The notes under the pieces were generated by a model. That model did no database searches and was not told where the DNA came from. It saw only the letters and a program-made list of their open reading frames with translations. This document shows, in pieces, positions 1-64,000 of a stretch of DNA of 64,000 nucleotides. The DNA is from Desulfovibrio intestinalis (GTDB lineage: Bacteria > Desulfobacterota > Desulfovibrionia > Desulfovibrionales > Desulfovibrionaceae), in NCBI RefSeq assembly GCF_014202345.1, contig NZ_JACHGO010000003.1, positions 248,001 to 312,000 on the forward strand, given 5' to 3'. The first letter of the stretch is position 1; each line of letters begins with the position of its first letter. The position numbers and the translations under genes were made by a program.

Positions 1-179
1 GCATTCTGATGGAGCCGGGCGGTGCGGTGAAAGCCCTGGCTGCTGGCAGGTTGTCTGACGTAGCCCCAACGCTTCTGGCCCTGTGGGGACTGAAGCCTTC
101 ATCCCCCATGACGGGGCGTAATCTGGCCCTGGACAGCGATGCCGCGGATCAGGCGCACAAGGAGGCCGTCCGTGGCTGA
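1..179 (+). CDS. gpmI: 2,3-bisphosphoglycerate-independent phosphoglycerate mutase, C-terminal fragment
   Basis: The window opens inside this gene. The frame starting at base 3 reads to a TGA at 177-179 and gives about 58 residues, including LSDVAPTLLALWGLKP and PMTGRNL. This is the usual C-terminal signature of the cofactor-independent phosphoglycerate mutase (alkaline phosphatase superfamily), which interconverts 3- and 2-phosphoglycerate in glycolysis. The catalytic Ser and metal ligands lie upstream, outside the window, so identification rests on the tail alone. The next gene starts inside its last codons, so the two are probably co-transcribed. Confidence 0.75.
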   Translation, partial: ILMEPGGAVKALAAGRLSDVAPTLLALWGLKPSSPMTGRNLALDSDAADQAHKEAVRG

Positions 180-414
180 GCGTAAGAGACCCATCGAGCC
201 TGTGGCTCCTGATGGCATGGAAATTCTTTTTTTCTATCAGTGCCCCGGCTGTGGCAAGCATGTGCCGCAGGCCAGCCCCACCGAGCCGCGTATGGTGCGC
301 TGCCCCGGCTGCGGAGAGGGTTTTCCCATCATTCCCGTGGACGAACACAGCTTGCACTATGTGCGTATTATGCTGGCGGAGGGAAAGGCAGCCGCTGACC
401 CGGATTTTTTGTAG
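172..414 (+). CDS. small zinc-ribbon protein, function unknown
   Basis: The product is 80 residues from a GTG start. An upstream in-frame ATG at 139 exists, but an AAGGAGG at 159-165 sits 6 bases before the GTG at 172, which decides the start. The start overlaps the gpmI stop by 8 bases, suggesting translational coupling. Two CPGCG knuckles (CPGCGKH and CPGCGEGF), about 20 residues apart, form a probable zinc ribbon. No catalytic motif is visible. I do not recognise a named family; a role in protein or nucleic acid contact is only inference. Confidence 0.65.
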   Translation: MAERKRPIEPVAPDGMEILFFYQCPGCGKHVPQASPTEPRMVRCPGCGEGFPIIPVDEHSLHYVRIMLAEGKAAADPDFL

Positions 415-477
415 TACAAGAAACTGTCCTGACAAAACTTTTGGCTGAAAATTTTCAGCGCCGAAAGGATTGATGAA

Positions 478-513
478 AAACCCGGTTGTTGCCTACGCAA
501 TAGCCGGGTTTTT
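478..513 (+). terminator. rho-independent terminator after the zinc-ribbon gene
   Basis: An AAACCCGG...CCGGGTTT stem with an internal partly paired section (TTGTTGC/GCAATAG) is followed by T residues. It lies about 65 bases past the stop at 414 and would end the gpmI transcript before porin 1. Confidence 0.75.
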
Positions 514-587
514 GGTATGTGTCATTTGAATGGAAATGCTGCTGCTGTACGATGTCGCGAGCGGTAAAAAAATTTTTACGAAAAATC

Positions 588-616
588 TTGCTAATGGTCA
601 TGAATCCGTGTAAAAA
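588..616 (+). promoter_or_regulatory. candidate sigma-70 promoter of porin 1
   Basis: TTGCTA (588-593) and TAAAAA (611-616) are separated by 17 bases, 66 bases before the porin ATG. The match to consensus is moderate and no start site is known. Confidence 0.4.
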
Positions 617-681
617 GACTTTCAACCTAAATGTAGGTATTGAGTTTTTCTTGTGGGATGATTTAAACGAGAGGAAGGGCT

Positions 682-2217
682 ATGAAACGCATCTGTACAC
701 TTCTTTTGGCCGCCAGCATGCTGCTTGGCGCTGCCACCGGCGCCAGCGCCATTGATTTCAAGGCGAAGGGCCAGTGGCTCATGGGCTTCGGCGTGGGCGA
801 CGCCAACCCCATCAAGCAGTACCGCGACAAGGGCGCCAGCAGCCAGACCAAGTCCAATAGCGACGACCAGTTTCAGGCCGCTCAGCGCCTCCGTCTGCAG
901 TTGGATGCCGTGGCTTCCGAATCCCTGTCCGGCACCGTGTACTTCGAAATCGGCACGGCTCAGTGGGGCAAAGCTGATAATGGCGCCGCCCTCGGTGCTG
1001 ACGGCTCCAACCAGATCAAGCTGAAGCGCGCCTACATTGACTGGGCTGTGCCGGATACCGACGCCAAGGTGCGTATGGGCATCCAGGGCGTGGCCCTGCC
1101 CAACGTGGCCGGTGGCTCCGCTGTTATGGATACCGACGTAGCCGGTATCACCGTCAACTACAAGTTCAACGAAAACGTTGCGCTGACCGCTCTGTGGGCC
1201 CGCCCCCTGAACGACAACTATGTTGACAACGACAACACCAAGAAGAACAACTATCTTGACAACATGGATCTGTTCAGCCTGATGATGCCCCTGACCTTTG
1301 ACGGCGTGAACGTCACCCCCTGGGTCATGTACGGCATGGTCGGCAAGAATGCCCTGAAGAGCGGTTGGAACAAAGATATCAGCGCTTATGACAGCGTGGG
1401 CACCAGCGACGGCAATCTGCCCTTCTCGCTGCGTCCTTATCCCGGCATTGGCGCCACCAACAATGGTATCGGCAGCACCGGCAACGAATACGGCTCCGCC
1501 TTCTGGGCTGGCCTGCCTGTTGCTATCACCCTGTGGGATCCGCTGAACATCGAACTGGACATCAACTACGGTTACATGCAGAGCATGGGCCGCTTTGATG
1601 CCATCAAAAATAATGGCGATGTGAAGCGCTCCAGCACCGAACGTCAGGGCTGGCTTGCCAAAGCCCTGGTGGAATACAAGCTTGACTGGGCTGTGCCCGG
1701 CATCTTCGGCTGGTACGCTTCCGGCGACGACGGTAACCCGAAGAACGGTTCGCAGCGCATGCCTTCCGTTGCTGCTTCCGGCAACTTCACCTCCTTCATC
1801 GGTGATGGCAACATGGGCTGGGTTCGTCAGGACTACTCCCTGACCTATGACGGCACCTGGGGTATCGGCGCTCAGTTGCGCGACATGAGCTTCCTCGAAG
1901 ACCTGACGCACACCTTCCGCGTGGCCTACTGGGGCGGCACCAACAGCACCAGCATGGTCAAGTACATGAATGACGCCAAGTCCTGGTCTGACGGCTGGGG
2001 CAGCAACACCGGCCCTTACCTGACCACCAACGACGGTATGGTTGAATTCAACCTGGTGAACAGCTACAAGATCTACGAAAACCTCGAAATGAATCTTGAA
2101 CTGGACTACGTTATCAACTGCATGGATAACAGCACCTGGAAGAAAGCCAACGGCGGCGGCAGCTTCGACAAGCAGGATATGTGGAAGGCCCAGGTGGTCT
2201 TCGCATACAGCTTCTAA
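682..2217 (+). CDS. outer-membrane porin, Desulfovibrio major porin family (copy 1)
   Basis: The product is 511 residues. A signal peptide occupies about residues 1-23 (MKRICTLLLAASMLLGAATG, then ASA cleavage), and the mature protein begins IDFKAKGQW. The rest alternates short hydrophobic/aromatic strands with Asn/Asp/Gly-rich turns and ends in a terminal phenylalanine (VVFAYSF), the C-terminal beta-barrel signal for outer-membrane insertion. These features match the abundant homotrimeric porin of Desulfovibrio. The role is diffusion of small solutes across the outer membrane. An AGGAAGGGC lies 5-8 bases before the ATG. It is monocistronic, with its own promoter candidate and terminator. A second copy lies at 19361-20890; N- and C-termini are near-identical but central loops differ. 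Confidence 0.9.
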   Translation: MKRICTLLLAASMLLGAATGASAIDFKAKGQWLMGFGVGDANPIKQYRDKGASSQTKSNSDDQFQAAQRLRLQLDAVASESLSGTVYFEIGTAQWGKADNGAALGADGSNQIKLKRAYIDWAVPDTDAKVRMGIQGVALPNVAGGSAVMDTDVAGITVNYKFNENVALTALWARPLNDNYVDNDNTKKNNYLDNMDLFSLMMPLTFDGVNVTPWVMYGMVGKNALKSGWNKDISAYDSVGTSDGNLPFSLRPYPGIGATNNGIGSTGNEYGSAFWAGLPVAITLWDPLNIELDINYGYMQSMGRFDAIKNNGDVKRSSTERQGWLAKALVEYKLDWAVPGIFGWYASGDDGNPKNGSQRMPSVAASGNFTSFIGDGNMGWVRQDYSLTYDGTWGIGAQLRDMSFLEDLTHTFRVAYWGGTNSTSMVKYMNDAKSWSDGWGSNTGPYLTTNDGMVEFNLVNSYKIYENLEMNLELDYVINCMDNSTWKKANGGGSFDKQDMWKAQVVFAYSF

Positions 2218-2256
2218 GCTACGCACCCTTGCCGAAAGGCAAGCAATTATGACTTC

Positions 2257-2285
2257 AAAGGGAGGCTTCGGCCTCCCTTTTTTGT
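2257..2285 (+). terminator. terminator of porin 1
   Basis: AAAGGGAGGC-TTCG-GCCTCCCTTTTTT: a 10-pair stem, a TTCG tetraloop and a T run, 40 bases past the porin stop. A canonical intrinsic terminator. Confidence 0.92.
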
Positions 2286-2616
2286 GTTTTTTGCAGCAAA
2301 ACAATAAAGCGGTTTCGGGGCGTGTCGTCTTTGAAAATAATATGCCCTGTGCCTGCGGTTTACAGCGAAGCGCAAACTGTCCCTTGTGGTAAACTTTCTG
2401 CTCCGCTTAAGGCGATTTGAAGCTACCGGCATTTCACTGGCCAAGGCATTTGGCTTGCTTTGTTGGTAAAAAAGCATCTGCTGCAAAGGGCAAAGGGAAG
2501 TAGCGTGGTTTATGAAGATAAGCATGCAGCGCGTACGTGTGTTTATTGACAAAAATGAATACAGTGAAGCCAATTACCTATGCTGAGTTTGGTGCTCGCG
2601 CGTACACACGTTGAAA

Positions 2617-2644
2617 GGCCTCCATCAGAAGATGGATGCCTTTT
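2617..2644 (+). terminator. terminator-like hairpin
   Basis: GGCCTCCATC-AGAA-GATGGATGCC with one mismatch, followed by TTTT. No annotated gene precedes it on the plus strand, so it may end an unannotated transcript from about 2540. Confidence 0.4.
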
Positions 2645-2798
2645 CTTTGGATAACCATCAGACTTGGAGTGATTGTATTTTTCCTCTTTTGAAGTGCCGC
2701 TTCGTTGTCAGGAGGGGGTAGAAATTGAGGCAGCAATGCCGCACGGGTCTATGTGAATTCCCTGCGGTTGCAACCCGCGCTATCAGATCCTGCCGGGA

Positions 2799-2975
2799 TT
2801 ATTCTGATGGGGCAAAAACGGCACCCATCCGGGTATAGTACCAGAAGATATAGCGCCATGCCGCTTCCTCCAGAGAGTGGCCATCCATCAGCCTGTACAC
2901 AGACAGCGGAAAAGACGTGTGACACGGTGCGAAAATGGGCAGGTTCAGCATTTTTTCCGTCAACAGGGCCAAGTC
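2799..2975 (-). pseudogene. possible 3' remnant of a degraded gene
   Basis: On the minus strand, 58 sense codons run from just after an in-frame TGA (2976-2978) to a TAA at 2799-2801. The composition is unusually protein-like: it contains SVYRLMDGHSLEEAAWRYIF and then WYYTRMGAVFAPSE. An overlapping minus-strand frame upstream reads THNYIQHWYRQNYTPSHS. Together they suggest one gene broken by a frameshift or a stop. I do not recognise the family. It could also be a genuine 50-residue protein from an internal ATG, but the ribosome binding site is weak. Confidence 0.3.
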
Positions 2976-3065
2976 TCATCGGGCCAGGCGGTGCGGAGTG
3001 TGAAGGCGTGTAGTTCTGCCTGTACCAGTGCTGGATGTAATTGTGGGTGTCATGTTTTTTCACGA

Positions 3066-3107
3066 AACAAATCCGCCCGTCACTGATCTGTGACGGGCGG
3101 ATTTGTT
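3066..3107 (-). terminator. terminator of the pstSCA arm
   Basis: A perfect 18-base inverted repeat (AACAAATCCGCCCGTCAC and its complement) with a 6-base loop. It lies 48 bases past the pstA stop in the direction of transcription. A TTTGTTT tract follows on the minus strand. Confidence 0.8.
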
Positions 3108-3154
3108 GTAAAAGAACCGTGTAAAAGCGAAGCGGAAGAATAGCGTGAGGCAAC

Positions 3155-4075
3155 CTAGCGTTTACGCTGGAGACGGTCACGCAACAGAATGGCCACCAGG
3201 TTCATACCCAGCACCAGGAGCAGAAGCACAAGGCCTGTTCCGTATTGCAGGGGGCGAGTTTTGGCGATTTCCGTTCCGGCGGTGGCCAGTACATACATGT
3301 GGTAGGGCAGGGCCATGACAGAACTAAAAATGGAGTCCGGCGTTTTGGGGGTATAAAAAACTGCCGCCGTAAACATGATGGCCGCTGTTTCGCCCGCCGC
3401 CCGGGCCACGCCCAGAATGGCTCCGGTAAGCATACCGGGCAGCGCGCAGGGCAATACCACACGGCTGATGGTCTGCCATTTGGTTGCGCCAAGGGCGAGA
3501 GAGGCTTCGCGGTAGGTATCGGGAACGTTGCGCAGGGCTTCTTCCGCTGTGCCGATAATTACGGGCAGAGTCAGCACGGCAAGGGTAAGAACGCCTGAAA
3601 GAATGCTGACCCCAAAGCCGCAAAATGTCACAAAGAAGGACAGGCCAAAAAGGCCAAAGACCACTGAAGGCACGCCAGCCAGATTGTTGACCCCAAGGCG
3701 AACATAGCGGGCAAAGGCGTTGCGTTTGGCGTATTCGTGCAAATAAACCGCCGAGGCAACGCCCAGGGGAAAGGCCAGCAGCAAAGCACCCAGGGACAGG
3801 ATGGCCGTGCCAATGATGCAGGGCAGAATGCCGCCCTCGGTCATCATGTTACGGGGAGCCTGGCTGATGAATTCCCAACTGAGCGCGGGCAGGCCGTTAT
3901 AGAATAAAAAGCCGCATACGCCCAGGAGCACCAGCACGTTACAGGCAGCTATGCCGCGCAGAAACCAGAACATGACGTTTTGCGCGCGCCCTCGTGCCCT
4001 ACCGCTGGAAGGCAGTGTTACACGCGTTGGTGATTCGGGCTGTATGCCGTGCTGTGAAGATGATGCCTGTGACAT
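3155..4075 (-). CDS. pstA: phosphate ABC transporter permease PstA
   Basis: The product is 306 residues. After a polar N-terminal tail of about 33 residues come six predicted membrane segments and the inner-membrane transporter EAA loop, EASLALGATKWQTISRVVLP, which contacts the ATPase PstB. With PstC it forms the channel that moves phosphate from PstS across the cytoplasmic membrane. It lies 21 bases after the pstC stop, in one transcript with pstS and pstC. The partner ATPase gene pstB is not in this operon but in the divergent arm at 9067-9822. Confidence 0.95.
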   Translation of the reverse strand: MSQASSSQHGIQPESPTRVTLPSSGRARGRAQNVMFWFLRGIAACNVLVLLGVCGFLFYNGLPALSWEFISQAPRNMMTEGGILPCIIGTAILSLGALLLAFPLGVASAVYLHEYAKRNAFARYVRLGVNNLAGVPSVVFGLFGLSFFVTFCGFGVSILSGVLTLAVLTLPVIIGTAEEALRNVPDTYREASLALGATKWQTISRVVLPCALPGMLTGAILGVARAAGETAAIMFTAAVFYTPKTPDSIFSSVMALPYHMYVLATAGTEIAKTRPLQYGTGLVLLLLVLGMNLVAILLRDRLQRKR

Positions 4076-4096
4076 GATTTCTCCGTCCTGCTGATG

Positions 4097-4987
4097 CTAC
4101 AAACTTGAGGTTCCGGCCTGGCGGTGTTTTTCAGCTATGTGCCCGGCCAGCATATTGAAGGCCAGCGTAAGCAGAAACAACACAATGCCGATGGCGAAAA
4201 GAGCGTGGTAGTGCTCGCCGCGGAAGGGGGCTTCGGCCATTTCGGCGGCGATGGATGCGGGCATGGGCCGCACGGGGTCCAGCAGGGATGTGGGAATAAT
4301 TGCCGCGCCGCCTGCCACCATAAGCACCACCATTGTTTCGCCGATGGCCCGCGACATGCCCAGCATAACGGCGGTGCCGATACCGGAAAGTGCGGCGGGA
4401 ATAACCACGCGCACCGTGGTTTGCCAGCGGGTAGCGCCCAGCGCCAGCGACGCCTCGCGCAGGTCGCGCGGCACGCTGTACAGGGCGTCTTCAGATACGG
4501 AACAGATGGTAGGCACGCTCATGAAGGCCAGCACCAGCGAGGCGTTAAGCAGGTTCAAACCTGTGGCCGCTCCCAGATAGTCCTGTAGAAAGGGCGCTAA
4601 CACCACCATACCAAGAAAGCCCAGCACAACCGAAGGCAACGCGGCCAAAAGTTCCACAAAGGGCTTGATGATGCGCCGCACGCCAGGATGGGCGATTTCC
4701 GTCAGGTACACAGCAGTAAGAACGCCCAGAGGCACTGCCAGCAGTGACGAGAAAAACGTCACTGCAAGAGACGCCACCAGCAGTGGAAATATGCCGAAAA
4801 GCCCGGGATCTTCAGTGGGGTACCACAGGTTGCCAAAAAGAAAATCTATGGGCGAATAGTGCGCAAAGAGCGGCAGGCCTTCCATAAACAGGAATACGAC
4901 AATGCCGGCCAGAGCCAGCAGCGAACTGCCTGCCATGCCGGTGAGCGTGTAGTGAACCAGCTTTTCTTTCAGATCTCTGGAGCGCAT
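4097..4987 (-). CDS. pstC: phosphate ABC transporter permease PstC
   Basis: The product is 296 residues from the ATG at 4987 (MRSRDLKEKL). The frame is open further upstream to 5134, but an AGGAG 8 bases before 4987 and the family's usual N-terminus support the shorter form. Six membrane segments are predicted, with the EAA loop EASLALGATRWQTTVRVVIP near residue 210. It pairs with PstA as the membrane channel of the high-affinity phosphate importer. It follows pstS after a 231-base gap holding a strong hairpin at 5161-5206, which may reduce its expression relative to pstS. Confidence 0.95.
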   Translation of the reverse strand: MRSRDLKEKLVHYTLTGMAGSSLLALAGIVVFLFMEGLPLFAHYSPIDFLFGNLWYPTEDPGLFGIFPLLVASLAVTFFSSLLAVPLGVLTAVYLTEIAHPGVRRIIKPFVELLAALPSVVLGFLGMVVLAPFLQDYLGAATGLNLLNASLVLAFMSVPTICSVSEDALYSVPRDLREASLALGATRWQTTVRVVIPAALSGIGTAVMLGMSRAIGETMVVLMVAGGAAIIPTSLLDPVRPMPASIAAEMAEAPFRGEHYHALFAIGIVLFLLTLAFNMLAGHIAEKHRQAGTSSL

Positions 4988-5160
4988 GGGCCGTTCTCCT
5001 GACGCGCTAGCCGCGTCCATTGCACATATGTTGTATGACGGGGCAGGACGGGTGCGGTTTCCCGGCTGCCCCGCGCCATGCAGGAATTGCTCGCAAGGAT
5101 TGTTGAGCGTTTCCTCTTCAAAACATTCTGTCACGTTGCGCGTTGTTGAAACTGCGCCCC

Positions 5161-5206
5161 GAAATGGTTGCGAGGCGGAGCTGATCCGCCTTCAGGCAAC
5201 CATTTC
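5161..5206 (-). promoter_or_regulatory. intercistronic hairpin between pstS and pstC
   Basis: GAAATGGTTGC pairs perfectly with GCAACCATTTC, enclosing an inner AGGCGGA/TCCGCCT stem, starting 13 bases after the pstS stop. There is no T run, so it is more likely an mRNA-stabilising or partial attenuation element than a full terminator. Such a structure would favour PstS over the membrane subunits; that role is inferred. Confidence 0.65.
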
Positions 5207-5218
5207 GACGAGAAGGCT

Positions 5219-6067
5219 TTACTTCGTCAGGGGCACATAACCCACTTCAAGCACGTCCTTCTGGCCCTTGTCGGGGGCAAGCAGGTATTCCACAAATTCC
5301 TTCACCGTACCCTGGGGAGCGCCGTTGGTGAAGATGTAAAGTTCGCGGGCAATGGGCCACTGCTTGGAGATGGCGGTTTCCGCATTGGGGGTCACATTGT
5401 TGACCTTGAGGGGCTTGGTGGACTTGTCCACATAGCCGAGGCCCACATAACCGATGGCATTCTTGTTCTTGGAAACGGTCTGCACAACAGCGCCGTTGGA
5501 AGCCTGCATAAGGGCCTTGGGGCTCACGCGTTCCTTGTTCATGACCAGCTCTTCCCAGGATTCAAAGGTGCCGGAAGAGGTGTCGCGCGAAATGGCTACG
5601 ATCTGGGCGTCTTCGCCGCCAAGGTCTTTCCAGTTGGTGATCTTGCCGGAGAATATGTCGCGCAGCTGCTCGGTGGTGAGCGCGCCCACCTTGTTGCCGG
5701 GGTTGACCACGGGTACGATGGCGTCAATGGCGATGGCCGTGCGCAACGGGCTGACGCCGTTTTTGGCGGCGGCGTCTTTTTCCTTGTCCTTGATATCGCG
5801 CGAGCTCATGGCCACGTCGCACTGCTTTTCAATAAGGGCTTTGATGCCGTTGCCGGAGCCGCCGCCGGAAATGCTGATTTCCGTACCGGGGTGGGAGGCC
5901 ATGAAGGCTTCACCGGCTTTTTGCACAACAGGCAGTACCGTGGTGGAGCCGTTGATGGTGATCTGTTGGGCGGCCATGGCCGGGGCGCTGAGGCAAAGAA
6001 CGGTGACGGCGCAGGCAAGCAGCTTGCTGCTGTGACGGGTAATGCGGGATTTGAAGTCGAAAGACAT
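5219..6067 (-). CDS. pstS: periplasmic phosphate-binding protein PstS
   Basis: The product is 282 residues from MSFDFKSR. An in-frame ATG 11 codons upstream exists, but AGGAG lies 8 bases before the chosen start. A signal peptide runs to about residue 32 (CLSAPAMA, then AQQ). Phosphate-binding family motifs follow: ITINGSTTVLPV, SISGGGSGNGIKAL, the SSRDI segment and ISRDTSSGTFE. The mature protein captures phosphate in the periplasm and delivers it to PstC-PstA. It is the first gene of the leftward arm. A Pho-box-like repeat about 80 bases upstream implies PhoB activation under phosphate limitation. Confidence 0.95.
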   Translation of the reverse strand: MSFDFKSRITRHSSKLLACAVTVLCLSAPAMAAQQITINGSTTVLPVVQKAGEAFMASHPGTEISISGGGSGNGIKALIEKQCDVAMSSRDIKDKEKDAAAKNGVSPLRTAIAIDAIVPVVNPGNKVGALTTEQLRDIFSGKITNWKDLGGEDAQIVAISRDTSSGTFESWEELVMNKERVSPKALMQASNGAVVQTVSKNKNAIGYVGLGYVDKSTKPLKVNNVTPNAETAISKQWPIARELYIFTNGAPQGTVKEFVEYLLAPDKGQKDVLEVGYVPLTK

Positions 6068-6148
6068 TGGTCTTCTCCTGTTGTTATTACTCTGTGACAT
6101 TGGGTTTCGTGGCGGTTTTTCCCGCCGCGACTCCTTTTTGGCCTGCCT

Positions 6149-6168
6149 CTGTTACAAAATGATGACAG
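6149..6168 (-). promoter_or_regulatory. Pho-box-like PhoB site upstream of pstS
   Basis: On the minus strand the sequence reads CTGTCAT-CATT-TTGTAACAG. This is two 7-base half-sites with 4-base spacing, the layout of the known PhoB box (CTGTCAT N4 CTGTCAT). It lies in the divergent pstS/phoB spacer. A weaker half-site, TTGTAAC, occurs on the plus strand near 6254, close to phoB. Confidence 0.65.
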
Positions 6169-6324
6169 AAACAAGAAGACTGCGTGAAGCTGACAATTGC
6201 TTTTCAACCCCCTGTGGGGCATGGTTTTTTCAGTTTTAAGCGGCGTCACGCAATTGTAACAAATCCACCATCACATTGGCGCAAAGAGTCGGTGTACTCT
6301 GGCTGCGTCAGAGAGGTGTGAATT

Positions 6325-7002
6325 ATGGGTCAACAAATACTGATAGTTGAAGATGAAGCCGACATTCGTGAACTTCTGCGTTTCAATCTTGAGCGTGAAG
6401 GTTTCACCGTGTTGGAGGCCGCCGATGGTAACGAAGGGCTCAAACTGGCCCGGCACCATCTGCCCGATCTTATGTTGCTGGATGTAATGCTGCCCGGCCT
6501 GGACGGATTTGAAGTCTGCCGCCGCCTGGGGGCGCAATCGGAAACTGCCCATATTCCTGTCCTCATGCTCACTGCCAAGGGTGAAGAGATGGATCGGGTA
6601 GTGGGTTTGAGCCTTGGGGCTGACGACTATGTGGTCAAGCCCTTCAGCGTGCGCGAACTCATGCTGCGCATCAGGGCCGTATTGCGGCGTGGAGTACGAA
6701 GCAGCGAAAGCCCGGTGCTTGAGCGCCACGGCATACGGCTGCGCCCTGAAGCCCACACGGTTGAGGCTCAGGGTGAAGAGCTGCTGCTCACTGCTACGGA
6801 GTTTCGTCTGCTGGAAGACCTGCTGCGGCATGCGGGTTCAGTGCGTACACGCGAACAGCTTTTGAACAAGGTGTGGGGCTATTCTTTTGAAGGCTACGCC
6901 CGCACGGTGGATACGCATGTGCGCCGTCTGCGCGCCAAACTCGGCGATGCAGCCTCCATGCTGGAAACTGTACGCGGCGTCGGCTACAGAATCAAGGAGT
7001 AG
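6325..7002 (+). CDS. phoB: phosphate response regulator PhoB, OmpR family
   Basis: The product is 225 residues. The receiver domain (about 1-120) has the acidic pair EDE at 9-11, phospho-acceptor Asp53 (LLDVMLPGLDG) and the switch Lys in VVKPFS. The C-terminal winged-helix DNA-binding domain (about 130-225) contains TEFRLLEDLL and ends VRGVGYRIKE. It regulates phosphate-starvation genes as a dimer on Pho boxes. GAGAGGTG lies 7 bases before the ATG. It is divergent from pstS and followed after 73 bases by phoR. PhoB identity rests mostly on the pst neighbourhood. Confidence 0.93.
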   Translation: MGQQILIVEDEADIRELLRFNLEREGFTVLEAADGNEGLKLARHHLPDLMLLDVMLPGLDGFEVCRRLGAQSETAHIPVLMLTAKGEEMDRVVGLSLGADDYVVKPFSVRELMLRIRAVLRRGVRSSESPVLERHGIRLRPEAHTVEAQGEELLLTATEFRLLEDLLRHAGSVRTREQLLNKVWGYSFEGYARTVDTHVRRLRAKLGDAASMLETVRGVGYRIKE

Positions 7003-7075
7003 GCAATCCCGCACAGATACTTTCTGTGGCGGGCCTATAGCAAAGCAGGCGGCAAGGCCGCACTGGCAGGGAACT

Positions 7076-9070
7076 ATGTTTTCATTCAGAACCAGAATTT
7101 TTTGCGGCATGCTGGCCGTGGCCCTGGTTTCCATCGCCGTAGCCGTGTTTTACGGCAAGGCATGGTTTGAAAAGGTCCAGCTTGATGCCGCACGCGAGCG
7201 CCTTGTGCGCGAAACGGTATTGGCCGGAGCCATTCTTGACGGGCTTGGCGACCATACCTCGGGGCTTCCGCAACTGGCCGCCATCCTGAATATGCCCGAA
7301 GAACGCCTGTCCTTGCTTAACAGCAAGGGTAGCGTGCTGGGCGACACCGCTCCCGGTGCGCAGCCCATTACCCGTCTGGACAACCATGCCGACAGGCCCG
7401 AAGTGCGCGAAGCTATGAATGGCACGCCGGGCTTCGCCATCCGCCCCAGCGGAACCCTGGGCAAGGATCTGGCTTATGCCGCTGTTGCTCTGCGTAACGG
7501 CGACATTTTGCGGGTCTCTGTACCGCTGGCCAGCCTCAGGCAGATCATAGACAGCCGACTTGCCGTCTTTACCCAGATCGGTCTTATTACCGTGGCGCTT
7601 TCACTGGTGCTGGCCGGGCTGCTTTCTGGCGCGCTGCGTCGCTCACTGAGCCAGATGGTGTCCGTTGTGGAGGCCATATCCCTTGGCAATTTTCAGCGCC
7701 GCCTGCGCCGTATCCCCGGCCGCGAATTCGCGCCCCTGGCCGATGCCGTGAACCGCATGGCGGAAAATATTGAAGAGCACATCCGCGCGGCCGCAGAGCA
7801 GACAGCCCAGCTGGAAAGTATTTTGGACACTATGAGCGACGGCGTGCTGGTTCTTGGCCCACGCGGGCGCATACGCCGCTGTAACAGGGCTTTGGCCCGC
7901 GAATTTCCGGCGGCGGCTTCCGCTCTGGGGGCACAGGTGGTTGAGGTGATTCCCTCGCCGCCACTGCAAAATGCCGTTGACGATATCATGGCCGAGGCTG
8001 AGGCCCAGAACTTCGCGCGTCAGCGGGCGCTGGCCCTTGCAGCTTCTGTGGCCCACGATGCCGCGGAGAATGCGGGCAGCGTCAAATCCCAGGCCGATTT
8101 TTCTTCTGACGCTACTAGCCATGAGCAGACCTCAGGCCTTGATGACAGCGCCAAAGCTGATCTTGTTTCCGGCGCAGCCGCTTCTGCGGCAGGCGGAACC
8201 GAAAATGGGGATATCGTTTCCCCTGAAAGCGGGCGGGTGCAGCGCTATCTGCACCTTGAACTGCCTTCCGGCCAGGTAATGTCGGTCTGCATTTCCCTGC
8301 CTGGCGCTGCGGATGCGGCAGAAGGCGGGCAGGTGGGCGCTGTGGCAGTTTTTCATGACATTACGGAACTCATGCGCCTTGAACGTGTGCGCCGCGACTT
8401 CGTGGCCAACGTGTCGCACGAACTGCGCACGCCCCTCACGGCCATTCAGGGCTATGCCGAAACCCTCATCAGCCTGGACGGCCCGCCTGAATGCCGCCGT
8501 TTTGGCGAGATCATTCTCAAACACGGCGTGTGCCTTTCGCGCATGGTGGACGATCTGCTCACTCTGGCCCGGCTTGAGGGAAAAAGCGGCAGCCTTGAAC
8601 TTGCCCCGGTTGATCCCCGCGAGGCTCTGGCCCAGGCCACGGGCATGTGCCGTGAAGTGCTGGAGCGCCGCCACTGCCGGGTAGAATCACATATTGCCCC
8701 TGATTGCCGCGTGATGGCCAGCCTGCCGCATCTGACGCAGGTCTTTCGTAATCTGCTGGAAAACGCGGGCCGCTATGCCCCCGAGGGAGGCAGCATACGC
8801 GTGAATGCCCGGCAGGTAGGCGACAGTGTGGTCTTTCGCGTTACTGACGACGGCCCCGGCATACCCCGGCAGGATCTGGAGCGGGTATTCGAGCGTTTTT
8901 ATCAGGTTGAGCGCCACCGGGGGCAGGCCAGCACCGGCCTCGGCCTCGCCATCTGCAAGCATATTATCGAGAGGCATGGCGGCAGTATCCGGGCGGAAAG
9001 TCCGGCTCCTGACGGCAACACAGCCCTTGTTTTCACTCTTACTTCCGTCCACGGAGCAGCACAGTCATGA
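7076..9070 (+). CDS. phoR: phosphate sensor histidine kinase PhoR
   Basis: The product is 664 residues from the ATG at 7076; the frame is open upstream within phoB, but the hydrophobic [13 protein letters not shown] start is the natural one. Order: membrane segment 1 (about 8-26), periplasmic loop, membrane segment 2 (about 168-187), HAMP, PAS (about 240-435), HisKA with His448 in [15 protein letters not shown], and HATPase with DDGPGIP and TGLGLAI. The PAS domain is split by an Ala/Ser/Asp-rich, low-complexity stretch (about 315-385) that ordinary PhoR lacks. It phosphorylates and dephosphorylates PhoB according to Pst/PhoU activity. Its stop overlaps the pstB start (ATGA). Confidence 0.93.
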
Positions 9071-9822
9071 AGGAACATCTGCTGGCACGCAACGTCAGTG
9101 TCTATTACGGGCAGCACAAGGCCCTGCACGAAGTGTCTCTGGCCTTTGAGCCGTGTAAGGTGACGGCTCTTATCGGCCCCTCTGGCTGCGGCAAATCCAC
9201 CTTTTTGCGTTGCCTGAACCGCATGAATGATCTTGTGCCCGGCGCGCGCGTAGAGGGCGAGGTTCTGCTGGACGGCAAGGACATGAACCGCCCGGATACG
9301 GATGTGGTTTCCTTGCGCTGCCGGGTCGGTATGGTTTTTCAGAAGCCCAACCCCTTTCCCAAAACCATTTATGAAAATGTGGCTTACGGTTTACGGGTCA
9401 ATGGCCTCAGGGACGAAAGCCTCATTGCTGAAAAAGTGGAACTTTCTTTGCGCCGGGCAGCAATTTTTGAAGAAGTGAAAGACCGCCTGCAAGCTCCGGC
9501 CCTTGGCCTTTCCGGCGGGCAGCAGCAGCGTTTGTGCATTGCCCGCGCCCTTGCCGTTGAACCCGAGGTGCTGCTTATGGATGAACCCGCAAGCGCGCTT
9601 GATCCCATTGCCACGCAAAAAATTGAAGAAAGTATACGCGAACTGCGCGAATCTCTGTCCATTATCATTGTCACCCATAATATGCAGCAGGCTGCCCGTG
9701 TATCTGACACCACGGCGTTTTTCTACATGGGTGAGCTCATTGAGCACAATGCCACGGACATAATGTTTACGCGTCCAGCTAAAAAACAGACTGAAGACTA
9801 CATCACAGGGCGCTTTGGGTAA
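9067..9822 (+). CDS. pstB: phosphate ABC transporter ATPase PstB
   Basis: The product is 251 residues, the family's usual length. Walker [10 protein letters not shown] (37-45), ABC signature LSGGQQQR (148-155), Walker [10 protein letters not shown] and the switch histidine in IIVTHNM are all intact. It energises phosphate import through PstC-PstA and couples transport to PhoR signalling. The ATG overlaps the phoR stop by 4 bases. The gene is placed with phoBR rather than with its permeases, which are transcribed in the opposite direction. Confidence 0.96.
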
Positions 9823-9929
9823 GGGTTACAACAATTATCTCTTGGTCAGAATTTTTCAATCAGTGCCGGACTTGGCGAAAATATGGCAACCCGGTACAGA
9901 ACATACAGCGCGTTTTTCAGGAGACTGTC

Positions 9930-10766
9930 ATGCAACAGGCCAATTATCTGCAACAACTGCTTGTGACGCTGCGTACCCGGCTTCTGGTCATGTGTGCCAG
10001 TGTGGGCATTGCGCTGGAAGAAGCGGGCAAAGCCCTTGCCGCCAACGATCCCGGCAGGGCCGCCGCCGTTATTGAAAGCGACGCATCCATTGATGCGCTG
10101 GAAAATGAAATTGACGAAATGGCCCTGCGCCTGTTGGCCCGTTCCCAGCCTGTGGCCAGCGACTTGCGTTTTGTGGTCACATCGCTTCGCATGGTGGTGG
10201 ATCTTGAGCGCATTGGCGACGAGGCCGTGAGCATGGCTGAACAGGCAATTCTTATGCAGGATATGCCGGGGTTTGGCGTCATACCGCATGTGCGCGAACT
10301 TTACACTGGCGCACGCGAGGCTTTTGAAAATTCAGTGCGGGTTTTTCGCGAAAACGATGCTCAGGGAGCACTGGCCATGAGCCGGGGCGACGATGAGGCC
10401 GTGCAGAATGAGGTACGCATCATTCAGGGGATTATGGAATGCCTTTCCGATCCGCAGTGCAGCCTTGAGCCGCACCTTGCCATGCATATCATTCTTGTTA
10501 CACGTTCCCTCACGCGCATCTGGCGGCGATCCATCAACATAGCCGAGCACGTCTACTTCATCAGCCGGGGCGAAAGTCTCAAGCACAAGGGCGAAAACAG
10601 GGAAGAAGGGCTTTCCGTTTCCGGCGGACCGGTTGCCGCTGCCATTGCTGCTGTCGAAAATATGGCAGAAAATTCCAAGGATACATCCGCAGCAACGCCT
10701 GTGGCAGATGATGAAAAAAGTCCTCAGCGCCGCCGCCGCACGGAAAAGGATACGGAGAATGTCTGA
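9930..10766 (+). CDS. phoU: phosphate-signalling regulator PhoU
   Basis: The product is 278 residues. Two three-helix PhoU repeats carry the metal-binding motifs DALENEIDEMA with DLERIGDEAV in the first and the less conserved SLTRIWRRSINIAEHV in the second. Residues after about 225 form a polar tail rich in Ala, Ser, Lys and Arg that typical PhoU (about 220-240 residues) lacks. PhoU represses PhoR-PhoB signalling when phosphate is plentiful. It starts 107 bases after pstB with an AGGAG site, and is probably in the same transcript. Confidence 0.92.
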   Translation: MQQANYLQQLLVTLRTRLLVMCASVGIALEEAGKALAANDPGRAAAVIESDASIDALENEIDEMALRLLARSQPVASDLRFVVTSLRMVVDLERIGDEAVSMAEQAILMQDMPGFGVIPHVRELYTGAREAFENSVRVFRENDAQGALAMSRGDDEAVQNEVRIIQGIMECLSDPQCSLEPHLAMHIILVTRSLTRIWRRSINIAEHVYFISRGESLKHKGENREEGLSVSGGPVAAAIAAVENMAENSKDTSAATPVADDEKSPQRRRRTEKDTENV

Positions 10767-10791
10767 CCAGAACCGTTTGCGGGTGTAGACT

Positions 10792-11418
10792 GTGCCCTTG
10801 GTGTGGCCCGCTGAGGCTCGGCTTTTCAGGCATACAGATGCCCATCTCGAGCGCCGCTATCCCGGTGTGGGGCTGTTGCTGGACACGTATGCCGTCGTTG
10901 ACCTGGGCGTGAAAAAAGCCGCAGAACGTGATGGGCGTGCTGTTGCCTGTCACGCCGGGTGCGACCAGTGCTGCAAGCAGCCCATACCCGTTACGCCGCT
11001 TGAAGTGCTGGCCTTGCACAGCTACACCCGGCACAGGTTGCCGCAGGATGGCCTTGCTACGTTGGTTGACAGGCTGGCAGCTTTTGAGGGTGACAAAAGA
11101 TACATGACCTTGCCCTGTCCCTTCCTTCAGGACAGCAGTTGCCTTGTCTATCCTGTGCGGCCCGTGGCCTGCCGACAGTATATGGTTTTTGGCAGAGCCT
11201 GCGCCCAGGGCGAGGATGCCAGCCGTACCCGCCCTGATGATCTGCTGACGCCGCTTTACGACTACATGCTGACCGGATTGTTGCGTACTTTGCCGTGGTA
11301 CGCAGGGCATGAACCCTGCCCGCCGGAGCATCCTACGGAAGAAAGCGCCAGAGAATTTTTTCTTTCTGTCACAACTGTGATCCAGCTTGTGGCCTGGAAC
11401 CGCTTTTTTCATGCCTGA
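10792..11418 (+). CDS. YkgJ-family cysteine-cluster protein
   Basis: The product is 208 residues from a GTG. A stop at 10786 closes the frame, so only the GTG at 10792 or nearby TTG/GTG codons can start it. Cysteine motifs CHAGCDQCC (about residue 45) and LPCPFLQDSSCLVYPVRPVAC define the YkgJ/zinc- or iron-binding family (CxxCxxCC pattern). The biochemical role of the family is not settled. It begins 25 bases after phoU and may be carried on the phoB-phoU transcript, though no phosphate link is known. Confidence 0.8.
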   Translation: MPLVWPAEARLFRHTDAHLERRYPGVGLLLDTYAVVDLGVKKAAERDGRAVACHAGCDQCCKQPIPVTPLEVLALHSYTRHRLPQDGLATLVDRLAAFEGDKRYMTLPCPFLQDSSCLVYPVRPVACRQYMVFGRACAQGEDASRTRPDDLLTPLYDYMLTGLLRTLPWYAGHEPCPPEHPTEESAREFFLSVTTVIQLVAWNRFFHA

Positions 11419-11467
11419 TTTTAAATGCGCGTTTGTGGGCTATTATGCTGCATCGCAGCCGCCTTTT

Positions 11468-11504
11468 GAGCAGATTAACTTTGAAAATATATATTTTCAA
11501 AGTT
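11468..11504. repeat. dispersed palindromic element, copy A
   Basis: GAGCAGATTAA leads into a perfect 28-base palindrome (AACTTTGAAAATAT and its complement). The same leader and arms recur at 16432-16468, in diverged form at 43980-44016, and in part at 30781-30799 (minus). It may also serve as a terminator for the phoB-ykgJ transcript, but it has no T run. Confidence 0.6.
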
Positions 11505-11778
11505 TAATACACGCTCGTTACGGCGTTTAATCGCGCAAATAAATAGCGGTGCTGACTTCATCCGTAGCTTCCTGCGTCGCAACGGCTGAAGCTGCGCTAC
11601 GCCTCCACGGCGGGCGTCTGCTCACGCAGCCACCTTAGCATTTCAAAGTTGAAATACTTTAAGCTTGAAAAAATGCATCCCCATGCGCAAAATTTGAGCA
11701 TACTACTTGAATTGTTCAGAAGAGCCAAAATTATCTGCACAGGCGGCGCAATTTTCCGCAGCCGTTGCCAAAATAGAA

Positions 11779-11811
11779 AAGGCCCGCACAGTAAAAAACT
11801 GTGCGGGCCTT
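11779..11811 (-). terminator. terminator of clpB
   Basis: AAGGCCCGCACAGT pairs perfectly with ACTGTGCGGGCCTT around a 5-base loop. On the minus strand it is followed by TTTTCTATTTT, 26 bases beyond the clpB stop. Confidence 0.9.
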
Positions 11812-11837
11812 GATGCATCTGGATCTATTTGCAGAAG

Positions 11838-14444
11838 TTACGCAGCCGTGAAGGTAAGTTCTTCGTCCTTAACATCCACAGTGACGCTCTGGCCATCGCG
11901 TATCTTGCCGCCCACGATCAGGCGGGCAAGGGGCGTTTCCACGGCCTGCTGCACATAGCGCTTGAGGGGCCGCGCGCCATAAATGGGATCGTAGCCAGCC
12001 TCGCCGATAAAGTCTTTGGCCGCATCGGTCATATCCAGCCTGATCTTGCGGTCTTCAAGGCGCTTGCGCAAACGGGCCAGTTGCAGGTCAACAATGCGGT
12101 TGATCTGGTCGCGCCTGAGCGGCAGAAAGACAACCGTTTCGTCCACACGGTTGAGGAATTCCGGCCTGAAGTGCGCCCGCAGGTCTTCCATAACCCTGTC
12201 GCGCGCGCCTTCTTTCAGCGCTCCATCCGCTTCAATGCCGTCCAGCAGATGCATCGAGCCAATGTTGGACGTCATGATGACGATGCAGTTGCGAAAATCC
12301 ACCGTCCTGCCCTGGCTGTCAGTCAGACGTCCGTCGTCCAGTAATTGCAGCAGGGTATTGAACACGTCCGGGTGCGCCTTTTCAATTTCGTCAAAAAGAA
12401 TGACGGAATAGGGCTTGCGCCGTACGGCTTCGGTGAGCTGGCCGCCTTCATCGTAACCCACATATCCGGGAGGCGCGCCGATGAGACGGGATACAGAATG
12501 CTTTTCCATATACTCGCTCATGTCGAGGCGCACCATGTTGTCTTCTGTGTCAAAGAGCGCTTCGGCCAATGCCTTGGAAAGCTCTGTCTTACCTACGCCT
12601 GTGGGGCCAAGGAAGATAAAGGAACCTGTAGGCCTGTCAGGGTCGGAAAGGCCCGCTCTGGCGCGCAGCACAGCGTCTGCCACGGCAGTGACGGCTTCGT
12701 CCTGCCCCACAACACGTTCGTGCAACTGCTCGGGCAGGCGCAGAAGCTTTTCGCGTTCAGACTCCAGCAGGCGGGTGACGGGTATGCCCGTCCACTTGCC
12801 CACGATTTCTGCCACATCGTCTGGCCGCACTTCTTCCTTGAGCAGGCGCGGGCCTTCGGCCTCGCTGCCTTCAGAGCCTTCGGCGTCAGCCAGTTTCTTT
12901 TCAAGCTCAAGCAGCTTCGAGTACTTGAGTTCAGCGGCCCTGTTCAGGTCATAGGCGCGTTCGGCCTGTTCAATGGCCAGTTTGGTCTGCTCGATCTGTT
13001 CCTTGATTTCGCGTACCTGATTGATGGAGCCCTTTTCACTTTCCCACTGCTTGCGCAGTTCGGCCTGATCCGCACGAAGGTCTGCCAGCTCGTTTTCAAG
13101 CTTTTCAAGGCGTTCGCGTGAAGCGGCGTCGGTTTCGCGGCGCAGGGCTTCTCGCTCGATTTCAAGCTGCATGACCTTACGGTTCACTTCGTCCAGATCC
13201 GCAGGCAGTGAATCAATTTCTGTGCGGATAAGGGCCGCCGCTTCGTCAATAAGGTCAATGGCCTTGTCCGGCAGCTGGCGGTCAGTGATATAGCGGTGCG
13301 ACAGCACAACCGCTTCCACTATGGCCGAGTCGCTGATGCGCACGCCGTGGTGCACCTCAAAGCGTTCCTTGAGGCCACGCAGGATGGAAATGGTGTCTTC
13401 CACCGTAGGTTCTTCAACCATGACGGGTTGGAAGCGCCGTTCCAGAGCCGGGTCCTTTTCAATATACTTGCGGTATTCGTCCACCGTTGTAGCGCCGATG
13501 CAGTGCAGCTCGCCACGCGCCAGCATGGGCTTGAGCAGGTTGCCCGCGTCCATTGCGCCTTCGGTTTTGCCCGCACCCACAATGGTGTGCAGTTCGTCAA
13601 TGAAAAGGATGGTCTTGCCTTCGCTTTTTTCCACCTCATTTAGAACGGCCTTGAGGCGTTCTTCAAATTCACCACGGTACTTGGCGCCAGCGATAAGCGC
13701 GCCCATATCAAGGGCGAAAAGCTTGCGGCCTTTCAGGCCTTCGGGCACGTCGCCCTTGACGATACGAAAGGCAAGGCCTTCCACAATGGCCGTCTTGCCA
13801 ACGCCCGCCTCACCAATAAGAACAGGGTTGTTCTTGGTGCGGCGCGAAAGAATGCGAATAACGCGGCGGATCTCGGAGTCACGGCCAATAACCGGGTCCA
13901 TCTTGCCCTGGCGCGCGGCTTCCACAAGATCACGGGCGTATTTGTTCAGCGCCTCAAAGGTGTCTTCGGGGTTGGCGCTCGTTACGCGCGCGCCGCCGCG
14001 CAGCTCTTCCATCGCCGCCACAAAGCCCGCACGGGTAACTTTGTATTCCTTGAACACCTCGCCAAGCGGCGTGGAGGGCGCTACCTCGGTCAAGGCTGCA
14101 AAGAGGTGGTCAACGCTGACGTACTCGTCCTTCATGCGCTTGGCTTCGTTTTGGGCGTCTCCCAGAACCTTGGCCAGGCGCTGCGTAATCATGATTTTTG
14201 TGGGGTCCATGCCCGTGCCGGAAACAGAAGGGCGCTTGCGCAGCGCGCCTTCAATGGCAACGGAGAGGGCACGGGGTTGCACACCCATCTGGTCCAGAAT
14301 GCGGGGGACGATGCCGTTTTCCTGCTGGGTAAGAGCCAAGGCCAGATGTTCGACATCCGTTTCCTGATGGCCCATACCTGCGGCAAGGCTTTGAGCCTCG
14401 CTGACAGCTTCACGCGCTTTTTCTGTGAACTTGTTAATATCCAT
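11838..14444 (-). CDS. clpB: ATP-dependent disaggregase ClpB
   Basis: The product is 868 residues, the full family length. Order: double Clp N-domain (1-145), first AAA+ with Walker A GEAGVGKT near 205 and Walker B ILFIDELH, coiled-coil M-domain (about 400-525), and second AAA+ with [14 protein letters not shown] near 610 and [14 protein letters not shown]. ClpB threads aggregated proteins through its hexameric ring with DnaK/DnaJ. The M-domain distinguishes it from ClpA and ClpC. An AGGAGG lies just before the ATG. It lies downstream of cbpA-cbpM, so a DnaJ-type cochaperone, its modulator and the disaggregase are adjacent. Confidence 0.97.
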
Positions 14445-14499
14445 ATGGATTCCTCCGACGGAGCCACGCCGCTATGGGCGGGCAAAATATATTTTATCC

Positions 14500-14514
14500 C
14501 TGGTGCTGCACCAG
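14500..14514. promoter_or_regulatory. palindrome upstream of clpB
   Basis: CTGGTGCTGCACCAG, a 7+7 palindrome with a central T/A, lies 56 bases upstream of the clpB start on the minus strand. It could be an operator. No clear sigma-32 promoter or CIRCE element was found in this gap. Confidence 0.3.
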
Positions 14515-14589
14515 TTCCTTGACTGCGTCGTCACGAGCATTTTTTCAACGGAGCAACTTCAAGGTGAAATTGCTTCAGGCCAGACTTCG

Positions 14590-14686
14590 TTTTTTATTCT
14601 GGCCGCATATTATGAGAGTGCTGCCTGCATAACAGGTTTGTCTCTCTGACATACCAAGAAAATGTATCCCGTGGCGGCATTGTCTA
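14590..14686. repeat. paired intergenic element, copy X
   Basis: This stretch upstream of clpB resembles 21318-21413 over its whole length. Shared blocks in the same order are TTTTTATTCTGGC, TGCCTG-ATAA-AGG, CAAGAAAA and GGCA-TGTCTA. I judge about two thirds of positions identical by eye. Its last bases overlap the cbpM stop codon. Confidence 0.45.
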
Positions 14687-14998
14687 GTCTTCAAAGCTCT
14701 TGAAGCTGCGAACGGAACGCTCCAGAGCGTCTATGCGTTCCAGCAGGTCAACTATGATCGTGCCGCCAAGCACGGGCAGTTCAAAATCGCAGCAGATGCG
14801 TTCAAGCTTGCGCACTCGGTATATGTCCGTATCGCGAAAAAGGTACTGCTGCACAGCGCTGCCGCGGGCTTCAATCCAGCCCAGGGCAAGCAGTTCCTGA
14901 AGACGTTCAGGGTGTACGCCCGTAATCTGAATAAATTCTTCCCATACCATTACCGTAGACGGAGCGGGCAGGGTGGGATTTTTGGGTGTCATGCTCAT
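14684..14998 (-). CDS. cbpM: chaperone modulator CbpM, MerR-like
   Basis: The product is 104 residues. The frame is open to 15013, but GGAGGG lies 7 bases before the ATG at 14998, which sets the start. The sequence VMVWEEFIQITGVHPERLQELLALGWIEA is a MerR/CbpM-type helix-turn-helix, followed by a helical C-terminus with LERIDALERSVRSF. CbpM binds the J-domain of CbpA and inhibits it. It follows cbpA by about 20 bases, which is the usual pairing. Confidence 0.85.
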   Translation of the reverse strand: MSMTPKNPTLPAPSTVMVWEEFIQITGVHPERLQELLALGWIEARGSAVQQYLFRDTDIYRVRKLERICCDFELPVLGGTIIVDLLERIDALERSVRSFKSFED

Positions 14999-15019
14999 GC
15001 TAAAACCCTCCACCAGGCG

Positions 15020-16000
15020 CTATGCGCGGGCCTGAAAAGCCGAAGTTTCCGCCAGTTTCTGCCAAAGTTCGCGTTCCGCGTCGGACAGTTGCGCAGGCGT
15101 TTTTATCATGACTCTGGCCAGCAGATCACCGCGTTTGCCAGTTGCGCCCAATCCCTTGCCGCGCAGCCGGAACTTGCGGCCAGAACTGGAACCAGCGGGG
15201 ATCTGCATTTCCACATGCCCTTCAAGGGTGGGCACTTCTACCTTTGCGCCAAGCACGGCCTCCCAGGGGGCCAGGGCCAGGTCGCACTGCAGGTTTTCGC
15301 CGTCAACCTTGAAGACGGCGTGCGGCAGGTACCGCACACGCAAAAAGAGGTCGCCTGCCGTGCCGCCGGGCGCAGGGTCTCCCTGTCCGGCCAGCCGTAA
15401 TTTCGCACCCTCGCGTATGCCCGCAGGCACGTTGACTTCCAGCGTTTTGGGACCTTGCGAACCCTGAATGGAAACAGTACGGCTGCCGCCTTTTTGAATT
15501 TCTTCAAGCGTCAGGGGCAGCTCGGCTTCCACGTCTCTGCCACGCCGTGGGCGAGAGGAAAAACCGCCAAAGGGGTCTGGCCCGAATTGCGCGCCGCGCC
15601 CGCCCGCCTGCCCGCCAAAAGGGCTTCCACCCTGGCCGCCAAACTGCGCGCCGCCCGCTCCGCCGAAGAGGGTATCAAAAAAATCCGAAAACCCTGATCC
15701 GTCAAAGCTTTTGCCGCCAAACGTAAAGTGCACGTTTTCAAAGCCCGGTTCGCCCTGAAACTGCTGGCCATGCTGCCAGTTGGGGCCAAGCTGGTCATAA
15801 AGCTTACGCTTTTCAGGATCTTTGAGAACTTCATGCGCCTCGTTGATTTCTTTAAATTTGTCCTCAGCCTGTTTGTCGCCGGGATTCAGATCGGGGTGGT
15901 ATTTGCGCGCCAGCTTCTTGTAGGCCTTGGAAATATCCTCGGCCTTGGTTGTGCGCTCCACTCCCAGAAGTTTGTAATAATCCTTGTAAGATACTGACAT
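15020..16000 (-). CDS. cbpA: DnaJ-family cochaperone CbpA
   Basis: The product is 326 residues. The J-domain (1-70) has the invariant HPD at 35-37. A Gly/Phe-rich linker (about 95-150) follows, then two DnaJ C-terminal beta-domains. The cysteine zinc-finger of true DnaJ is absent, which places it in the CbpA class. It stimulates DnaK ATPase and presents substrates. GGGGGAG lies 6 bases before the ATG. It is the first gene of a leftward cbpA-cbpM unit, with clpB next. Confidence 0.93.
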   Translation of the reverse strand: MSVSYKDYYKLLGVERTTKAEDISKAYKKLARKYHPDLNPGDKQAEDKFKEINEAHEVLKDPEKRKLYDQLGPNWQHGQQFQGEPGFENVHFTFGGKSFDGSGFSDFFDTLFGGAGGAQFGGQGGSPFGGQAGGRGAQFGPDPFGGFSSRPRRGRDVEAELPLTLEEIQKGGSRTVSIQGSQGPKTLEVNVPAGIREGAKLRLAGQGDPAPGGTAGDLFLRVRYLPHAVFKVDGENLQCDLALAPWEAVLGAKVEVPTLEGHVEMQIPAGSSSGRKFRLRGKGLGATGKRGDLLARVMIKTPAQLSDAERELWQKLAETSAFQARA

Positions 16001-16179
16001 TCTCTACTCCCCCGTGCGAATCGTACTCCCGTAGTCACGGTCATTCAGGGCGGCGGTTTGGGCCACCGGTCTGGACTTGTGATGTCCGGGTCTCAATATG
16101 CAAGAATAAGGCCGTTATATATAAGGTCAATGGCTGCCATTGGAAAATAAGTATACATTTTTGCGCAAAAAAACAAAAT

Positions 16180-16202
16180 CCCCCAGCCTGAGACGCTGGG
16201 GG
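16180..16202 (-). terminator. terminator after uvrC
   Basis: CCCCCAGC-CTGAGAC-GCTGGGGG, followed on the minus strand by ATTTTGTTTTTTTG. It lies about 420 bases past the uvrC stop and before cbpA. Confidence 0.8.
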
Positions 16203-16431
16203 AGCTGGGAAAAACACAATGAAGGACGGAGTGCAGAGCTTTGCAGCCGGAAAAGAATTAGCTGGGTAGAGGTCGGGCAGGGTGGGGTAGGCGACGTGCT
16301 GTTGGCAGCAAGCGCCAGACGGGCTTTCCGCCTTAGACCATTGCAGGACATTGGCCCAAGCCTATTGATGGAAACAGGCCTAAGGGCCTCGGTGCTTTTT
16401 ACAGATGGTGAGGGCTAGGGGCCTGTTTCTA

Positions 16432-16468
16432 GAGCAGATTAATTTTGAAATGCAATCACTTCAAAGTT
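16432..16468. repeat. dispersed palindromic element, copy B
   Basis: GAGCAGATTAATTTTGAAA, an 8-9 base spacer, then CTTCAAAGTT. It matches copy A at 11468 closely. It is immediately followed by a separate hairpin TTCTGCCGAAAA/TTTTCGGCAGAA (16473-16502) that also occurs, slightly changed, at 48249-48277. Confidence 0.6.
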
Positions 16469-16620
16469 GTCATTCTGCCGAAAAATGCGATTTTCGGCAG
16501 AACCCACGCCGCGTTGCGGCGCGCTGCACGGGGCATTTAAACTTTTCAAAAGTTAAAATACCCCAGATAATGGCCTTTTGCCGCAGCCAGTTGGACAAAA
16601 GAGTTAATCAGAAACAGCTC

Positions 16621-18651
16621 CTAATGCAGCCCCGCCAGTTTTTCCAGCAGCAAGGCCGCCTTGGCCGCCCCAATGCCGGGCAGGCTGCACAAATCTTCTT
16701 TGGTGGCCGCGCACATAGCTTCCACACTGCCGAAGCGGTCCCATAAAAGGCGCGCCGTGGCAGGGCCGATGCCGGGCAGGCGCATGAGCTCACCGGAAAG
16801 GGCCGCGCCACGCTTTGCCTTACGGTGCCGACCAATGGCAAAGCGGTGGGTAGAGTCGCGCACGTTTTGCAGGAACAGCAGTTCTGGCCCGCCTTCACGC
16901 AGGGGCAAGGGATTGGCCCTGTCTGGCACAAAAATGCGGTCAGCCACGTTACCTGCACGGCGGTCGGCATGGCCTTGTTCATCCCTGGCTTTGGCAATGG
17001 CCGCCAGTGCGAAGAGGTCAGACTGGCCTGCCTCACTCAGTGCACGCTGTATGGTACGCAGTTGCCCGCGTCCGCCGTCGATGAGCAGCAGGTCTGGCCA
17101 TGGGGGGCCGCTTTCAAGCCTGCGCGCCACCCACGCGTACAGGGTGGCGTAGTCATCGCCGCTGTCTGGCATGGCGTAAGCGCGGTACTGGGAACGCGCG
17201 GGTTGACCTTCTTCAAAAACTACCATGCCCACCCGTGTTTGCTGGCCGCCCGTGTGGGAAACGTCTACGCATTCGATGCGGTGCGGCGGCCCTGCAAGAT
17301 GCAGTGCGCGCGCCAGTCGGTCAAGAATGCCCATCTCTGACTTCTGTTCCTGACGGCGTGCCTCTTCCCGGGCATTGGATTGGGCCATATCCACAAGCTG
17401 ATTGTCCCCGGCATTTTGCGGCGGCACAATACGCACTGCGCCGTTGCGGCGGTCAGACAGGGTCTGTTCCAGCAGTTCACGGCCTGTGGCGGGAAGCGGC
17501 GCAGGTGTGCCGCTGTCGGCATGAACAGCGGGTGAGGCCAATATGGCCGAAGGATTCACATCCGACAGTTTTTCAGCAGAAAGCGCGTCCATCGCTTCGT
17601 GCAGGACTGCCCTAAGTGAGGTCTTTTCTGCATCAGAAATTTCTTCATCCGCCAGACCTTCAGCGCCGTCTTCTCTGACTGCATCTTCGGCATCTTGCGG
17701 AAGCCAGGGCAGCAGGATTCTGGGCGGCGGGGTGACCTGACTGTAGTACTGGCTCACAAAGCTCCAGAGCAGTTCGGGGGCGTCTTCAAATGTCAGACCC
17801 GGCCAGTAGAAAGAGCGTCCGTCAGTGACAGCGCCGCCGCGAACAAAGACAATGCCAAGGGCGAGCCCCTTGTCTGCCGGAAAAAGCCCCACAGCGTCCA
17901 TGTCGCCACCACCGGGCAGCACGGCGGCCTGACGCTCAACCGTGCGTTCCACAGCCTGAATCTGGTCGCGCAGAACTGCGGCTTTTTCAAATTCCAGATC
18001 TTCAGATGCCTGATTCATGGCCGTGCGCAAGCTGTCCAGCAAGGGAGCGGCGCGTCCCTGCAACAGATCGCAAACTTTGCGCACGTTTTCGTTGTATTCC
18101 TGCGGAGTCACCATGCCCATACACGGAGCGGGGCATTGGCCCATGAAATGGTACAGGCAGGCGCGTACACGGTTTTTCATGGCCTTGTCGGAACAGCGGC
18201 GCAGGGCAAAGGCGCGGTGGATGATTTTCCAGGTTTCGCGGGCCGCCAATGCCGAAGTGAAGGGCCCAAAATAGCGCGCGCCATCTCGCCGGGCCTGACG
18301 TACGATCTCAAGCCGGGGGAATTCATGCTTGGTGTTCAAACGAAACAGCACATACTGCTTGTCGTCGCGCAGTACGATGTTGTAGCGCGGCCTGTGTTTT
18401 TTGATAAGGCTGGCTTCGAGAAGCAGAGCTTCTTTTTCCGTGGTGGTGGTAAGATATTCTATGCTCTCGGCGTGAGAAAGCATGGCTTTGGTCTTGGCGG
18501 GCAGACCTTCGGGCCTGAAATATGAGAGTACCCGCCGCCGCAGCACGCGAGCCTTGCCAACATAAATTATGCGGCCACGGTCGTCCTTGTAGAGGTAAAC
18601 GCCGGGCGAAAGTGGGATAGTTGCGGATTCCGGTTTCTGCATGCCCACCAT
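16621..18651 (-). CDS. uvrC: excinuclease ABC subunit C
   Basis: The product is 676 residues. The N-terminal GIY-YIG nuclease has GVYLYKD and GRIIYVGKARVLRRR (17-40). A UvrB-binding UVR segment (DLEFEKAAVLRDQIQAVE) lies near 220. The RNase H-like second nuclease contains ECVDVSHTGG and LLLIDGGRGQL. Tandem helix-hairpin-helix motifs end the protein (MRLPGIGPATARLL and LCSLPGIGAAKAAL). Acting with UvrA and UvrB, it makes the 3' and 5' incisions of nucleotide-excision repair. A low-complexity insert of about 70 residues (around 345-415) separates the two nuclease halves. It appears monocistronic. Confidence 0.96.
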   Translation of the reverse strand: MVGMQKPESATIPLSPGVYLYKDDRGRIIYVGKARVLRRRVLSYFRPEGLPAKTKAMLSHAESIEYLTTTTEKEALLLEASLIKKHRPRYNIVLRDDKQYVLFRLNTKHEFPRLEIVRQARRDGARYFGPFTSALAARETWKIIHRAFALRRCSDKAMKNRVRACLYHFMGQCPAPCMGMVTPQEYNENVRKVCDLLQGRAAPLLDSLRTAMNQASEDLEFEKAAVLRDQIQAVERTVERQAAVLPGGGDMDAVGLFPADKGLALGIVFVRGGAVTDGRSFYWPGLTFEDAPELLWSFVSQYYSQVTPPPRILLPWLPQDAEDAVREDGAEGLADEEISDAEKTSLRAVLHEAMDALSAEKLSDVNPSAILASPAVHADSGTPAPLPATGRELLEQTLSDRRNGAVRIVPPQNAGDNQLVDMAQSNAREEARRQEQKSEMGILDRLARALHLAGPPHRIECVDVSHTGGQQTRVGMVVFEEGQPARSQYRAYAMPDSGDDYATLYAWVARRLESGPPWPDLLLIDGGRGQLRTIQRALSEAGQSDLFALAAIAKARDEQGHADRRAGNVADRIFVPDRANPLPLREGGPELLFLQNVRDSTHRFAIGRHRKAKRGAALSGELMRLPGIGPATARLLWDRFGSVEAMCAATKEDLCSLPGIGAAKAALLLEKLAGLH

Positions 18652-19307
18652 ATAACCACCATTGGCAAACTTGCCAACAGAAAGGATGAAGACTGGGGGA
18701 GGGGGAGCTCAACGCAGTTTGGTTGATTGCTGACGTTGGTGAAGCGCTAACGTCGCGATCTGCAAGTGCAGGCGCTGGAAAAGCTATAGTGTGTATAGAA
18801 TTTTCTGTATGATTAGGCATGAAATTGTCAGGACCTTAAGTCTGACGGGCCGCATGGCATTGCAACGTTGGCAAGGCGCATTCCAAGGATTTTACATCCT
18901 CATCGCGGCCCCAACTGCAAAAGTAAGCAGTCATGCTTGCATTCTCTCACTAGGGGGACTGTTCCGCTGCGCAAAGAGACTCCATCAACGGTTCGAGGTG
19001 TACTCTCAAGGCTTACGGAATGCTCTAAGTAGTGCGACGCAGACTTCAAGCGAAGTGCGTTCTATTTTAGCTGTTACCTCTCGGGGGTAGCCGTTGCGAC
19101 GGGTATGGCCAGGATGCTTTGGTAGTTACGGTGCATAAAACTACGGATAGAGACAGCACCTGCGTGGAACATGCAGAGTCGTTACGCGTTCTGTCTTTAA
19201 ACGTAATTTCCTGTCTCACAACATTTGAAGCGTCCGTAGCTATGCTGTCCTAGCCAGTAAGGCGGCTCCGTACGAATAAAATCACTCAAGGTAGCAGCAT
19301 ACACAGA
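18652..19307. other. gene-free region between uvrC and porin 2
   Basis: About 650 bases of ordinary composition. Short ORFs are present, but none has a credible ribosome binding site or recognisable product. I see no tRNA cloverleaf or repeat. It includes the uvrC promoter side (minus strand, just right of 18651). Confidence 0.5.
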
Positions 19308-19335
19308 AAAAGGGGAGCCTTGCGGCTCCCCTTTT
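19308..19335 (-). terminator. terminator of porin 2
   Basis: AAAAGGGGAGCC pairs with GGCTCCCCTTTT around TTGC, 26 bases beyond the porin stop. On the minus strand it ends in a T run. Confidence 0.92.
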
Positions 19336-19360
19336 ATAGCGAAACTTGAGTTCTGTTCTC

Positions 19361-20890
19361 TTAGAAAGAGTACACGAAGCTCACGTTGACGTTCCAGGGA
19401 TCACGCACTTCGTCGGACTTGCCGTTCATCTTGCTGTTGCCCCACACGGACTTGGACTGGTCAAGCCAGGTAGCCAGGTAAGCGGCGTCAAGCATGATGG
19501 TGAAGTTTTCGTACATCTGGTAGGTGTTGGTCAGGCCCACTTCCATAACCACGTCTTCGGTGGTCATGTACAGGGGATCCATACCAGCAGCGCCGCTGTT
19601 AGCAGCGAGGTTGGTGGGCTGCCAGCTGTTGGACATCTTTTTGGCCATGGTCGGGCTGTTGGTGCCGCCGATGACGTTCACGCGGAAGGTGTGCTTCAGG
19701 TCTTCCAGGAAGCTCATGTCCTTCAAGCGCGCGCCCACGCCCCAGGTGCCAGACATGCTGTAGCCAAGGGTGGCTTCACGGGCAATGTAGGGGTTGCCGT
19801 TGAAGGCGAAGTTGGAGAAGCCGTTGTTATTGTTGTTCACGCTCAGGCTGGGCATACGCTCGGAGCCGTTGGCGGGGTTGCTGTCGTCACCGGAGCCGTA
19901 CCAGCCGTAGATGCCGGGGATGGCCCAGTCAAGCTTGTATTCAGCAAGCAAAGAAGCCAGCCAGCCGGAACGGTTCAGGCGGCTGTCGTCGTAGTTGGCG
20001 GAACCGTAGTTGAAATCCCACGCAATGCGGATGGGATCAAACATGGTCACTTCGCCGGTCAGGCCAGCCCAAACGGCACTGCCGTATTCGTTCAGCTTTT
20101 TGGAGGCGCTGCTGCCGTCCTTGTGGTGAGCGCCGCCCACGGGAACCATGCCGGCGCGGGCATACTTGCCGGAGGTGCCGCTGAACTTACCAATGGAGTT
20201 GTCACCACTGCGGAAAGCGTTGGGGCCGAGGGCAGCGTACATGACCCAGGGGGTCACTTTCACGCCGTCAAAGGTCAGGGGCACGAGCAGGCCAGCGACG
20301 TCCACGTTATCCAGGAAGTTGTCGCGGTTGCTGTTGCCGGTGTTGGTTTCGTTGACCGTGTTATAGTTGTCGTTCCAGGGGCGGGCCCACAGAGCGGTCA
20401 CGGCAACGTTTTCGTTGAACTGGTAGGAGGCGGTGATGCCAGCCACGTCGTCGTTGAACACGTTGCTGCCGGTGGTGAAGCTGGGAATGGCCATGCCCTG
20501 AATGCCCATGCGCACCTTCAGGTCGGTCTGGGGAACGATCCAGTCGATGTAAGCGTTCTTCAGCTTGATAGCGCTGCTGTTGTCAGCGCCAAGAGCACCG
20601 CCAGTTTCACTCTGGCCCCAGGTCTGCTTGCCAATTTCAAAGAACACGGTACCGGACAGGGACTCAGAAGCCACGGCGTCCAACTGCAGGCGTACGCGCT
20701 GGTTGGCTTCGAATTCGTCTTCTTTGCCGTTGTAACCGGTCTGGCCGTGGCCACCGGTGAAGTTGCCGTTCATGCCGTAGTCAAAGCTCATGATCCACTG
20801 GCCCTTGGCCTTGAAGTCGATGGCGCTGGCGCCTGTGGCTGCGCCGAACACGAGGCCGGCCGCCAACAGAAGAGTAGCGATCTTTTTCAT
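19361..20890 (-). CDS. outer-membrane porin, Desulfovibrio major porin family (copy 2)
   Basis: The product is 509 residues. The signal peptide is MKKIATLLLAAGLVFGAATG then ASA, and the mature start IDFKAKGQW is identical to copy 1 at 682-2217. It ends in the barrel signal VSFVYSF. Blocks shared with copy 1 include RLQLDAVASESLSGTV, the NENVALTALWARP-type strand (here NENVAVTALWARPWND) and KDMSFLEDL, while exposed loops differ. It is a general diffusion porin of the outer membrane. AAGGAAGG lies 6 bases before the ATG. It has its own promoter (20971-20999) and terminator, so it is monocistronic. Differences in loops suggest different solute or phage selectivity. Confidence 0.9.
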   Translation of the reverse strand: MKKIATLLLAAGLVFGAATGASAIDFKAKGQWIMSFDYGMNGNFTGGHGQTGYNGKEDEFEANQRVRLQLDAVASESLSGTVFFEIGKQTWGQSETGGALGADNSSAIKLKNAYIDWIVPQTDLKVRMGIQGMAIPSFTTGSNVFNDDVAGITASYQFNENVAVTALWARPWNDNYNTVNETNTGNSNRDNFLDNVDVAGLLVPLTFDGVKVTPWVMYAALGPNAFRSGDNSIGKFSGTSGKYARAGMVPVGGAHHKDGSSASKKLNEYGSAVWAGLTGEVTMFDPIRIAWDFNYGSANYDDSRLNRSGWLASLLAEYKLDWAIPGIYGWYGSGDDSNPANGSERMPSLSVNNNNNGFSNFAFNGNPYIAREATLGYSMSGTWGVGARLKDMSFLEDLKHTFRVNVIGGTNSPTMAKKMSNSWQPTNLAANSGAAGMDPLYMTTEDVVMEVGLTNTYQMYENFTIMLDAAYLATWLDQSKSVWGNSKMNGKSDEVRDPWNVNVSFVYSF

Positions 20891-20970
20891 TGTTAACCTT
20901 CCTTTATTTTGCCCAAGTAGGGCACGTTTTTGCTGTACACGCCTGTGGAGCGGTTGTCCGCTTCGGGCTA

Positions 20971-20999
20971 ACTATAGGAAAGGCCCGAACACATTGCAA
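20971..20999 (-). promoter_or_regulatory. sigma-70 promoter of porin 2
   Basis: On the minus strand, TTGCAA and TATAGT are separated by exactly 17 bases, about 80 bases upstream of the porin start. This is a near-consensus housekeeping promoter, as expected for an abundant porin. Confidence 0.7.
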
Positions 21000-21541
21000 G
21001 CATTATCGTGCAAAAATTTTAACCAAGAAATGCCCAAAAAATGAAAAAAAACCCAAATCCCTAGAAAATCTTTGGGTTAAAGTTTTTCTAGATAATATTT
21101 TTTTTTCCTGACTTTACACAAAATTGGGGCGCTGGCCTTCAAAATTATCAAGGGCGCATTAAATTCAGTCTGTTACACTAGGATTACAGTCGGTATAATT
21201 TTTTGGGCGTCCAAAAAGAAAAATTGAGAAGAGGGACAGAATTGTTGCTGATCGGGATGGCTCTGTTAGGCAGTGTTGTTAAGAGTGCCTTTTCAGTTCT
21301 TCCTGCTCAGAAGTATTCTTTTTATTCTGGCAGAGCACCATAAAAGGAGGGTGCCTGTATAAAAGGCCCACTTTCTTATAACAAGAAAAATTCTCTCGTG
21401 ATGGCACTGTCTATGTGGATTATTTTTTTGCTGCCCCTGGCGTAGACGCGGGGCATCAGTAGAACTCAATCGGAGATTCGGGGTATGCTGATTTTTTGCC
21501 AGTCAGCGGCAGGCGGGATGGTACGCGTAGTGTGTAAAGTT
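21000..21541. other. AT-rich intergenic region upstream of porin 2
   Basis: About 540 bases, notably AT-rich near 21000-21240 with A and T runs. It contains element Y (21318-21413) and a TGCCCC/GGGGCA hairpin near 21432-21457 without a terminator T run. No gene was seen. Confidence 0.55.
21318..21413. repeat. paired intergenic element, copy Y
   Basis: Partner of 14590-14686; see that entry. Shared blocks appear in the same order and spacing within a few bases. Confidence 0.45.
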
Positions 21542-22330
21542 TTAGTCAGGATCAGTCGCAGGGTATTCCACACGCACGAGAGCGAGACCTTCCGGGGGAG
21601 CCGTCACTGAGGGCACCGCCCGCCGATCAAGAGCGGCCAACTGGGCAGGAATTTGTTCTGGTTCCATTTTGCCTTGCCCGCAGGCGGCCAGAAGGCCAGC
21701 CATGTTGCGGACCATCTGCTTGAGAAATCCGTCAGCCGTGACGGCCAGGCGCAGCATGGGGGCGTGGGGCGGGTAAAACTCGCACGGTGGCAATTGTTCC
21801 AGACGGGCGTCCAGCAGGGTTCGCTCGGTATTTTCCACATCTGTGCCCGCATTGCGCAGGCCAGCGAAGTCGTGCGTGCCCAGCAGATAGGGAATGGCCT
21901 TGCGCATGAGATCCAGATCCAGCGGGCCGCAATTCCAGACAAAGGGGCGAAGCTGGGGCGGCAGAAAGCGGCGGTCTTGCCAAAACTGGTAGGCATAGGT
22001 TTTGCGCAGGGCATCTTTGCGGGCGTGAAAATCAGCCGCCGCCGGGCTGGCCTCCAGCACCCGGATGTCATGCGGCAGCACGGCATTGAGGCTGTGCCGC
22101 CAATCAAATCCTTCGCGGGCGTCGGGCACGTCGCAGTGCGCCACCTGACCGTGAGCGTGCACGCCAGAGTCCGTACGCCCGGAGCCGTGAACGCGCACGA
22201 GCTGGCCTGTGAGCCTGAACAGGGCGGCCTCAAGCGCGCCCTGAATCGTTGGCGGGGGCTTGGGTTTTTCCTGTATCTGCCAGCCGCTGTAGGCCGTGCC
22301 CACATAGGAAACAAGAAGTCTGAGGCGCAT
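21542..22330 (-). CDS. truA: tRNA pseudouridine(38-40) synthase TruA
   Basis: The product is 262 residues. The catalytic Asp lies in SGRTDSGVHAHGQVAH (near residue 57). Family motifs DFHARKDALRKTYAYQ, GTHDFAGLRNAGTDVENTER and FLKQMVRNMAGLLA are present. It isomerises uridines 38-40 in tRNA anticodon stem-loops. The ATG shares one base with the motE-like stop (TAATG), so it is translated from the same message as fliJ and the motE-like gene. Confidence 0.95.
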   Translation of the reverse strand: MRLRLLVSYVGTAYSGWQIQEKPKPPPTIQGALEAALFRLTGQLVRVHGSGRTDSGVHAHGQVAHCDVPDAREGFDWRHSLNAVLPHDIRVLEASPAAADFHARKDALRKTYAYQFWQDRRFLPPQLRPFVWNCGPLDLDLMRKAIPYLLGTHDFAGLRNAGTDVENTERTLLDARLEQLPPCEFYPPHAPMLRLAVTADGFLKQMVRNMAGLLAACGQGKMEPEQIPAQLAALDRRAVPSVTAPPEGLALVRVEYPATDPD

Positions 22331-23691
22331 TATTCGGGCAGCTTCATGCGAGTGATGATTTCCGTCAGTTTGGCTGTTTTGGCCGGGTTGACGTAGGTAA
22401 GGATGTCCCCTGACTGCTTGGGCGACATGCCCGTGAGAATGCGTACAGCCACTCGCTCATCCATACTTTCCAGAGCCTTGGCAGCAGCCTTTGGCTTCAT
22501 CTGGGTATAGGTGAGCACGAGGCGGCGGATTTTTTCGTCTTCGATGCCACGCGCTTCGCGGATCATGTCCTTCATCTTTTGTTCCGCGCTCTGCATGTCC
22601 TTGAGGCGCTGATCCATCTGCTGGCGCAGCATGAGGATATCCTGTTGCTGGCGGGCCAGCTCCTGAGCCTTGATATTGGGATCAGTTGTCGGCTGCGACG
22701 GACGCACGTTAGGCGTCGGTGCCGCAGGTATGCCTGTCTGGCCGCTCATGGGCAACGCAGGAGTGAATCCAGCGCCCTGACCATTTGCGCCGGATGAACC
22801 GCGCGGCGGCAAGGGCGCGCCATCCGTACCCTGACCACGGGGAATATTGGCCGGAATTTCCGCTGCGCCGGGCAGCGAATAGGGGGCGGCCTGCGCGGCA
22901 GGAGCAAAGGGCGTTGTTTGGGCCGAGGGCGGCGTTTGCGGTATGGGCATATCCTGAGCAGCGGCGTGGGCAGCCTGCACGCTGCCAAGTGCCGGAATCG
23001 GCAAACGGGCAAGGGCGTCGAGCCAGCTGGGTTCGCCAGAATTTTTTGCCGCAGCGTTTGCAGTGGAGCTGCTGCTTTGCGTAGGCGCGCTCACGCCGGG
23101 CTGGGCCAGAGGCGCAGGCAGGGGCTTGGGCTGGCTGATGTTTGGCGGCGTGAAAAGTTGTTGCTCTGCGGCATGGCTTACGGAGGACACGCCTGCGGTC
23201 ATAAGCGGTGCTGGCAGGGCTTCGGCGTCAACAAGCCTTCCCTGCATGGGGCCAGAGCTGTGCGGTTGGGCCGCAGCCGCCATTTTTGCGGCAGCCGAAC
23301 CCTGCGGCGCACTGGCCTGATCCTTGGCAAGCTGGACAACAGCCGCGCCTTGAGGCGCTACGGTTGCGGCAGGCGCGCCAGGTGCAAGGTTTACCCCAAC
23401 GGTAGCTTCTTGAGGGCTGGCGGGCAGGTCAACGGCCTGGGCATCCTTGTCACCTTCCTGACGGCTTGCAGCCACAAGCGCGGTCAATTTTTCCATAACA
23501 GCCGCGTCGGACAGGGGATCAACGGGAGGAACAAAGGCTGTTTGCGAAGGTGCGCCGCCAAGCCACGAAGGCAGGGGAACATCAAGAAGCAGCATGCTGA
23601 GCATGGAAAGCTTGATAAAGCAAAGCACCGCCAGCCAGCGGAACAGCTTAGAGAGTCGGAGCTTTGTAGCGGAGGGTTGCTGTTTCGTCAT
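22330..23691 (-). CDS. MotE-like flagellar protein with MgtE-type N domain
   Basis: The product is 453 residues. One membrane segment lies near the N-terminus (about 17-37). A long Ala/Pro/Gln-rich disordered region (about 50-330) follows, then a coiled coil (DILMLRQQMDQRLKDMQSAE). The C-terminal MgtE_N-like domain contains LVLTYTQMKPKAAAKALESM and ends KTAKLTEIITRMKLPE. This layout matches MotE-like partners of flagellar assembly, which sit next to fliJ. In related proteins the domain chaperones the stator component MotC; that exact role here is inferred. It overlaps fliJ by 44 bases. The low-complexity middle is much longer than in most MotE proteins. Confidence 0.7.
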   Translation of the reverse strand: MTKQQPSATKLRLSKLFRWLAVLCFIKLSMLSMLLLDVPLPSWLGGAPSQTAFVPPVDPLSDAAVMEKLTALVAASRQEGDKDAQAVDLPASPQEATVGVNLAPGAPAATVAPQGAAVVQLAKDQASAPQGSAAAKMAAAAQPHSSGPMQGRLVDAEALPAPLMTAGVSSVSHAAEQQLFTPPNISQPKPLPAPLAQPGVSAPTQSSSSTANAAAKNSGEPSWLDALARLPIPALGSVQAAHAAAQDMPIPQTPPSAQTTPFAPAAQAAPYSLPGAAEIPANIPRGQGTDGAPLPPRGSSGANGQGAGFTPALPMSGQTGIPAAPTPNVRPSQPTTDPNIKAQELARQQQDILMLRQQMDQRLKDMQSAEQKMKDMIREARGIEDEKIRRLVLTYTQMKPKAAAKALESMDERVAVRILTGMSPKQSGDILTYVNPAKTAKLTEIITRMKLPE

Positions 23692-24091
23692 TGGTGCGTT
23701 GCTCCTTCAATTGTTCCTCACGGGCATAGTGCTGTTTTTGCCTTTCCTTGAGCTTTTCCAGCAATTTTTTGTCGATGGCGCGTTCAGCCAGCAGCTTGCG
23801 GGCTTCTTCAGCCAGTTGTTCGAGCATGCGTACCTGAAGGGTTTCGTGGGCTACATCTGCCCGCAGGCCTTTGGCATATTGCTCAAGCAGCCAGCGCTCG
23901 GATGCGTCCATAAGAACTGCCCCCACAAGACGGTCCTCCGTCTGGAGCAACTCTGCTTTGACCTTATCAAGGCGGTCCTGGGCTTCGGCCAGACGGGCCC
24001 GCTGAATGGCAAGGTTTACCTTGGCCTCTTCTTCCAGCTGCTCCCGGTAATCCAGCACTTTTTGCATTTTGAAACGGAAGGGCACGCGCAT
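23648..24091 (-). CDS. fliJ: flagellar export chaperone FliJ
   Basis: The product is 147 residues, almost wholly coiled coil. The N-terminus RVPFRFKMQKVLDYREQLEE is the FliJ signature. FliJ is the stalk of the flagellar type III export ATPase and escorts substrates. It overlaps the next gene by 44 bases, with truA following. The ATPase gene fliI, normally immediately upstream, is not here; about 500 bases without a gene precede it. The ribosome binding site (AAGGCGG) is weak. Confidence 0.85.
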   Translation of the reverse strand: MRVPFRFKMQKVLDYREQLEEEAKVNLAIQRARLAEAQDRLDKVKAELLQTEDRLVGAVLMDASERWLLEQYAKGLRADVAHETLQVRMLEQLAEEARKLLAERAIDKKLLEKLKERQKQHYAREEQLKEQRTNDETATLRYKAPTL

Positions 24092-24607
24092 ACCGCCTTT
24101 TTTTTGACACCTGCGGGGTATCCGTTTCCGTCAGTTGCAAACAGCGGGCCAAGCGGCGTTCCACTTGTGACCGTACGGCCCGTGCAGATACGCTTGCGCG
24201 ATGAATTTTCGCAGGCAGGTTCAGGCTGTTGCGCGTGGAACAAATCTTCCCCAAAGAGTTTTCGATGGAAGGTGCTCGTCTGTTCTGCGGGTGCTCATGA
24301 AAAAGCGCCAGCCACCAAAGCTGCGGGCCGTTCTGGCGACGCTTTGCGCCAAAATACAGTCTGAACCGGGGGCAGCCAGGAAAACCCGCACCGCGACTTG
24401 TCTTCTATCTATATATAGACAGTGTACGCAGAAAGTTCCGCTGGCGCGCCCGGACGCCACTTGATGAATCGTTTTGCTATATAGCTTATCAGCGTTTATT
24501 TTAATATACATTGAGGCTGGTTAAGCATCTGCCCGCCATAACAAGCGCCCCTTAACTTTGAGGAATGTACGCTTTTAACGGCATTTTGCTCTATCGCTAC
24601 CCGGCTG
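24092..24607. other. gene-free region upstream of fliJ
   Basis: No supported ORF. An AT-rich patch at 24405-24425 (TATCTATATATAGACA) and another at 24475-24510 could contain the fliJ-motE-truA promoter on the minus strand. No flagellar sigma-28 consensus is evident. Confidence 0.45.
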
Positions 24608-25408
24608 CTATAAGTTCAAGCCCGCCGCATGGTTGACTGGGCCAGCTCCGTTGCCGGGGCTGTAGCTGCGGCGCAGGGCGAGATTAAGATACTCCTGAGC
24701 CCGCGTCACTGCTACCTGAAGGGGCAGCCCCTTGCCAAGACCCACTGCTATGGCCGCAGAAAGCGTACAGCCAGTGCCGTGATTGTTTTCCGTATCTACC
24801 TTGGCCTGCGGCAGAGCCTTGGGGGCCTGGCCTTCCATGCACAGGCAGTCTGTGACAACGACGCTGTTTTCCATATGGCCGCCCTTGATAAGCACTGCTC
24901 TTGCGCCCATTTGCAGCAGTTTTTCGCCTGCGGTGGCGGCATCGTCCAGACTGTCGATGGTCATGTTGGTCAGCATTTCCGCTTCCGGCCTGTTGGGCGT
25001 CAGCAGATCGCAGCCGGGCAGAATGTCATTGACAAGAGCGGAGATGGCGTCTTCCTGCAAAAGGCGGCTGCCGCTCTGGCTCACTGAAACGGGGTCAACA
25101 ACAAGAGGAAAACTGCGCCGCCGCAATACAGGGGCCACAGCCCGGATAATGCCAGCGGAAAAAAGCATGCCCGTTTTTGCGGCTGCCACGGGAAAGCCAT
25201 CAAGCACCGTGTCTAGTTGAAGTGCCACGAAATCAGGGTCAGGAGCATGTATGCCCGTGACGCCCATGCCATTTTGGGCGGTAAGCGCCGTAATGACGCT
25301 CATGCCATAGCCGCCTAGAGCCATAATGGTTTTCAGGTCTGCCTGGATGCCCGCACCGCCGCCAGAGTCGGACCCGGCAATAGTGAGAATGTTAGGAGGA
25401 GTTAACAT
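24608..25408 (-). CDS. thiD: hydroxymethylpyrimidine/phosphomethylpyrimidine kinase
   Basis: The product is 266 residues, ribokinase fold. Motifs: [19 protein letters not shown] (substrate site, residues 8-26), [23 protein letters not shown] and the C-terminal anion hole/catalytic [16 protein letters not shown]. It phosphorylates HMP and then HMP-P to make the pyrimidine half of thiamine. AAAGGGGC lies 5-8 bases before the ATG. It stands alone, and I see no TPP riboswitch in the 280 bases upstream. Confidence 0.95.
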
Positions 25409-25688
25409 GCGAGCCCCTTTTGAGTAGAAATTAGAAACAGTATAAGCGAACAGAGGTATACTATAGCTCTCCCTGTTGCCGGACGCAATGTGTTGATGTC
25501 AATCACCGTTTCCGGCCGCGACGAGTCTAGAAAAAGTCTTCACAGCCCCGAGAAGCAATGCTAGCATCCGCTAGGCGGTATGAGCGCCGTACGGGAGTGC
25601 CCCTTATATAGCTTAAAGCTCCCCGGCGCAGGCTTTTGCGCCCAGTGTGATTATATATTTTCGCGCGCCGCCAGAGAAGGAGTTGCGC

Positions 25689-27149
25689 ATGAAGTTGGAA
25701 AAAAAAGAACCCGGCGTACCGGGTATTGTTAATCTTCCCGATCCTGCTCCGGGCAAGGGCGGACGTAAGGTTGTGGCTTTGGCTCTGCTGGCGGTATTGC
25801 TGGTGGGTGGAGCCGCCTTCTGGCTTACGCGGGATAAAGATACTCGCGATCATTGGCGCGAACAGGCTGCCTCTGTTATTGATAACGCCACCAGCGGCAC
25901 GCCTCTGGCTGGTGTGGGCGATGCCTTTCGCGACGCGCCTCCGCCGCCGCCTCCATCGGTTGTCAGTCCTTATACAGCGCCGGGTACCCTGGCTGGTCAA
26001 AATGTACAGGGAGCAGTAGGTGGCCCCGCAGACGGCACCATGCCCGGAAGCGGCCTTGCGGCAACAAACGGCGCTGCGGCCCCAACTGGTCTGCCCCCGC
26101 GAGTTACGGAAGACAGCCGCGTGCGCCCGCAGTTTGTGGAAAGTCTGGCGGCCTATCTGGTTTCGCGCTTCAAGCCCGGCCCTCGCGCTGGCACGCTTAA
26201 TGTCTCGGTGCAGAACGTCAATCAGCGGTTCGGCACAAAACTTACGGGCATTGCTGAAGGCGATACCGGGGGCAGAGCGGCTCTTCTGCGCTATGCCTTT
26301 CATCCCACCATGCTGCAAGGTCTGTACAGTCTGTATGTGGACCGTTTTATGGAAGACGTGGCCCGTGAAGCAAGGGCCAAGGATTTCACTGCCGAGCAAA
26401 CGCATCAACTATATATGGCGCTGGCTGGCCGCTTTGTGATGCTTGCAGGAGCGCTGGAGGGCGTTGCAGCAACGCCCGATCTGGATGCCCGCTTGCGCCA
26501 GGTGGACGCTGCTGCCCAAAGCACAGTGGACATTAACAGCCAGATGGCTGAAGCGGTATTTGAATACGACCAGTTGCGTGAATCCGGGGCGTCTCAGTCG
26601 CAGCTCAGCACGTCGCAATTACGCGTAGATGGCCTTGGGGCGCGGTTTCGCCGTTCTCTGGAAGAGCAGTCGGTGGTGCAGCGGGCTTTGGTGAACGCCA
26701 TCCGGCGCGGGGCCGGGCAGACTATGGACGATGACGAACTGCTCTTCGTAGCCCGCTGGGCAGACCGCCGTCTCAAGCAGGATCCGCAGGCTATGGCATC
26801 GGTGCAGTCTTCTGCAGGTATTTTGCGCGATCTTGCCCGCCGCTTCGCTCAGGCCGCCACTGGCGCGCCCGCAGCGCACACAGGGGCAACGCAGCAGCCC
26901 GCTCATTCCGGCCCGGCGGCTGGAATGGGGGCGGCACAAGGCACGCCGCAAGGTTTGACCGTGCCCGGTGGTAATGGCGCTCTTGCTGCGCCTGCGCCCG
27001 CCCCTACGCCTGCCCCGGCACAGGTTCCGGCTCAGGGAATGGCCCCGGCTGTTCCTGCCGCGCCGCATACAGGTTCGGCGCTTACGCCGCCTGCCGCGCG
27101 TCAGGAAGCCATTGGAGCACCCGTTCAAGTGGGCGGGCAGGGCCGTTGA
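25689..27149 (+). CDS. membrane-anchored protein of unknown function
   Basis: The product is 486 residues from the ATG at 25689, chosen for the AGAAGGAG 7 bases upstream; the frame is open from 25647. A short basic cytoplasmic N-terminus is followed by one membrane segment (about 27-46, VVALALLAVLLVGGAAFW). A Pro/Ala linker comes next. A predicted alpha-helical domain (about 145-400) contains FVESLAAYLVSRFKPG and AFEYDQLRES-like helices, and the C-terminus is Ala/Pro/Gln-rich. I do not recognise a family. It overlaps cobU (TTGA) and probably forms an operon with it and the secreted protein at 27763, but nothing ties it to cobalamin synthesis. Confidence 0.7.
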   Translation: MKLEKKEPGVPGIVNLPDPAPGKGGRKVVALALLAVLLVGGAAFWLTRDKDTRDHWREQAASVIDNATSGTPLAGVGDAFRDAPPPPPPSVVSPYTAPGTLAGQNVQGAVGGPADGTMPGSGLAATNGAAAPTGLPPRVTEDSRVRPQFVESLAAYLVSRFKPGPRAGTLNVSVQNVNQRFGTKLTGIAEGDTGGRAALLRYAFHPTMLQGLYSLYVDRFMEDVAREARAKDFTAEQTHQLYMALAGRFVMLAGALEGVAATPDLDARLRQVDAAAQSTVDINSQMAEAVFEYDQLRESGASQSQLSTSQLRVDGLGARFRRSLEEQSVVQRALVNAIRRGAGQTMDDDELLFVARWADRRLKQDPQAMASVQSSAGILRDLARRFAQAATGAPAAHTGATQQPAHSGPAAGMGAAQGTPQGLTVPGGNGALAAPAPAPTPAPAQVPAQGMAPAVPAAPHTGSALTPPAARQEAIGAPVQVGGQGR

Positions 27150-27769
27150 GCGCGCCTTGCGTCTTTTTTGTGGGCGGCACACGCAGCGGTAAAAGCGACA
27201 TGGCCCAGCGCTGGGCCGAAGCTGTAGCCCCGCAACGTCTGTATCTGGCAACCTGCTGGGCCGAGGACGAAGAAATGACGCGCCGCGTGGCGCGCCATCA
27301 GGACATGCGGGGCGCTGGCTGGCAATGTCAGGAAGAACCTCTGGACCCAGCCGCCGCCCTTGACCGTCTTTTTGCCGCAGTGTCACAGGCAGACAATGCT
27401 TGCGCGCCGCAAAAAGGCGAGGCTTTCGGCAGGTCTGAAAGAGCAGAAACTCTTGTGCCGGGCGTCGTTCTGTTAGACTGCGTAAGCCTGTGGATTGCCA
27501 ATCTTCTTGCCCGAGATCAGGACGAGGATACAATTTTACGCAAAGTATCGGCCCTTGGGGAGCGCCTTGCGGCACCTCCCCTGCCTGTGGCTGTGGTCAG
27601 CGCCGAGACGGGCCTGGGCCTTGTGCCCATGTCGCCTTTGGGGCGGGCCTTCAATGACGTGCTGGGCCTCGCCAATCAGAAACTGGCCCGGGTTTGCCAT
27701 CATGTAGTTTTTGTCAGCTGCGGCCTGCCCCTGCCCCTCAAGGGGGCGCTGCCGGAGGAAATATGCTGA
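27146..27769 (+). CDS. cobU: adenosylcobinamide kinase / adenosylcobinamide-phosphate guanylyltransferase
   Basis: The product is 207 residues from a TTG that overlaps the previous stop. P-loop GGTRSGKS (9-16), the guanylylated-His motif RHQDMRGAGWQ and the Walker B-like VVLLDCVSLWIANLL are all present. The C-terminus has SAETGLGLVPMSPLGRAFND. CobU phosphorylates and then GMP-activates adenosylcobinamide in the nucleotide-loop assembly of cobalamin. The TTG start without a clear ribosome binding site suggests re-initiation after the upstream gene. Confidence 0.92.
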   Translation: MSAPCVFFVGGTRSGKSDMAQRWAEAVAPQRLYLATCWAEDEEMTRRVARHQDMRGAGWQCQEEPLDPAAALDRLFAAVSQADNACAPQKGEAFGRSERAETLVPGVVLLDCVSLWIANLLARDQDEDTILRKVSALGERLAAPPLPVAVVSAETGLGLVPMSPLGRAFNDVLGLANQKLARVCHHVVFVSCGLPLPLKGALPEEIC

Positions 27770-28455
27770 ATTGTGCGCGTATAAACATCGGCACGGCCAA
27801 TAGAAACGCCTTGTCGATGGCATTGTTGTGTCTTTTTCTTGTGCCGCTGTGCCTTGGACTTGCTGTTCCGTCTCTGGCAGCAGGCACGGCAGCCGCTGCG
27901 CGGCAATGTGTGGTGCAGGCGGGCAAGGCTGTGGACAGCGCCGACGCCACGGCTTTTGAAAAACTTGTGGATGTGGACGGTATTCTTGCCGACGCCCTGG
28001 ATATTTTTGTGCGCCGCGCCAAACAGCCGCAGGCCGCTGCCGAACTGCCGCCTATGCTGGCCATACTGTTTTCTCAGGCCGGATCAGGCGAGCAGGGCAG
28101 CGCTACGGTGCGCGCGGTGCTGCTCAGCGAATCCCGCTCGTTTATCATGAATGGCATCAGTTCCGGCGCATTTGCAGGGCGCAAGGTGGATGGCCGCGCC
28201 GCACAGGGCGTGCTGGCTCCGCTGTTTGCAGATGCCTCCACTGGCCGCAAGGAAATTCGACAGGTGGGCGAGGCACGCGCCAAAAATGGCGACTGGCTGG
28301 TGCCCTTTACGGTGTATGACCACGGCAATGGCGAAAGCTACCGGGTAACCGGGCGGGTGAGTTTTGACGGCAGCAACGCCGGGCGTCTGGTTGCTGTTGA
28401 AAACCTTGAAGCCCTTATGGGGCAGGTAGCTGACGAAAGCCGCAGTGTGCAGTGA
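27763..28455 (+). CDS. secreted/periplasmic protein, unknown function
   Basis: The product is 230 residues from the ATG at 27763, with GGAGGAAAT directly upstream; it overlaps the cobU stop by 7 bases. A long signal peptide reaches the VPSLAAGTA region (about 40). The mature part has a repeated alpha/beta character with DATAFEKLVDVDGILADALD and ends in a beta-rich half, WLVPFTVYDHGNGESYRVTG. It resembles small periplasmic proteins with nuclear-transport-factor-like folds, but I cannot assign a family. The DNA of its last codons recurs at 29062, as part of the downstream duplication. Confidence 0.7.
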   Translation: MLNCARINIGTANRNALSMALLCLFLVPLCLGLAVPSLAAGTAAAARQCVVQAGKAVDSADATAFEKLVDVDGILADALDIFVRRAKQPQAAAELPPMLAILFSQAGSGEQGSATVRAVLLSESRSFIMNGISSGAFAGRKVDGRAAQGVLAPLFADASTGRKEIRQVGEARAKNGDWLVPFTVYDHGNGESYRVTGRVSFDGSNAGRLVAVENLEALMGQVADESRSVQ

Positions 28456-28973
28456 GGCGGTGAGCAGTTCAGCGGCTATGGCTTTGACAATTTTCTGTAA
28501 AAAATGCCCAGCCCGAGGCTTGGATGCGCATATCCGTTGATAATCGCCACAGAATTGTATTGCTTCTCTTTGTAGTGTTTGACCATCTTGTGTGGCTGTA
28601 TGGCGGGCATTGGGAGCAGGCGTCTTTTGCCTATGTGGTGATGACGGAATGTCTGCGGATTTTCGTGGGCATGGCCCTTGTGGCAAGCTTTTTTTACCCA
28701 AGGATTCTGGAAGGCAGTGTTAAGTTTGTGCTGGCGTATTGCCTGGTCATGTTTGTGCTGAATCTATTTGGTTGTACGGATAAAGCGAGGAATTCCGATA
28801 TCCCTGGTTCTATGGTTAATTTTTTTTGGTTCAAAAAAGACCGCTTTGTTCCCATTGAGTATGGATTTCTTGCGACAATAATTTATTCATACTTTATATT
28901 AGGTACATATTTCTTTTCCGGGAAATATATTAATCCTGAAATCATTGCAAAAAAGAACATTAACAGAGCTTGA
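28441..28973. repeat. tandem duplication, unit 1
   Basis: From the last codons of the preceding gene through the small membrane protein. The counterpart is 29062-29585. The blocks GAGGCGGTGAGCAGTTCAGCGG and GTTGATAATCGCCACAGAAT are nearly identical in both units, as is the coding region for TATGGCGGGCATTGGGAGCA. Confidence 0.8.
28524..28973 (+). CDS. small four-helix membrane protein, tandem paralog 1
   Basis: The product is 149 residues with about four membrane segments (roughly 10-26, 38-60, 67-86 and 113-133). Features shared with the next gene are MR-SVDNRHRIVLL at the start, DHLVWLYGGHWEQASF, a KKDRFVPIE loop and the ending YFFSGKYIN-EI. I do not recognise the family; overall shape recalls small TraX/acyltransferase-like integral membrane fragments, but no catalytic residues are visible. 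The 3' half is markedly AT-rich compared with neighbours. The ribosome binding site is weak. Confidence 0.7.
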   Translation: MRISVDNRHRIVLLLFVVFDHLVWLYGGHWEQASFAYVVMTECLRIFVGMALVASFFYPRILEGSVKFVLAYCLVMFVLNLFGCTDKARNSDIPGSMVNFFWFKKDRFVPIEYGFLATIIYSYFILGTYFFSGKYINPEIIAKKNINRA

Positions 28974-29144
28974 TAATATATTATGTATTGTTAATTTTTG
29001 CATATTTAAAGGTAGATTGATTGCTTTTGATGCCCTCATGGGACGGAATGTTGATGAAAAACGCAGCGTACAGAGAGGCGGTGAGCAGTTCAGCGGTATT
29101 GGTTTTGACGAATTTCTGCAAAAACAGGTTAGCTTGGAGTTTAG
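28974..29144. other. spacer between the paralogs
   Basis: This includes about 80 bases of duplicated 3' end and leader. The copied codons of the secreted protein (KRSVQ then frame loss) are non-functional here. Confidence 0.6.
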
Positions 29145-29585
29145 ATGCGTTTATCAGTTGATAATCGCCACAGAATAGTGCTGTTGTTCTTTGTTATTAT
29201 TGACCATTTTATCTGGCTGTATGGCGGGCATTGGGAGCAGGCGTCTTTTGTTTATGTGATCATGACGGAATGTATACGAATTTTTGTGGGCATTGCCTTT
29301 GTCGCAAGCTTTTTTTACAAGAAAATTCTAGAATTCAGTGTTAAAATAACGTTGACATATTGTCTAGTCATGATGGTACTTAATATATTTGGTTATAGTA
29401 GTGATGGAATGTCATTTTTCTCAAGCCCTGGTGCTACGCCTAATGTTCTTTTTTTCAAAAAAGATCGTTTCGTTCCCATTGATCACGCATTGCTAGCTGC
29501 CTTGCTTTATTTGTATTTTTTATTGTGCGCCTATTTTTTTTCCGGCAAATATATCAATCAGGAAATTCTTGCAAAAAGCCGATAA
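29062..29585. repeat. tandem duplication, unit 2
   Basis: Second, more diverged and more AT-rich copy of 28441-28973. Confidence 0.8.
29145..29585 (+). CDS. small four-helix membrane protein, tandem paralog 2
   Basis: The product is 146 residues, a paralog of 28524-28973 with the same four membrane segments and the same conserved blocks (MRLSVDNRHRIVLLFFV, DHFIWLYGGHWEQASF, KKDRFVPID, YFFSGKYINQEI). The middle loop differs (YSSDGMSFFSSPGATP). Retention of the reading frame despite clear DNA divergence argues that both copies are under selection. The function is unknown. The stop codon lies inside the terminator stem. Confidence 0.72.
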   Translation: MRLSVDNRHRIVLLFFVIIDHFIWLYGGHWEQASFVYVIMTECIRIFVGIAFVASFFYKKILEFSVKITLTYCLVMMVLNIFGYSSDGMSFFSSPGATPNVLFFKKDRFVPIDHALLAALLYLYFLLCAYFFSGKYINQEILAKSR

Positions 29586-29618
29586 CAGCCTTTCGGAAGG
29601 CTGTTATCGGCTTTTTGC
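29571..29618. terminator. bidirectional terminator at the chromosome / phage-cluster junction
   Basis: GCAAAAAGCCGATAACAGCC... pairs fully with its complement around TCGG, about 22 pairs. A-run and T-run flanks suit both strands. It ends the rightward gene at 29145 and, on the minus strand, the leftward phage-type cluster. Confidence 0.93.
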
Positions 29619-29665
29619 ATTGAACTTATTTCATTTTATCTGCTTTGCAGGAGTCACACCAGTAT

Positions 29666-29875
29666 TTAGGGATTTTTTTTGATAAATTTACCACCAAGTT
29701 TTATTGATTCTTGTAGGAGGCTGGGGTGAATCATAACCCCTTTTGCTAATCTTTCCGCTCTCGGCTTTAAAGCCTTCTGTAGCATCTCAATCTTTTTTGT
29801 TTTTTTTTGGGTGCCCATACGGGTAAGACCACCATGGGCGCAAAGCGTCAAGCATGCCGCCGGATGTGCCGCCAC
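29666..29875 (-). CDS. possible +1-frame continuation of the terminal phage-cluster gene
   Basis: An open minus-strand frame carries KKIEMLQKALKPRAERLA and ends LGGKFIKKNP. It lies one frame off from the 68-residue gene at 29787-29993. The two frames meet in a 9-base A run (minus strand, 29800-29808); losing one A would join them into one protein of about 107 residues. It has no good ribosome binding site of its own. It may therefore be the 3' part of a frameshifted or slippage-read gene. Confidence 0.45.
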   Translation of the reverse strand: MAAHPAACLTLCAHGGLTRMGTQKKTKKIEMLQKALKPRAERLAKGVMIHPSLLQESIKLGGKFIKKNP

Positions 29876-29993
29876 CAGCGTCCGTAGCGCTGTTCAGGGC
29901 GGCCGCAGCAACCAGCGTTCCCTTGGCAAAAGCCTCTGACGCGCGCCATCCGTCTGTTCCGGCAAAAAATCCGGCACCTCTGCCTCCGCCCAT
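29787..29993 (-). CDS. small Gly/Ala-rich phage-cluster protein
   Basis: The product is 68 residues (MGGGRGAGFFAGTDGWR...), ending in PKKNKKD just after a homopolymeric A run. AAGGAGG lies 7 bases before the ATG, and the start overlaps the stop of the preceding gene (TAATG), so it is surely translated. The family is unknown. It is the last gene of the leftward cluster. See 29666-29875 for the probable continuation in another frame. Confidence 0.6.
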   Translation of the reverse strand: MGGGRGAGFFAGTDGWRASEAFAKGTLVAAAALNSATDAGGGTSGGMLDALRPWWSYPYGHPKKNKKD

Positions 29994-30646
29994 TACGCAG
30001 CCTCCTTGCGAACTGAAAATGCGTAATATGGCACTTCAATCAGTTCTGGCCCGTCATTACGGTAAGGGCCAAAAATATCATCCGTCATCCGGCTGTAGTT
30101 GACGATGGTTTGTGGCTGGAGCGTTTCAATCATAACAGCTAACCCCTGTTTGAAATATTCCCTGTACTGCTTGTTGCGCAGTAGCCCATTGGTGCTGACT
30201 GCCACGGTTCCCCCCTTGGGAAGGCCTTCAAAAGCAAAAGCATAGGTGCGTTCGTCTCCCCAGCGAACATTGGGAATGATTGGCACACCCTCGCGTTGCA
30301 GCCAAAAGGCCAGTGCCCTGTTGCGGTAGGTGTTCCATATCTGCATAGCCAATGGCATTTCACGGTATACGCTGAAGTCTGGCGTAATCACGCCAGCAAT
30401 TCGCTTGAATATGGGCAGATAGCGTTTGGGGTTATTCCAGACACATTCAAAGATATGGTCATGCGTGTAGAAGTGCAGCCAGTTTTTACTGGTTGCCTTG
30501 CTGTATATTTTTTCAAAAGGAATAGCATGCGCAGGTTTGAAGTGAACCGGCTCTAACTGCGGCAATTCAAAAATCGGGCTGAACTGCGCTTTTTTAACCA
30601 GCTCGGATTTGAATACATCATAGCGTTGATGACGTGAGCGCTTCAC
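29993..30646 (-). CDS. DUF4417-type phage protein
   Basis: The product is 217 residues from a GTG preceded by AAGGAGG (4-base spacing); the frame is open to a TTG at 30664. Motifs: YDVFKSELVKKAQFSPIFELP, IPFEKI-SKATSKNWLHFYTHD, VITPDFSVYREMPLAMQIWN, GVPIIPNVRWGDERTYAFAF and GTVAVSTNGLL. This fits the DUF4417 family found in phages and mobile elements, whose function is not established. It lies after a terminator at 30734-30774, so it may be separately transcribed cargo of the cluster. Confidence 0.72.
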   Translation of the reverse strand: MKRSRHQRYDVFKSELVKKAQFSPIFELPQLEPVHFKPAHAIPFEKIYSKATSKNWLHFYTHDHIFECVWNNPKRYLPIFKRIAGVITPDFSVYREMPLAMQIWNTYRNRALAFWLQREGVPIIPNVRWGDERTYAFAFEGLPKGGTVAVSTNGLLRNKQYREYFKQGLAVMIETLQPQTIVNYSRMTDDIFGPYRNDGPELIEVPYYAFSVRKEAA

Positions 30647-30733
30647 AATGCCTCCTTGAAGCAAAGAGGTTTTGTTCGTTTTTCAGTAAAAACTATCAGA
30701 GCATCCCCCAAAAAAAGTTTTAGGGGGTGGGGC

Positions 30734-30774
30734 GTGGGGGAGGAGACCCTTTTTCAAAAGGGCCCCTCCCCCAC
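30734..30774 (-). terminator. terminator after the gp14-like gene
   Basis: GTGGGGGAGG...CCTCCCCCAC stem of about 17 pairs on a C/G-rich background. It is followed on the minus strand by a second short CCCCC/GGGGG stem with a T run (CTTTTTTT). Confidence 0.75.
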
Positions 30775-30780
30775 AAAATA

Positions 30781-30799
30781 GTTCAAACCAAATCTGCTC
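30781..30799 (-). repeat. partial copy of the GAGCAGATT element
   Basis: On the minus strand, GAGCAGATTTGGTTTGAAC matches the first half of copies A and B. Confidence 0.4.
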
Positions 30800-30849
30800 C
30801 AGATATAGACGGCATACACTCCGGGTGCAGCACCACAACAGGTATACGG

Positions 30850-31425
30850 TCAGGGCAGCAACGGGCCACGCGTGCCAAGGGTGTAGAAGTTGCGCCCCAC
30901 GCGGTTGGCACCGTTGAGCAGGGTAGTAGTCAGGCCCAGATAGTCGGTCTGTGCGTGATTGTTGAGATTTTCGGCATTCAGGGTTGCCCCTGTGGACTGG
31001 TTGCGCAGGTTCCAGGCGCGAACCTGCTGGTTATATGAGGCGGCATTGCCTTGCTGTTCCTGAGCCAGGGCGTCCAGTTCGCCTTTTTCTGCGGTATCAA
31101 GGTTCAGATCCAGTTGACTTCCGGTCCCCACTTGTGCGCCCGATGTTGACGCCTGCGCTCTTTGCCCGCCAATAATGCGCGCAACTTCCTGACGTTTTTT
31201 TACTGCGGCTTCATATCCGGCCTGCTTTTCCTGCCGGGCGGCCTCGTCCGCCAGGGTGGCGCTCTGTTCAGCCTGTTGTGCGCTGCGTTCAGCCAGTTTG
31301 GACTGGTATTCTGTCTGCTGGCGGCGGCTTTCAGCCTGTTGGATGGAACTGACCGTGCCCACAGCGGCTCCGGCCAGAGCTACGGCTGCGCTGATGGCAG
31401 CGGCAGTACTTGTTGTAATGGCCAT
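30850..31425 (-). CDS. internal virion/core protein, T7 gp14-like
   Basis: The product is 191 residues from the ATG at 31425 (AAGGAG upstream). A hydrophobic N-terminus (AAAISAAVALAGAAVGTVSS) is followed by a long Gln/Ala-rich coiled coil (TEYQSKLAERSAQQAEQSAT). This pattern is typical of podovirus gp14-type ejection proteins, which leave the virion to form the channel for DNA delivery. Its start overlaps the stop of the GNAT-like gene (TGATG). The usual large partners gp15 and gp16 are not evident. Confidence 0.65.
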   Translation of the reverse strand: MAITTSTAAAISAAVALAGAAVGTVSSIQQAESRRQQTEYQSKLAERSAQQAEQSATLADEAARQEKQAGYEAAVKKRQEVARIIGGQRAQASTSGAQVGTGSQLDLNLDTAEKGELDALAQEQQGNAASYNQQVRAWNLRNQSTGATLNAENLNNHAQTDYLGLTTTLLNGANRVGRNFYTLGTRGPLLP

Positions 31426-31883
31426 CAGCAAAGCTCCTTGTGCCAGATGGTTTCGGTATGGCGCGCGCCCAGACGGCGGTACAGGGCGTCACAGGGCCGT
31501 GAGGCGGGTGAACTGTATTGCACAAGACCTGCGCCGCGTTGCCTGAGTTCCGCTTCGGCATGGCGCAGCAGGTTCAGGGCAGTGAAGCCACCGCGAGCTT
31601 GCGGGGCCAGGTACAGCCCGTCCAGCGCCGCCAGAAGCGTGCCCTGCCTGTGTGGGCAGGAAACAAGGGTAAAGGCCGCATAGCCCGCCAGATTTCCATC
31701 GGGTGTGCGCGCCGCGCTGACGTGCAGCATATCCAGATTTTCAAGGCAGGCGTACCGCTCTGCGTCCAGGCCAAAGTTTGTATTATTGTGCAGTGGGGCC
31801 TCCACCTCATGCCAGTGCGCAGCGGTAAGAAGCCGGGCTTCAGGTTCCAGTTTTGTAAAAGATTCTGTGGCAAAGGCCAGCAT
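31425..31883 (-). CDS. GNAT-fold acetyltransferase-like phage protein
   Basis: The product is 152 residues. A GNAT core is visible: GNLAGYAAFTLV (beta strands), LDGLYLAPQARGGFTALNLL (motif A, Q/R-x-x-G-x-G/A region) and a C-terminal LYRRLGARHTETIW. Proteins of this kind occupy the gp13 position in some podoviruses. The substrate is unknown. AGGAG lies 7 bases before the ATG. Confidence 0.6.
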   Translation of the reverse strand: MLAFATESFTKLEPEARLLTAAHWHEVEAPLHNNTNFGLDAERYACLENLDMLHVSAARTPDGNLAGYAAFTLVSCPHRQGTLLAALDGLYLAPQARGGFTALNLLRHAEAELRQRGAGLVQYSSPASRPCDALYRRLGARHTETIWHKELC

Positions 31884-32033
31884 GCGATTCTCCTTGTTGG
31901 GTGCCGCAGCGGGAGGATTTATTGACGTGGCGTCCTCTCGCTGGCGTAAAATTGGCGGCCTTTACAGCCGCCCGGATGGCAGAGGGTGCAATGCCAGATC
32001 ACGGCCCATATATTTAACTGTGTAGCGCTGCGG
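31884..32033. other. spacer with weak hairpin
   Basis: A GGCGGC/GCCGCC hairpin at 31954-31972, followed on the minus strand by AATTTTA, may partly terminate after the tail gene. Confidence 0.4.
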
Positions 32034-34115
32034 TCAGGAAAAGTTCACTTCCAGCACCAGCGAAAGCAGGCGGAAGGGCAGGGGCCTGTCCTGAACCAGC
32101 CAAAGATTATCCGAGGCTGTCCATGTGCCGCCGGGGGCAAAGGATACGTCGCCGGAATAGGGCAAAATTGCCTGCCCCCAATACTCCGGCAAAAAGGGCA
32201 AGTCATAGAGTTCCTGCCTGCCGGGGCCGTATTTACCGCCAACACTGCGGTACAGGCGGGCGGTACACATGCCGTGGGCACGCTGGCGGCCAAGGGTTGT
32301 GCCGGAAGGGCCGTCCAGCTCTATAGGCAGAGAGGCGAGCGCCGAAGCATAGGGCAGGCCAGCCTGCGCCACGCTGGTTGCATAGGGCAGTTCAATGCCG
32401 CCTTCGTGCACCACGCAGCCTTCCACCGGGCTGCCGTCTGCCAGCACGGCCAGTTCGCATCCTTCAAGATGGTCCAGGCCGTCCAGCCGGGTTGCAGGCT
32501 GCTCCGGGCGCAAGGTCAGGCCGCAGTCTACAAAAAAGGCCTCCTCAATGGGTTCGTGATCCTGCCACTGCGAGGCAAGGCGTTCCAGAAAAATACGGCT
32601 CTGCCCGTTTATGTGGCGCTCTACCACCAGCATAAGGACATCGCCATTTTCGCCGGAAACAGCGGCGATGGAGAGCACCCGTCCGTCTGTGACCTGCCGC
32701 GACCAGCCCCAGATGTCGTGCTCCTTCATATAGGTAAAGGCCAGCAGCAGGCCGTCATCGCGCAGGCACCAGATAGTGGAGCCGGGTGTCTGCTGATAGG
32801 CCCATTGTAAAATAGTATGCCCTTCAAAAAGGTGCGGAGCCATGATGGAAAGGTCGTTGCCCGCGTAGCCGTCTTTTTCCAGCGAATAGAAAAGGTCGCG
32901 CACGCGCGAGCCGTGCCGCTGCACATGCAGAATGGAGTTGCCGATGATTATGGGCGCAAGGCCCGCGCTGCCCCAGTAGCTTTGCGCCGTGATGCTGATG
33001 TTGCCCGGCGTGATCGCCGTGCCGTCGCCCCCTGTGGCCTTGTATTCGCTGCCGGACGTGCCAATGAGCAGATCGCCAAAGCTGGCCGCCCAGGTGACGG
33101 CGTCTATGGAGCCCGATGCAATGAGGTATTCCACAGGATCATCATTCTGCAAGGGGCGCGATTTACGAAAGTTTTCAAAATCTCCCACCCGTGACATGTA
33201 GAATGCCTGCGGATTTTTTGGTGTGGCCGCCAGCACCATGCGTTGTTGATGAAAAGTCACCACACCGGGATAGTTGCCGTCAGCAAAGGGATTCCAGTCT
33301 TCTTTCGGGGTGTCGGCGGTATCGGCCTGATAGTTTTGATCGCTGAAATTCAGGCCCGCCGACACGCCTATAAAACCAAAGTAGCCCGCTTCTTCACGGT
33401 AAATGTTGTATTCCACTGCACCAGCGACAGCGGGCCAGGATATGGCGGCGCTGTTGCCCTGCACCCAGTCGGAAGGGTGGCGGCCATTGGTGCATTGCCC
33501 GGCAGGCGAAGCAAGGGATTCGCGCCCGTTGGCATCTACAGCTGCCACCTTGTAGCGCAGGGTGTAGCTGCCCGCTGTGCCGGAAAATGTCACAGTGGGT
33601 GTAGGCGGAGCTTTTATGGATGTGTTGAGGGCTACTGCTTCCAGATGCCAGGAATACGCTGCCTGCCCGTTTGTGGAGCCTGTATTTCCAGACTCGGAGC
33701 TGTTTTCCGCATCCCGGCGTATTATTTTGTGCAGGGGGTGGTTGCTGTGAGCGAGGTACACAATGTCCCCCACCTGAGCGTAGGATATGTCCAGCAGTTC
33801 ATTGGGCGCGTAAGGAGTTGCAATGGCAGCAACGTCTTCAAGCCCGCGCTCGCTGGCAATGCGCAAGCTATGGTCGCCCAGAACCAGAACGAAATTTTGT
33901 TTGGCAAGGGCGTTGAAACTGAAAGGAATAAGCACGGAATACCCGCCCATATCCGCCACAAAGCGCGTGCCGGGCCGCCGGGCAGCGTCGCCGTGCAGGC
34001 CGGGCAGCATGTTTTCCATGCAGGAAAGGCAGTTACGGTACCGCGCCAGATCATAGCGAGCGTACAGGGTGGGCGCGATTTCGCCGCCTGTAAAATTTTG
34101 CAGGGCTGTGCGCAT
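32034..34115 (-). CDS. tail tubular protein B-like (gp12-type) virion protein
   Basis: The product is 693 residues. The start, MRTALQNFTGGEIAPTLYAR, is shared by many podovirus tail/stabilisation proteins, followed by YRNCLSCMENMLPGLHG. A fibronectin type III-like segment lies at about 165-255 (PTPTVTFSGTAGSYTLRYKV). The remainder is beta-rich, with VGDFENFRKS and ITAQSYWGSAG. It is expected to form the nozzle of the short tail. AGGAG lies 6 bases before the ATG. Confidence 0.75.
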   Translation of the reverse strand: MRTALQNFTGGEIAPTLYARYDLARYRNCLSCMENMLPGLHGDAARRPGTRFVADMGGYSVLIPFSFNALAKQNFVLVLGDHSLRIASERGLEDVAAIATPYAPNELLDISYAQVGDIVYLAHSNHPLHKIIRRDAENSSESGNTGSTNGQAAYSWHLEAVALNTSIKAPPTPTVTFSGTAGSYTLRYKVAAVDANGRESLASPAGQCTNGRHPSDWVQGNSAAISWPAVAGAVEYNIYREEAGYFGFIGVSAGLNFSDQNYQADTADTPKEDWNPFADGNYPGVVTFHQQRMVLAATPKNPQAFYMSRVGDFENFRKSRPLQNDDPVEYLIASGSIDAVTWAASFGDLLIGTSGSEYKATGGDGTAITPGNISITAQSYWGSAGLAPIIIGNSILHVQRHGSRVRDLFYSLEKDGYAGNDLSIMAPHLFEGHTILQWAYQQTPGSTIWCLRDDGLLLAFTYMKEHDIWGWSRQVTDGRVLSIAAVSGENGDVLMLVVERHINGQSRIFLERLASQWQDHEPIEEAFFVDCGLTLRPEQPATRLDGLDHLEGCELAVLADGSPVEGCVVHEGGIELPYATSVAQAGLPYASALASLPIELDGPSGTTLGRQRAHGMCTARLYRSVGGKYGPGRQELYDLPFLPEYWGQAILPYSGDVSFAPGGTWTASDNLWLVQDRPLPFRLLSLVLEVNFS

Positions 34116-34126
34116 GCGTGCTCCTG

Positions 34127-34645
34127 TTATATTTGCGGCATTTCGGGCCAGGGAGTGGACGACCCGCCGCCGTCAAATGGTGCGCCCTCCTGCGCGGGCA
34201 GATCGCGCAAAAGCTGGCGGTAGGCCTTGATAACCACAAGCTCTTCCGAGGTGATGGGGTAGTCTGCCAGCAAATATTTGTCAGAGGCTGCAAGGCGGCC
34301 ATCGCGCAGCTCACGCAACCGTGACGCTCTGGCGGCCACACAGTTGTATTCGGCAAGGCGGGTAGTTTCGGCTGCGACCTCTTCGGCGGCACGAGTGGCG
34401 GCTTCTTGCTCCAACCGTTCTTTTTCTGCCTGCCAAAGGGCTACGTAGGGAGCCACCTCCTCATCATAGGCTGTAGTGTCGGCGGCTGACAGCGGCCAGT
34501 TGTAGTCGTCAACCCACTCTATGTAGCCTGTTTTTATCATCCACTGGATTGCATGAAGGTTGACTGGGTGCGGAAATTCAAACACCAGCGGAACGCCGTC
34601 TACCATAATCAGGTTGTCACTAGGCACAACAGTCACTGTAGGCAT
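34127..34645 (-). CDS. tail-fibre assembly chaperone-like protein
   Basis: The product is 172 residues. The N-terminal part (VDGVPLVFEFPHPVNLHAIQ) is followed by a helical stretch WQAEKERLEQEAATRAAEEV, a tryptophan/aspartate-rich middle and a helix with LRDGRLAASDKYLLADYPIT. The ASDKYLLADYPIT-type segment is typical of phage tail-fibre assembly (DUF4376/XkdW-like) proteins. It directly follows the fibre gene, with its start two bases from the fibre stop, the usual order for fibre plus chaperone. Confidence 0.65.
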   Translation of the reverse strand: MPTVTVVPSDNLIMVDGVPLVFEFPHPVNLHAIQWMIKTGYIEWVDDYNWPLSAADTTAYDEEVAPYVALWQAEKERLEQEAATRAAEEVAAETTRLAEYNCVAARASRLRELRDGRLAASDKYLLADYPITSEELVVIKAYRQLLRDLPAQEGAPFDGGGSSTPWPEMPQI

Positions 34646-34646
34646 T

Positions 34647-36044
34647 TCATACCACCTTTATTACAAAATCCATTGCGAAATAAGGCATCATGTTAGATGT
34701 ATTGGACGCTAACGCATTAGACATACTGTGGATATGTCCTCCGCTGTCGCCCTGGGCGCCTGTGGTACCCCCAACCAAGCTGTTGAACAGTCTCCCGGCT
34801 GAACCGCCACTTGCCTGATTCTCTTGCCCGTAATGCGGCGGGTACGTGTAATAGTGCCCATGACTGGGCATCTGTGCGGTTGAGATGGTAGTTGCGTCTA
34901 CATTGCCCGTGATTGTGTGTGTATGCTTGGACGTGCCGGCCAGCGCTCCCGCCGGGTTCGCGGTGTCTGTGCCAAGCAAAACTCGTCCAGTTAAGTTTGG
35001 CACCACCCCAGAAATCCCATCAGTTCCACCGTCGCACTTTATCCAGTCTTCCCTTGCCTGCGTTTCGCCGGGCATAATAGCCCGTCTTCCGTCGCTGCCC
35101 CCGAAAGTTACTCCCCATACGGGAACAGGCACGCATGGCGGAAAAGCGTCCCAGTATGAAACGTTCAGCGCGCCGCCATCGGCAATGGTTAAACCCAGGC
35201 CCGGTTTGACGGTGCCGGGTTTTTCGGAAGAGGCGAAGTCTACGGGGGTGACAGAAATCGTTCCATTATCCTCTGCGGCAATACCTTCGCCAATCTTGAC
35301 AAAACCAAGCTTATCAACCGTGGCTGGGCCGATATTACTCATATTTTGCGCCCTGTCGGCTTCTGCCCGTGCTCTGTCAGCCTCGGATGCGGCACGGGCA
35401 AGTTCGCTTGCCATAGCCTCGTGAGCTTTATCTGCAGCAACCTCGGCAGCACTTTCAGCCCGGTTAGCCTCGGATTTTGAACGGTTGGCTTCAGCCCCGG
35501 CCCTGTCTGCTTCTGATGCAGCCCTGTGCGCTTCGGCCTCAGATTTGTTGGCTTGCGTTGCAGACTCCTCTGCTGCGTTTTTCGAATGTATGGCAGAGGC
35601 CACTGAGGCATCCCGGCTGGCATACACGTCCTGCACAACATCCTGTGGTGTTTTGTCACTTGTGGCTGGAAGGATGACGGCGCGGCGCATCATTTCCATA
35701 GTTTGCTGGCGTTCAGCCGCTGCCTGATCCAGGGCATCTTCAATAACCTGGGGGTCAAAGCGCGAGGCGCTGACCAGATTTACCTCCTGCGTGAAGGGCA
35801 TGTCGCGGGTGATGGCCAGCTTCCAGCCAGCGGGCAGGGGGGCGGCATCGTGCAGGTAGACGATTTCGCCGCCGGACGCTCCAATATCCGCTGTCCAGCC
35901 GGAGGCCCCGGTGGTTACTCCTGCTGGGGAAGTGAGTGTGACCACAAGTTGTGACGCGTCCCACACCTTGAAGCTGAAGGGAAAGCGCGTGGCCGCGTCG
36001 TTGCCCTCATAGACGGCCCGGCTGGGACTATATGGCATGGTCAT
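34647..36044 (-). CDS. tail fibre protein
   Basis: The product is 465 residues. The N-terminal 150 residues resemble the T7 gp17 virion-anchoring domain (YEGNDAATRFPFSFKVWD). Residues about 150-235 are an Ala/Glu/Ser coiled coil with a repeating EA-RAxSEADRA pattern. The C-terminal receptor region has the tail-collar signature WIKCDGGTDGISGVVPNLTG and a HTHTITG/HGHYY/GGHIHSM series of histidine-rich, metal-binding repeats as in phage fibre tips. GAGGA lies 7 bases before the first ATG. It determines host recognition. Confidence 0.85.
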   Translation of the reverse strand: MTMPYSPSRAVYEGNDAATRFPFSFKVWDASQLVVTLTSPAGVTTGASGWTADIGASGGEIVYLHDAAPLPAGWKLAITRDMPFTQEVNLVSASRFDPQVIEDALDQAAAERQQTMEMMRRAVILPATSDKTPQDVVQDVYASRDASVASAIHSKNAAEESATQANKSEAEAHRAASEADRAGAEANRSKSEANRAESAAEVAADKAHEAMASELARAASEADRARAEADRAQNMSNIGPATVDKLGFVKIGEGIAAEDNGTISVTPVDFASSEKPGTVKPGLGLTIADGGALNVSYWDAFPPCVPVPVWGVTFGGSDGRRAIMPGETQAREDWIKCDGGTDGISGVVPNLTGRVLLGTDTANPAGALAGTSKHTHTITGNVDATTISTAQMPSHGHYYTYPPHYGQENQASGGSAGRLFNSLVGGTTGAQGDSGGHIHSMSNALASNTSNMMPYFAMDFVIKVV

Positions 36045-36077
36045 TAATGTATCCTCACAGTTTTTGATGCATCAGTT

Positions 36078-36668
36078 TCAACGTGTGGCAAGCCAGGAAT
36101 CCTCCGCCGGTTTTTCGCTGCGTTCCGAAGCTGCGGCCTCACGCGCCGGGGGCAGGCTGACGGTATAGAGCTGTTCCAGTTCAGCGGCTTTTTGCCCATT
36201 GCCCTTGAGCAGAGGCACGGCAACAAGTGCGGCCAGCTTGCGGGCCAGCATGTGGGCGAAAAGATCGTCAAACAGGCGGCTGTTGCGCACGTCTTCGGTG
36301 TACAGGAGCAAGGCGCGCGAGGCATTGGTCAAAAGCAGCGAGCCGTCGCCTGCCGCATTGAGCGCAAGGCAGAATGGCCGGGCAGAGATGCCCTCGTGCC
36401 GCACTTCATGCACTTTGAGGCAATTTTCTGGCAGGGCGTAGGCAAAGCGGTATTCCGGCGCATAGCCCTGGGGCAGTGCCTGCAAGGCCAGCCACGCCCT
36501 GCGCTGGGCGAAGCTCCACGGAAAATCCCGCAGCACCTGACGCCGGGCAGAATCCCAGTACAGGCGGCACTGCAAAACTTCGGGCGTGCTTTCGCGTTCA
36601 GATGCCACGCTGCGTGCGCCCAGAAAGCCGAGAGCGCGGTTCCAGATGTCTATCTGGCTGATGGTCAT
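36078..36668 (-). CDS. tail tubular protein A-like (gp11-type)
   Basis: The product is 196 residues from the ATG at 36668, set by GGAGG 4 bases upstream; the frame is open to 36788. The start TISQIDIWNRALGFLGARSV is followed by LYWDSARRQVLRDFPWSFA, the standard signature of podovirus adaptor/tail tube A proteins. These join the portal to the nozzle. It is transcribed after the terminator at 36701-36728, so it either has its own promoter or relies on read-through. Confidence 0.82.
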   Translation of the reverse strand: MTISQIDIWNRALGFLGARSVASERESTPEVLQCRLYWDSARRQVLRDFPWSFAQRRAWLALQALPQGYAPEYRFAYALPENCLKVHEVRHEGISARPFCLALNAAGDGSLLLTNASRALLLYTEDVRNSRLFDDLFAHMLARKLAALVAVPLLKGNGQKAAELEQLYTVSLPPAREAAASERSEKPAEDSWLATR

Positions 36669-36991
36669 GACGCCTCCATATCGAGTGATAAAAAGAAAAA
36701 GCCTCCGGCGGCCAAGGCAGCCGGAGGCAGAAAACGTGTTCAAGATTGTGGCGGTATTAGTGGTTCTTTGTGCAATACGGGCAGGCATGCGGAGGATTTT
36801 GCCTGCGCGAAAGCCACGCGCGGAGCTTTAGCGGCAAGGTTCAAAAAAACTCAGGGCGCAGTTCTACAAGCCATAGCGAGATGCACAGCTTTCCGGCTTA
36901 TTCGCGGAAAAACAAGAAGGCTTGCATGTACGGTACGTACTGTCTGTCCAAGGCAGATCAGCCAGATCAGTTTGGGGAACGTTAAGATGGT
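36669..36991. other. gap between cement protein and tail tube A genes
   Basis: About 320 bases. It contains the terminator at 36701-36728 and a GGCAGGCATGCGG...TTGCCTGC partial hairpin. A late promoter for the tail genes is expected on the minus strand, but I cannot identify one. Confidence 0.45.
36701..36728 (-). terminator. terminator after the cement-protein gene
   Basis: GCCTCCGGC/GCCGGAGGC stem followed on the minus strand by TTTTTCTTTTT. It splits the head genes from the tail genes. Confidence 0.88.
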
Positions 36992-37435
36992 CTAACCGAC
37001 CATCAGCGCCTTTTCATAGGGCAAATCTTCCTCACGCAGCAGCGCGGAAAAAATATGGCCCTGCGTCACGCTTTTGCCGCTCACGGGGGTGAGCGTGAAC
37101 GTCAGGCGCAGCCAGCTTTTGCGTACCCCCTGAGGCAAAAAGCGGTGGTAGGGACGGGCTCCAGCAGTCAGAGCAGGATTTTCCGCCGTATTGGGCACGC
37201 TGACGGCGGCTCCGGGCACGGCTGCCCAGGGGCCGCTTGCGGCATCGGCTTCTTCAAGGCCGATGGTCAGGGACTGCACCTCTTCGGGCTTGAAAGCCTG
37301 CGTCACGGAGAGACGCAGGGGCATGGGCTCCATACGGCCCGGCAGCTTGAGCGCGTTGAGAGCCACGGCTGTTCCCGTGGTACTGGCGGTAAGCGGGCCT
37401 TCAAAAAAAATGGAATTACGATCAATAATGGCCAT
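36992..37435 (-). CDS. capsid cement protein, Bbp16-like
   Basis: The product is 147 residues from MAIIDRNSIFFEG (AAGGAG 5-8 bases upstream; the frame is open to 37504). It is predominantly beta, with PLRLSVTQAFKPEEVQSLTI and RPYHRFLPQGVRKSWLRLTF. Position right after the major capsid gene and the overall pattern match the capsid-decorating protein of Bordetella phage BPP-1. Identification is by layout and weak similarity. Confidence 0.6.
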   Translation of the reverse strand: MAIIDRNSIFFEGPLTASTTGTAVALNALKLPGRMEPMPLRLSVTQAFKPEEVQSLTIGLEEADAASGPWAAVPGAAVSVPNTAENPALTAGARPYHRFLPQGVRKSWLRLTFTLTPVSGKSVTQGHIFSALLREEDLPYEKALMVG

Positions 37436-37709
37436 GTGGGCTCCTTGTTCAGTTGTGGTGCTTCGGATTGGGAAGGAGCCCCTGCCTGCATCGATCTGGT
37501 GCAAGCAGCCAAGCTAATGGCAGAGGCTCTTTCCTGAGAAAATGTTGTCCAGAGCAGAGCAGGGTTGCAGGCTTTGCTTTCACTATCCGCAAGACAGCGT
37601 CATCGTCTGTAACTGTTGAAGGTATGGCGCTGTCAGATTTTGCGCAGGCAATCGCTCAGGTTGGCCAATCCTAACTTTTGAAGTTGAATATTTTCAAAAC
37701 CAAATTGTT
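37436..37709. other. gap between major capsid and cement genes
   Basis: This contains TTTTGAA...TTCAAAA inverted arms (37677-37700) next to the capsid stop, possibly a degraded dispersed element or weak terminator. No gene was seen. Confidence 0.4.
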
Positions 37710-38699
37710 CTATACAATACCTTCGTTGCCCAGCACGGCATCGCACTGGCGCACGGGGCGGCCATGCAGTATGGGAATCGCCTTGGAGTCAAAGAATTCT
37801 CCGTACTGCAACTGCACGTTGCCCGCGTCAGAATTTTGCAGTTCCAGAGCCGTGAGCACATCGGAATTGGCGTACCACACGGCCTTCTGGCGCAAGTGCT
37901 GGGGCATGCGGTTTTTGGCCTCAATGGTCAGCTTTTGCAGGTCAATAAAGCCGCTCTGGCCCTTGCGCTTGCCAAGGGCCGCCAAAGGCAGGTTGGCAAC
38001 GCGCACCACGGCGCGCCAGTCGCGCACGGCCAGGCCGCAGCGCCAGTTGTACTTGTCGCCCACCACCTGATATTTGCGGCCATCGGGGTCTTGGGCCATG
38101 TAGGTGTTGAGATCTTCGTGCGAAAGTCCGCCCGTGCTGCTCTTGGGGTAAATGCCGTGCACGGCCTGAGCGCCCCAGGAGATAAGCCAGAGCGACGTGC
38201 AGCCGCCTTCGTCACGCCCGCCCGCGTCCAGCACGTTTTTGGCGTCCTGCGCGGGATAGCGCATGGAAAGACCGTTGAATTCGTCGGGGTTGATGTTGCT
38301 GTTGCCGTAAAAAAGCGTGGCGGCCACTTTCTGACGCATGGCCTCGGCAAAGGCCACGCCTTCACTCATGCGAAAAGCCTTGTCGCGGCTGCCGTAGAGG
38401 CGCAGCTCTTCCACATCCAGTTCCATAATGGCCTCAAGAATGCCGCAGCCTTCCTTGACCTGCCCCCACTGGGATTTGGATGGCGGGGTGCCCTGATAGA
38501 GCCTGCGCCAGTAAACTTCAGGCAGCCCCGTGCGAATGCGGGTGAGATGCCCGTCGCTCTGGTTGGATTCCATCCAGAGCACGTCGTCCATAATGTCGTT
38601 GGTCTTGTTCATCAGCTCGATGATCTGACCAGCCTTGTCGCCACGGTAAAACTGTTCCATTTCCGCCAGAGAAACCACAAGACCTGCAGAGCTGGACAT
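37710..38699 (-). CDS. major capsid protein, BPP-1 type
   Basis: The product is 329 residues from MSSSAGLVVSLAEMEQFYRG (GAGG 5 bases upstream; the frame is open to 38798). It carries family-like blocks EVYWRRLYQGTPPSKSQWGQ, MELDVEELRLYGSRDKAFRM, FYGNSNINPDEFNGLSMRY and VQLQYGEFFDSKAIPIL. This is the HK97-fold capsid of the BPP-1-like podovirus group. No N-terminal delta domain is evident; the gene transcribed just before it is the likely scaffold. Confidence 0.85.
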   Translation of the reverse strand: MSSSAGLVVSLAEMEQFYRGDKAGQIIELMNKTNDIMDDVLWMESNQSDGHLTRIRTGLPEVYWRRLYQGTPPSKSQWGQVKEGCGILEAIMELDVEELRLYGSRDKAFRMSEGVAFAEAMRQKVAATLFYGNSNINPDEFNGLSMRYPAQDAKNVLDAGGRDEGGCTSLWLISWGAQAVHGIYPKSSTGGLSHEDLNTYMAQDPDGRKYQVVGDKYNWRCGLAVRDWRAVVRVANLPLAALGKRKGQSGFIDLQKLTIEAKNRMPQHLRQKAVWYANSDVLTALELQNSDAGNVQLQYGEFFDSKAIPILHGRPVRQCDAVLGNEGIV

Positions 38700-38925
38700 G
38701 AATGCCTCGTATGTAGAAAGGTGAATGTGTAATAAGGGTAAAGCTGTGCGACAGAGAACAGTAGTGGAGCGCCTGCTGAAAGGATGAATATTCAGCAAGG
38801 GTACTTCTGCACGAAGCAGGATTGTGATGATTGCTGCCCGCCGAGTGCTCTGAACTGCCCGTAATGGGCTGGCGCAGGCGGGGTTATTCTAAAAGAGCAC
38901 AGGTTTTCAGGCGGGGCAGATCAGA

Positions 38926-39591
38926 CTATTTGCGCGAACTCCAGCCAGCGTACATGCGCTCTTCGAGCGGGGGCATGCTGTTGTTGCCCGGTTCGCCCCG
39001 CACCAGACTGTCTTCCATCAAGGCGTCAGCTACCCGGCTGAAGAAGCGCAACACTTCGGGATGATTGCCATAGCCGCTTTCTTCCAGCAGACGGCCTATG
39101 TGCCTGCCCTGGTCAAAACGGTCCAGAGCAAGCTGGGCGCGGGCCACGTTGGCGGCCATGTGAGTGCCGCCAAGCTGCGGGTCTTGCGCCACTTCTTCGC
39201 GCCACTGGCTGACCTGCTTTTGCCACTGCGTGTGACGGGCGGCTTCCTGCTGGCGCATATGCTGTTCAATCTGGTTGTGCAGCAGTTCCTGCCCCGTGTT
39301 CTGTTCCGCATTCTGCCCGCTATTTGGGCCAATATTTTGGGCGGACGTTGCGGCGGTGCTTGCCTCGCCCTGCGCGTTCACATTGGCTTGCCCCCCCGTA
39401 GCGCCCCTGTTGGCGGCGACGTTTGCACCACCCCAGCTGAACGAGCCGCCAGCGTTGACAGAATTGCCCGAATTGCCGAACCCGCCCGAAGCGCCAAGAT
39501 AGGAGGTTGATGCTGTTGCAGTGCCCGCCGGGGCTGCGTTGTGGGGGGCGCTTTCCTGACTGAACCCGGTGCCGAAAGTGTCAGATGTCAT
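38926..39591 (-). CDS. scaffold-like head protein
   Basis: The product is 221 residues from the second ATG at 39591, which has AGAGG 6 bases upstream. The first 110 residues are Gly/Ala/Asn/Gln-rich. A helical part follows (LLHNQIEQHMRQQEAARHTQ, then RFDQGRHIGRLLEESGYGNH). Low complexity plus terminal helices and position between portal and capsid genes suggest a scaffolding protein. No sequence motif proves it. It overlaps the Bbp19-like gene by 11 bases. Confidence 0.6.
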   Translation of the reverse strand: MTSDTFGTGFSQESAPHNAAPAGTATASTSYLGASGGFGNSGNSVNAGGSFSWGGANVAANRGATGGQANVNAQGEASTAATSAQNIGPNSGQNAEQNTGQELLHNQIEQHMRQQEAARHTQWQKQVSQWREEVAQDPQLGGTHMAANVARAQLALDRFDQGRHIGRLLEESGYGNHPEVLRFFSRVADALMEDSLVRGEPGNNSMPPLEERMYAGWSSRK

Positions 39592-39925
39592 GTTCATCCT
39601 CTCTGTTCTGAAGCAGTTGTGGCAGGTTGCCGGGGTCAGACCGTTGCACAAGATGCAGCAAGGTCATGCCCACATAGCGGCGGCCTTCGGCAAAGCCAAG
39701 GCGTACTGCGTCAGTTGTAGCTGACGGGCCGCAATTTCCGGCAGCAAGATTCTGGGCGCTGAAACACTGGCAGTGGTGGATAAGCCAGCGCAAAAACAAT
39801 CGTCCCTGCCGTTGGGACATGAGGCTGCTGACGGCATCGAGCAGTTGCCGTTCAGCTTCTTCCATACGCTGACGTGCTTCTCCTTCCTGTTTGTGCGCCT
39901 GTTCGTAAGGCGCGAATATGTCCAT
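39581..39925 (-). CDS. Bbp19-like phage protein
   Basis: The product is 114 residues. The helical N-terminus is followed by SQRQGRLFLRWLIHHCQCFS, then DAVRLGFAEGRRYVGMTLLH, the conserved pattern of the small Bbp19-type protein encoded between portal and scaffold in BPP-1-like phages. The function is unknown. The start overlaps the portal stop (TGATG). Confidence 0.65.
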   Translation of the reverse strand: MDIFAPYEQAHKQEGEARQRMEEAERQLLDAVSSLMSQRQGRLFLRWLIHHCQCFSAQNLAAGNCGPSATTDAVRLGFAEGRRYVGMTLLHLVQRSDPGNLPQLLQNREDEHDI

Positions 39926-41802
39926 CAGGGTTTCTCCTGCGGCTGGCTATGCCGGGTGTCATCCGAGGCACGACCAGAAGAAGTAGTGTTTTCAGTCTGT
40001 TGACGGCCCATTGCATCAGAGTTCGCCCCTGTCATGCGGCCCAGCAAGTTCACCAGACCGTCAAGCACGCTGCCTTGCCTGCCCTGCGGGTCAGTAAGAG
40101 GACTTTGGGCCAGCTGCTGCACAAGATCTGCCCCCTGTTTAATAGTGTCGGTCAAAGCCACATTACGCGCGGCTTCCGCTCTGGCGGCGCGAAGCTGTTC
40201 CCGTTCTTCGGGGGAGCGGGTGAGGCTTACGGGCAGGCCGAGACTGTCGGCATAGTTGTCGAGCAAATGATCGACATTAAGGGTGTCCAGAGCTTCGGGC
40301 CAGGCTGCAGAAGCTCTGAGGGTCAGGGCCAGATATTGATCCGCAGCGCTTACGCCCACCAGTTTTTGCGCCTGTGCCAGCAGTGAAACGAATTCCACCT
40401 TGAGGCGGCGGCCAGCCAGTTCGGGCGGGCAGGGCGGCAGCATGTCCAGTTCGCGCATGCATTCAAAGGTACGGTCCACAAGAGGGATAAAGAGTTCGTC
40501 GTGCAGGCGTTCCAGCACGGGGCCGATGAGCACCAGTTTTTCTTCCTCACGGGCGGCGATTTCGCTTGCGGTGACGCCGCTTCTGCCCTCCAGAATGAGT
40601 TTGAAAAGATCGTTGTAGAGGCCAGACCTGATCTGATTCTGCACAGATTCCATTGCCCGGCGCGCTGTGGACAGGTCAGGATTTACCTGAAGCAGCGGCG
40701 TGGCCGCCTGCGGGCTCTGCCCCGGCGCGTTGTCCACATAGTTGATGCCGCCAGGGGTGAGATCCAACCCCACGGAACGCAACCCCGCTGAAACGCTCAT
40801 GGGCGGGTCCACAGCCTTGTGAATAGCCTTGAGCGTGGTGATGCCCATTTGCTGCAACATGCGGCAGTCGGGCAGGGCATCCATAGCTGGCGAGCGCCCG
40901 TAAACGTCATTGCCCGCCACATCCCAGCGCGGGCCAAAACCGGGAAAATGCCTGAAGCCCGATTCCCTCAGGGGGTGTTCGCCGCCGTCGCGTCCTTCCA
41001 GCCAATAGACAGAGGCCACGGGCATGTGCATGGCCGCGAGCATGCCGGGCTGGCAGTCCATGCGGGGATACACGGCCTGTATGACGCTGCGCCGTTCGTC
41101 AGCATTGCGGCTGGCCGCCTCGCGCAGGGATTCCGGCAGGGCAGACAGGCCAAAGGTTTGCACAATCTGGCGCAGCGTCATGTTTGAGCGGCGAAAAACC
41201 GTATCCACCTTGCGGCTGGCGTCGCAGTCCAGCACATATTCGCCAGCGCAGAGCGGCATAAAGCGAAAGCCCTGCTGTGGATCGGCCAGTTCAAAGGTAA
41301 AGGCCGTGCCAAAGGTCGCCAGTTCCGCGTAGAGCGTGTGCATGGCATTGTAAAAGTTACAGCGGTGAAAAACGGCCCGCATGCGCGCGGCCACTTCGTC
41401 TAGCCAAGCCTGTCCGGGGCGGCTGCGGGCCAGATCCGCGTCGTCCAGCCCCAGCCGAAACCAGGGCCGGGCCGGGCTGGTTAGGCCGCCTTGAAGCCCT
41501 GCGGCCAGCGTGCGCATGGCAAGTATGCCCGTTGCGTCCACAAGACCGCTGTTGAGCATGGGGCCTTCCTGATCTTCCTGCCCTTGCTGGCGCAAACGGC
41601 AGCGTGTGGGCAAAAAGTGGTCGGCAAGGCTTTGCCACGCCGTGTCCCAGGGAGCGCGGCGGCGCATGAGCGCCTGATACCTTCGGGCCAAGGCTGGCAC
41701 ATCTGCACGGATGGCCGGGTACTCTCGTGCATTATCGGTGCAGTCATTGGCGTCCCCAGCCTGAGGCGGCGGCATTGTTGTGCTGTGTGACGGGCGCAGC
41801 AT
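39925..41802 (-). CDS. portal (head-tail connector) protein
   Basis: The product is 625 residues, the usual size for the podovirus head-to-tail connector. Motifs: RYQALMRRRAPWDTAWQSLA, AAGLQGGLTSPARPWFRLGL, ELATFGTAFTFELA, YGRSPAMDALPDCRMLQQMG and ASEIAAREEEKLVLIGPVLE. Twelve copies would form the DNA-entry ring. The C-terminal 60 residues are polar and Gln/Ser-rich. The start lies 3 bases past the 70-residue gene's stop, with a weak ribosome binding site, implying coupling. Confidence 0.88.
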   Translation of the reverse strand: MLRPSHSTTMPPPQAGDANDCTDNAREYPAIRADVPALARRYQALMRRRAPWDTAWQSLADHFLPTRCRLRQQGQEDQEGPMLNSGLVDATGILAMRTLAAGLQGGLTSPARPWFRLGLDDADLARSRPGQAWLDEVAARMRAVFHRCNFYNAMHTLYAELATFGTAFTFELADPQQGFRFMPLCAGEYVLDCDASRKVDTVFRRSNMTLRQIVQTFGLSALPESLREAASRNADERRSVIQAVYPRMDCQPGMLAAMHMPVASVYWLEGRDGGEHPLRESGFRHFPGFGPRWDVAGNDVYGRSPAMDALPDCRMLQQMGITTLKAIHKAVDPPMSVSAGLRSVGLDLTPGGINYVDNAPGQSPQAATPLLQVNPDLSTARRAMESVQNQIRSGLYNDLFKLILEGRSGVTASEIAAREEEKLVLIGPVLERLHDELFIPLVDRTFECMRELDMLPPCPPELAGRRLKVEFVSLLAQAQKLVGVSAADQYLALTLRASAAWPEALDTLNVDHLLDNYADSLGLPVSLTRSPEEREQLRAARAEAARNVALTDTIKQGADLVQQLAQSPLTDPQGRQGSVLDGLVNLLGRMTGANSDAMGRQQTENTTSSGRASDDTRHSQPQEKP

Positions 41803-41804
41803 GC

Positions 41805-42017
41805 CTATTGCCCCAACAGGGTTTTGCGCACGCCGTCCGTCTGGTTGAGCGGGCTGGTGTAGACCGAAGCGCCAATGCCTGCGGCCTTGCTGGCCTTGTC
41901 TTTTTGGGCCTGCCGGGCGGCGGTGGCTGCCTCGGTAACAGGTTTTTGCACCTCCTGCTTGGGAACGGGTGTTACCTCAGGAACACTGGGGGAACTGTAG
42001 CCTCCACCAAATCCCAT
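41805..42017 (-). CDS. small phage protein, unknown
   Basis: The product is 70 residues. It has a Gly/Ser/Pro-rich start, a helical TEAATAARQAQKDKASKAA middle and an ending TDGVRKTLLGQ. AAGGAG lies 6-8 bases before the ATG. The K-T-L-L-G terminal motif is common in small podovirus proteins encoded just before the portal gene. No function is known. Confidence 0.6.
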   Translation of the reverse strand: MGFGGGYSSPSVPEVTPVPKQEVQKPVTEAATAARQAQKDKASKAAGIGASVYTSPLNQTDGVRKTLLGQ

Positions 42018-42091
42018 AACGGACTCCTTGGTTGTTGCTTGTGTAAGATTTATTGGCGCGCTGCGCGTAGGCAGCGTGTATGCGCTGATAT

Positions 42092-42613
42092 TTAAGCGTC
42101 TGCGCGTTCAGCCAGATCTTGTGGCGTGCAGAGCACCATCACACCGTCCACATGACGTTGTTTGCGCGCATGCCAGCAGGCTTGCGGCAAGCGGCCCATG
42201 ACGCGAAAACCACAGGCCTCGGCCAGACGCCATGCGTGACGGTTGGGCGCAGGGCACAAACCAGCAATGGCGGCACAGTCCAGATGGGCGAATGCCCAGG
42301 CCAGACCACCGTAAGCCATGTGGACGGCCAGCCGCGCGGCCGTGCGGAACGTGGTGCAGTCGAATTCCCAAACCTTGCCCCGGCGGGGCGTAAAAAGGGC
42401 GCAACTCAGCATGGCTTCGTTGTCGGTAGTATTGTCAGCGGCATAGCAGCAGAGCAGCAAGCCGCGGCGCGGAGAGGTAATGCGCCGCCAATCAGCCAGC
42501 GTGGGCGCGTTGAATGCGCTCATGGCGCAACCCAGCAGGCCTTCTGCCTGCATGCGTAAAAAAATGGCGTCCCGTGTGGCCCGGCTGACGGCAGGTGCGT
42601 AGTGAAAAAGCAT
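42092..42613 (-). CDS. GNAT-like phage protein
   Basis: The product is 173 residues. GNAT-like features: an ISPRRGLLLCCYA-like strand (here ITSPRRGLLLCCYA), FRTAARLAVHMAYGGLAWAF and the C-terminal NRHAWRLAEACGFRVMGRLP, which is the acetyltransferase pattern of a helix ending in a CGF turn. The substrate is unknown. Its start overlaps the terminase stop. It is the second GNAT-type gene of the cluster and is not closely similar to the one at 31425. Confidence 0.55.
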   Translation of the reverse strand: MLFHYAPAVSRATRDAIFLRMQAEGLLGCAMSAFNAPTLADWRRITSPRRGLLLCCYAADNTTDNEAMLSCALFTPRRGKVWEFDCTTFRTAARLAVHMAYGGLAWAFAHLDCAAIAGLCPAPNRHAWRLAEACGFRVMGRLPQACWHARKQRHVDGVMVLCTPQDLAERADA

Positions 42614-43953
42614 CAGGAGCCTCCAAAGACATCATAATGGGTTTTGGCGCGGCGTTGGCCGCCTTGTGTGTCCTGCGGCGGGCGAAAGCCCGTGGCCGCA
42701 TAACGCAGGGCGTCTGCCGCGTGGCTGGTCCAGTCGTGCAGAGGGCCGGAACCAGCAGCCTGTTGCCCTGGCCTCCACTGCCGTCTGTATGCCCGCAGGG
42801 CCTTGATGCCTGCGGCGCAAAAGCTGGCGTCAAACCAGCAACGGGGCAGGCGGCGGCGCACGGCGTCAATGCCGTCTGCCAGACTCAACGCCGGGGCCAG
42901 GGTAAAGCGGATGCCAAGCTGGGCCGCGCTTTCCCATCGGCTTTGGCCTGTACCCAGTTCCCGCACCCGGATATCGTGCGGGGCCAGATGCGTGCCGTAG
43001 GTAAAGCCCCGGCCAGCAATGCCACCCTCTGATGTTCCTTCAAGGGCGGGCTGCCCGGCGGGACGCGCTTTCTGGGCCAGAACATGCGCATAGTGGGCAA
43101 GCCCTTCGCCCGAGGCTTCGTAGTAGTCCACAAACCGCCAGTGCCCTGAAGGCTCCACCTGAAAAAACCAGATGGACGTGGCGTCATCCATGCCCAGATC
43201 CCAGGCCGTATGCACGGGGAGTTCCGGCGCATGGGGGAGGGGAATTATACGGCCCTCACGATCTGCCGTATCCATTAAAGGTGCGTAGTAGGAACCGCGT
43301 ACGGCGGCGGCAAAGGAGCACTCAAATTCCTGCTGATATTCGGCTTCATCCATACTGAGCCGCGCCGCCGCCAGTTCACTTTGAGGCAGATAGCCCGTTT
43401 GCGAGGCGGGAAACCGGAAGCGGGACCATAATCCCTCCGTGTCGGCCCCGGCCTGCTGCCAGACATCGTAGAGAAGGTTGTCTGTGCCTTGCGGCGTGCC
43501 GCAAAACAACGCCCGGCCCAAACGGTCAGCCAGCATGGGCCGGAAAACCTGCGTCCAGACCTGACGCGGCATGTCGGCTGGTTCGTCCAGCACAAGATCA
43601 TCCAGATACAGGCCACGCAGGGCCGGGGCATTTTCAGTGCCCAGCAGGCGTATGCGGCCCCCGGTGGGCAGAATGCACACGAGCTCGCTTTCCAGGAAGC
43701 GCGAACCTGGTATGACCCCGGCAAAACGCTTGCAGTAATCCCAGGCCACAGCCTTGGCCTGCCCCTGAAAGGGCGCGGCATAGGCTGCCCGCCAGTCTTC
43801 ACGGCCAGAAATCAGCGCTTGCCTGATGAGGTCGTTGACCGCAGCCACGGTTTTGCCGAAGCGCCTGTGGCAGAGCAGCACGCAAAAGCGCTTGCGTTCT
43901 TCGTGAAACTGCCATTGCAGGGGGCGTGGGCTGTAGGGAATGACATGCGGCAT
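42613..43953 (-). CDS. terminase large subunit
   Basis: The product is 446 residues. The ATPase has the modified Walker A CHRRFGKT (residues 29-36) and Walker B LYLDDLVLDEPADM, then the coupling motif LFCGTPQGTDNLLYD. The C-terminal RNase H-like nuclease starts at AWDLGMDDATSIWFF, with its acidic residues retained. It packages DNA into the prohead through the portal. The motifs look intact, so packaging should be functional. Whether it packages specifically or by random headful is the key question for the gene-transfer hypothesis. Confidence 0.9.
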   Translation of the reverse strand: MPHVIPYSPRPLQWQFHEERKRFCVLLCHRRFGKTVAAVNDLIRQALISGREDWRAAYAAPFQGQAKAVAWDYCKRFAGVIPGSRFLESELVCILPTGGRIRLLGTENAPALRGLYLDDLVLDEPADMPRQVWTQVFRPMLADRLGRALFCGTPQGTDNLLYDVWQQAGADTEGLWSRFRFPASQTGYLPQSELAAARLSMDEAEYQQEFECSFAAAVRGSYYAPLMDTADREGRIIPLPHAPELPVHTAWDLGMDDATSIWFFQVEPSGHWRFVDYYEASGEGLAHYAHVLAQKARPAGQPALEGTSEGGIAGRGFTYGTHLAPHDIRVRELGTGQSRWESAAQLGIRFTLAPALSLADGIDAVRRRLPRCWFDASFCAAGIKALRAYRRQWRPGQQAAGSGPLHDWTSHAADALRYAATGFRPPQDTQGGQRRAKTHYDVFGGS

Positions 43954-43979
43954 GTGCGTGAAGCCTCCTGCGTGATCTT

Positions 43980-44016
43980 GAGCTAATTATCCTTGAAAAT
44001 ATGGATGCTTAAAGTT
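43980..44016. repeat. diverged copy of the dispersed element inside the phage cluster
   Basis: GAGCTAATTATCCTTGAAAATATGG...TTAAAGTT aligns with copy A (11468), with scattered mismatches. It lies in the 208-base gap between the two terminase genes; the rest of that gap holds no gene. Confidence 0.4.
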
Positions 44017-44161
44017 TGAATCCCGTTCCTTGCGGCGCACTGCTGCGCATAGCGGGGCCAATAGATAGCGCTTGGCCTCTACTCCGGGGGCTGCTTACAC
44101 ATCCGCCAGGAGTACATCAAAATGAACTGCACGGTTGTCTGACAGGCGGCGGGATTGCCCG

Positions 44162-44446
44162 TCAGGACGCCACATTTTTTTCCAGATGCGTGCCTTTGCC
44201 CGACGACGAGCTGGCGGGCCCGCCCCATACCACCATAATTTTCGGCGGCGCTTCGGGCGCATCTTCTTCACGCAAGGAGCGTAAAATGGCGTGCAGCTCT
44301 TTTATTTCCTTGACGATGTCTATGCTTTTTCCGGCAACTTCAGCCTCGCCAAGGGTGCTTGTGAGCAGGTCAAGGCGTTGCTCCAGACTGTCCAGCAGGC
44401 GAGCGCTTTTTTTGCTCTTTCTGTTGCGTGGGGACACCGGAGGCAT
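44162..44446 (-). CDS. probable terminase small subunit
   Basis: The product is 94 residues. It has a basic start (SPRNRKSKKS), a helical centre (RLLDSLEQRLDLLTSTL, then IDIVKEIKELHAILRSLREE) and a Pro-rich tail. The position one gene before the large terminase and the helical makeup suggest the small subunit that selects DNA for packaging. It is shorter than typical ones and lacks an obvious helix-turn-helix. Start overlaps the previous stop (TGATG). Confidence 0.5.
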   Translation of the reverse strand: MPPVSPRNRKSKKSARLLDSLEQRLDLLTSTLGEAEVAGKSIDIVKEIKELHAILRSLREEDAPEAPPKIMVVWGGPASSSSGKGTHLEKNVAS

Positions 44447-44865
44447 CAGTGGTTTTCTCCATCTGCGGCAAGGCCGGATTTGCGCAAAAAGGTGTTCTGG
44501 CTGACGGGCGGGATGAGGTGCAGGCGGTCTTCCTGCCGCTCCAAGCCGTGCTCCAGCCTTTCCAAAAGGCGGTCCAGGCCGGAAATGCGAACATTCAACG
44601 CCTGTATTTCACCCCGCAAAGTAGAAAGTTCGTTGTGCAGACCAGCCAGGTCGGCATTGCCCGGCGTAAGGCGCAGAGTTTCTTCCAGAGCGCCGAGACG
44701 GCGGCAGGTGGCTGCATCACGCCGGGCGTCACGCTGCACATGCAGCAGGTAGTCGTCCTGACGCACAAAAGCGCGGCGCAGGCTCCAGAGCGCCCAGGCA
44801 AAAAGTCCCTGAACGCCAAGCACCAGCAGAGATGCGCCGGATGAAGAAAAAATGTCCATTGTCAT
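44446..44865 (-). CDS. DUF2730-like membrane/coiled-coil protein, possible spanin
   Basis: The product is 139 residues from the ATG at 44865 (GGAG 6 bases upstream). One membrane segment lies near the N-terminus (about 9-27), then a coiled coil (STLRGEIQALNVRISGLDRL). This is the usual shape of DUF2730 proteins found beside phage lysis genes, and it could serve as an inner-membrane spanin. No lipoprotein partner was found. Confidence 0.55.
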   Translation of the reverse strand: MTMDIFSSSGASLLVLGVQGLFAWALWSLRRAFVRQDDYLLHVQRDARRDAATCRRLGALEETLRLTPGNADLAGLHNELSTLRGEIQALNVRISGLDRLLERLEHGLERQEDRLHLIPPVSQNTFLRKSGLAADGENH

Positions 44866-44898
44866 ACATATCTCCATAAAGGCTGCAGGGTACTGCAG

Positions 44899-45210
44899 TC
44901 AGAATCCCAGCCCCAGCATGCCCAGAAGCAGAGTCATCACCTGATCCAGAGCCGAAGGCGGCAGGTTTTTGGCCCATTGGGCGAAGAACAGCGGCACAAT
45001 GACCAGTCGGCCCACAACTTCCCAGCAAAACAGCAGGGCCAGCACCCAGCCAAGAAAGGAACGCCACAAACGCATGCGGCTGGCGGGCGCGCCCGAAACT
45101 TCCGCTTCATTGATACGGCTCTGGGCCTCGTTTTGCCGATTGCGGTCGGGCACGAATCTGTCTGCCAACCCGGAAAGCCCGCCAAACAGTTTGCCAAGCA
45201 GCATCCACAT
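44899..45210 (-). CDS. holin, 3TM gene-transfer-release type
   Basis: The product is 103 residues. An amphipathic start (MWMLLGKLFGGLSGLADRF) and a charged linker lead to two strong hydrophobic segments (FLGWVLALLFCWEVVGRLVI and, after PPSALDQ, VMTLLLGMLGLGF). The WRSFLGW pattern recalls the three-helix holin family first named from gene transfer agents. It would perforate the inner membrane to free the endolysin. Its start overlaps the endolysin stop. Confidence 0.7.
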   Translation of the reverse strand: MWMLLGKLFGGLSGLADRFVPDRNRQNEAQSRINEAEVSGAPASRMRLWRSFLGWVLALLFCWEVVGRLVIVPLFFAQWAKNLPPSALDQVMTLLLGMLGLGF

Positions 45211-45893
45211 CAGCTGTCCTCCCTTTCAAGTTCCGCGAGGTATTGGTTCATGGCCTTGACCCGGTTGCGCCAGCCCGCAAGAAAAACCTGCATCGAGGGT
45301 CTGCGCGCGGCGAGGTCGCGATAAAATGTGTCGCGCAGGCGCAGTGTTTGGCGCGCTGCAAACCAGTGCTTGCCGCCTTGTTCCAGCGCTTCTGCCAGTT
45401 GAGCCGTGCGGGGGCCTATAACGCCGTCTTCGGCAATGGCGGCGTAGGCATCCAGTTCCGCGTCGCCCACAGTATTCATGGCCCTCTGCATCTGGCGCAC
45501 TGCCCGCGCCGGCCCCATATTCACAGCCGCGTCATAAAGGGTCACGGCCAGCGGCAGCGGCAAGCCGGAGCAGCCGAGTTTGTCCCAGAAATGTTTTTTG
45601 AACAGGGCGGCGGCCTGAGCCTTGGTGCAGGCGCGGATGTCATCGCCATCCACGTCACCGTCCATATCCATATCAAGGCTGTGGTAGCCGCACTTGGAGG
45701 TACGCGCGTCGGTGCAACCGTCACAGCTGCGGGCCTGGTGCAGGCAGTCTTCACGCGCCTGACGGGCCAGATCCTGCACCCAGCGTAGCGACACGCCGTA
45801 TTTTGTCAGACCGCCGGGATCAGCGGGATGGTCAGAAAGGCCGCCTTCCCAGCGGGCGGTGAAGTCGTGAGCTTTTTGAAAAAATGCGGTCAT
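45210..45893 (-). CDS. endolysin, glycoside hydrolase 108 type, with an EF-hand-like insert
   Basis: The product is 227 residues from the ATG at 45893 (GGGAGA upstream; the frame is open to 45965). The catalytic motif RWEGGLSDHPADPGGLTKYG puts the general acid at Glu16, as in GH108 muramidases. Residues about 50-90 are an insertion with Cys50, Cys57, Cys60 and Cys68 and a 12-residue loop DMDMDGDVDGDD (74-85). That loop has every ligand position of a calcium EF-hand/dockerin loop. The C-terminal peptidoglycan-binding part has AIAEDGVIGPRTAQL. It cleaves the cell wall for particle release. It directly precedes the holin gene in transcription order. Confidence 0.85.
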   Translation of the reverse strand: MTAFFQKAHDFTARWEGGLSDHPADPGGLTKYGVSLRWVQDLARQAREDCLHQARSCDGCTDARTSKCGYHSLDMDMDGDVDGDDIRACTKAQAAALFKKHFWDKLGCSGLPLPLAVTLYDAAVNMGPARAVRQMQRAMNTVGDAELDAYAAIAEDGVIGPRTAQLAEALEQGGKHWFAARQTLRLRDTFYRDLAARRPSMQVFLAGWRNRVKAMNQYLAELEREDS

Positions 45894-46135
45894 GGCATGG
45901 TCTCCCGGTCTGGCTGCTGAAAGCGTTGCGCCGTCGTCATTGGCGGCGTGGGTACAACATGCCAAAAAGAGCGCTTGCGGTAAGACTGAACGGGTTCAGC
46001 ACCGCTATTTCCTTGTATGGCGGGGGTCAGCGCTGCTGAGAGCCCCTTCGCAGGCGAAAATTGAAATAAAAAAGCCCGCTATTTCGCGGGCATAAAAGTT
46101 TTTCTGCTTGTGTAATTTGTATATTTTGTATTGTA
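45894..46135. other. gap between Mor-type activator and endolysin genes
   Basis: Contains the terminator at 46074-46091. A late promoter activated by the Mor-type protein would be expected here on the minus strand, but no consensus can be assigned. Confidence 0.45.
46074..46091 (-). terminator. terminator after the Mor-type gene
   Basis: GCCCGC-TATTTC-GCGGGC followed on the minus strand by a run of seven T. It isolates the regulator from the lysis genes. Confidence 0.88.
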
Positions 46136-46783
46136 TTACATGTAGTTATGCTGGTTACTTTTGTGCGGGCCAATATCCCTGAGCTCTTGCAGCAGGTAGC
46201 CTTGCGATGGAGCTGATGTGGTTTTTTTGAGTATTTTCCATACTTGACGGTCAGACAGTCCGTGCCGTCGGGCCAGACTGGCTACGGCTGCTGTACTGCT
46301 GGTACCGCGCGCGGTATGGCGTGAAAAGGTTTCGATAATTTCTTGCTGGCGCAACTTGGTGAGAATGGAAGTACAGCGTGGAACGTAAACAGGTGTCCCA
46401 CCGAAGGCTGCCACCAGCTTACCTGCGCAGCGTTTTCCCAAGCGGCGCAGCAGGGGGTGGTGCCGTTCCGCGGGTACGGCTGCGGGCACACGTAGGGTCT
46501 GGCCACCATAGGCTTCAAACAGTCGCCAAAGGTCTTCCAATTGCCCCTTTTCGTGCCCGCCCAGCGCATGCCAGAGCTGCCGTATATTTTCTGGCAAATG
46601 CTCCAGCAATTGTTGCCAGCGTTTTTTCTGTTCCGCCTTTTGCATGGCCTGCCCCCAGGAGTGCCGCCCATTTGCGGAAGAGCTCGGTTTTTCGGCAAGC
46701 AGGGGCCTGCGCGTTGCGCTGGCCGTGCGGGCGGCGGCGCGTATGCGGCCAATGCCCGCCTGCGTGGAACTATTGGCGCACAT
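46136..46783 (-). CDS. Mor-family transcriptional activator
   Basis: The product is 215 residues from MCANSSTQAG (AGGAG 7 bases upstream; the frame is open to 46837). A basic N-terminal tail precedes the Mor domain: WQQLLEHLPENIRQLWHALG and LWRLFEAYGGQTLRVPAAVP. The C-terminal helix-turn-helix follows (STAAVASLARRHGLSDRQVW). Mor of phage Mu switches on middle/late transcription. Here it is followed by its own terminator and then the lysis-packaging-head genes, so it is likely the cluster's activator. It overlaps the preceding gene by 14 bases. Confidence 0.82.
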   Translation of the reverse strand: MCANSSTQAGIGRIRAAARTASATRRPLLAEKPSSSANGRHSWGQAMQKAEQKKRWQQLLEHLPENIRQLWHALGGHEKGQLEDLWRLFEAYGGQTLRVPAAVPAERHHPLLRRLGKRCAGKLVAAFGGTPVYVPRCTSILTKLRQQEIIETFSRHTARGTSSTAAVASLARRHGLSDRQVWKILKKTTSAPSQGYLLQELRDIGPHKSNQHNYM

Positions 46784-47045
46784 GACGAATCTCCTGAATG
46801 CCCTGTGCGATTCCGGCAGGCGCAGGCATGCCTGCAAGTTCTGCTGTGGCCTGGCATGCGTTTTGTGGCGATGTGGCCGACGGTATATGAGGCAGATTAA
46901 CAGCGGGGTCGTCTATGCAGCGAGCAAGAAGACGCAGGTGGTCGCCCATCAGACGGAGCACAGGTTTTTGGTCTGGATGGGCCGTATGTTGCAAGATATC
47001 CAGCACAGCGCTTAAGTTATCGATAGTATTGTGAAGTTCGGACAT
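46770..47045 (-). CDS. small phage-cluster protein, unknown
   Basis: The product is 91 residues. The first half is helical (LSAVLDILQHTAHPDQKPVL, then DHLRLLARCIDD); the second is Pro/Ala-rich. AGGGAG lies 7 bases before the ATG. It is the first gene of the leftward cluster, next to the divergent repressor. It may be an early regulatory or accessory protein; no motif supports a specific role. Confidence 0.6.
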   Translation of the reverse strand: MSELHNTIDNLSAVLDILQHTAHPDQKPVLRLMGDHLRLLARCIDDPAVNLPHIPSATSPQNACQATAELAGMPAPAGIAQGIQEIRHVRQ

Positions 47046-47354
47046 GCTATGCTCCCTGAAATGAATATGATGTGTCGGGGCGTATTGGAGGATTTATAAT
47101 GTTTTATTTCTTGAATCAAGGGAAAAGTTTTTTATTGAAAGAAAAGATTTAATCATAAGTATTTCAATGAAATTTTTAGAAAATTATACTGTAAAACGTA
47201 GGCTATTAGTGTGATTATAAGAGTTTGTAAAAAGAAAAGCTTGTAAAAAAAGATAATGGCGAATATAGTCAGAAAGGGTGAATAAAACCCCTTTTTAGGG
47301 GTCTGGATTTAAAAGAAAAGTTTTAAACCGGTAAGTACTGCCGATGGACGCGAC
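47046..47354. promoter_or_regulatory. AT-rich divergent control region of the phage-type cluster
   Basis: About 310 bases between the leftward Mor arm and the rightward repressor, far more AT-rich than its surroundings. It contains the micro-ORF at 47099-47152, several TATAAT-like hexamers near 47180-47225 and an ACCCC-TTTTT-AGGGGT hairpin at 47287-47302 that could be an operator. Expected to hold the repressor-controlled promoters of both arms. Confidence 0.6.
47099..47152 (+). CDS. micro-ORF, candidate leader peptide
   Basis: ATG at 47099 with a perfect GGAGG at 47087-47091 (7-base spacing) opens 17 codons (MFYFLNQGKSFLLKEKI) to TAA. It lies in the control region on the repressor strand. 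It could be a leader peptide or a tiny membrane-active peptide. A chance ORF cannot be excluded. Confidence 0.3.
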   Translation: MFYFLNQGKSFLLKEKI

Positions 47355-48032
47355 ATGAAAACAACAACAAGGGCGAGCTTGGCCAAAGCTTTTGCGCAGC
47401 GGCTGCGCCAGCAGCGTGAGAAACTGGGCATACACAAGCAGGATCTTGCCAGCAGGGTGGGGGTAAGCCTTACTACCATTCAGCAGTATGAAAAGGGGCA
47501 GATGCCCAAGGGCGAATTTGCGGTGCGCCTTGCTGATGTGCTGGATTGCTCTCTCGACTGGCTTTTGTCAGGTAAGGAGGCGGAAGGCGGCGGCAATCTG
47601 GGGGAAGGCGAAGCCAGGCTTGTTATGGTGCCTATGGTGGAGGCCAGGCTTTCCGCTGGAACGGGAAGTTTTGAAACTGGCGGGGAAGTGTTGCGGCACT
47701 ACGCCTTTCGCTGGGATTTCTTGCACCGCAAGGGCAACCCTTCGCAGATGGTGCTTTTGCGTGTTTCTGGCGACAGCATGCAGCCGCAGATCATGCACAA
47801 TGACGTGGTGCTGATAGATCAGGGGCAGCGCGATCCTGTGCCGGGGCGCATATACGCTGTGGGCGTGGAGGATATGGTGTATCTTAAAGTTGTCAACGCC
47901 AGACCGGGCAGGCTTATTCTTACCAGCTTCAACCCGGATTATGCGCCCATAGAGGCTGATACCGGCGAGCAACTGGCAGACCTTGTGCGCGTTATCGGGC
48001 GCGCCGTGTGGGTTGGACGGGAGTTGGACTAG
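47355..48032 (+). CDS. LexA/CI-type repressor with S24 autoprotease
   Basis: The product is 225 residues. The N-terminal Cro/CI helix-turn-helix has RLRQQREKLGIHKQDLASRV and VSLTTIQQYEKGQMP. The C-terminal S24 domain has the Ser141 nucleophile (VSGDSMQP) and Lys178 (VYLKVV). A possible Ala101-Gly102 cleavage pair lies in ARLSAGTG. Proteins of this class are cleaved on RecA activation, so the cluster should respond to DNA damage. It is divergent from the Mor arm. The ribosome binding site is weak. Confidence 0.9.
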   Translation: MKTTTRASLAKAFAQRLRQQREKLGIHKQDLASRVGVSLTTIQQYEKGQMPKGEFAVRLADVLDCSLDWLLSGKEAEGGGNLGEGEARLVMVPMVEARLSAGTGSFETGGEVLRHYAFRWDFLHRKGNPSQMVLLRVSGDSMQPQIMHNDVVLIDQGQRDPVPGRIYAVGVEDMVYLKVVNARPGRLILTSFNPDYAPIEADTGEQLADLVRVIGRAVWVGRELD

Positions 48033-48318
48033 GCAGGAAGGAGCAAGCGTTTTTTCTGGTATTTCAGCGGTGAACTTTCTTTTTATTTGGGTCGAGTATC
48101 GTAAAAATACACTTCCACATAAAAAGCTTGCTCGCCTTGATATAATAGAAAGCTCGTCTTGTGGCGGCACGGTTTGAGTATTTAGCCTTAAAAAAGCTCA
48201 AATGCCAAGCGCCGAACCCGAGAGCAGCGTGCCGTAACACGCTGTGAATTCTGCCGAAAACGTATTTTCCGGCAGAGTGGCAACGTTGAAATATGAAGTA
48301 TTTCAACGTCAGAAGGCT
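48033..48318. other. gap right of the repressor with repeat-like hairpins
   Basis: Contains TTCTGCCGAAAA-CGTA-TTTTCCGGCAGA (48249-48277), a close relative of the hairpin at 16473-16502. Next comes AACGTTGAAATA/TATTTCAACGT (48282-48309). No gene was seen. Confidence 0.5.
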
Positions 48319-48576
48319 CTAGTTTTTGAGCGAAGGTCTCGGGGGGGCCTCTGGCGCCGGGCTGGCGTCCTGCTCGTTACTATTTGCCAGGTTACGGTTC
48401 CAGGCACGGATGGCTGCAGCTTGCGAAACCGACCACTGCTGTGAAGTCTGTCCGCATGAGCAGACTACGCGCCAGACTTCCTGTCGTCTTCCTGGCGGCA
48501 ACAGGGATTCCAAATGAACATTAGTGCCGCCACAGGCCAGGCAGGGGCGGATCGTGTGCGGATCAAGCTCTTTCAT
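48319..48576 (-). CDS. Lar-like small zinc protein of phage type
   Basis: The product is 85 residues. CLACGG and VCSCGQ zinc knuckles are followed by AAAIRAWNRNLAN, the C-terminal signature of Lar/restriction-alleviation-like phage proteins (AIxAWN). It is the outermost phage-like gene on the right. The function here is unproven. No strong ribosome binding site is visible, so expression is uncertain. Confidence 0.6.
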   Translation of the reverse strand: MKELDPHTIRPCLACGGTNVHLESLLPPGRRQEVWRVVCSCGQTSQQWSVSQAAAIRAWNRNLANSNEQDASPAPEAPPRPSLKN

Positions 48577-48794
48577 ATCGTCAAGTATAGCAGCTTTGGG
48601 CCGCGTTCACAAGAAGAGACGTGCTCGCAATGCCTTGTATGCCGCAGATTGCAGTGGAGCATTTATCGCCGGATATCCGCCAGGGACGGGATATTTTTCT
48701 TCTTAACGCTTTGCTGACACCCCGAAGCGCAGATTCTTCTTGCGAGGCGCGGTACGCGCCCCAGCGCTTATTAAATAAAATTTTTGGAGGAATC

Positions 48795-49223
48795 ATGCGT
48801 TATCTTCTCGTTTTGATTATGGCTGCCGCTCTGGCTATTCCCGCCCATGCCGCAGAAAAGGCCGCTCCCGCTGGAGAATCCCAGAGCATAGCCTCTCCCG
48901 CGCCGCACAAGGCCAAGCCCCAGCACGAAAAGGGGCAGGGGATGACAAATCTTCATGAGGTGGATACCGTTGCCAAAGCTCTGAAAGCTCCTGATAAAAG
49001 CCCCGTCATGATTGTGGGCAATATTGTGGAAAAGGTCGACGGCAAAAAGAACCACTACGTTGTGGACGACGGCACTGGCCGCATGACCGTGGTTATTGGC
49101 ACAAAAACCCTCAAGGGTACGGAACTGACCCCTGATATGAAGGTGCGTCTTATGGGCAAAGTCAAGGCCAAGCAAGGCAAGGCTCCTGTTGTGGGTGTCA
49201 GGGCTCTGCACCTTGTGAAGTAG
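48795..49223 (+). CDS. secreted OB-fold stress protein, YgiW/BOF family (1 of 3)
   Basis: The product is 142 residues from the ATG at 48795 (GGAGG 4 bases upstream; the frame is open from 48621). A signal peptide (MRYLLVLIMAAALAIPAHA) precedes a Lys/Pro-rich linker. The BOF domain is marked by TVAKALKAPDKSPVMIVGNI, KNHYVVDDGTGRMTVVIG and DMKVRLMGKV. The family binds small ligands or cations in the periplasm and supports tolerance to envelope stress. It differs from its neighbours in the long linker and lies 459 bases before the next copy, perhaps with its own transcript. Confidence 0.8.
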   Translation: MRYLLVLIMAAALAIPAHAAEKAAPAGESQSIASPAPHKAKPQHEKGQGMTNLHEVDTVAKALKAPDKSPVMIVGNIVEKVDGKKNHYVVDDGTGRMTVVIGTKTLKGTELTPDMKVRLMGKVKAKQGKAPVVGVRALHLVK

Positions 49224-49682
49224 TTTGATATATCTGTCCCGTGGCGGGCGGGATGCCTCCTGCCCTGCGGTCCGCCATAAACCGCAGGGCATGCAAAGAC
49301 AGAATCCACTTATTTGTGGTTGCCGTGAAGGTTTCAGAGCCGCCTGGCATTAAAATACTGCCTATACACGCCTTCAAAAAATTTGCGCTGAAGAACCGTT
49401 CAAACAAGGCGGCCTGCCGGGGCTTCCGGTCATACACGGGCCGCTGGGGCGAAAATCAGCGGCAGATCTGCCCGGTGGATTCCGGCAATACAGCCACCAA
49501 GCGTTGCAGGCCATCGCTGCCGCAACACAGCGCATACTGCACTCTCGTGCCGAGGTAGAGCATTCAAACTTTTTCATAGGCAAATGCTCTGCCGCCGGAA
49601 ATTATCGTAACAGCTACCGCCATCAGGCCTTTGAGGCTGAAAACATTCAGAAAGGCGGAAGCAAAATATACAGGAGAACACC
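49224..49682. other. gap between OB-fold genes 1 and 2
   Basis: About 460 bases. A TGCCCTGCGGT/ACCGCAGGGCA hairpin at 49261-49291 may end the first gene's transcript, although it lacks a T run. The right part (49560-49670) should hold the promoter of the downstream operon; no clear consensus seen. Confidence 0.5.
49261..49291 (+). terminator. terminator-like hairpin after OB-fold gene 1
   Basis: An 11-pair perfect stem around a 9-base loop, 38 bases past the stop at 49223. No T run follows. Confidence 0.45.
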
Positions 49683-50063
49683 ATGCGCATAGCACTTTTA
49701 CTGCTGTTGCTGGCCCTTCTGGCCATGCCAGCCCAGGCGGCCTTTCATGGGCCAGGATCTTCTGATGGCGGCTTCAAAGGCCCCACCGTGGGGGTTGAAG
49801 TCACCACTGTAAAACAGGCGCTGGACAGCAAGGACGACACTCCGGTACTGCTCACAGGCAGCATCACTGGCCGCAAGGCTGGCAGCGACGATAAATATAT
49901 TTTCAAAGACGCCACGGGTGAAATGACGGTGGATATAGATAAAAAGGTTTTTGTGGGCCGCACCGTCACTCCCGAAAGCACGGTGAAGCTTTCCGGCAAG
50001 GTCGACAAGGACCTGATGGAACCCGCCAAAATTGACGTGAAAGTTTTGGAAATTCTGAATTGA
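49683..50063 (+). CDS. secreted OB-fold stress protein, YgiW/BOF family (2 of 3)
   Basis: The product is 126 residues. The signal peptide is MRIALLLLLLALLAMPAQA. The mature part follows the YgiW pattern: GFKGP, VTTVKQALDSKDDTPVLLTG, DDKYIFKDATGEMTVDIDKK and the strand TPESTVKLSGKVDKD. It is the closest of the three to E. coli YgiW. AGGAG lies 6 bases before the ATG. It is followed by a third copy and then a two-component system, the same order as in ygiW-qseBC loci. Confidence 0.85.
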   Translation: MRIALLLLLLALLAMPAQAAFHGPGSSDGGFKGPTVGVEVTTVKQALDSKDDTPVLLTGSITGRKAGSDDKYIFKDATGEMTVDIDKKVFVGRTVTPESTVKLSGKVDKDLMEPAKIDVKVLEILN

Positions 50064-50115
50064 CTGTGCGGCGTGGCCGGGCATGCGTCCGGCCGCGCCA
50101 GAGTGGAGAATGCGT

Positions 50116-50520
50116 ATGCGTGTGTTGGCAGTGCTGCTGGTTCTGGCCCTCGGTTTTGCCGGAGGATTTTTTCCTGACGCGCGCGCGTCGGCTGCGGGCT
50201 TTGAAGGGCCGGGCGTGGCGTCAACCGTTACTCGCGCCGCCGATGTGCTGGGCGCGCAGGACGATGCCCCTTGCGTACTGGAAGGGCATATTCTTGAAAA
50301 ACTGCCTCGCCGCAAAAACCGTTATCTTTTTGAGGATCACAGCGGCAAAGTGGTGGTGGAAATAAAGAACGAAGTGTTCGGGCATCTCACGGTGACACCG
50401 CGTGACAAGGTGCGCCTGCTCGGGCATGTGGACTGGAACCGCAAGCGCCCCAACGAAGTTGAGGTCGACGCTCTGGCAATCATCGGCACAGTGGACGCGC
50501 GGGACACGTCCGGGCGGTAA
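50116..50520 (+). CDS. secreted OB-fold stress protein, YgiW/BOF family (3 of 3)
   Basis: The product is 134 residues from the ATG at 50116 (GGAGA 6-8 bases upstream; other in-frame ATGs lie at 50110 and 50083). A signal peptide reaches DARASA. The mature part has GFEGPGVASTVTRAADVLGA, RKNRYLFEDHSGKVVVEIK and TVTPRDKVRLLGHVDWN, parallel to copy 2. It ends two bases before the response regulator start, so it is co-translated with the two-component system. Confidence 0.83.
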   Translation: MRVLAVLLVLALGFAGGFFPDARASAAGFEGPGVASTVTRAADVLGAQDDAPCVLEGHILEKLPRRKNRYLFEDHSGKVVVEIKNEVFGHLTVTPRDKVRLLGHVDWNRKRPNEVEVDALAIIGTVDARDTSGR

Positions 50521-50522
50521 TC

Positions 50523-51311
50523 ATGTCGCGCTCTCTTTTGCTTGTGGAAGATAACGAGGACATCCTCGCCAATCTGTATGCGTATCTTGAACCGCTGGGT
50601 TACACGCTGGATTGCGCCCGTAACGGCAAAGCCGGACTTCAGATGGCCCTTGAGCACGACTTTGACTGCATAGTGCTGGATGTCATGCTGCCGGGTCTGG
50701 ATGGCATAAGCCTGTGCCGCAGCCTGCGCGAAGAACACAGGAGTGTCACGCCCATCATCATGCTCACGGCGCGGGATACTGTGGCCGACAGGGTAACGGG
50801 GCTTGAGGCCGGGGCCGACGATTATCTGGTAAAACCATTCGCCTTCAAGGAACTGGAAGCCCGTATCCGGGCCTTGTTGCGGCGGGTCCGCATGCAGAGC
50901 GGTTCGGGCACAGAAGGCAAAGGCCTGTGGACCTGCGCTGATCTCGTCCTTAACGAAGAAGAGCACTGGGCCGAGCGCCAGGGGCGCCGTTTGCGATTGA
51001 GCCCGACGGGATTTCGTATTTTAAAGGAATTGCTGCGCGTTGCTCCGGGCTTGGTGCGCCGTCAGCATCTGGAGCATCTGCTGTGGGGCGACGAACCGCC
51101 GGAAGGCAGCGCCCTGCGCACCCATATTCATGAGCTGCGGCGCGAGCTGGACAAGCCTTTTGTATTGCCCCTGTTGCACACTGTGCCCCATGTGGGCTAC
51201 CGCCTGAGCCCGGATCCTGCCGACGGCGGCGCGAACTGTACTGCGGAAAATAGCACGCCGTCAGGCGACGCCCGGCAGGCCAGCGCCAACTCTGATGGGG
51301 AGGATGCCTGA
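50523..51311 (+). CDS. OmpR/PhoB-family response regulator, QseB-like
   Basis: The product is 262 residues. The receiver has the acidic pair EDNED, phospho-acceptor Asp53 (VLDVMLPGLDG), and the switch residue Lys in LVKPFA. The winged-helix DNA-binding domain (about 135-235) has LSPTGFRILKELL and ends VPHVGYRLSP. The final 25 residues are a low-complexity tail not usual for the family. It overlaps the kinase gene (TGATG). By position it likely controls the OB-fold genes and the downstream efflux pump. Confidence 0.9.
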   Translation: MSRSLLLVEDNEDILANLYAYLEPLGYTLDCARNGKAGLQMALEHDFDCIVLDVMLPGLDGISLCRSLREEHRSVTPIIMLTARDTVADRVTGLEAGADDYLVKPFAFKELEARIRALLRRVRMQSGSGTEGKGLWTCADLVLNEEEHWAERQGRRLRLSPTGFRILKELLRVAPGLVRRQHLEHLLWGDEPPEGSALRTHIHELRRELDKPFVLPLLHTVPHVGYRLSPDPADGGANCTAENSTPSGDARQASANSDGEDA

Positions 51312-53092
51312 TGGCTCCCCCATCGCCGTCTTCGTCGGCAACTTCATCTAAATTTTCTGCCACGGCACCTTGTTCAGCCACGCCGCCAGCCCGCAGCCGC
51401 ACAGTTTTTGCGCGCCGCATACTGGTGGCTTTTGTGTTTCTGGCTCTGGGCATGGGAACTGCCCTTGGTGTTGTGGGCCATCTTTCCTTTGATTATCTGG
51501 GTACCTATCTGGTGGGCTGGCACGCGCGGCCAGTGATGGAAACCCTTATTGAAGCTGAAAAGCGCGCATGGGAGGCTGAAGACAGCGGGCGAGACCAGCT
51601 GTACTACGGCGAAGATTTGGCAACTGCCATGCACTGGACCTTTCTGGTGGGCAAACAGGTGCCTTCCCAATGGCGTGAACTGCCAGACGGCTTGCACTTT
51701 GTTGAGAATGATGCCGAATTTGTTCTTGTGGAACGCCGCGATGGCGTGGAGTACATGCTGCGGGGCGGCACAGGCGGCTTTCAGGCTCTCAAGGACCGCC
51801 TCAACGGCATCCTGCTGATCTGCGCACTGGCTGGTCTGGCCGTGGCAGTGCTTCTGGCAGTGGTTTTGAGCCGCCGTCTTACCGATCCCCTGCGCAGGCT
51901 CACGCTGGCCGTTGAAGGCCGTCCTGCTGCGGGAATGCACCGCGTGGGCGCTGCCACTGCGGCAACGCGTCCTGAAGAATCTGAAAAATCAGAAGCGCAG
52001 GGCGCATCGGCTGCCGGGCAGGGCATTGCCGCATTTTCCACTCCCGCCGACATTCCTATGACAGATATGGATGACGAAGTGGGCGTGCTGGCCCGCGCCA
52101 TCGCCGCCCGTGAAGAAGCCCTTTGGCGTTTTGTGCAGCGCGAAAGCCATTTTACGGGCGATGTGAGCCACGAATTGCGCACCCCGTTGACGGTTATGCA
52201 AGGCGGGCTTGAAGTATTGGAACTGCGGCTGGAAACCCTGCCTCAAGGCGAGGAACTTGCGCCTGTGGTCAACCGCCTTTTGCGCACGACATCCCGCATG
52301 AGCGACACGGTGCGTACCCTTTTGCTGCTGGCCCGCCGCCCTGATGAAATACTGTTTCAGGTTCTGGACTGTGCCGTACTTTTACGGGATATTATTAGCG
52401 AAATGGAACGCGAGGGGCTGGTGCGCCATGCAAAAATAGCCGGGGGATCTGATACCCCCGATGCCCCTGATATTCCTGATGCCACTGGTACCCCCGATAC
52501 TGCTGACGCGCCCCTCTGCCTGTCGGAAATGACGGCGCGTATCCTGAGCAACGACGCTTCGCCTGCGCAGGAAAACATCGAATCCTCAGCCTTTGCCCCA
52601 GCGGTGGAGGCATTGCGAGAAGTAACCGTTGAGGCATCCGGGAAGACATCCCCAAGGCCATCCACCGCGCCATACGCTTTCACGCGGCCTGTTGTGACGC
52701 TGATGACATCCATGCCTGTTCACGCGCCCGCGCGCACTCAGAGGGAACTGGCGACAATCATTTTCAAAAATTTGCTGGACAATGCCTGCAAGTATACGGA
52801 AAATGACCGCGCCTTTGTGATGCTGGAATCTGGCAAATTGCTGGTAGGCAACAAAGGGCGGGCCCCGCGCGATATTGATATTTTTGCGCGCGGAGTGCGC
52901 CGCGATAATAAAACTGATTTCAGTGCCGGACGGGACGGCGCAGGCAACGGGCTGGGGCTTTCCCTTGCGCAACGAGCCTGCGAACGTCTTGGCTGGCAGC
53001 TTGAACTGCTGCCCTCCGCCTATACCGGAGCGGAAGAGACAACGGTTTTTCGCCTCATTTTTCCCCCGGCAGCGCAAGGAGAAGACGTGTAA
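51311..53092 (+). CDS. sensor histidine kinase, partner of the upstream regulator
   Basis: The product is 593 residues. Membrane segments at about 36-58 and 167-186 flank a periplasmic loop of about 105 residues. HisKA has His287 in [16 protein letters not shown]. The ATPase domain is split: a Pro/Asp/Thr-rich insert (about 376-455, with a TPDAPDIPDATGTPDTADAP run) separates HisKA from the N-box NLLDNACKYT (487-496). The G1 box reads VGNKGRA instead of the usual DxGxG; G2 GNGLGLSLA is intact. A low-complexity stretch also lies at 205-245. The loss of the G1 aspartate may weaken nucleotide binding. Confidence 0.88.
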   Translation: MAPPSPSSSATSSKFSATAPCSATPPARSRTVFARRILVAFVFLALGMGTALGVVGHLSFDYLGTYLVGWHARPVMETLIEAEKRAWEAEDSGRDQLYYGEDLATAMHWTFLVGKQVPSQWRELPDGLHFVENDAEFVLVERRDGVEYMLRGGTGGFQALKDRLNGILLICALAGLAVAVLLAVVLSRRLTDPLRRLTLAVEGRPAAGMHRVGAATAATRPEESEKSEAQGASAAGQGIAAFSTPADIPMTDMDDEVGVLARAIAAREEALWRFVQRESHFTGDVSHELRTPLTVMQGGLEVLELRLETLPQGEELAPVVNRLLRTTSRMSDTVRTLLLLARRPDEILFQVLDCAVLLRDIISEMEREGLVRHAKIAGGSDTPDAPDIPDATGTPDTADAPLCLSEMTARILSNDASPAQENIESSAFAPAVEALREVTVEASGKTSPRPSTAPYAFTRPVVTLMTSMPVHAPARTQRELATIIFKNLLDNACKYTENDRAFVMLESGKLLVGNKGRAPRDIDIFARGVRRDNKTDFSAGRDGAGNGLGLSLAQRACERLGWQLELLPSAYTGAEETTVFRLIFPPAAQGEDV

Positions 53093-54507
53093 TGTCAGGT
53101 TCTCAATTTAGACCTGTTTCCAGTATATTTTCGAACCGCCGCAAACTTGTGGCGGTGGTTCTGGTTCTGCTGGCTATTGTGGTGGGCTGGAAGCTGCTGG
53201 GCAAGGGAAGCGGACGGCCCGGCATGAGCATGGATGTTCCGCCAGTGCGCGTGGCCACGGCTCTGGCTCAGGATGTGCCGCATTTTCTTAACGGTCTCGG
53301 CACTGTATTGCCTTCTGGCGATGTGCTTGTAACCAGCCGGGTAGACGGTCAGCTGCAGCGCCTGCATTTTGCCGAGGGGCAGCGTGTGAAAGCCGGAGAC
53401 CTGCTGGCAGAGATTGATCCGCGTCCTTTTCAGGCCAGCCTGGATCAGGCTTTGGGCAACCTTGCCAAAGACAAGGCCCAGCTCGGAAACGCCCGTAAAG
53501 ATCTCGAGCGTTACGCCAAACTTTCGCAGGGCAACTACATAGCGGCCCAGCAGTATGAAACGCAGCGTGCGCTGGTGAAGCAGTATGAAGGTACCGTCGG
53601 GGCTGATCAGGCCGCCGTGGATTCGGCCCGTCTGCAACTGGAATACAGCCGCATCACCGCTCCTATCAGTGGCCGGCTCGGCCTGCGTAATGTGGATGAG
53701 GGCAATATGATCAAGGCGTCGGACACCAACGGCCTTGTGCGTATTACTGAAATCAGCCCATGTGACGTCATTTTCACCTTGCCCGAAAGCCAGGTGCCGC
53801 TGGTGGTGCAGGCCCTGCGCCATAGTGAATCTTTGCCCGGTTCGCCCCCTCTGGTGGTGCAGGCGTGGGACAGGGAGCAGAAGCGCCTTCTTGCAGTGGG
53901 ACACCTTCTTTCGCTGGACAACCAGATAGACAGCGCCACGGGCACCGTGCGCCTCAAAGCCAGCTTTGCCAACGAGGATGGCGCGCTTTACCCCAATCAG
54001 TTTGTCAACGCGCGGTTGCTCGTGCGTATTTTGCCGGGGGCTGTCACAGTGCCTGCTTCAGCCGTGCAGCTGGGCACGCGCGGGTCTTATGTTTATGTGG
54101 TTCGCCAGGGCGAAAATGGGCAGGATGAGGCACAGTTGTGTCTGGTCACGCCCGGCGTCAGTTCTGGTGGTCTGACTGTTATAGATAAAGGCCTTGAAGC
54201 TGGCACAAGGGTGGTAGTGGACGGTCTGGACCGCCTGCGCGACGGCACTGCCGTGCGTGTTGCCGCCACAGTGGAAACGCCCAGGGCGGAATCTGTGAAC
54301 GCAACTGCCGAGTCAGGCTCAAGCGCCGCCGGGCTTGCCGGAAGCGCTGCCGCAGCCGGAAGCACAGGGACCGCCAAATCTGCTGAATTGGCGGGGACTG
54401 CGGGAACGGCGGGGGCGGCCATGCCAGCCGGAGCTGGCGGTAACGGGCAAGGGCAACCGCCGTCCACCGGGGGCACGCCGCCGCCTGAAGCCAGACACGC
54501 TCCGTAA
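53092..54507 (+). CDS. RND efflux periplasmic adaptor, MdtA-like
   Basis: The product is 471 residues. One N-terminal membrane anchor (about 18-36) precedes a split lipoyl domain ([20 protein letters not shown] and [19 protein letters not shown]), the helical hairpin between them ([20 protein letters not shown]), a beta-barrel and the proximal domain. The last 75 residues are an Ala/Gly/Ser-rich tail. It bridges the MdtBC pump to an outer-membrane channel. It overlaps the kinase stop (TAATG) and is followed by the two pump genes. No TolC-like gene is in this window. Confidence 0.9.
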
Positions 54508-54548
54508 AGAAGCGGCTTGCCGCTTCAGCCTTACAGGACAAAGCCGCC

Positions 54549-57500
54549 ATGAATCTTTCACGCATTTTTATTCTTCGCCCCATCGCCACATCCCTGCTTA
54601 TGGTGGCCCTGCTGCTGTCTGGACTTCTGGGCTACCGGTACCTTCCGGTGGCAGCCTTGCCGCAGATAGACTATCCCACCATTCAGGTGCAGACGCTGTA
54701 TCCCGGCGCTTCACCCGACGTGATCGCCTCGGTGGTGACGGCTCCGCTGGAGCGCCAGTTCGGCACCATGTCGGGCCTTGTGCAGATGAGTTCGCTTTCT
54801 TCTGCAGGGGCTTCGGTCATTACCTTGCAGTTTGATTTGTCAATGGCCTTGGACGTGGCGGAGCAGGAAGTGCAGGCCGCCATCAATGCGGCTGATAACC
54901 TGCTGCCCTCCGACCTGCCCTCGCCGCCTCTGTACAACAAGGTCAACCCCGCTGATCCCCCGGTTATAACCCTTGCTGTCACCAGTGACGCCATGCCGCT
55001 GACCCGGCTTGAGGATCTGGTGGACACACGCATGGCCCAGAAAATTTCGCAGCTGCCGGGTGTGGGGCTGGTAACGCTTTCCGGCGGGCAGCGCCCCGCC
55101 GTGCGCGTGCAGATGAACCCCAGAGCCTTGGCCAACGCGGGGCTTACCCTGGCTGACGTGCGCACGGCCATTGCCCAAACCAACGTTAACGACGCCAAGG
55201 GCAGCTTTGACGGGCAGGAACGCGCCAGCACCATTGACGCCAACGATCAGCTCACTTCGGCGGAAGAATATGCAAATGCCATCATTGGCTATAAGGACGG
55301 CGCGCCCCTGCGCCTTCAGGATGTGGCCGATGTGGTGGAAGGGGCTGAAAACGCACGTCTGGCAGCCTATGTAGCTGGCGATACGATGAGTTTTCGTCCG
55401 GCCATCGTGCTTTCCGTGCAGCGTCAGCCAGGAGCCAACGTCATTGGCGTGGCCGACAGCGTGACACGGCTTTTGCCCGTGTTGCAACAGACTCTGCCGG
55501 GCAATGTGGAAGTGCGAGTGGTGACGGACCGAACCACCACCATCCGCGCCACCGTACACGACGTGCAGCTTGAATTGCTGCTGGCCGTGGCCCTTGTTAT
55601 CTGGGTTATCTGGCTTTTTTTGCGCAATGCGCAGGCCACCATAATTCCCGCACTGGCCGTGCCCCTCTCTCTCGTGGGGTCGCTGGGCGTCATGTATCTT
55701 GCGGGCTATTCGCTCAACAACCTCACCCTCATGGCCCTTGTTATCGCCACAGGTTTTGTGGTGGACGACGCCATTGTGGTCATTGAAAATATTTCCCGCT
55801 ATCTGGAGCAGGGCATGCGTCCTCTACAGGCGGCGCTGACAGGCGCAGGGCAGATTGGTTTTACCATCATATCCCTGACCATTTCTCTGGTGGCCGTGCT
55901 TATCCCCCTGCTCTTTATGGGTGATGTGGTGGGGCGGCTGTTCAGGGAGTTTGCCGTCACACTGGCCGTGACCATTCTTATTTCTGCGGCCATATCATTG
56001 ACGCTTACGCCCATGCTCTGCGCCGTTATGCTGCGCCCGGAGCGCCATGCAACCCAGAAAAGCGAAGGCCGTTTTTTTACGCGCCTGCTCCAGTGGTATG
56101 AAGCCAAGCTGGACTGGGTACTGAGCCATCAAAAATTTACTCTGTCTGTTGCCGTGGGCACCCTGGTGCTGACCGTGCTGCTGTATATTCTTGTACCCAA
56201 AGGATTTTTTCCCGTGCAGGATACGGGCGTCATTCAGGGCATGGCCGAAGCTCCGCAGGATACCTCTTTTCAGGCTATGGCCACGCGGCAGCGCGAACTT
56301 TCTCAGGTGATTCTTGAAGACCCGGCAGTGGAAAGCGTGGTCTTTTTTGTGGGGGTGGACGGCATTAATCAGACTATGGCCACTTCGCGCCTGAGTATTG
56401 AACTGCGCCCTCTGGAAGACCGCGACGCCCGGGCCCCTGCCATTGCCCGTCGTATTATGGAAAAAGCCGCGGCGTTGCCTGGCATGACGCTTTATCTGCA
56501 ACCCGTGCAGGATCTGACCATTGAAGACCGCGTGTCGCGCAGTCAGTATCAGCTCACTGTGGAAGCTCTGGACAGGGCGCAGCTGGATACCTGGGTGCGG
56601 CGCATGATAGATGCCCTGCGCCAGCAGCCCCAGCTGGAGCTTGTGACCAGCGACTACCAGAATCCTGGCCGTATGGCCTGGCTCAATATCAACCGGGACG
56701 CCGCCGGAAGGCTTGGCATCAGCATGGCGGACATCGACAACGCCTTGTATGATGCCCTGGGCCAGCGGCTCATATCCACCATTTTTACCCAGACCAACCA
56801 GTACAAGGTTGTGCTCGAGGTGGCCCCGCACTACCGCCAGGGACCGCAGGATATTGAAAATATCTACGTCAAGGGCGGCGACGGCAAACCTGTGCCGCTG
56901 ACGAGCATCGCCACGGTGGAGGAACGCGCAACGCAGCTTTCCATCGCGCGTCAGGGGCAGTTTCCTGTAGCCACCATATCTTTCAACGTGGCGCAGGATT
57001 CTTCACTGGGCGCAGCCGTAAAGGCGGTCAACGCCACGTTTGAACAGTTGCAACTGCCGGATTCGTTACGCATTCAATTTCAGGGGGCCACGCAGGCCTT
57101 CATGGCGTCCACCAACAATCAGGTCTGGCTTATTCTGGCAGCCATTGTGACCATGTATATTGTGCTGGGCGTATTGTACGAAAGCTATATCCACCCTGTG
57201 ACCATTCTTTCCACCCTGCCTTCAGCCGGGGTAGGGGCCTTGCTGGCGCTTATGCTGGGCGGGATGGAACTGGGCGTGGTGGGCATTATCGGCATTATTC
57301 TGCTTATCGGCATAGTCAAAAAAAATGCCATCATGATGATAGACTTCGCCCTTGATGCTGAACGCAATGAGGGCAAAAAACCGTTGGCCGCCATCCGGCA
57401 GGCCTGTTTGCTGCGTTTGCGGCCCATCCTTATGACAACAATGGCGGCCCTGCTTGGCGCGTTACCGCTTATGGTGGGCTGGGGTATGGGCGCTGAACTG

Positions 57501-57746
57501 CGGCGTCCTCTGGGTGTGACAATGGTAGGTGGTCTTATTGTCAGTCAGGTGCTGACGCTGTTCACCACTCCGGTGATCTATCTGTGGTTCGACCGCCTGA
57601 GCCGCCGTGTGCGTGGCAAGGGCGCATCTGATCAGGATGCGGCACCGGAAAGTGACAATGAAGATACCGCTGCGCCCACATCTTCGGTGTCCAGTGTATT
57701 TGATGGGCCCAGCGCATCCACGCGGCCCCAAGAGGGCAGGTCATGA
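54549..57746 (+). CDS. RND multidrug efflux transporter, MdtB-like
   Basis: The product is 1065 residues with 12 membrane segments and two large periplasmic loops. The N-terminal segment has [17 protein letters not shown]. The paired proton-relay aspartates lie in [17 protein letters not shown] (TM4), and [20 protein letters not shown] is the family porter start. It is the first of two different pump subunits. In E. coli MdtB and MdtC form a B2C heterotrimer, and the layout here predicts the same. The stop overlaps the mdtC-like start (ATGA). Confidence 0.92.
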
Positions 57747-60700
57747 ACCGCCCCCCTGAAGACGGAGCAGGCGGCAGGCCGGAGGATAAAGCCCGCGTGC
57801 GCAAAAAAGCGGAGCCTGGGCATCGGCTCGGCCCCCTTGTACTGCCCCTGAATATTTCCGCTCCCTTTATCCGGCGGCCCGTGGCCACAGCTCTTTTGAC
57901 CATAGCCATAACCCTGGCGGGTATTGTGGCCTTTGGGCTTTTGCCCGTGGCCCCTCTGCCGGAAACGGATTTTCCCGTTGTGATGGTGCGGGCAAGCTTG
58001 CCCGGCGCAGGTGCGGAAACTATGGCCGCCACAGTGGCTACGCCGCTGGAACGCGCCTTGGGGCGCATTGCTGGTGTGACGGAAATGACGTCAAACAGCA
58101 GCCTTGGCTCCACCCAGATCATTTTGCAGTTTGACCTTGACCGCAATATTGACGGCGCTGCCCGCGACGTGCAGTCGGCCATCAATGCGGCGCGGTCCAC
58201 GCTGCCGACCATGCCGTCCAACCCTTCCTACCGCAAGGTTAATCCGGCGGGCGCGCCCATCATGATCCTGTCTATCACCTCGGATGTGCTGACACGTTCG
58301 CAGCTGTACGACGCGGCGTCATCGGTGCTGGCGCAAAAAATATCCCAGCTGGCTGGTGTTGGTGAAGTCACTGTGGGCGGCGGCGCACTGCCCGCAGTGC
58401 GGGTTCAGGTCATACCCGACGCGCTCAGCCGGGCAGGTTTGAGCATGGCCGATGTGCGCAAGGCGCTTGCCTCAGCCAATGCCTATCTGCCCAAGGGGCA
58501 GATTGAAAGCGACCAGAACTACTGGCTGGTGGGCGCCAACGATCAGTTGCACAAGGCCGAAGACTATAAACCGCTTATAGTGGGCCGCAGCGGCGGCAGG
58601 GTCATTCGCCTCGCAGACGTGGCGGATGTGGTGGACAGTTCGCAGGACGTGCGCAACATGGCTGTTTCCAACGGCAAACCCGCAGTGCTGCTGATCGTGT
58701 TTCGCTCGCCAGGAGCCAATATTATCGAGACTGTGGACAGAGTGAAGGAAATGCTGCCCCAGTTGCGTTCGTGGCTGCCGGAGAGCGCGGATCTGGAGCT
58801 GCGCATGGACCGCTCGATGACCATTCGCGCCTCGCTGCATGAGGTGGAGAAAAGTCTGGTACTGGCTATGGCCCTTGTGGTGCTGGTGACTTTTCTTTTT
58901 TTGCGCAACGGGCGCGCCACCAGCATTCCGGCGGTGGCTGCCCCGGTGTCACTTATTGCCACCTTTGGGGTCATGTATCTCTGCGGCTATAGCCTGGACA
59001 ACCTTTCCCTTATGGCGCTCACCGTATCAACGGGCTTTGTGGTGGACGACGCCATCGTGGTGCTTGAGAACATCGTTCGCCGTCTGGAGCTTGGCGAAAG
59101 CCCCCTGCGAGCCGCATTGCGCGGCGCGCGAGAGGTGGGCTTTACCGTAGTATCCATTTCCATTTCTCTTGTGGCAGTGTTCGCCCCTATTCTTTTTATG
59201 GGCGGCGTGGTGGGACGGCTGTTTCGCGAATTTTCCGTGGTGCTTACCACGGCGGTGCTTGTTTCAATGGTGGTTTCGCTCACGACCACACCTATGATGT
59301 GCGCCAAGCTTTTGCGGCCAATGAACCAGAGCGAGCACGAAGCCAAGGCTGCGGCGCAGGCACGCAGGTTGTGTGCTGGCGGGCTTTGCGGCGCTGTACG
59401 CAGGTTTTTCGCAAGGATAGGCGATGCGTGGGGCCGGGTGCTTTCAGGCATGCAGACGGGATATGCCAAAAGTCTGCCTGTGGTGCTGCGGCATCCGCGT
59501 CTGACAATGTTCACCCTGCTACTTGTGGTGGCGGCCAACGTGTGGATGTATGTCGTCGTACCCAAAGGATTTTTTCCTGAGCAAGACACGGGCGTCATTA
59601 TGGGCGGCATCCGCGCTGACCAGAGCGCGTCCTTTCAGGCCATGCAGACCAAGCTGGCCAAGCTTGTGGAAGTTATCCGGGCAGACCCGGCGGTGCAGCA
59701 GGTTTCTGCGCATATTTCAGGCGGACGCGGCGGCGGCGGGGTTTTTATCGCCCTCAAGCCCCTCGAAGAACGCAAAGTGGGCTCTCAGGCCGTTATAGGC
59801 AGGCTGCGCGGCAAGCTTTCAGGCGAACCTGGTTTGCAGATTTTTTTGCAACCTGCGCAGGACATCATGATGGGCGGGCGCGGTTCGCGCTCGCAGTACC
59901 AGTATACTCTTCAGGCCGATAATCTGGACGACCTGCGCACCTGGGGCCGCCGCATGCAGCAGGAGCTTTCGTCCTTGCCTCTCTTCAAGGACGTGGACAG
60001 TGATATTGAAGAGCGCGGCTTGCAAACAACGGTTACGGTCAACCGCGATGTTCTGGCGCGGCATGGATTGAGCATGAAGGATGTGGATGCGGCCCTTGGC
60101 AATGCCTTTGGGCAAAGCCAGGTATCCACCATTTACCGCGACAAGAACCAGTACCGTGTGGTGCTCGAATACGGGCAGAACTGGCTGCAAAGCGAAGAAG
60201 CGCTGGAAAAGGTGTATCTGTCCGGCAAGGAGGGGCTTGTTCCTCTTTTGAGCGTCGCCACCGTTGCCCCATCCTTTGCGCCGCTTTCAGTTTCGCACCA
60301 GGGGCAGTTCGCCGCTGTGACCGTATCCTTTAATCTGGCGCCGGGGGCGGCGCTTTCTCAGGCGCAGGCGGCCATTGACGAAGCGCGGGTTAAAATCGGC
60401 ATGCCTTCAACCATTGTGGGCAGTTTTCAGGGCACCGCCAAAATGTTCAGTGATGCGGCTGGCAATCAGGTAATTTTAATTCTGGCTGCCCTGGCTGCGC
60501 TGTATATTGTTTTGGGAATTTTGTACGAAAGCCTCATCCATCCCCTGACCATTTTGTCCACATTGCCTTCCGCCGGGGGTGGAGCCTTGCTGGCGCTTAT
60601 GCTTTTCAAGATGGAGTTCAGCGTTATCGCGCTTATCGGCGTGCTGCTGCTTTGCGGTATCGTCAAAAAGAACGCCATCATGATGATCGACTTTGCCCTT

Positions 60701-61033
60701 GAGGCTTCGCGCAGCCGTAATCTGCCGCCGGATAAAGCTATTTATGAGGCATGCCTGCTGCGTTTTCGGCCAATCATGATGACCACGGCAGCCGCTATTC
60801 TTGGCGCTGTGCCTCTGGCGCTGGGCCAGGGCGACGGAGCGGAAATTCGCCAGCCCCTCGGCGTGACCATTGTGGGCGGTCTTCTGGTGAGCCAGATTCT
60901 GACGCTTTATACCACGCCTGTGGTTTACCTGTGCCTTGACCGCACCCGCTTGCGTGCGCGCCGCTGGTGGTGGCGCATGCGCTACGGTGAGGCCGTGGCG
61001 GGCAGATTGCAGGTTTTGAGCAAGAGAGCATAG
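57743..61033 (+). CDS. RND multidrug efflux transporter, MdtC-like
   Basis: The product is 1096 residues with 12 membrane segments. About 35 extra charged residues precede [40 protein letters not shown], the proton-relay pair in [17 protein letters not shown], and [18 protein letters not shown] are present. A central cytoplasmic loop (about residues 535-570) is enlarged with [20 protein letters not shown]. It is the second subunit of the MdtBC-type pump. It is the last gene of the rightward array; two overlapping hairpins follow at 61181-61238. Confidence 0.92.
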
Positions 61034-61407
61034 CGGTTATTTAATAATTCCTTTGTCCAAATGACCGCGCCAAAAGGCCCTTTTTTCTTTCGGTCATGTA
61101 CTGTAAGAGTACGCTCCTTTCACAAAAAAGGCCCTTTTCCTCGCCCGTGCGTAAATTATTTAAAGGCATCCCCCCAGAAAATATGCGTATTTTTTTACGC
61201 ATATGACGAGCCCCCACCAAGTGGGGGCTCGTCATATGTACATGGAATATCTTTGAAAAAATGGCACTGGGTGCAGACAAGGCGGATTCGGGTAACTTCA
61301 CTATTTGAAATTGCCTGTGCACCAGCTCTGCGGGTTTTATTGCCTTGGCTATGGGCTCTGCTATCTCTTCAATTCTCAGCCGTAGAGTCTTTAGGAGACG
61401 AGCTGTC
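61034..61407. other. convergent junction between mdtC-like and murJ
   Basis: About 370 bases. Two AAAAGGCCCTTTT-like segments lie at 61073-61086 and 61124-61138, and two overlapping strong hairpins at 61181-61238. No gene was seen. Confidence 0.6.
61181..61238. terminator. pair of overlapping hairpins at a convergent gene end
   Basis: ATATGCGTA...TACGCATAT (61181-61204) shares five bases with a perfect 18-pair stem CATATGACGAGCCCCCAC around CAA (61200-61238). They cannot both form. Neither has a conventional T run after the larger stem, but they sit between converging genes where a bidirectional terminator is expected. Confidence 0.6.
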
Positions 61408-63021
61408 TTATACACGCCGTAATCTTCGCAATACAGGCTCCATAATGGCCGGAGCCAGCCACAGGCATAAAGGCAAAAAAAGCAGCAAAAAGGCGCAGCC
61501 GCCCAGGGCAAGAGCCAGCAGGGCCGCCCACAGGGCGTGCAGGCCAAGATCTGCCGCCTGGTTGAGGGTGTAGGCGCTCAACCACCACGCGGCGGCAGCG
61601 CCGGGCAGCGAGCAGGCAAGGGCGCGCAAGGTGAGGTCACGCAGGCCCGTAAAAGCGCCTTTGCCCTGCCGACGTGCCCATAGAGCCATAAGCCACAGCA
61701 CGTAAAGGCTCACGCTCAGGCCCGAAAGGGCGGCAATGGCCCATGCTCCGTGCGGCACAGCCCAGTAATAGTAGATGGGCAGGCAAACCGCAGTCATGAT
61801 TGTACCTGTGACAGCCGGGGTAATGGTGTCGCCGTGAGCGTAGTAGGCCCGCACCAGCACCATATAGATAATCCAGAAGGGCGTGGCGGCCAGCATGATT
61901 TGTGTCAGGGGCGTGGCGGCCAGGGTTTCGGCAGGGCCAAAGCGGCCGCCCTGAAAAATGACACCAAGAATAGGCCCGGCGCAGGCCGTCATGGCCAGAG
62001 CGCAGGGGATGATAAGCCCCAGGCTTGCCCGCAACGCCGTGCGCAGGGTACGGTCAAACCCCTCTCTGTCGCCTTCGGTCAGCAGTTTGACCAGGAAAGG
62101 ATAGGATGCCACGGCGGCGGCTTGCCCCATAAGGCCCACAGGTACTTGCGTGATGCGCCGCGCGTAGTTGAGCAGGCTTACGGCTCCATCGCCCACCAGC
62201 GACCCGAAGACTCGCAAAAACTGCTCATCCAGCATCATGATGGTCTGGCCCAGCATGAGGGGAAGGGCAGTGACAAGAAATTTTCCCATAAGGGGGTGCC
62301 GCCACACGGGGCGCAGGCGCATGCCGTCCTGCATGGCAACCATAAGCGGCAGAACAAAGGTGCCGATGGCGGCTCCAACGGTAACGCCCGCGCAATAGCC
62401 CGTCATGCCCTCAAGGTGCTTGAGCAGGGCCGGAGACAGGATACTCTGCACCGGGGCCAGCCCGGCCAGCCAGGGCAAGGCAAGGCCGCCAAGAATGATG
62501 CCGCCGTTATAGATGATAGGAGCAAGCGCGGGTACGCGGAACTGCCGCCGCAGAAAAAGCAGGGCCGTTATACAAGCCCCGCAGAGAAAGAAAATTTGCG
62601 CAGGCAGCACAATACGCATGAAAAAGGCGAGCCGCAGCCACTGCTCCGGCGTAAAGCCGGGGGCTATCAGGCGGGCCAAAGGTTCGGCGGCCAGCATGCC
62701 TACGAATGTCAGCGCAATGGAAGCCGTAGCCATCCAGCAGAACACGCAGGAAAAAAAGCTCCAGGCGTCGTCCTCATCCTCCTGAAAGCGGCGTGACAGC
62801 AGGGGGATGATGGTGATGGACATAAAGCCGCCAGCCAGCATGTAATTGATGATGTCTGGCACCACAAAGGCGGCAAAGTACATGTCCGCCTCTCCCCCGG
62901 CGCCGAATTGCCACGAGATGACCTTGTCGCGCACAAGGCCCATAAGACGCGAAATAATGGTGCTGGCGGCCAGAATAAGGGCCGCCGCACCCATACGCTG
63001 CTTTGCAGACAGTAGACCCAT
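61408..63021 (-). CDS. murJ: lipid II flippase MurJ
   Basis: The product is 537 residues with about 14 membrane segments. MurJ signatures: STIISRLMGLVRDKVISWQF, ADMYFAAFVVPDIINYMLAG and LLSRRFQEDEDDAW near the N-terminus, then FLVKLLTEGDREGF. It flips the lipid-linked cell-wall precursor across the cytoplasmic membrane. Its ATG overlaps the stop of the RNase R gene (TGATG), so the two are translationally coupled. Confidence 0.93.
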   Translation of the reverse strand: MGLLSAKQRMGAAALILAASTIISRLMGLVRDKVISWQFGAGGEADMYFAAFVVPDIINYMLAGGFMSITIIPLLSRRFQEDEDDAWSFFSCVFCWMATASIALTFVGMLAAEPLARLIAPGFTPEQWLRLAFFMRIVLPAQIFFLCGACITALLFLRRQFRVPALAPIIYNGGIILGGLALPWLAGLAPVQSILSPALLKHLEGMTGYCAGVTVGAAIGTFVLPLMVAMQDGMRLRPVWRHPLMGKFLVTALPLMLGQTIMMLDEQFLRVFGSLVGDGAVSLLNYARRITQVPVGLMGQAAAVASYPFLVKLLTEGDREGFDRTLRTALRASLGLIIPCALAMTACAGPILGVIFQGGRFGPAETLAATPLTQIMLAATPFWIIYMVLVRAYYAHGDTITPAVTGTIMTAVCLPIYYYWAVPHGAWAIAALSGLSVSLYVLWLMALWARRQGKGAFTGLRDLTLRALACSLPGAAAAWWLSAYTLNQAADLGLHALWAALLALALGGCAFLLLFLPLCLWLAPAIMEPVLRRLRRV

Positions 63022-64000
63022 CAGCCGCGCTTTCCTGCTGATTTTTTGCCGGGCCTGCCGGATTTTCCGGGTGCGCCCGTGGTATTTTTGCCGCCCTGAC
63101 CATTTTTGCCTTTGCGGGCCGACGGTCTTCCGGGTTGGGCTGATTTGTCTGCGCCGTTCTTTTTACCGTTTCTGGCGGGCTTGCCTGATTTACCGTTTTT
63201 ACCACGGCTTTCTCCGTCGCCGGGTGAAACCAGCTTCCAGCCAGAGGACGAACCCTTGCGGCCTGCAGCAGCGCGGCTGGTAGGTGAACCTTTGCCACGC
63301 GCTCCGCGCGGGCCGCGGCTGCCGATTCCCTTGGGCAGTTCCAGCGGCATGAGGCGGATTTCGAGGCGGCCCAGATTCACTTCGGCCAGGGCGACGTCCA
63401 GTTTTTGGCCCATGCGCCAGATGATGCCTGAATGCTGCCCCACAAGACTCATTGTGCGGGCGTCAAAGTCGTACCAGTCGTCACCCAGATCTTCCACACG
63501 AACCATGCCTTCCACAGGCATGTCGGTCAGTTCCACAAAAACACCAAAGTCCATAACGCCTGCCACAATGCCGCTGAAATGCTCGCCCACGCGAGGCAGC
63601 AGGGCAAGGCAGCCAAGGCGGCGGTCCATCTCGCGTTCGCAGGCCATAGCCGCTCGCTCGCGCCGGTTCAGCTGATCGCCGATGCGCAGGAGTTTTTCAC
63701 CAGCAGGCAATGGTCCGGCATCCAGCCCCAAAGACATTTTAAGTGCCCTGTGGGTCAAAAGGTCGGCATAGCGGCGGATGGGCGAGGTAAAATGGCAGTA
63801 GGCCACGGAAGCCAGACCAAAGTGGCCCTCGTTGAAGGGCATATAGCGTGCCTGGGGCATGGCCCGCAGGCAGAGGCGGTTGACCAGAAACTCCTGCGGC
63901 GTGCCCTGAACAGAGACCAGCACGCCCTGCATTGAGGCCGCTGTTGGACGGGGCGGCAGGTTTTCAAACCCAACGGCTTCCAGCGTGTCAAAAAGGGTTT
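63021..64000 (-). CDS. rnr: ribonuclease R, C-terminal part (5' end outside the window)
   Basis: The reading frame runs off the right edge. The visible part holds the end of the RNB catalytic domain (YCHFTSPIRRYADLLTHRAL, then LNRRERAAMACEREM) and an S1 RNA-binding domain (GEHFSGIVAGVMDFGVFVEL). The tail of about 95 residues is very rich in Lys, Gly, Arg and Ser. RNase R degrades structured RNA 3' to 5'. The basic tail is longer than in most orthologs. RNase II would lack this tail, which favours rnr. Confidence 0.88.
   Translation of the reverse strand, partial: TLFDTLEAVGFENLPPRPTAASMQGVLVSVQGTPQEFLVNRLCLRAMPQARYMPFNEGHFGLASVAYCHFTSPIRRYADLLTHRALKMSLGLDAGPLPAGEKLLRIGDQLNRRERAAMACEREMDRRLGCLALLPRVGEHFSGIVAGVMDFGVFVELTDMPVEGMVRVEDLGDDWYDFDARTMSLVGQHSGIIWRMGQKLDVALAEVNLGRLEIRLMPLELPKGIGSRGPRGARGKGSPTSRAAAGRKGSSSGWKLVSPGDGESRGKNGKSGKPARNGKKNGADKSAQPGRPSARKGKNGQGGKNTTGAPGKSGRPGKKSAGKRG

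Follow-up and report, generated by a model that had tools for sequence, protein, structure and literature searches.

The window analyzed here, a 64-kb stretch of the Desulfovibrio intestinalis genome, contains a conserved unit of about 17 kb (core, ~17.2 kb; positions 30850 to 48032) that encodes a short-tailed particle of the BPP-1/T7-like type (Table 1). The same unit carries lysis genes and two regulators, a Mor-type activator and an S24 repressor. These gene types, as proposed in a first-pass annotation, were recovered in HMM scans; the small terminase (TerS), which had no family match in those scans, was recognized by its position and its counterpart in locus L032. The annotation had drawn the cluster wider (29666 to 48576, ~19 kb), and its core stands, but the genes for a DUF4417 protein and a Lar-like protein fall outside. 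The latter is not a core gene, because it remains beside the bof genes in three genomes (G065, G029, and G025) in which the cluster lies elsewhere, and the former is fragmentary in several relatives. The start codons of the capsid, cement, and tail-tube-A genes probably lie inside the longest open reading frames (ORFs). The cement protein resembles the Carin1 decoration protein (PDB code 8cjz) in sequence and fold and the BPP-1 cement protein (3j4u) in fold, and a weak structural model of TerS (mean pLDDT, 61.5) predicts a helical hairpin with no DNA-binding domain.

Table 1. Features of the cluster and its immediate flanks, in window coordinates
Feature	Position	Strand	Evidence and remarks
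DUF4417 protein, accessory, outside core	29993..30664	-	PF14386 2.1e-58; missing or incomplete in the majority of examined loci
Internal virion protein, T7 gp14-like (ivp14)	30850..31431	-	phrog_418 1.4e-16
GNAT acetyltransferase-like protein 1 (gnat1)	31425..31883	-	PF00583 1e-4; present in most loci
Tail tubular protein B-like (tubeB)	32034..34115	-	phrog_376 3.9e-161
Tail fibre assembly chaperone	34127..34645	-	PF16778 4.2e-20
Tail fibre, most variable structural gene	34647..36044	-	phrog_1640 6.9e-16, several tail-fibre PHROGs; median dN/dS 0.27 (5 pairs)
Tail tubular protein A-like (tubeA)	36078..36668	-	phrog_394 2.5e-41; ORF start 36788, adjusted start inferred from relatives
Capsid cement/decoration protein, start adjusted to MAIID	36992..37435	-	PDB 8cjz 1.5e-10; Foldseek 8cjz 4e-6, 3j4u 1.6e-3
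Major capsid protein, GP7/BPP-1 type, start adjusted	37710..38699	-	PF20911 6.1e-100; PDB 8cjz, 3j4u, 3j40
Scaffold/protease-like protein	38926..39651	-	phrog_458 1e-24
Bbp19-like phage protein	39581..39925	-	PF25181 1.4e-6
Portal (head-to-tail connector)	39925..41802	-	PF12236 8e-152
Small conserved phage protein	41805..42017	-	phrog_831 0.0015; found in most loci
GNAT-like protein 2	42092..42613	-	phrog_4470 3.9e-4
Large terminase (TerL)	42613..43953	-	phrog_2 1.3e-35; median dN/dS 0.060
Small terminase (TerS)	44162..44446	-	Position; counterpart of L032 125-aa, 13.5-kDa ORF (size of Ddes_0720, PMC6854486)
DUF2730-like protein	44446..44877	-	PF10805 4.3e-5, slightly below its cutoff
Holin, 3 TMs	44899..45210	-	PF11351 GTA_holin_3TM 4.2e-6, above its cutoff
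Endolysin, GH108	45210..45965	-	PF05838 2.2e-22; PF09374 1.3e-9
Mor-type late transcription activator, start uncertain	46136..46837	-	PF08765 8.9e-13
Small first gene of operon	46770..47045	-	No family match; in a minority of distant loci
Three operator-like repeats, consensus TTTAAAAGAAAAGTTTTAAA	47135..47327 (47135-47153, 47228-47246, 47309-47327)	+	Motif searches
S24 repressor, CI/LexA type	47355..48032	+	PF00717 2.4e-19; PF01381 2.6e-15; SAG, GDSM/YLK residues conserved across orthologues
Lar-like zinc-finger protein, host neighbour, outside core	48319..48576	-	PF14354 below cutoff; accompanies bof genes in G065, G029, G025

The cluster has no phage-type early region. Among 30 of the 167 listed ORFs scanned with Pfam (positions 27694 to 50520; 20 of these 30 also with PHROGs), no family of integrases, transposases, excisionases, or replication proteins scored above its cutoff. 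No direct repeats of at least 20 nt between 28300 and 49300 were placed like att sites, the sole strong pair (28406/29027) being a duplicated gene segment; both absences had been reported in the first-pass annotation. ARAGORN found no tRNA in the window. A TerL of the PF05876 family was also considered; the genome that carries the window has no PF05876 match, and its TerL belongs to a different family. Megablast with a 20.5-kb query recovered no nucleotide relative from the phage collection, and all 227 of the 227 records matched by the portal in tblastn showed <60% identity.

The nearest well-known phages, BPP-1, Carin1, and phiV10, resemble the cluster in their portal (about 37 to 39% identity) and in the type of their capsid and cement proteins, but they are complete phages of about 39 to 42 kb, whereas the cluster spans about 17 kb and has no early region. 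A related temperate podophage in genome G021 shows 68% identity in TerL, tail tube B, and the capsid and 49% in the portal. It differs in having an integrase, a repressor, a CII-like protein, a replication initiator, an exonuclease, RecT, and, behind ivp14, two large proteins. A related prophage also occurs in G017, as judged by a 2355-aa protein (80% identity). Neither the 2355-aa nor the 631-aa protein of the G021 prophage, which might have served the cluster from elsewhere, has a match in 9 of 12 cluster-positive genomes; matches lie at other loci in G000, G017, and G065 (partial in G000 and G065), so that a conserved ectopic copy is not indicated in this set.

Across the genus, a capsid gene of at least 84% identity was found in 32 of 79 genomes, as a single such copy in each and with no internal stops. 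There is no capsid match in 43 of the 79, and 47 lack a copy at that identity, several of these genomes being incomplete; the cluster is therefore dispensable. Of the genomes with such a copy, G011 and G075 were left out of the later counts, and G007 and G034 are represented via loci L054 and L053, respectively. One ancestral site holds 21 of 28 loci, with the cI-side neighbours retained; four lie elsewhere, two have inverted efflux neighbours, and one (G019) is truncated. G021, which has no capsid gene at the ancestral site, carries there a gutted remnant from which 12 middle genes are gone. The G018 cluster adjoins the same clpB/dnaJ neighbours with a portal only 50% and a capsid only 70% identical, a divergence not accounted for by strictly vertical descent. 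Species differ little in the repressor and the motif upstream of it: the operator-like motif precedes the repressor gene in 29 of 29 loci, and in 20 of 22 held-out loci at most 3 of 300 shuffles matched the top motif score. A genome-wide search in G000 gave five matches, three of them before the repressor gene, and thus indicated no wider regulon.

We compared the history of the cluster with that of its hosts by using a tree of five concatenated genes (TerL, portal, capsid, tubeA, and tubeB) and one of rpoB. In 28 genomes, 20 of 25 splits were common to both (2000 label shuffles: mean, 0.18; maximum, 3), the Mantel r was 0.973 (0 of 5000 permutations as high), and there was no conflict between splits at ≥0.95 support. 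These counts are for the set without G021, G018, and G035, whose capsid copies reach only 66 to 70% identity; when these were added (G035 among the 29 ingroup taxa), the two trees had 17 of 28 splits in common, with a Mantel r of 0.84. G007 and G019 stood outside the concatenated test (too few markers or no rpoB), and the species tree covers 51 of the 79 genus genomes plus two outgroups, the rest being <90% complete or having rpoB missing or fragmentary. Taken one by one, all 17 cluster genes examined correlate with rpoB, 14 of them without supported conflict; the conflicts are in the fibre gene (two, in only eight genomes), tubeB (one), and gnat1 (one). Median dN/dS is 0.046 for the capsid, 0.051 for the repressor, and 0.060 for TerL, against 0.032 for rpoB. 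Together with the trees, the comparison of synteny and dN/dS across strains, which the first-pass annotation had called for, shows that the cluster is vertically inherited and under purifying selection and does not support recent decay.

The definition of gene transfer agents (GTAs) that we used (PMC9662315) describes elements that package mostly random DNA of the host, have a genome too long to fit whole into a particle, and pass their cargo to recipient cells. Three further properties that it names are seen here. The particle proteins are Caudoviricete derived, as judged by HMM and by PDB sequence and fold matches; the cluster is fully endogenised in the host genome, at the ancestral site in most loci and with no mobility genes in the scanned ORFs; and host and GTA phylogenies are congruent, with G018 as the exception.

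Dd1 particles, described in 1987, were among the first GTAs known. In that year Rapp and Wall reportedly found their packaged DNA to measure 13 to 14 kb, a length from which the first-pass annotation argued that the cluster would exceed what such a particle could hold. The first-pass annotation had linked the cluster to Dd1 and had regarded the Dd1 genes as not firmly assigned; a putative assignment is in fact in print (Ddes_0702-0725; PMC5701242), apparently without experimental proof, and a still earlier one is possible. The TerS of this island is given as Ddes_0720 (125 aa, 13.5 kDa; PMC6854486). The link itself gains support, since L032, from the same genus, is collinear for 21 of 21 core genes and its TerS has exactly the size of Ddes_0720; the comparison is one of genes. 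From the TerS match and an IMG taxon number, L032 is presumed to be D. desulfuricans ATCC 27774. On these genomic grounds, we consider it very probable that the cluster is a domesticated, vertically inherited GTA of the podovirus type, orthologous to the island in ATCC 27774 that putatively encodes Dd1.

Other readings have to be weighed against this one. A working temperate phage or satellite, with integration or replication encoded elsewhere or by a helper such as the G021 prophage type, would fit the intact terminase, capsid, and lysis genes and the complete related prophage in G021, seen also in G017. We regard it as very unlikely, because the fixed site in most loci and the host-like tree argue against mobility and full-length helpers are not general among the genomes searched. 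Moreover, phage immunity regions are not known to be uniform across species, unlike the repressor and motif seen here. Highly improbable, too, is a cryptic prophage in recent decay that has lost its early region with its particle genes still uninactivated. The absence of integrase and replication genes from the scanned ORFs, the truncated versions in G021 and G019, and the DUF4417 fragments count in its favor, but the cluster has co-diversified with its hosts, dN/dS of TerL, capsid, and repressor is close to that of a core gene, 32 capsid copies are free of internal stops, and the operator-like sites are conserved.

Relaxed selection and inactivating mutations in most structural genes, the latter named in the first-pass annotation as evidence that would speak against domestication, were not observed, with G019 and G021 as exceptions. 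Like that annotation, we favor domestication over recent decay because of the vertical inheritance, the fixed ancestral site, the purifying selection, the open frames in relatives, and the loss of the early region that the related prophage retains. The least probable account is a phage-derived killing or lysis device for bacterial competition, with DNA packaging incidental: the lysis genes are present, as is a fibre that is, by dN/dS, the fastest-evolving structural gene with at least five pairs, save the scaffold and the operon's first gene, yet the terminase, portal, and capsid are strongly constrained, and known tailocins have neither heads nor terminases.

RcGTA and the other classified GTAs (Rhodogtaviriformidae etc.) likewise have endogenised, host-co-diversifying particle genes and a short TerS with no recognized DNA-binding domain, as described in PMC9662315 and PMC11841831. 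RcGTA differs in its siphovirus-like particles and genes at five loci (PMC11409702), whereas the Desulfovibrio cluster is single and short tailed and has a CI-like repressor, unusual against the well-studied GTAs, which are said generally not to be inducible like prophages (PMC11409702). The FpGTA of Faecalibacterium, similar by its description as a podovirus-like GTA-like element, has two operons and belongs to a Gram-positive gut bacterium; its authors present it as the first GTA-like element with podovirus-like morphology (PMC12946183).

For the favored GTA, we propose that the S24 repressor would silence the divergent promoter via the AAAGAAAAG repeats as putative operators and, by analogy to CI/LexA, would be inactivated, probably through RecA-assisted self-cleavage, whereupon the Mor-type protein would switch on the late operon. 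With a TerS devoid of a recognizable DNA-binding domain, TerL would load chromosomal DNA with low sequence preference until the heads are filled; a short TerS of this kind is consistent with random packaging of host DNA. Lysis of the producer cell would fall to the holin and endolysin, and the variable fibre would attach the particle to kin. The product would most likely be small virus-like capsules loaded with pieces of bacterial DNA. We infer, beyond the gene data, the repressor-operator binding, the route of induction, the random host DNA as cargo, and its delivery. In ATCC 27774, the island is described as being expressed in a condition-dependent way, with nitrate repressing it up to 100-fold (PMC5701242).

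A classification paper describes three GTA groups with an established genetic basis, from Rhodobacterales, Bartonella, and Brachyspira (PMC9662315). The locus, its distribution, and its congruent history answer to the evolutionary criterion of the definition given there, and the cluster supplies concrete candidate genes (terL, capsid, and repressor). The titles and abstracts of the literature searched revealed no genus-wide study of the cluster, and PMC6209664 does not mention Desulfovibrio; what the present analysis adds is the genus-wide distribution, the host-congruent history, the ancestral site, the dN/dS values, the operator-like motif, and the contrast with the prophage. More speculatively, and with considerable doubt, the GTA lineage might be as old as the desulfuricans-piger clade, governed by one conserved repressor-operator switch, with a particle rid of the two large proteins after ivp14 of its phage relative (likely DNA ejection proteins) and perhaps with reduced or different DNA delivery; if so, it would merit a viriform family of its own. 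A short-tailed particle of D. piger has been remarked on as perhaps a podovirus or a GTA (PMC12724379), and the presence of the cluster in this species (loci L046 and L048) bears on the question of capsid-borne DNA exchange among gut Desulfovibrio.

The 3.44-Mb genome containing the window (16 contigs) carries a conserved unit of 21 genes, in which both the capsid and the cement protein are of the BPP-1/Carin1 type. The first-pass annotation had read positions 29666 to 48576 as a short-tailed phage-type cluster devoid of integration and replication genes and as a candidate domesticated gene transfer agent (GTA). The absence of such genes was borne out, as no integration or replication family was found among the 30 ORFs scanned. 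The span stands for the particle cluster, but not for DUF4417 and lar, which lie inside it and which locus comparison marks as accessory or host genes.

Features of the cluster and of related or neighboring loci
Feature	Position	Strand	Remark
Conserved unit	window:30850-48032		21 genes
First half, in order: small leader gene, Mor, endolysin, holin, DUF2730, TerS, TerL, GNAT2, phrog_831, portal	leader at window:46770	-	
Second half, in order: Bbp19, scaffold, capsid, cement, tubeA, fibre, chaperone, tubeB, GNAT1, gp14-like protein		-	follows portal
S24 repressor		+	sole plus-strand gene of the unit
Tandemly duplicated gene, 146-149 aa	window:28406-29326		left of cluster; function unknown
Operator-like word CATAAAGAAAAGTTTGAAA	G000:C6:143427 (window's genome); G021:C1:1590472		identical; away from cluster
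Second, distant portal gene	G000:C5:313818-315377		29% identity; presumably another prophage
Related cluster in a Desulfovibrionaceae MAG	L060:5578-15100		seemingly between host genes, as in L073; Mor first, after 1378-aa host-like ORF; no repressor found upstream

An IMG/VR contig from taxon 643348538, which we take to be D. desulfuricans ATCC 27774, the source of the GTA Dd1, has the complete set of 21 core genes, arranged as in the window, and its small terminase (TerS) ORF is exactly 125 aa (13.5 kDa). The predicted Dd1 small terminase, Ddes_0720, is likewise 125 aa and 13.5 kDa according to an excerpt of PMC6854486. By this collinearity and size match, we take the window cluster to be the orthologue of the Dd1 island, whose published gene assignment is putative. 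The 14 TerS orthologues are short (74 to 125 aa) with a conserved helical core, and a low-confidence model (pLDDT 61.5) predicts two helices and no further domain, which agrees with the remark, in a portion of PMC11841831, that Dd1 TerS has no detectable DNA-binding domain.

A capsid search of 79 genus genomes recovered matches at 1e-20 in 36: 32 have one copy each at 84 to 100% identity, none with internal stops, and four (G035, G018, G012, and G021) have only copies at 66 to 70%; 43 gave no match at this threshold. Genome G063 bears two extra capsid genes (C29 and C20; 67% and 43%) beside its copy of at least 84%. Portal searches were positive in 23 of 61 genomes, all 23 within the genus; none of 24 genomes from elsewhere in the order was positive. 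The scan of named genome contigs yielded 48 loci, with D. piger ATCC 29098 among their sources.

Across 28 genomes with rpoB and a cluster of at least 84%, the concatenated cluster tree and the rpoB tree have 20 of 25 splits in common (label shuffles: mean, 0.18; maximum, 3), and the former recovers all 12 rpoB splits with support of at least 0.95 (Mantel r, 0.973; 0/5000 permutations). Among 17 genes taken singly (8 to 29 genomes each), the correlation with rpoB was reached in 0/1000 permutations for 16 and in 1/1000 for the fibre; supported conflicts concern the fibre (2), tubeB (1), and GNAT1 (1). The rpoB tree, with 51 genus genomes, places the 29 positives in a single clade alongside 13 genomes lacking the copy of at least 84%, which is absent from all nine genus genomes outside that clade. 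Median dN/dS values (up to 11 close pairs) are 0.046 for capsid, 0.051 for repressor, 0.060 for TerL, 0.070 for tubeA, 0.073 for holin, 0.10 for endolysin, 0.13 for portal, 0.16 for TerS, 0.23 for Mor, 0.27 for fibre (5 pairs), and 0.31 for the leader gene (5 pairs, two at 0.70 and 1.11), compared with 0.032 for rpoB. Single pairs in the D. piger-like group are higher (cement, 0.65 to 0.71; holin, 0.77). Between the window and G017, the dS values of TerL (0.58), capsid (0.40), and rpoB (0.48) are those that shared descent would predict.

At 21 of 28 loci (27 fetched plus the window), bof and/or mdt-type efflux genes lie directly beyond the repressor; the efflux genes are inverted at two (G026 and G068), one locus is truncated (G019), and at four the cluster lies elsewhere (G065, G029, G025, and G073). 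The first three of these four share both flanks, which suggests a single relocation. A clpB and/or dnaJ-type gene adjoins the other end at seven loci; in the window, such genes are 15 kb away. G021, sister to the window's group, has no capsid copy at the 84% level and retains a remnant at the site: the repressor marks one end, and ivp14, GNAT1, the tail tubes, and a partial fibre gene mark the other. The 12 intervening genes are missing; in their place are 3 kb containing ORFs named by eye, one transposase-like and others Mu-like. In G018 (L063; L144, L145), a GTA-type cluster beside clpB/dnaJ has portal and capsid identities of only about 50% and 70%; the concatenated tree groups it with the prophage of G021, and it may be an in situ replacement.

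That G021 phage, a true prophage related to the cluster, adjoins ftsZ (named by eye) and encodes an integrase (PF00589; 7.7e-27), along with a repressor, a CII-like protein, a replication initiator, an exonuclease, RecT, and a Rha-like regulator. Behind ivp14, it has proteins of 631 aa (no PHROG match) and 2355 aa (matching a PHROG of unknown function), candidate ejection proteins by position and size. Neither was matched in 9 of 12 cluster-positive genomes; partial matches occur in the window's genome, at loci other than the cluster.

The repressor keeps its SAG motif and its GDSM and YLK residues, which act in self-cleavage in this protein family, in the aligned loci. In the window, three repeats around AAAGAAAAG lie upstream of it, and such words occur 6 times in the window (0.70 expected). 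With a matrix built from 11 sites of 7 loci, the top upstream site outscored every other in the surrounding 13 to 63 kb at all 29 loci. Since the repressor-upstream regions are AT-rich, we added 300 dinucleotide shuffles per locus; the top score was reached by at most 3 of 300 in 20 of 22 loci outside the training set (exceptions: G063, 4/300; G072, 20/300), these loci being related and hence not 22 independent events. Three of five genome-wide matches in the window's genome lie in front of the repressor.

Orthology to the Dd1 island and the evolutionary evidence thus support the GTA reading: the cluster very probably encodes the Dd1-type GTA of D. intestinalis, with putative packaging and delivery. 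The Dd1-type GTA was already known; new here are the evidence on its evolution and the conserved switch.
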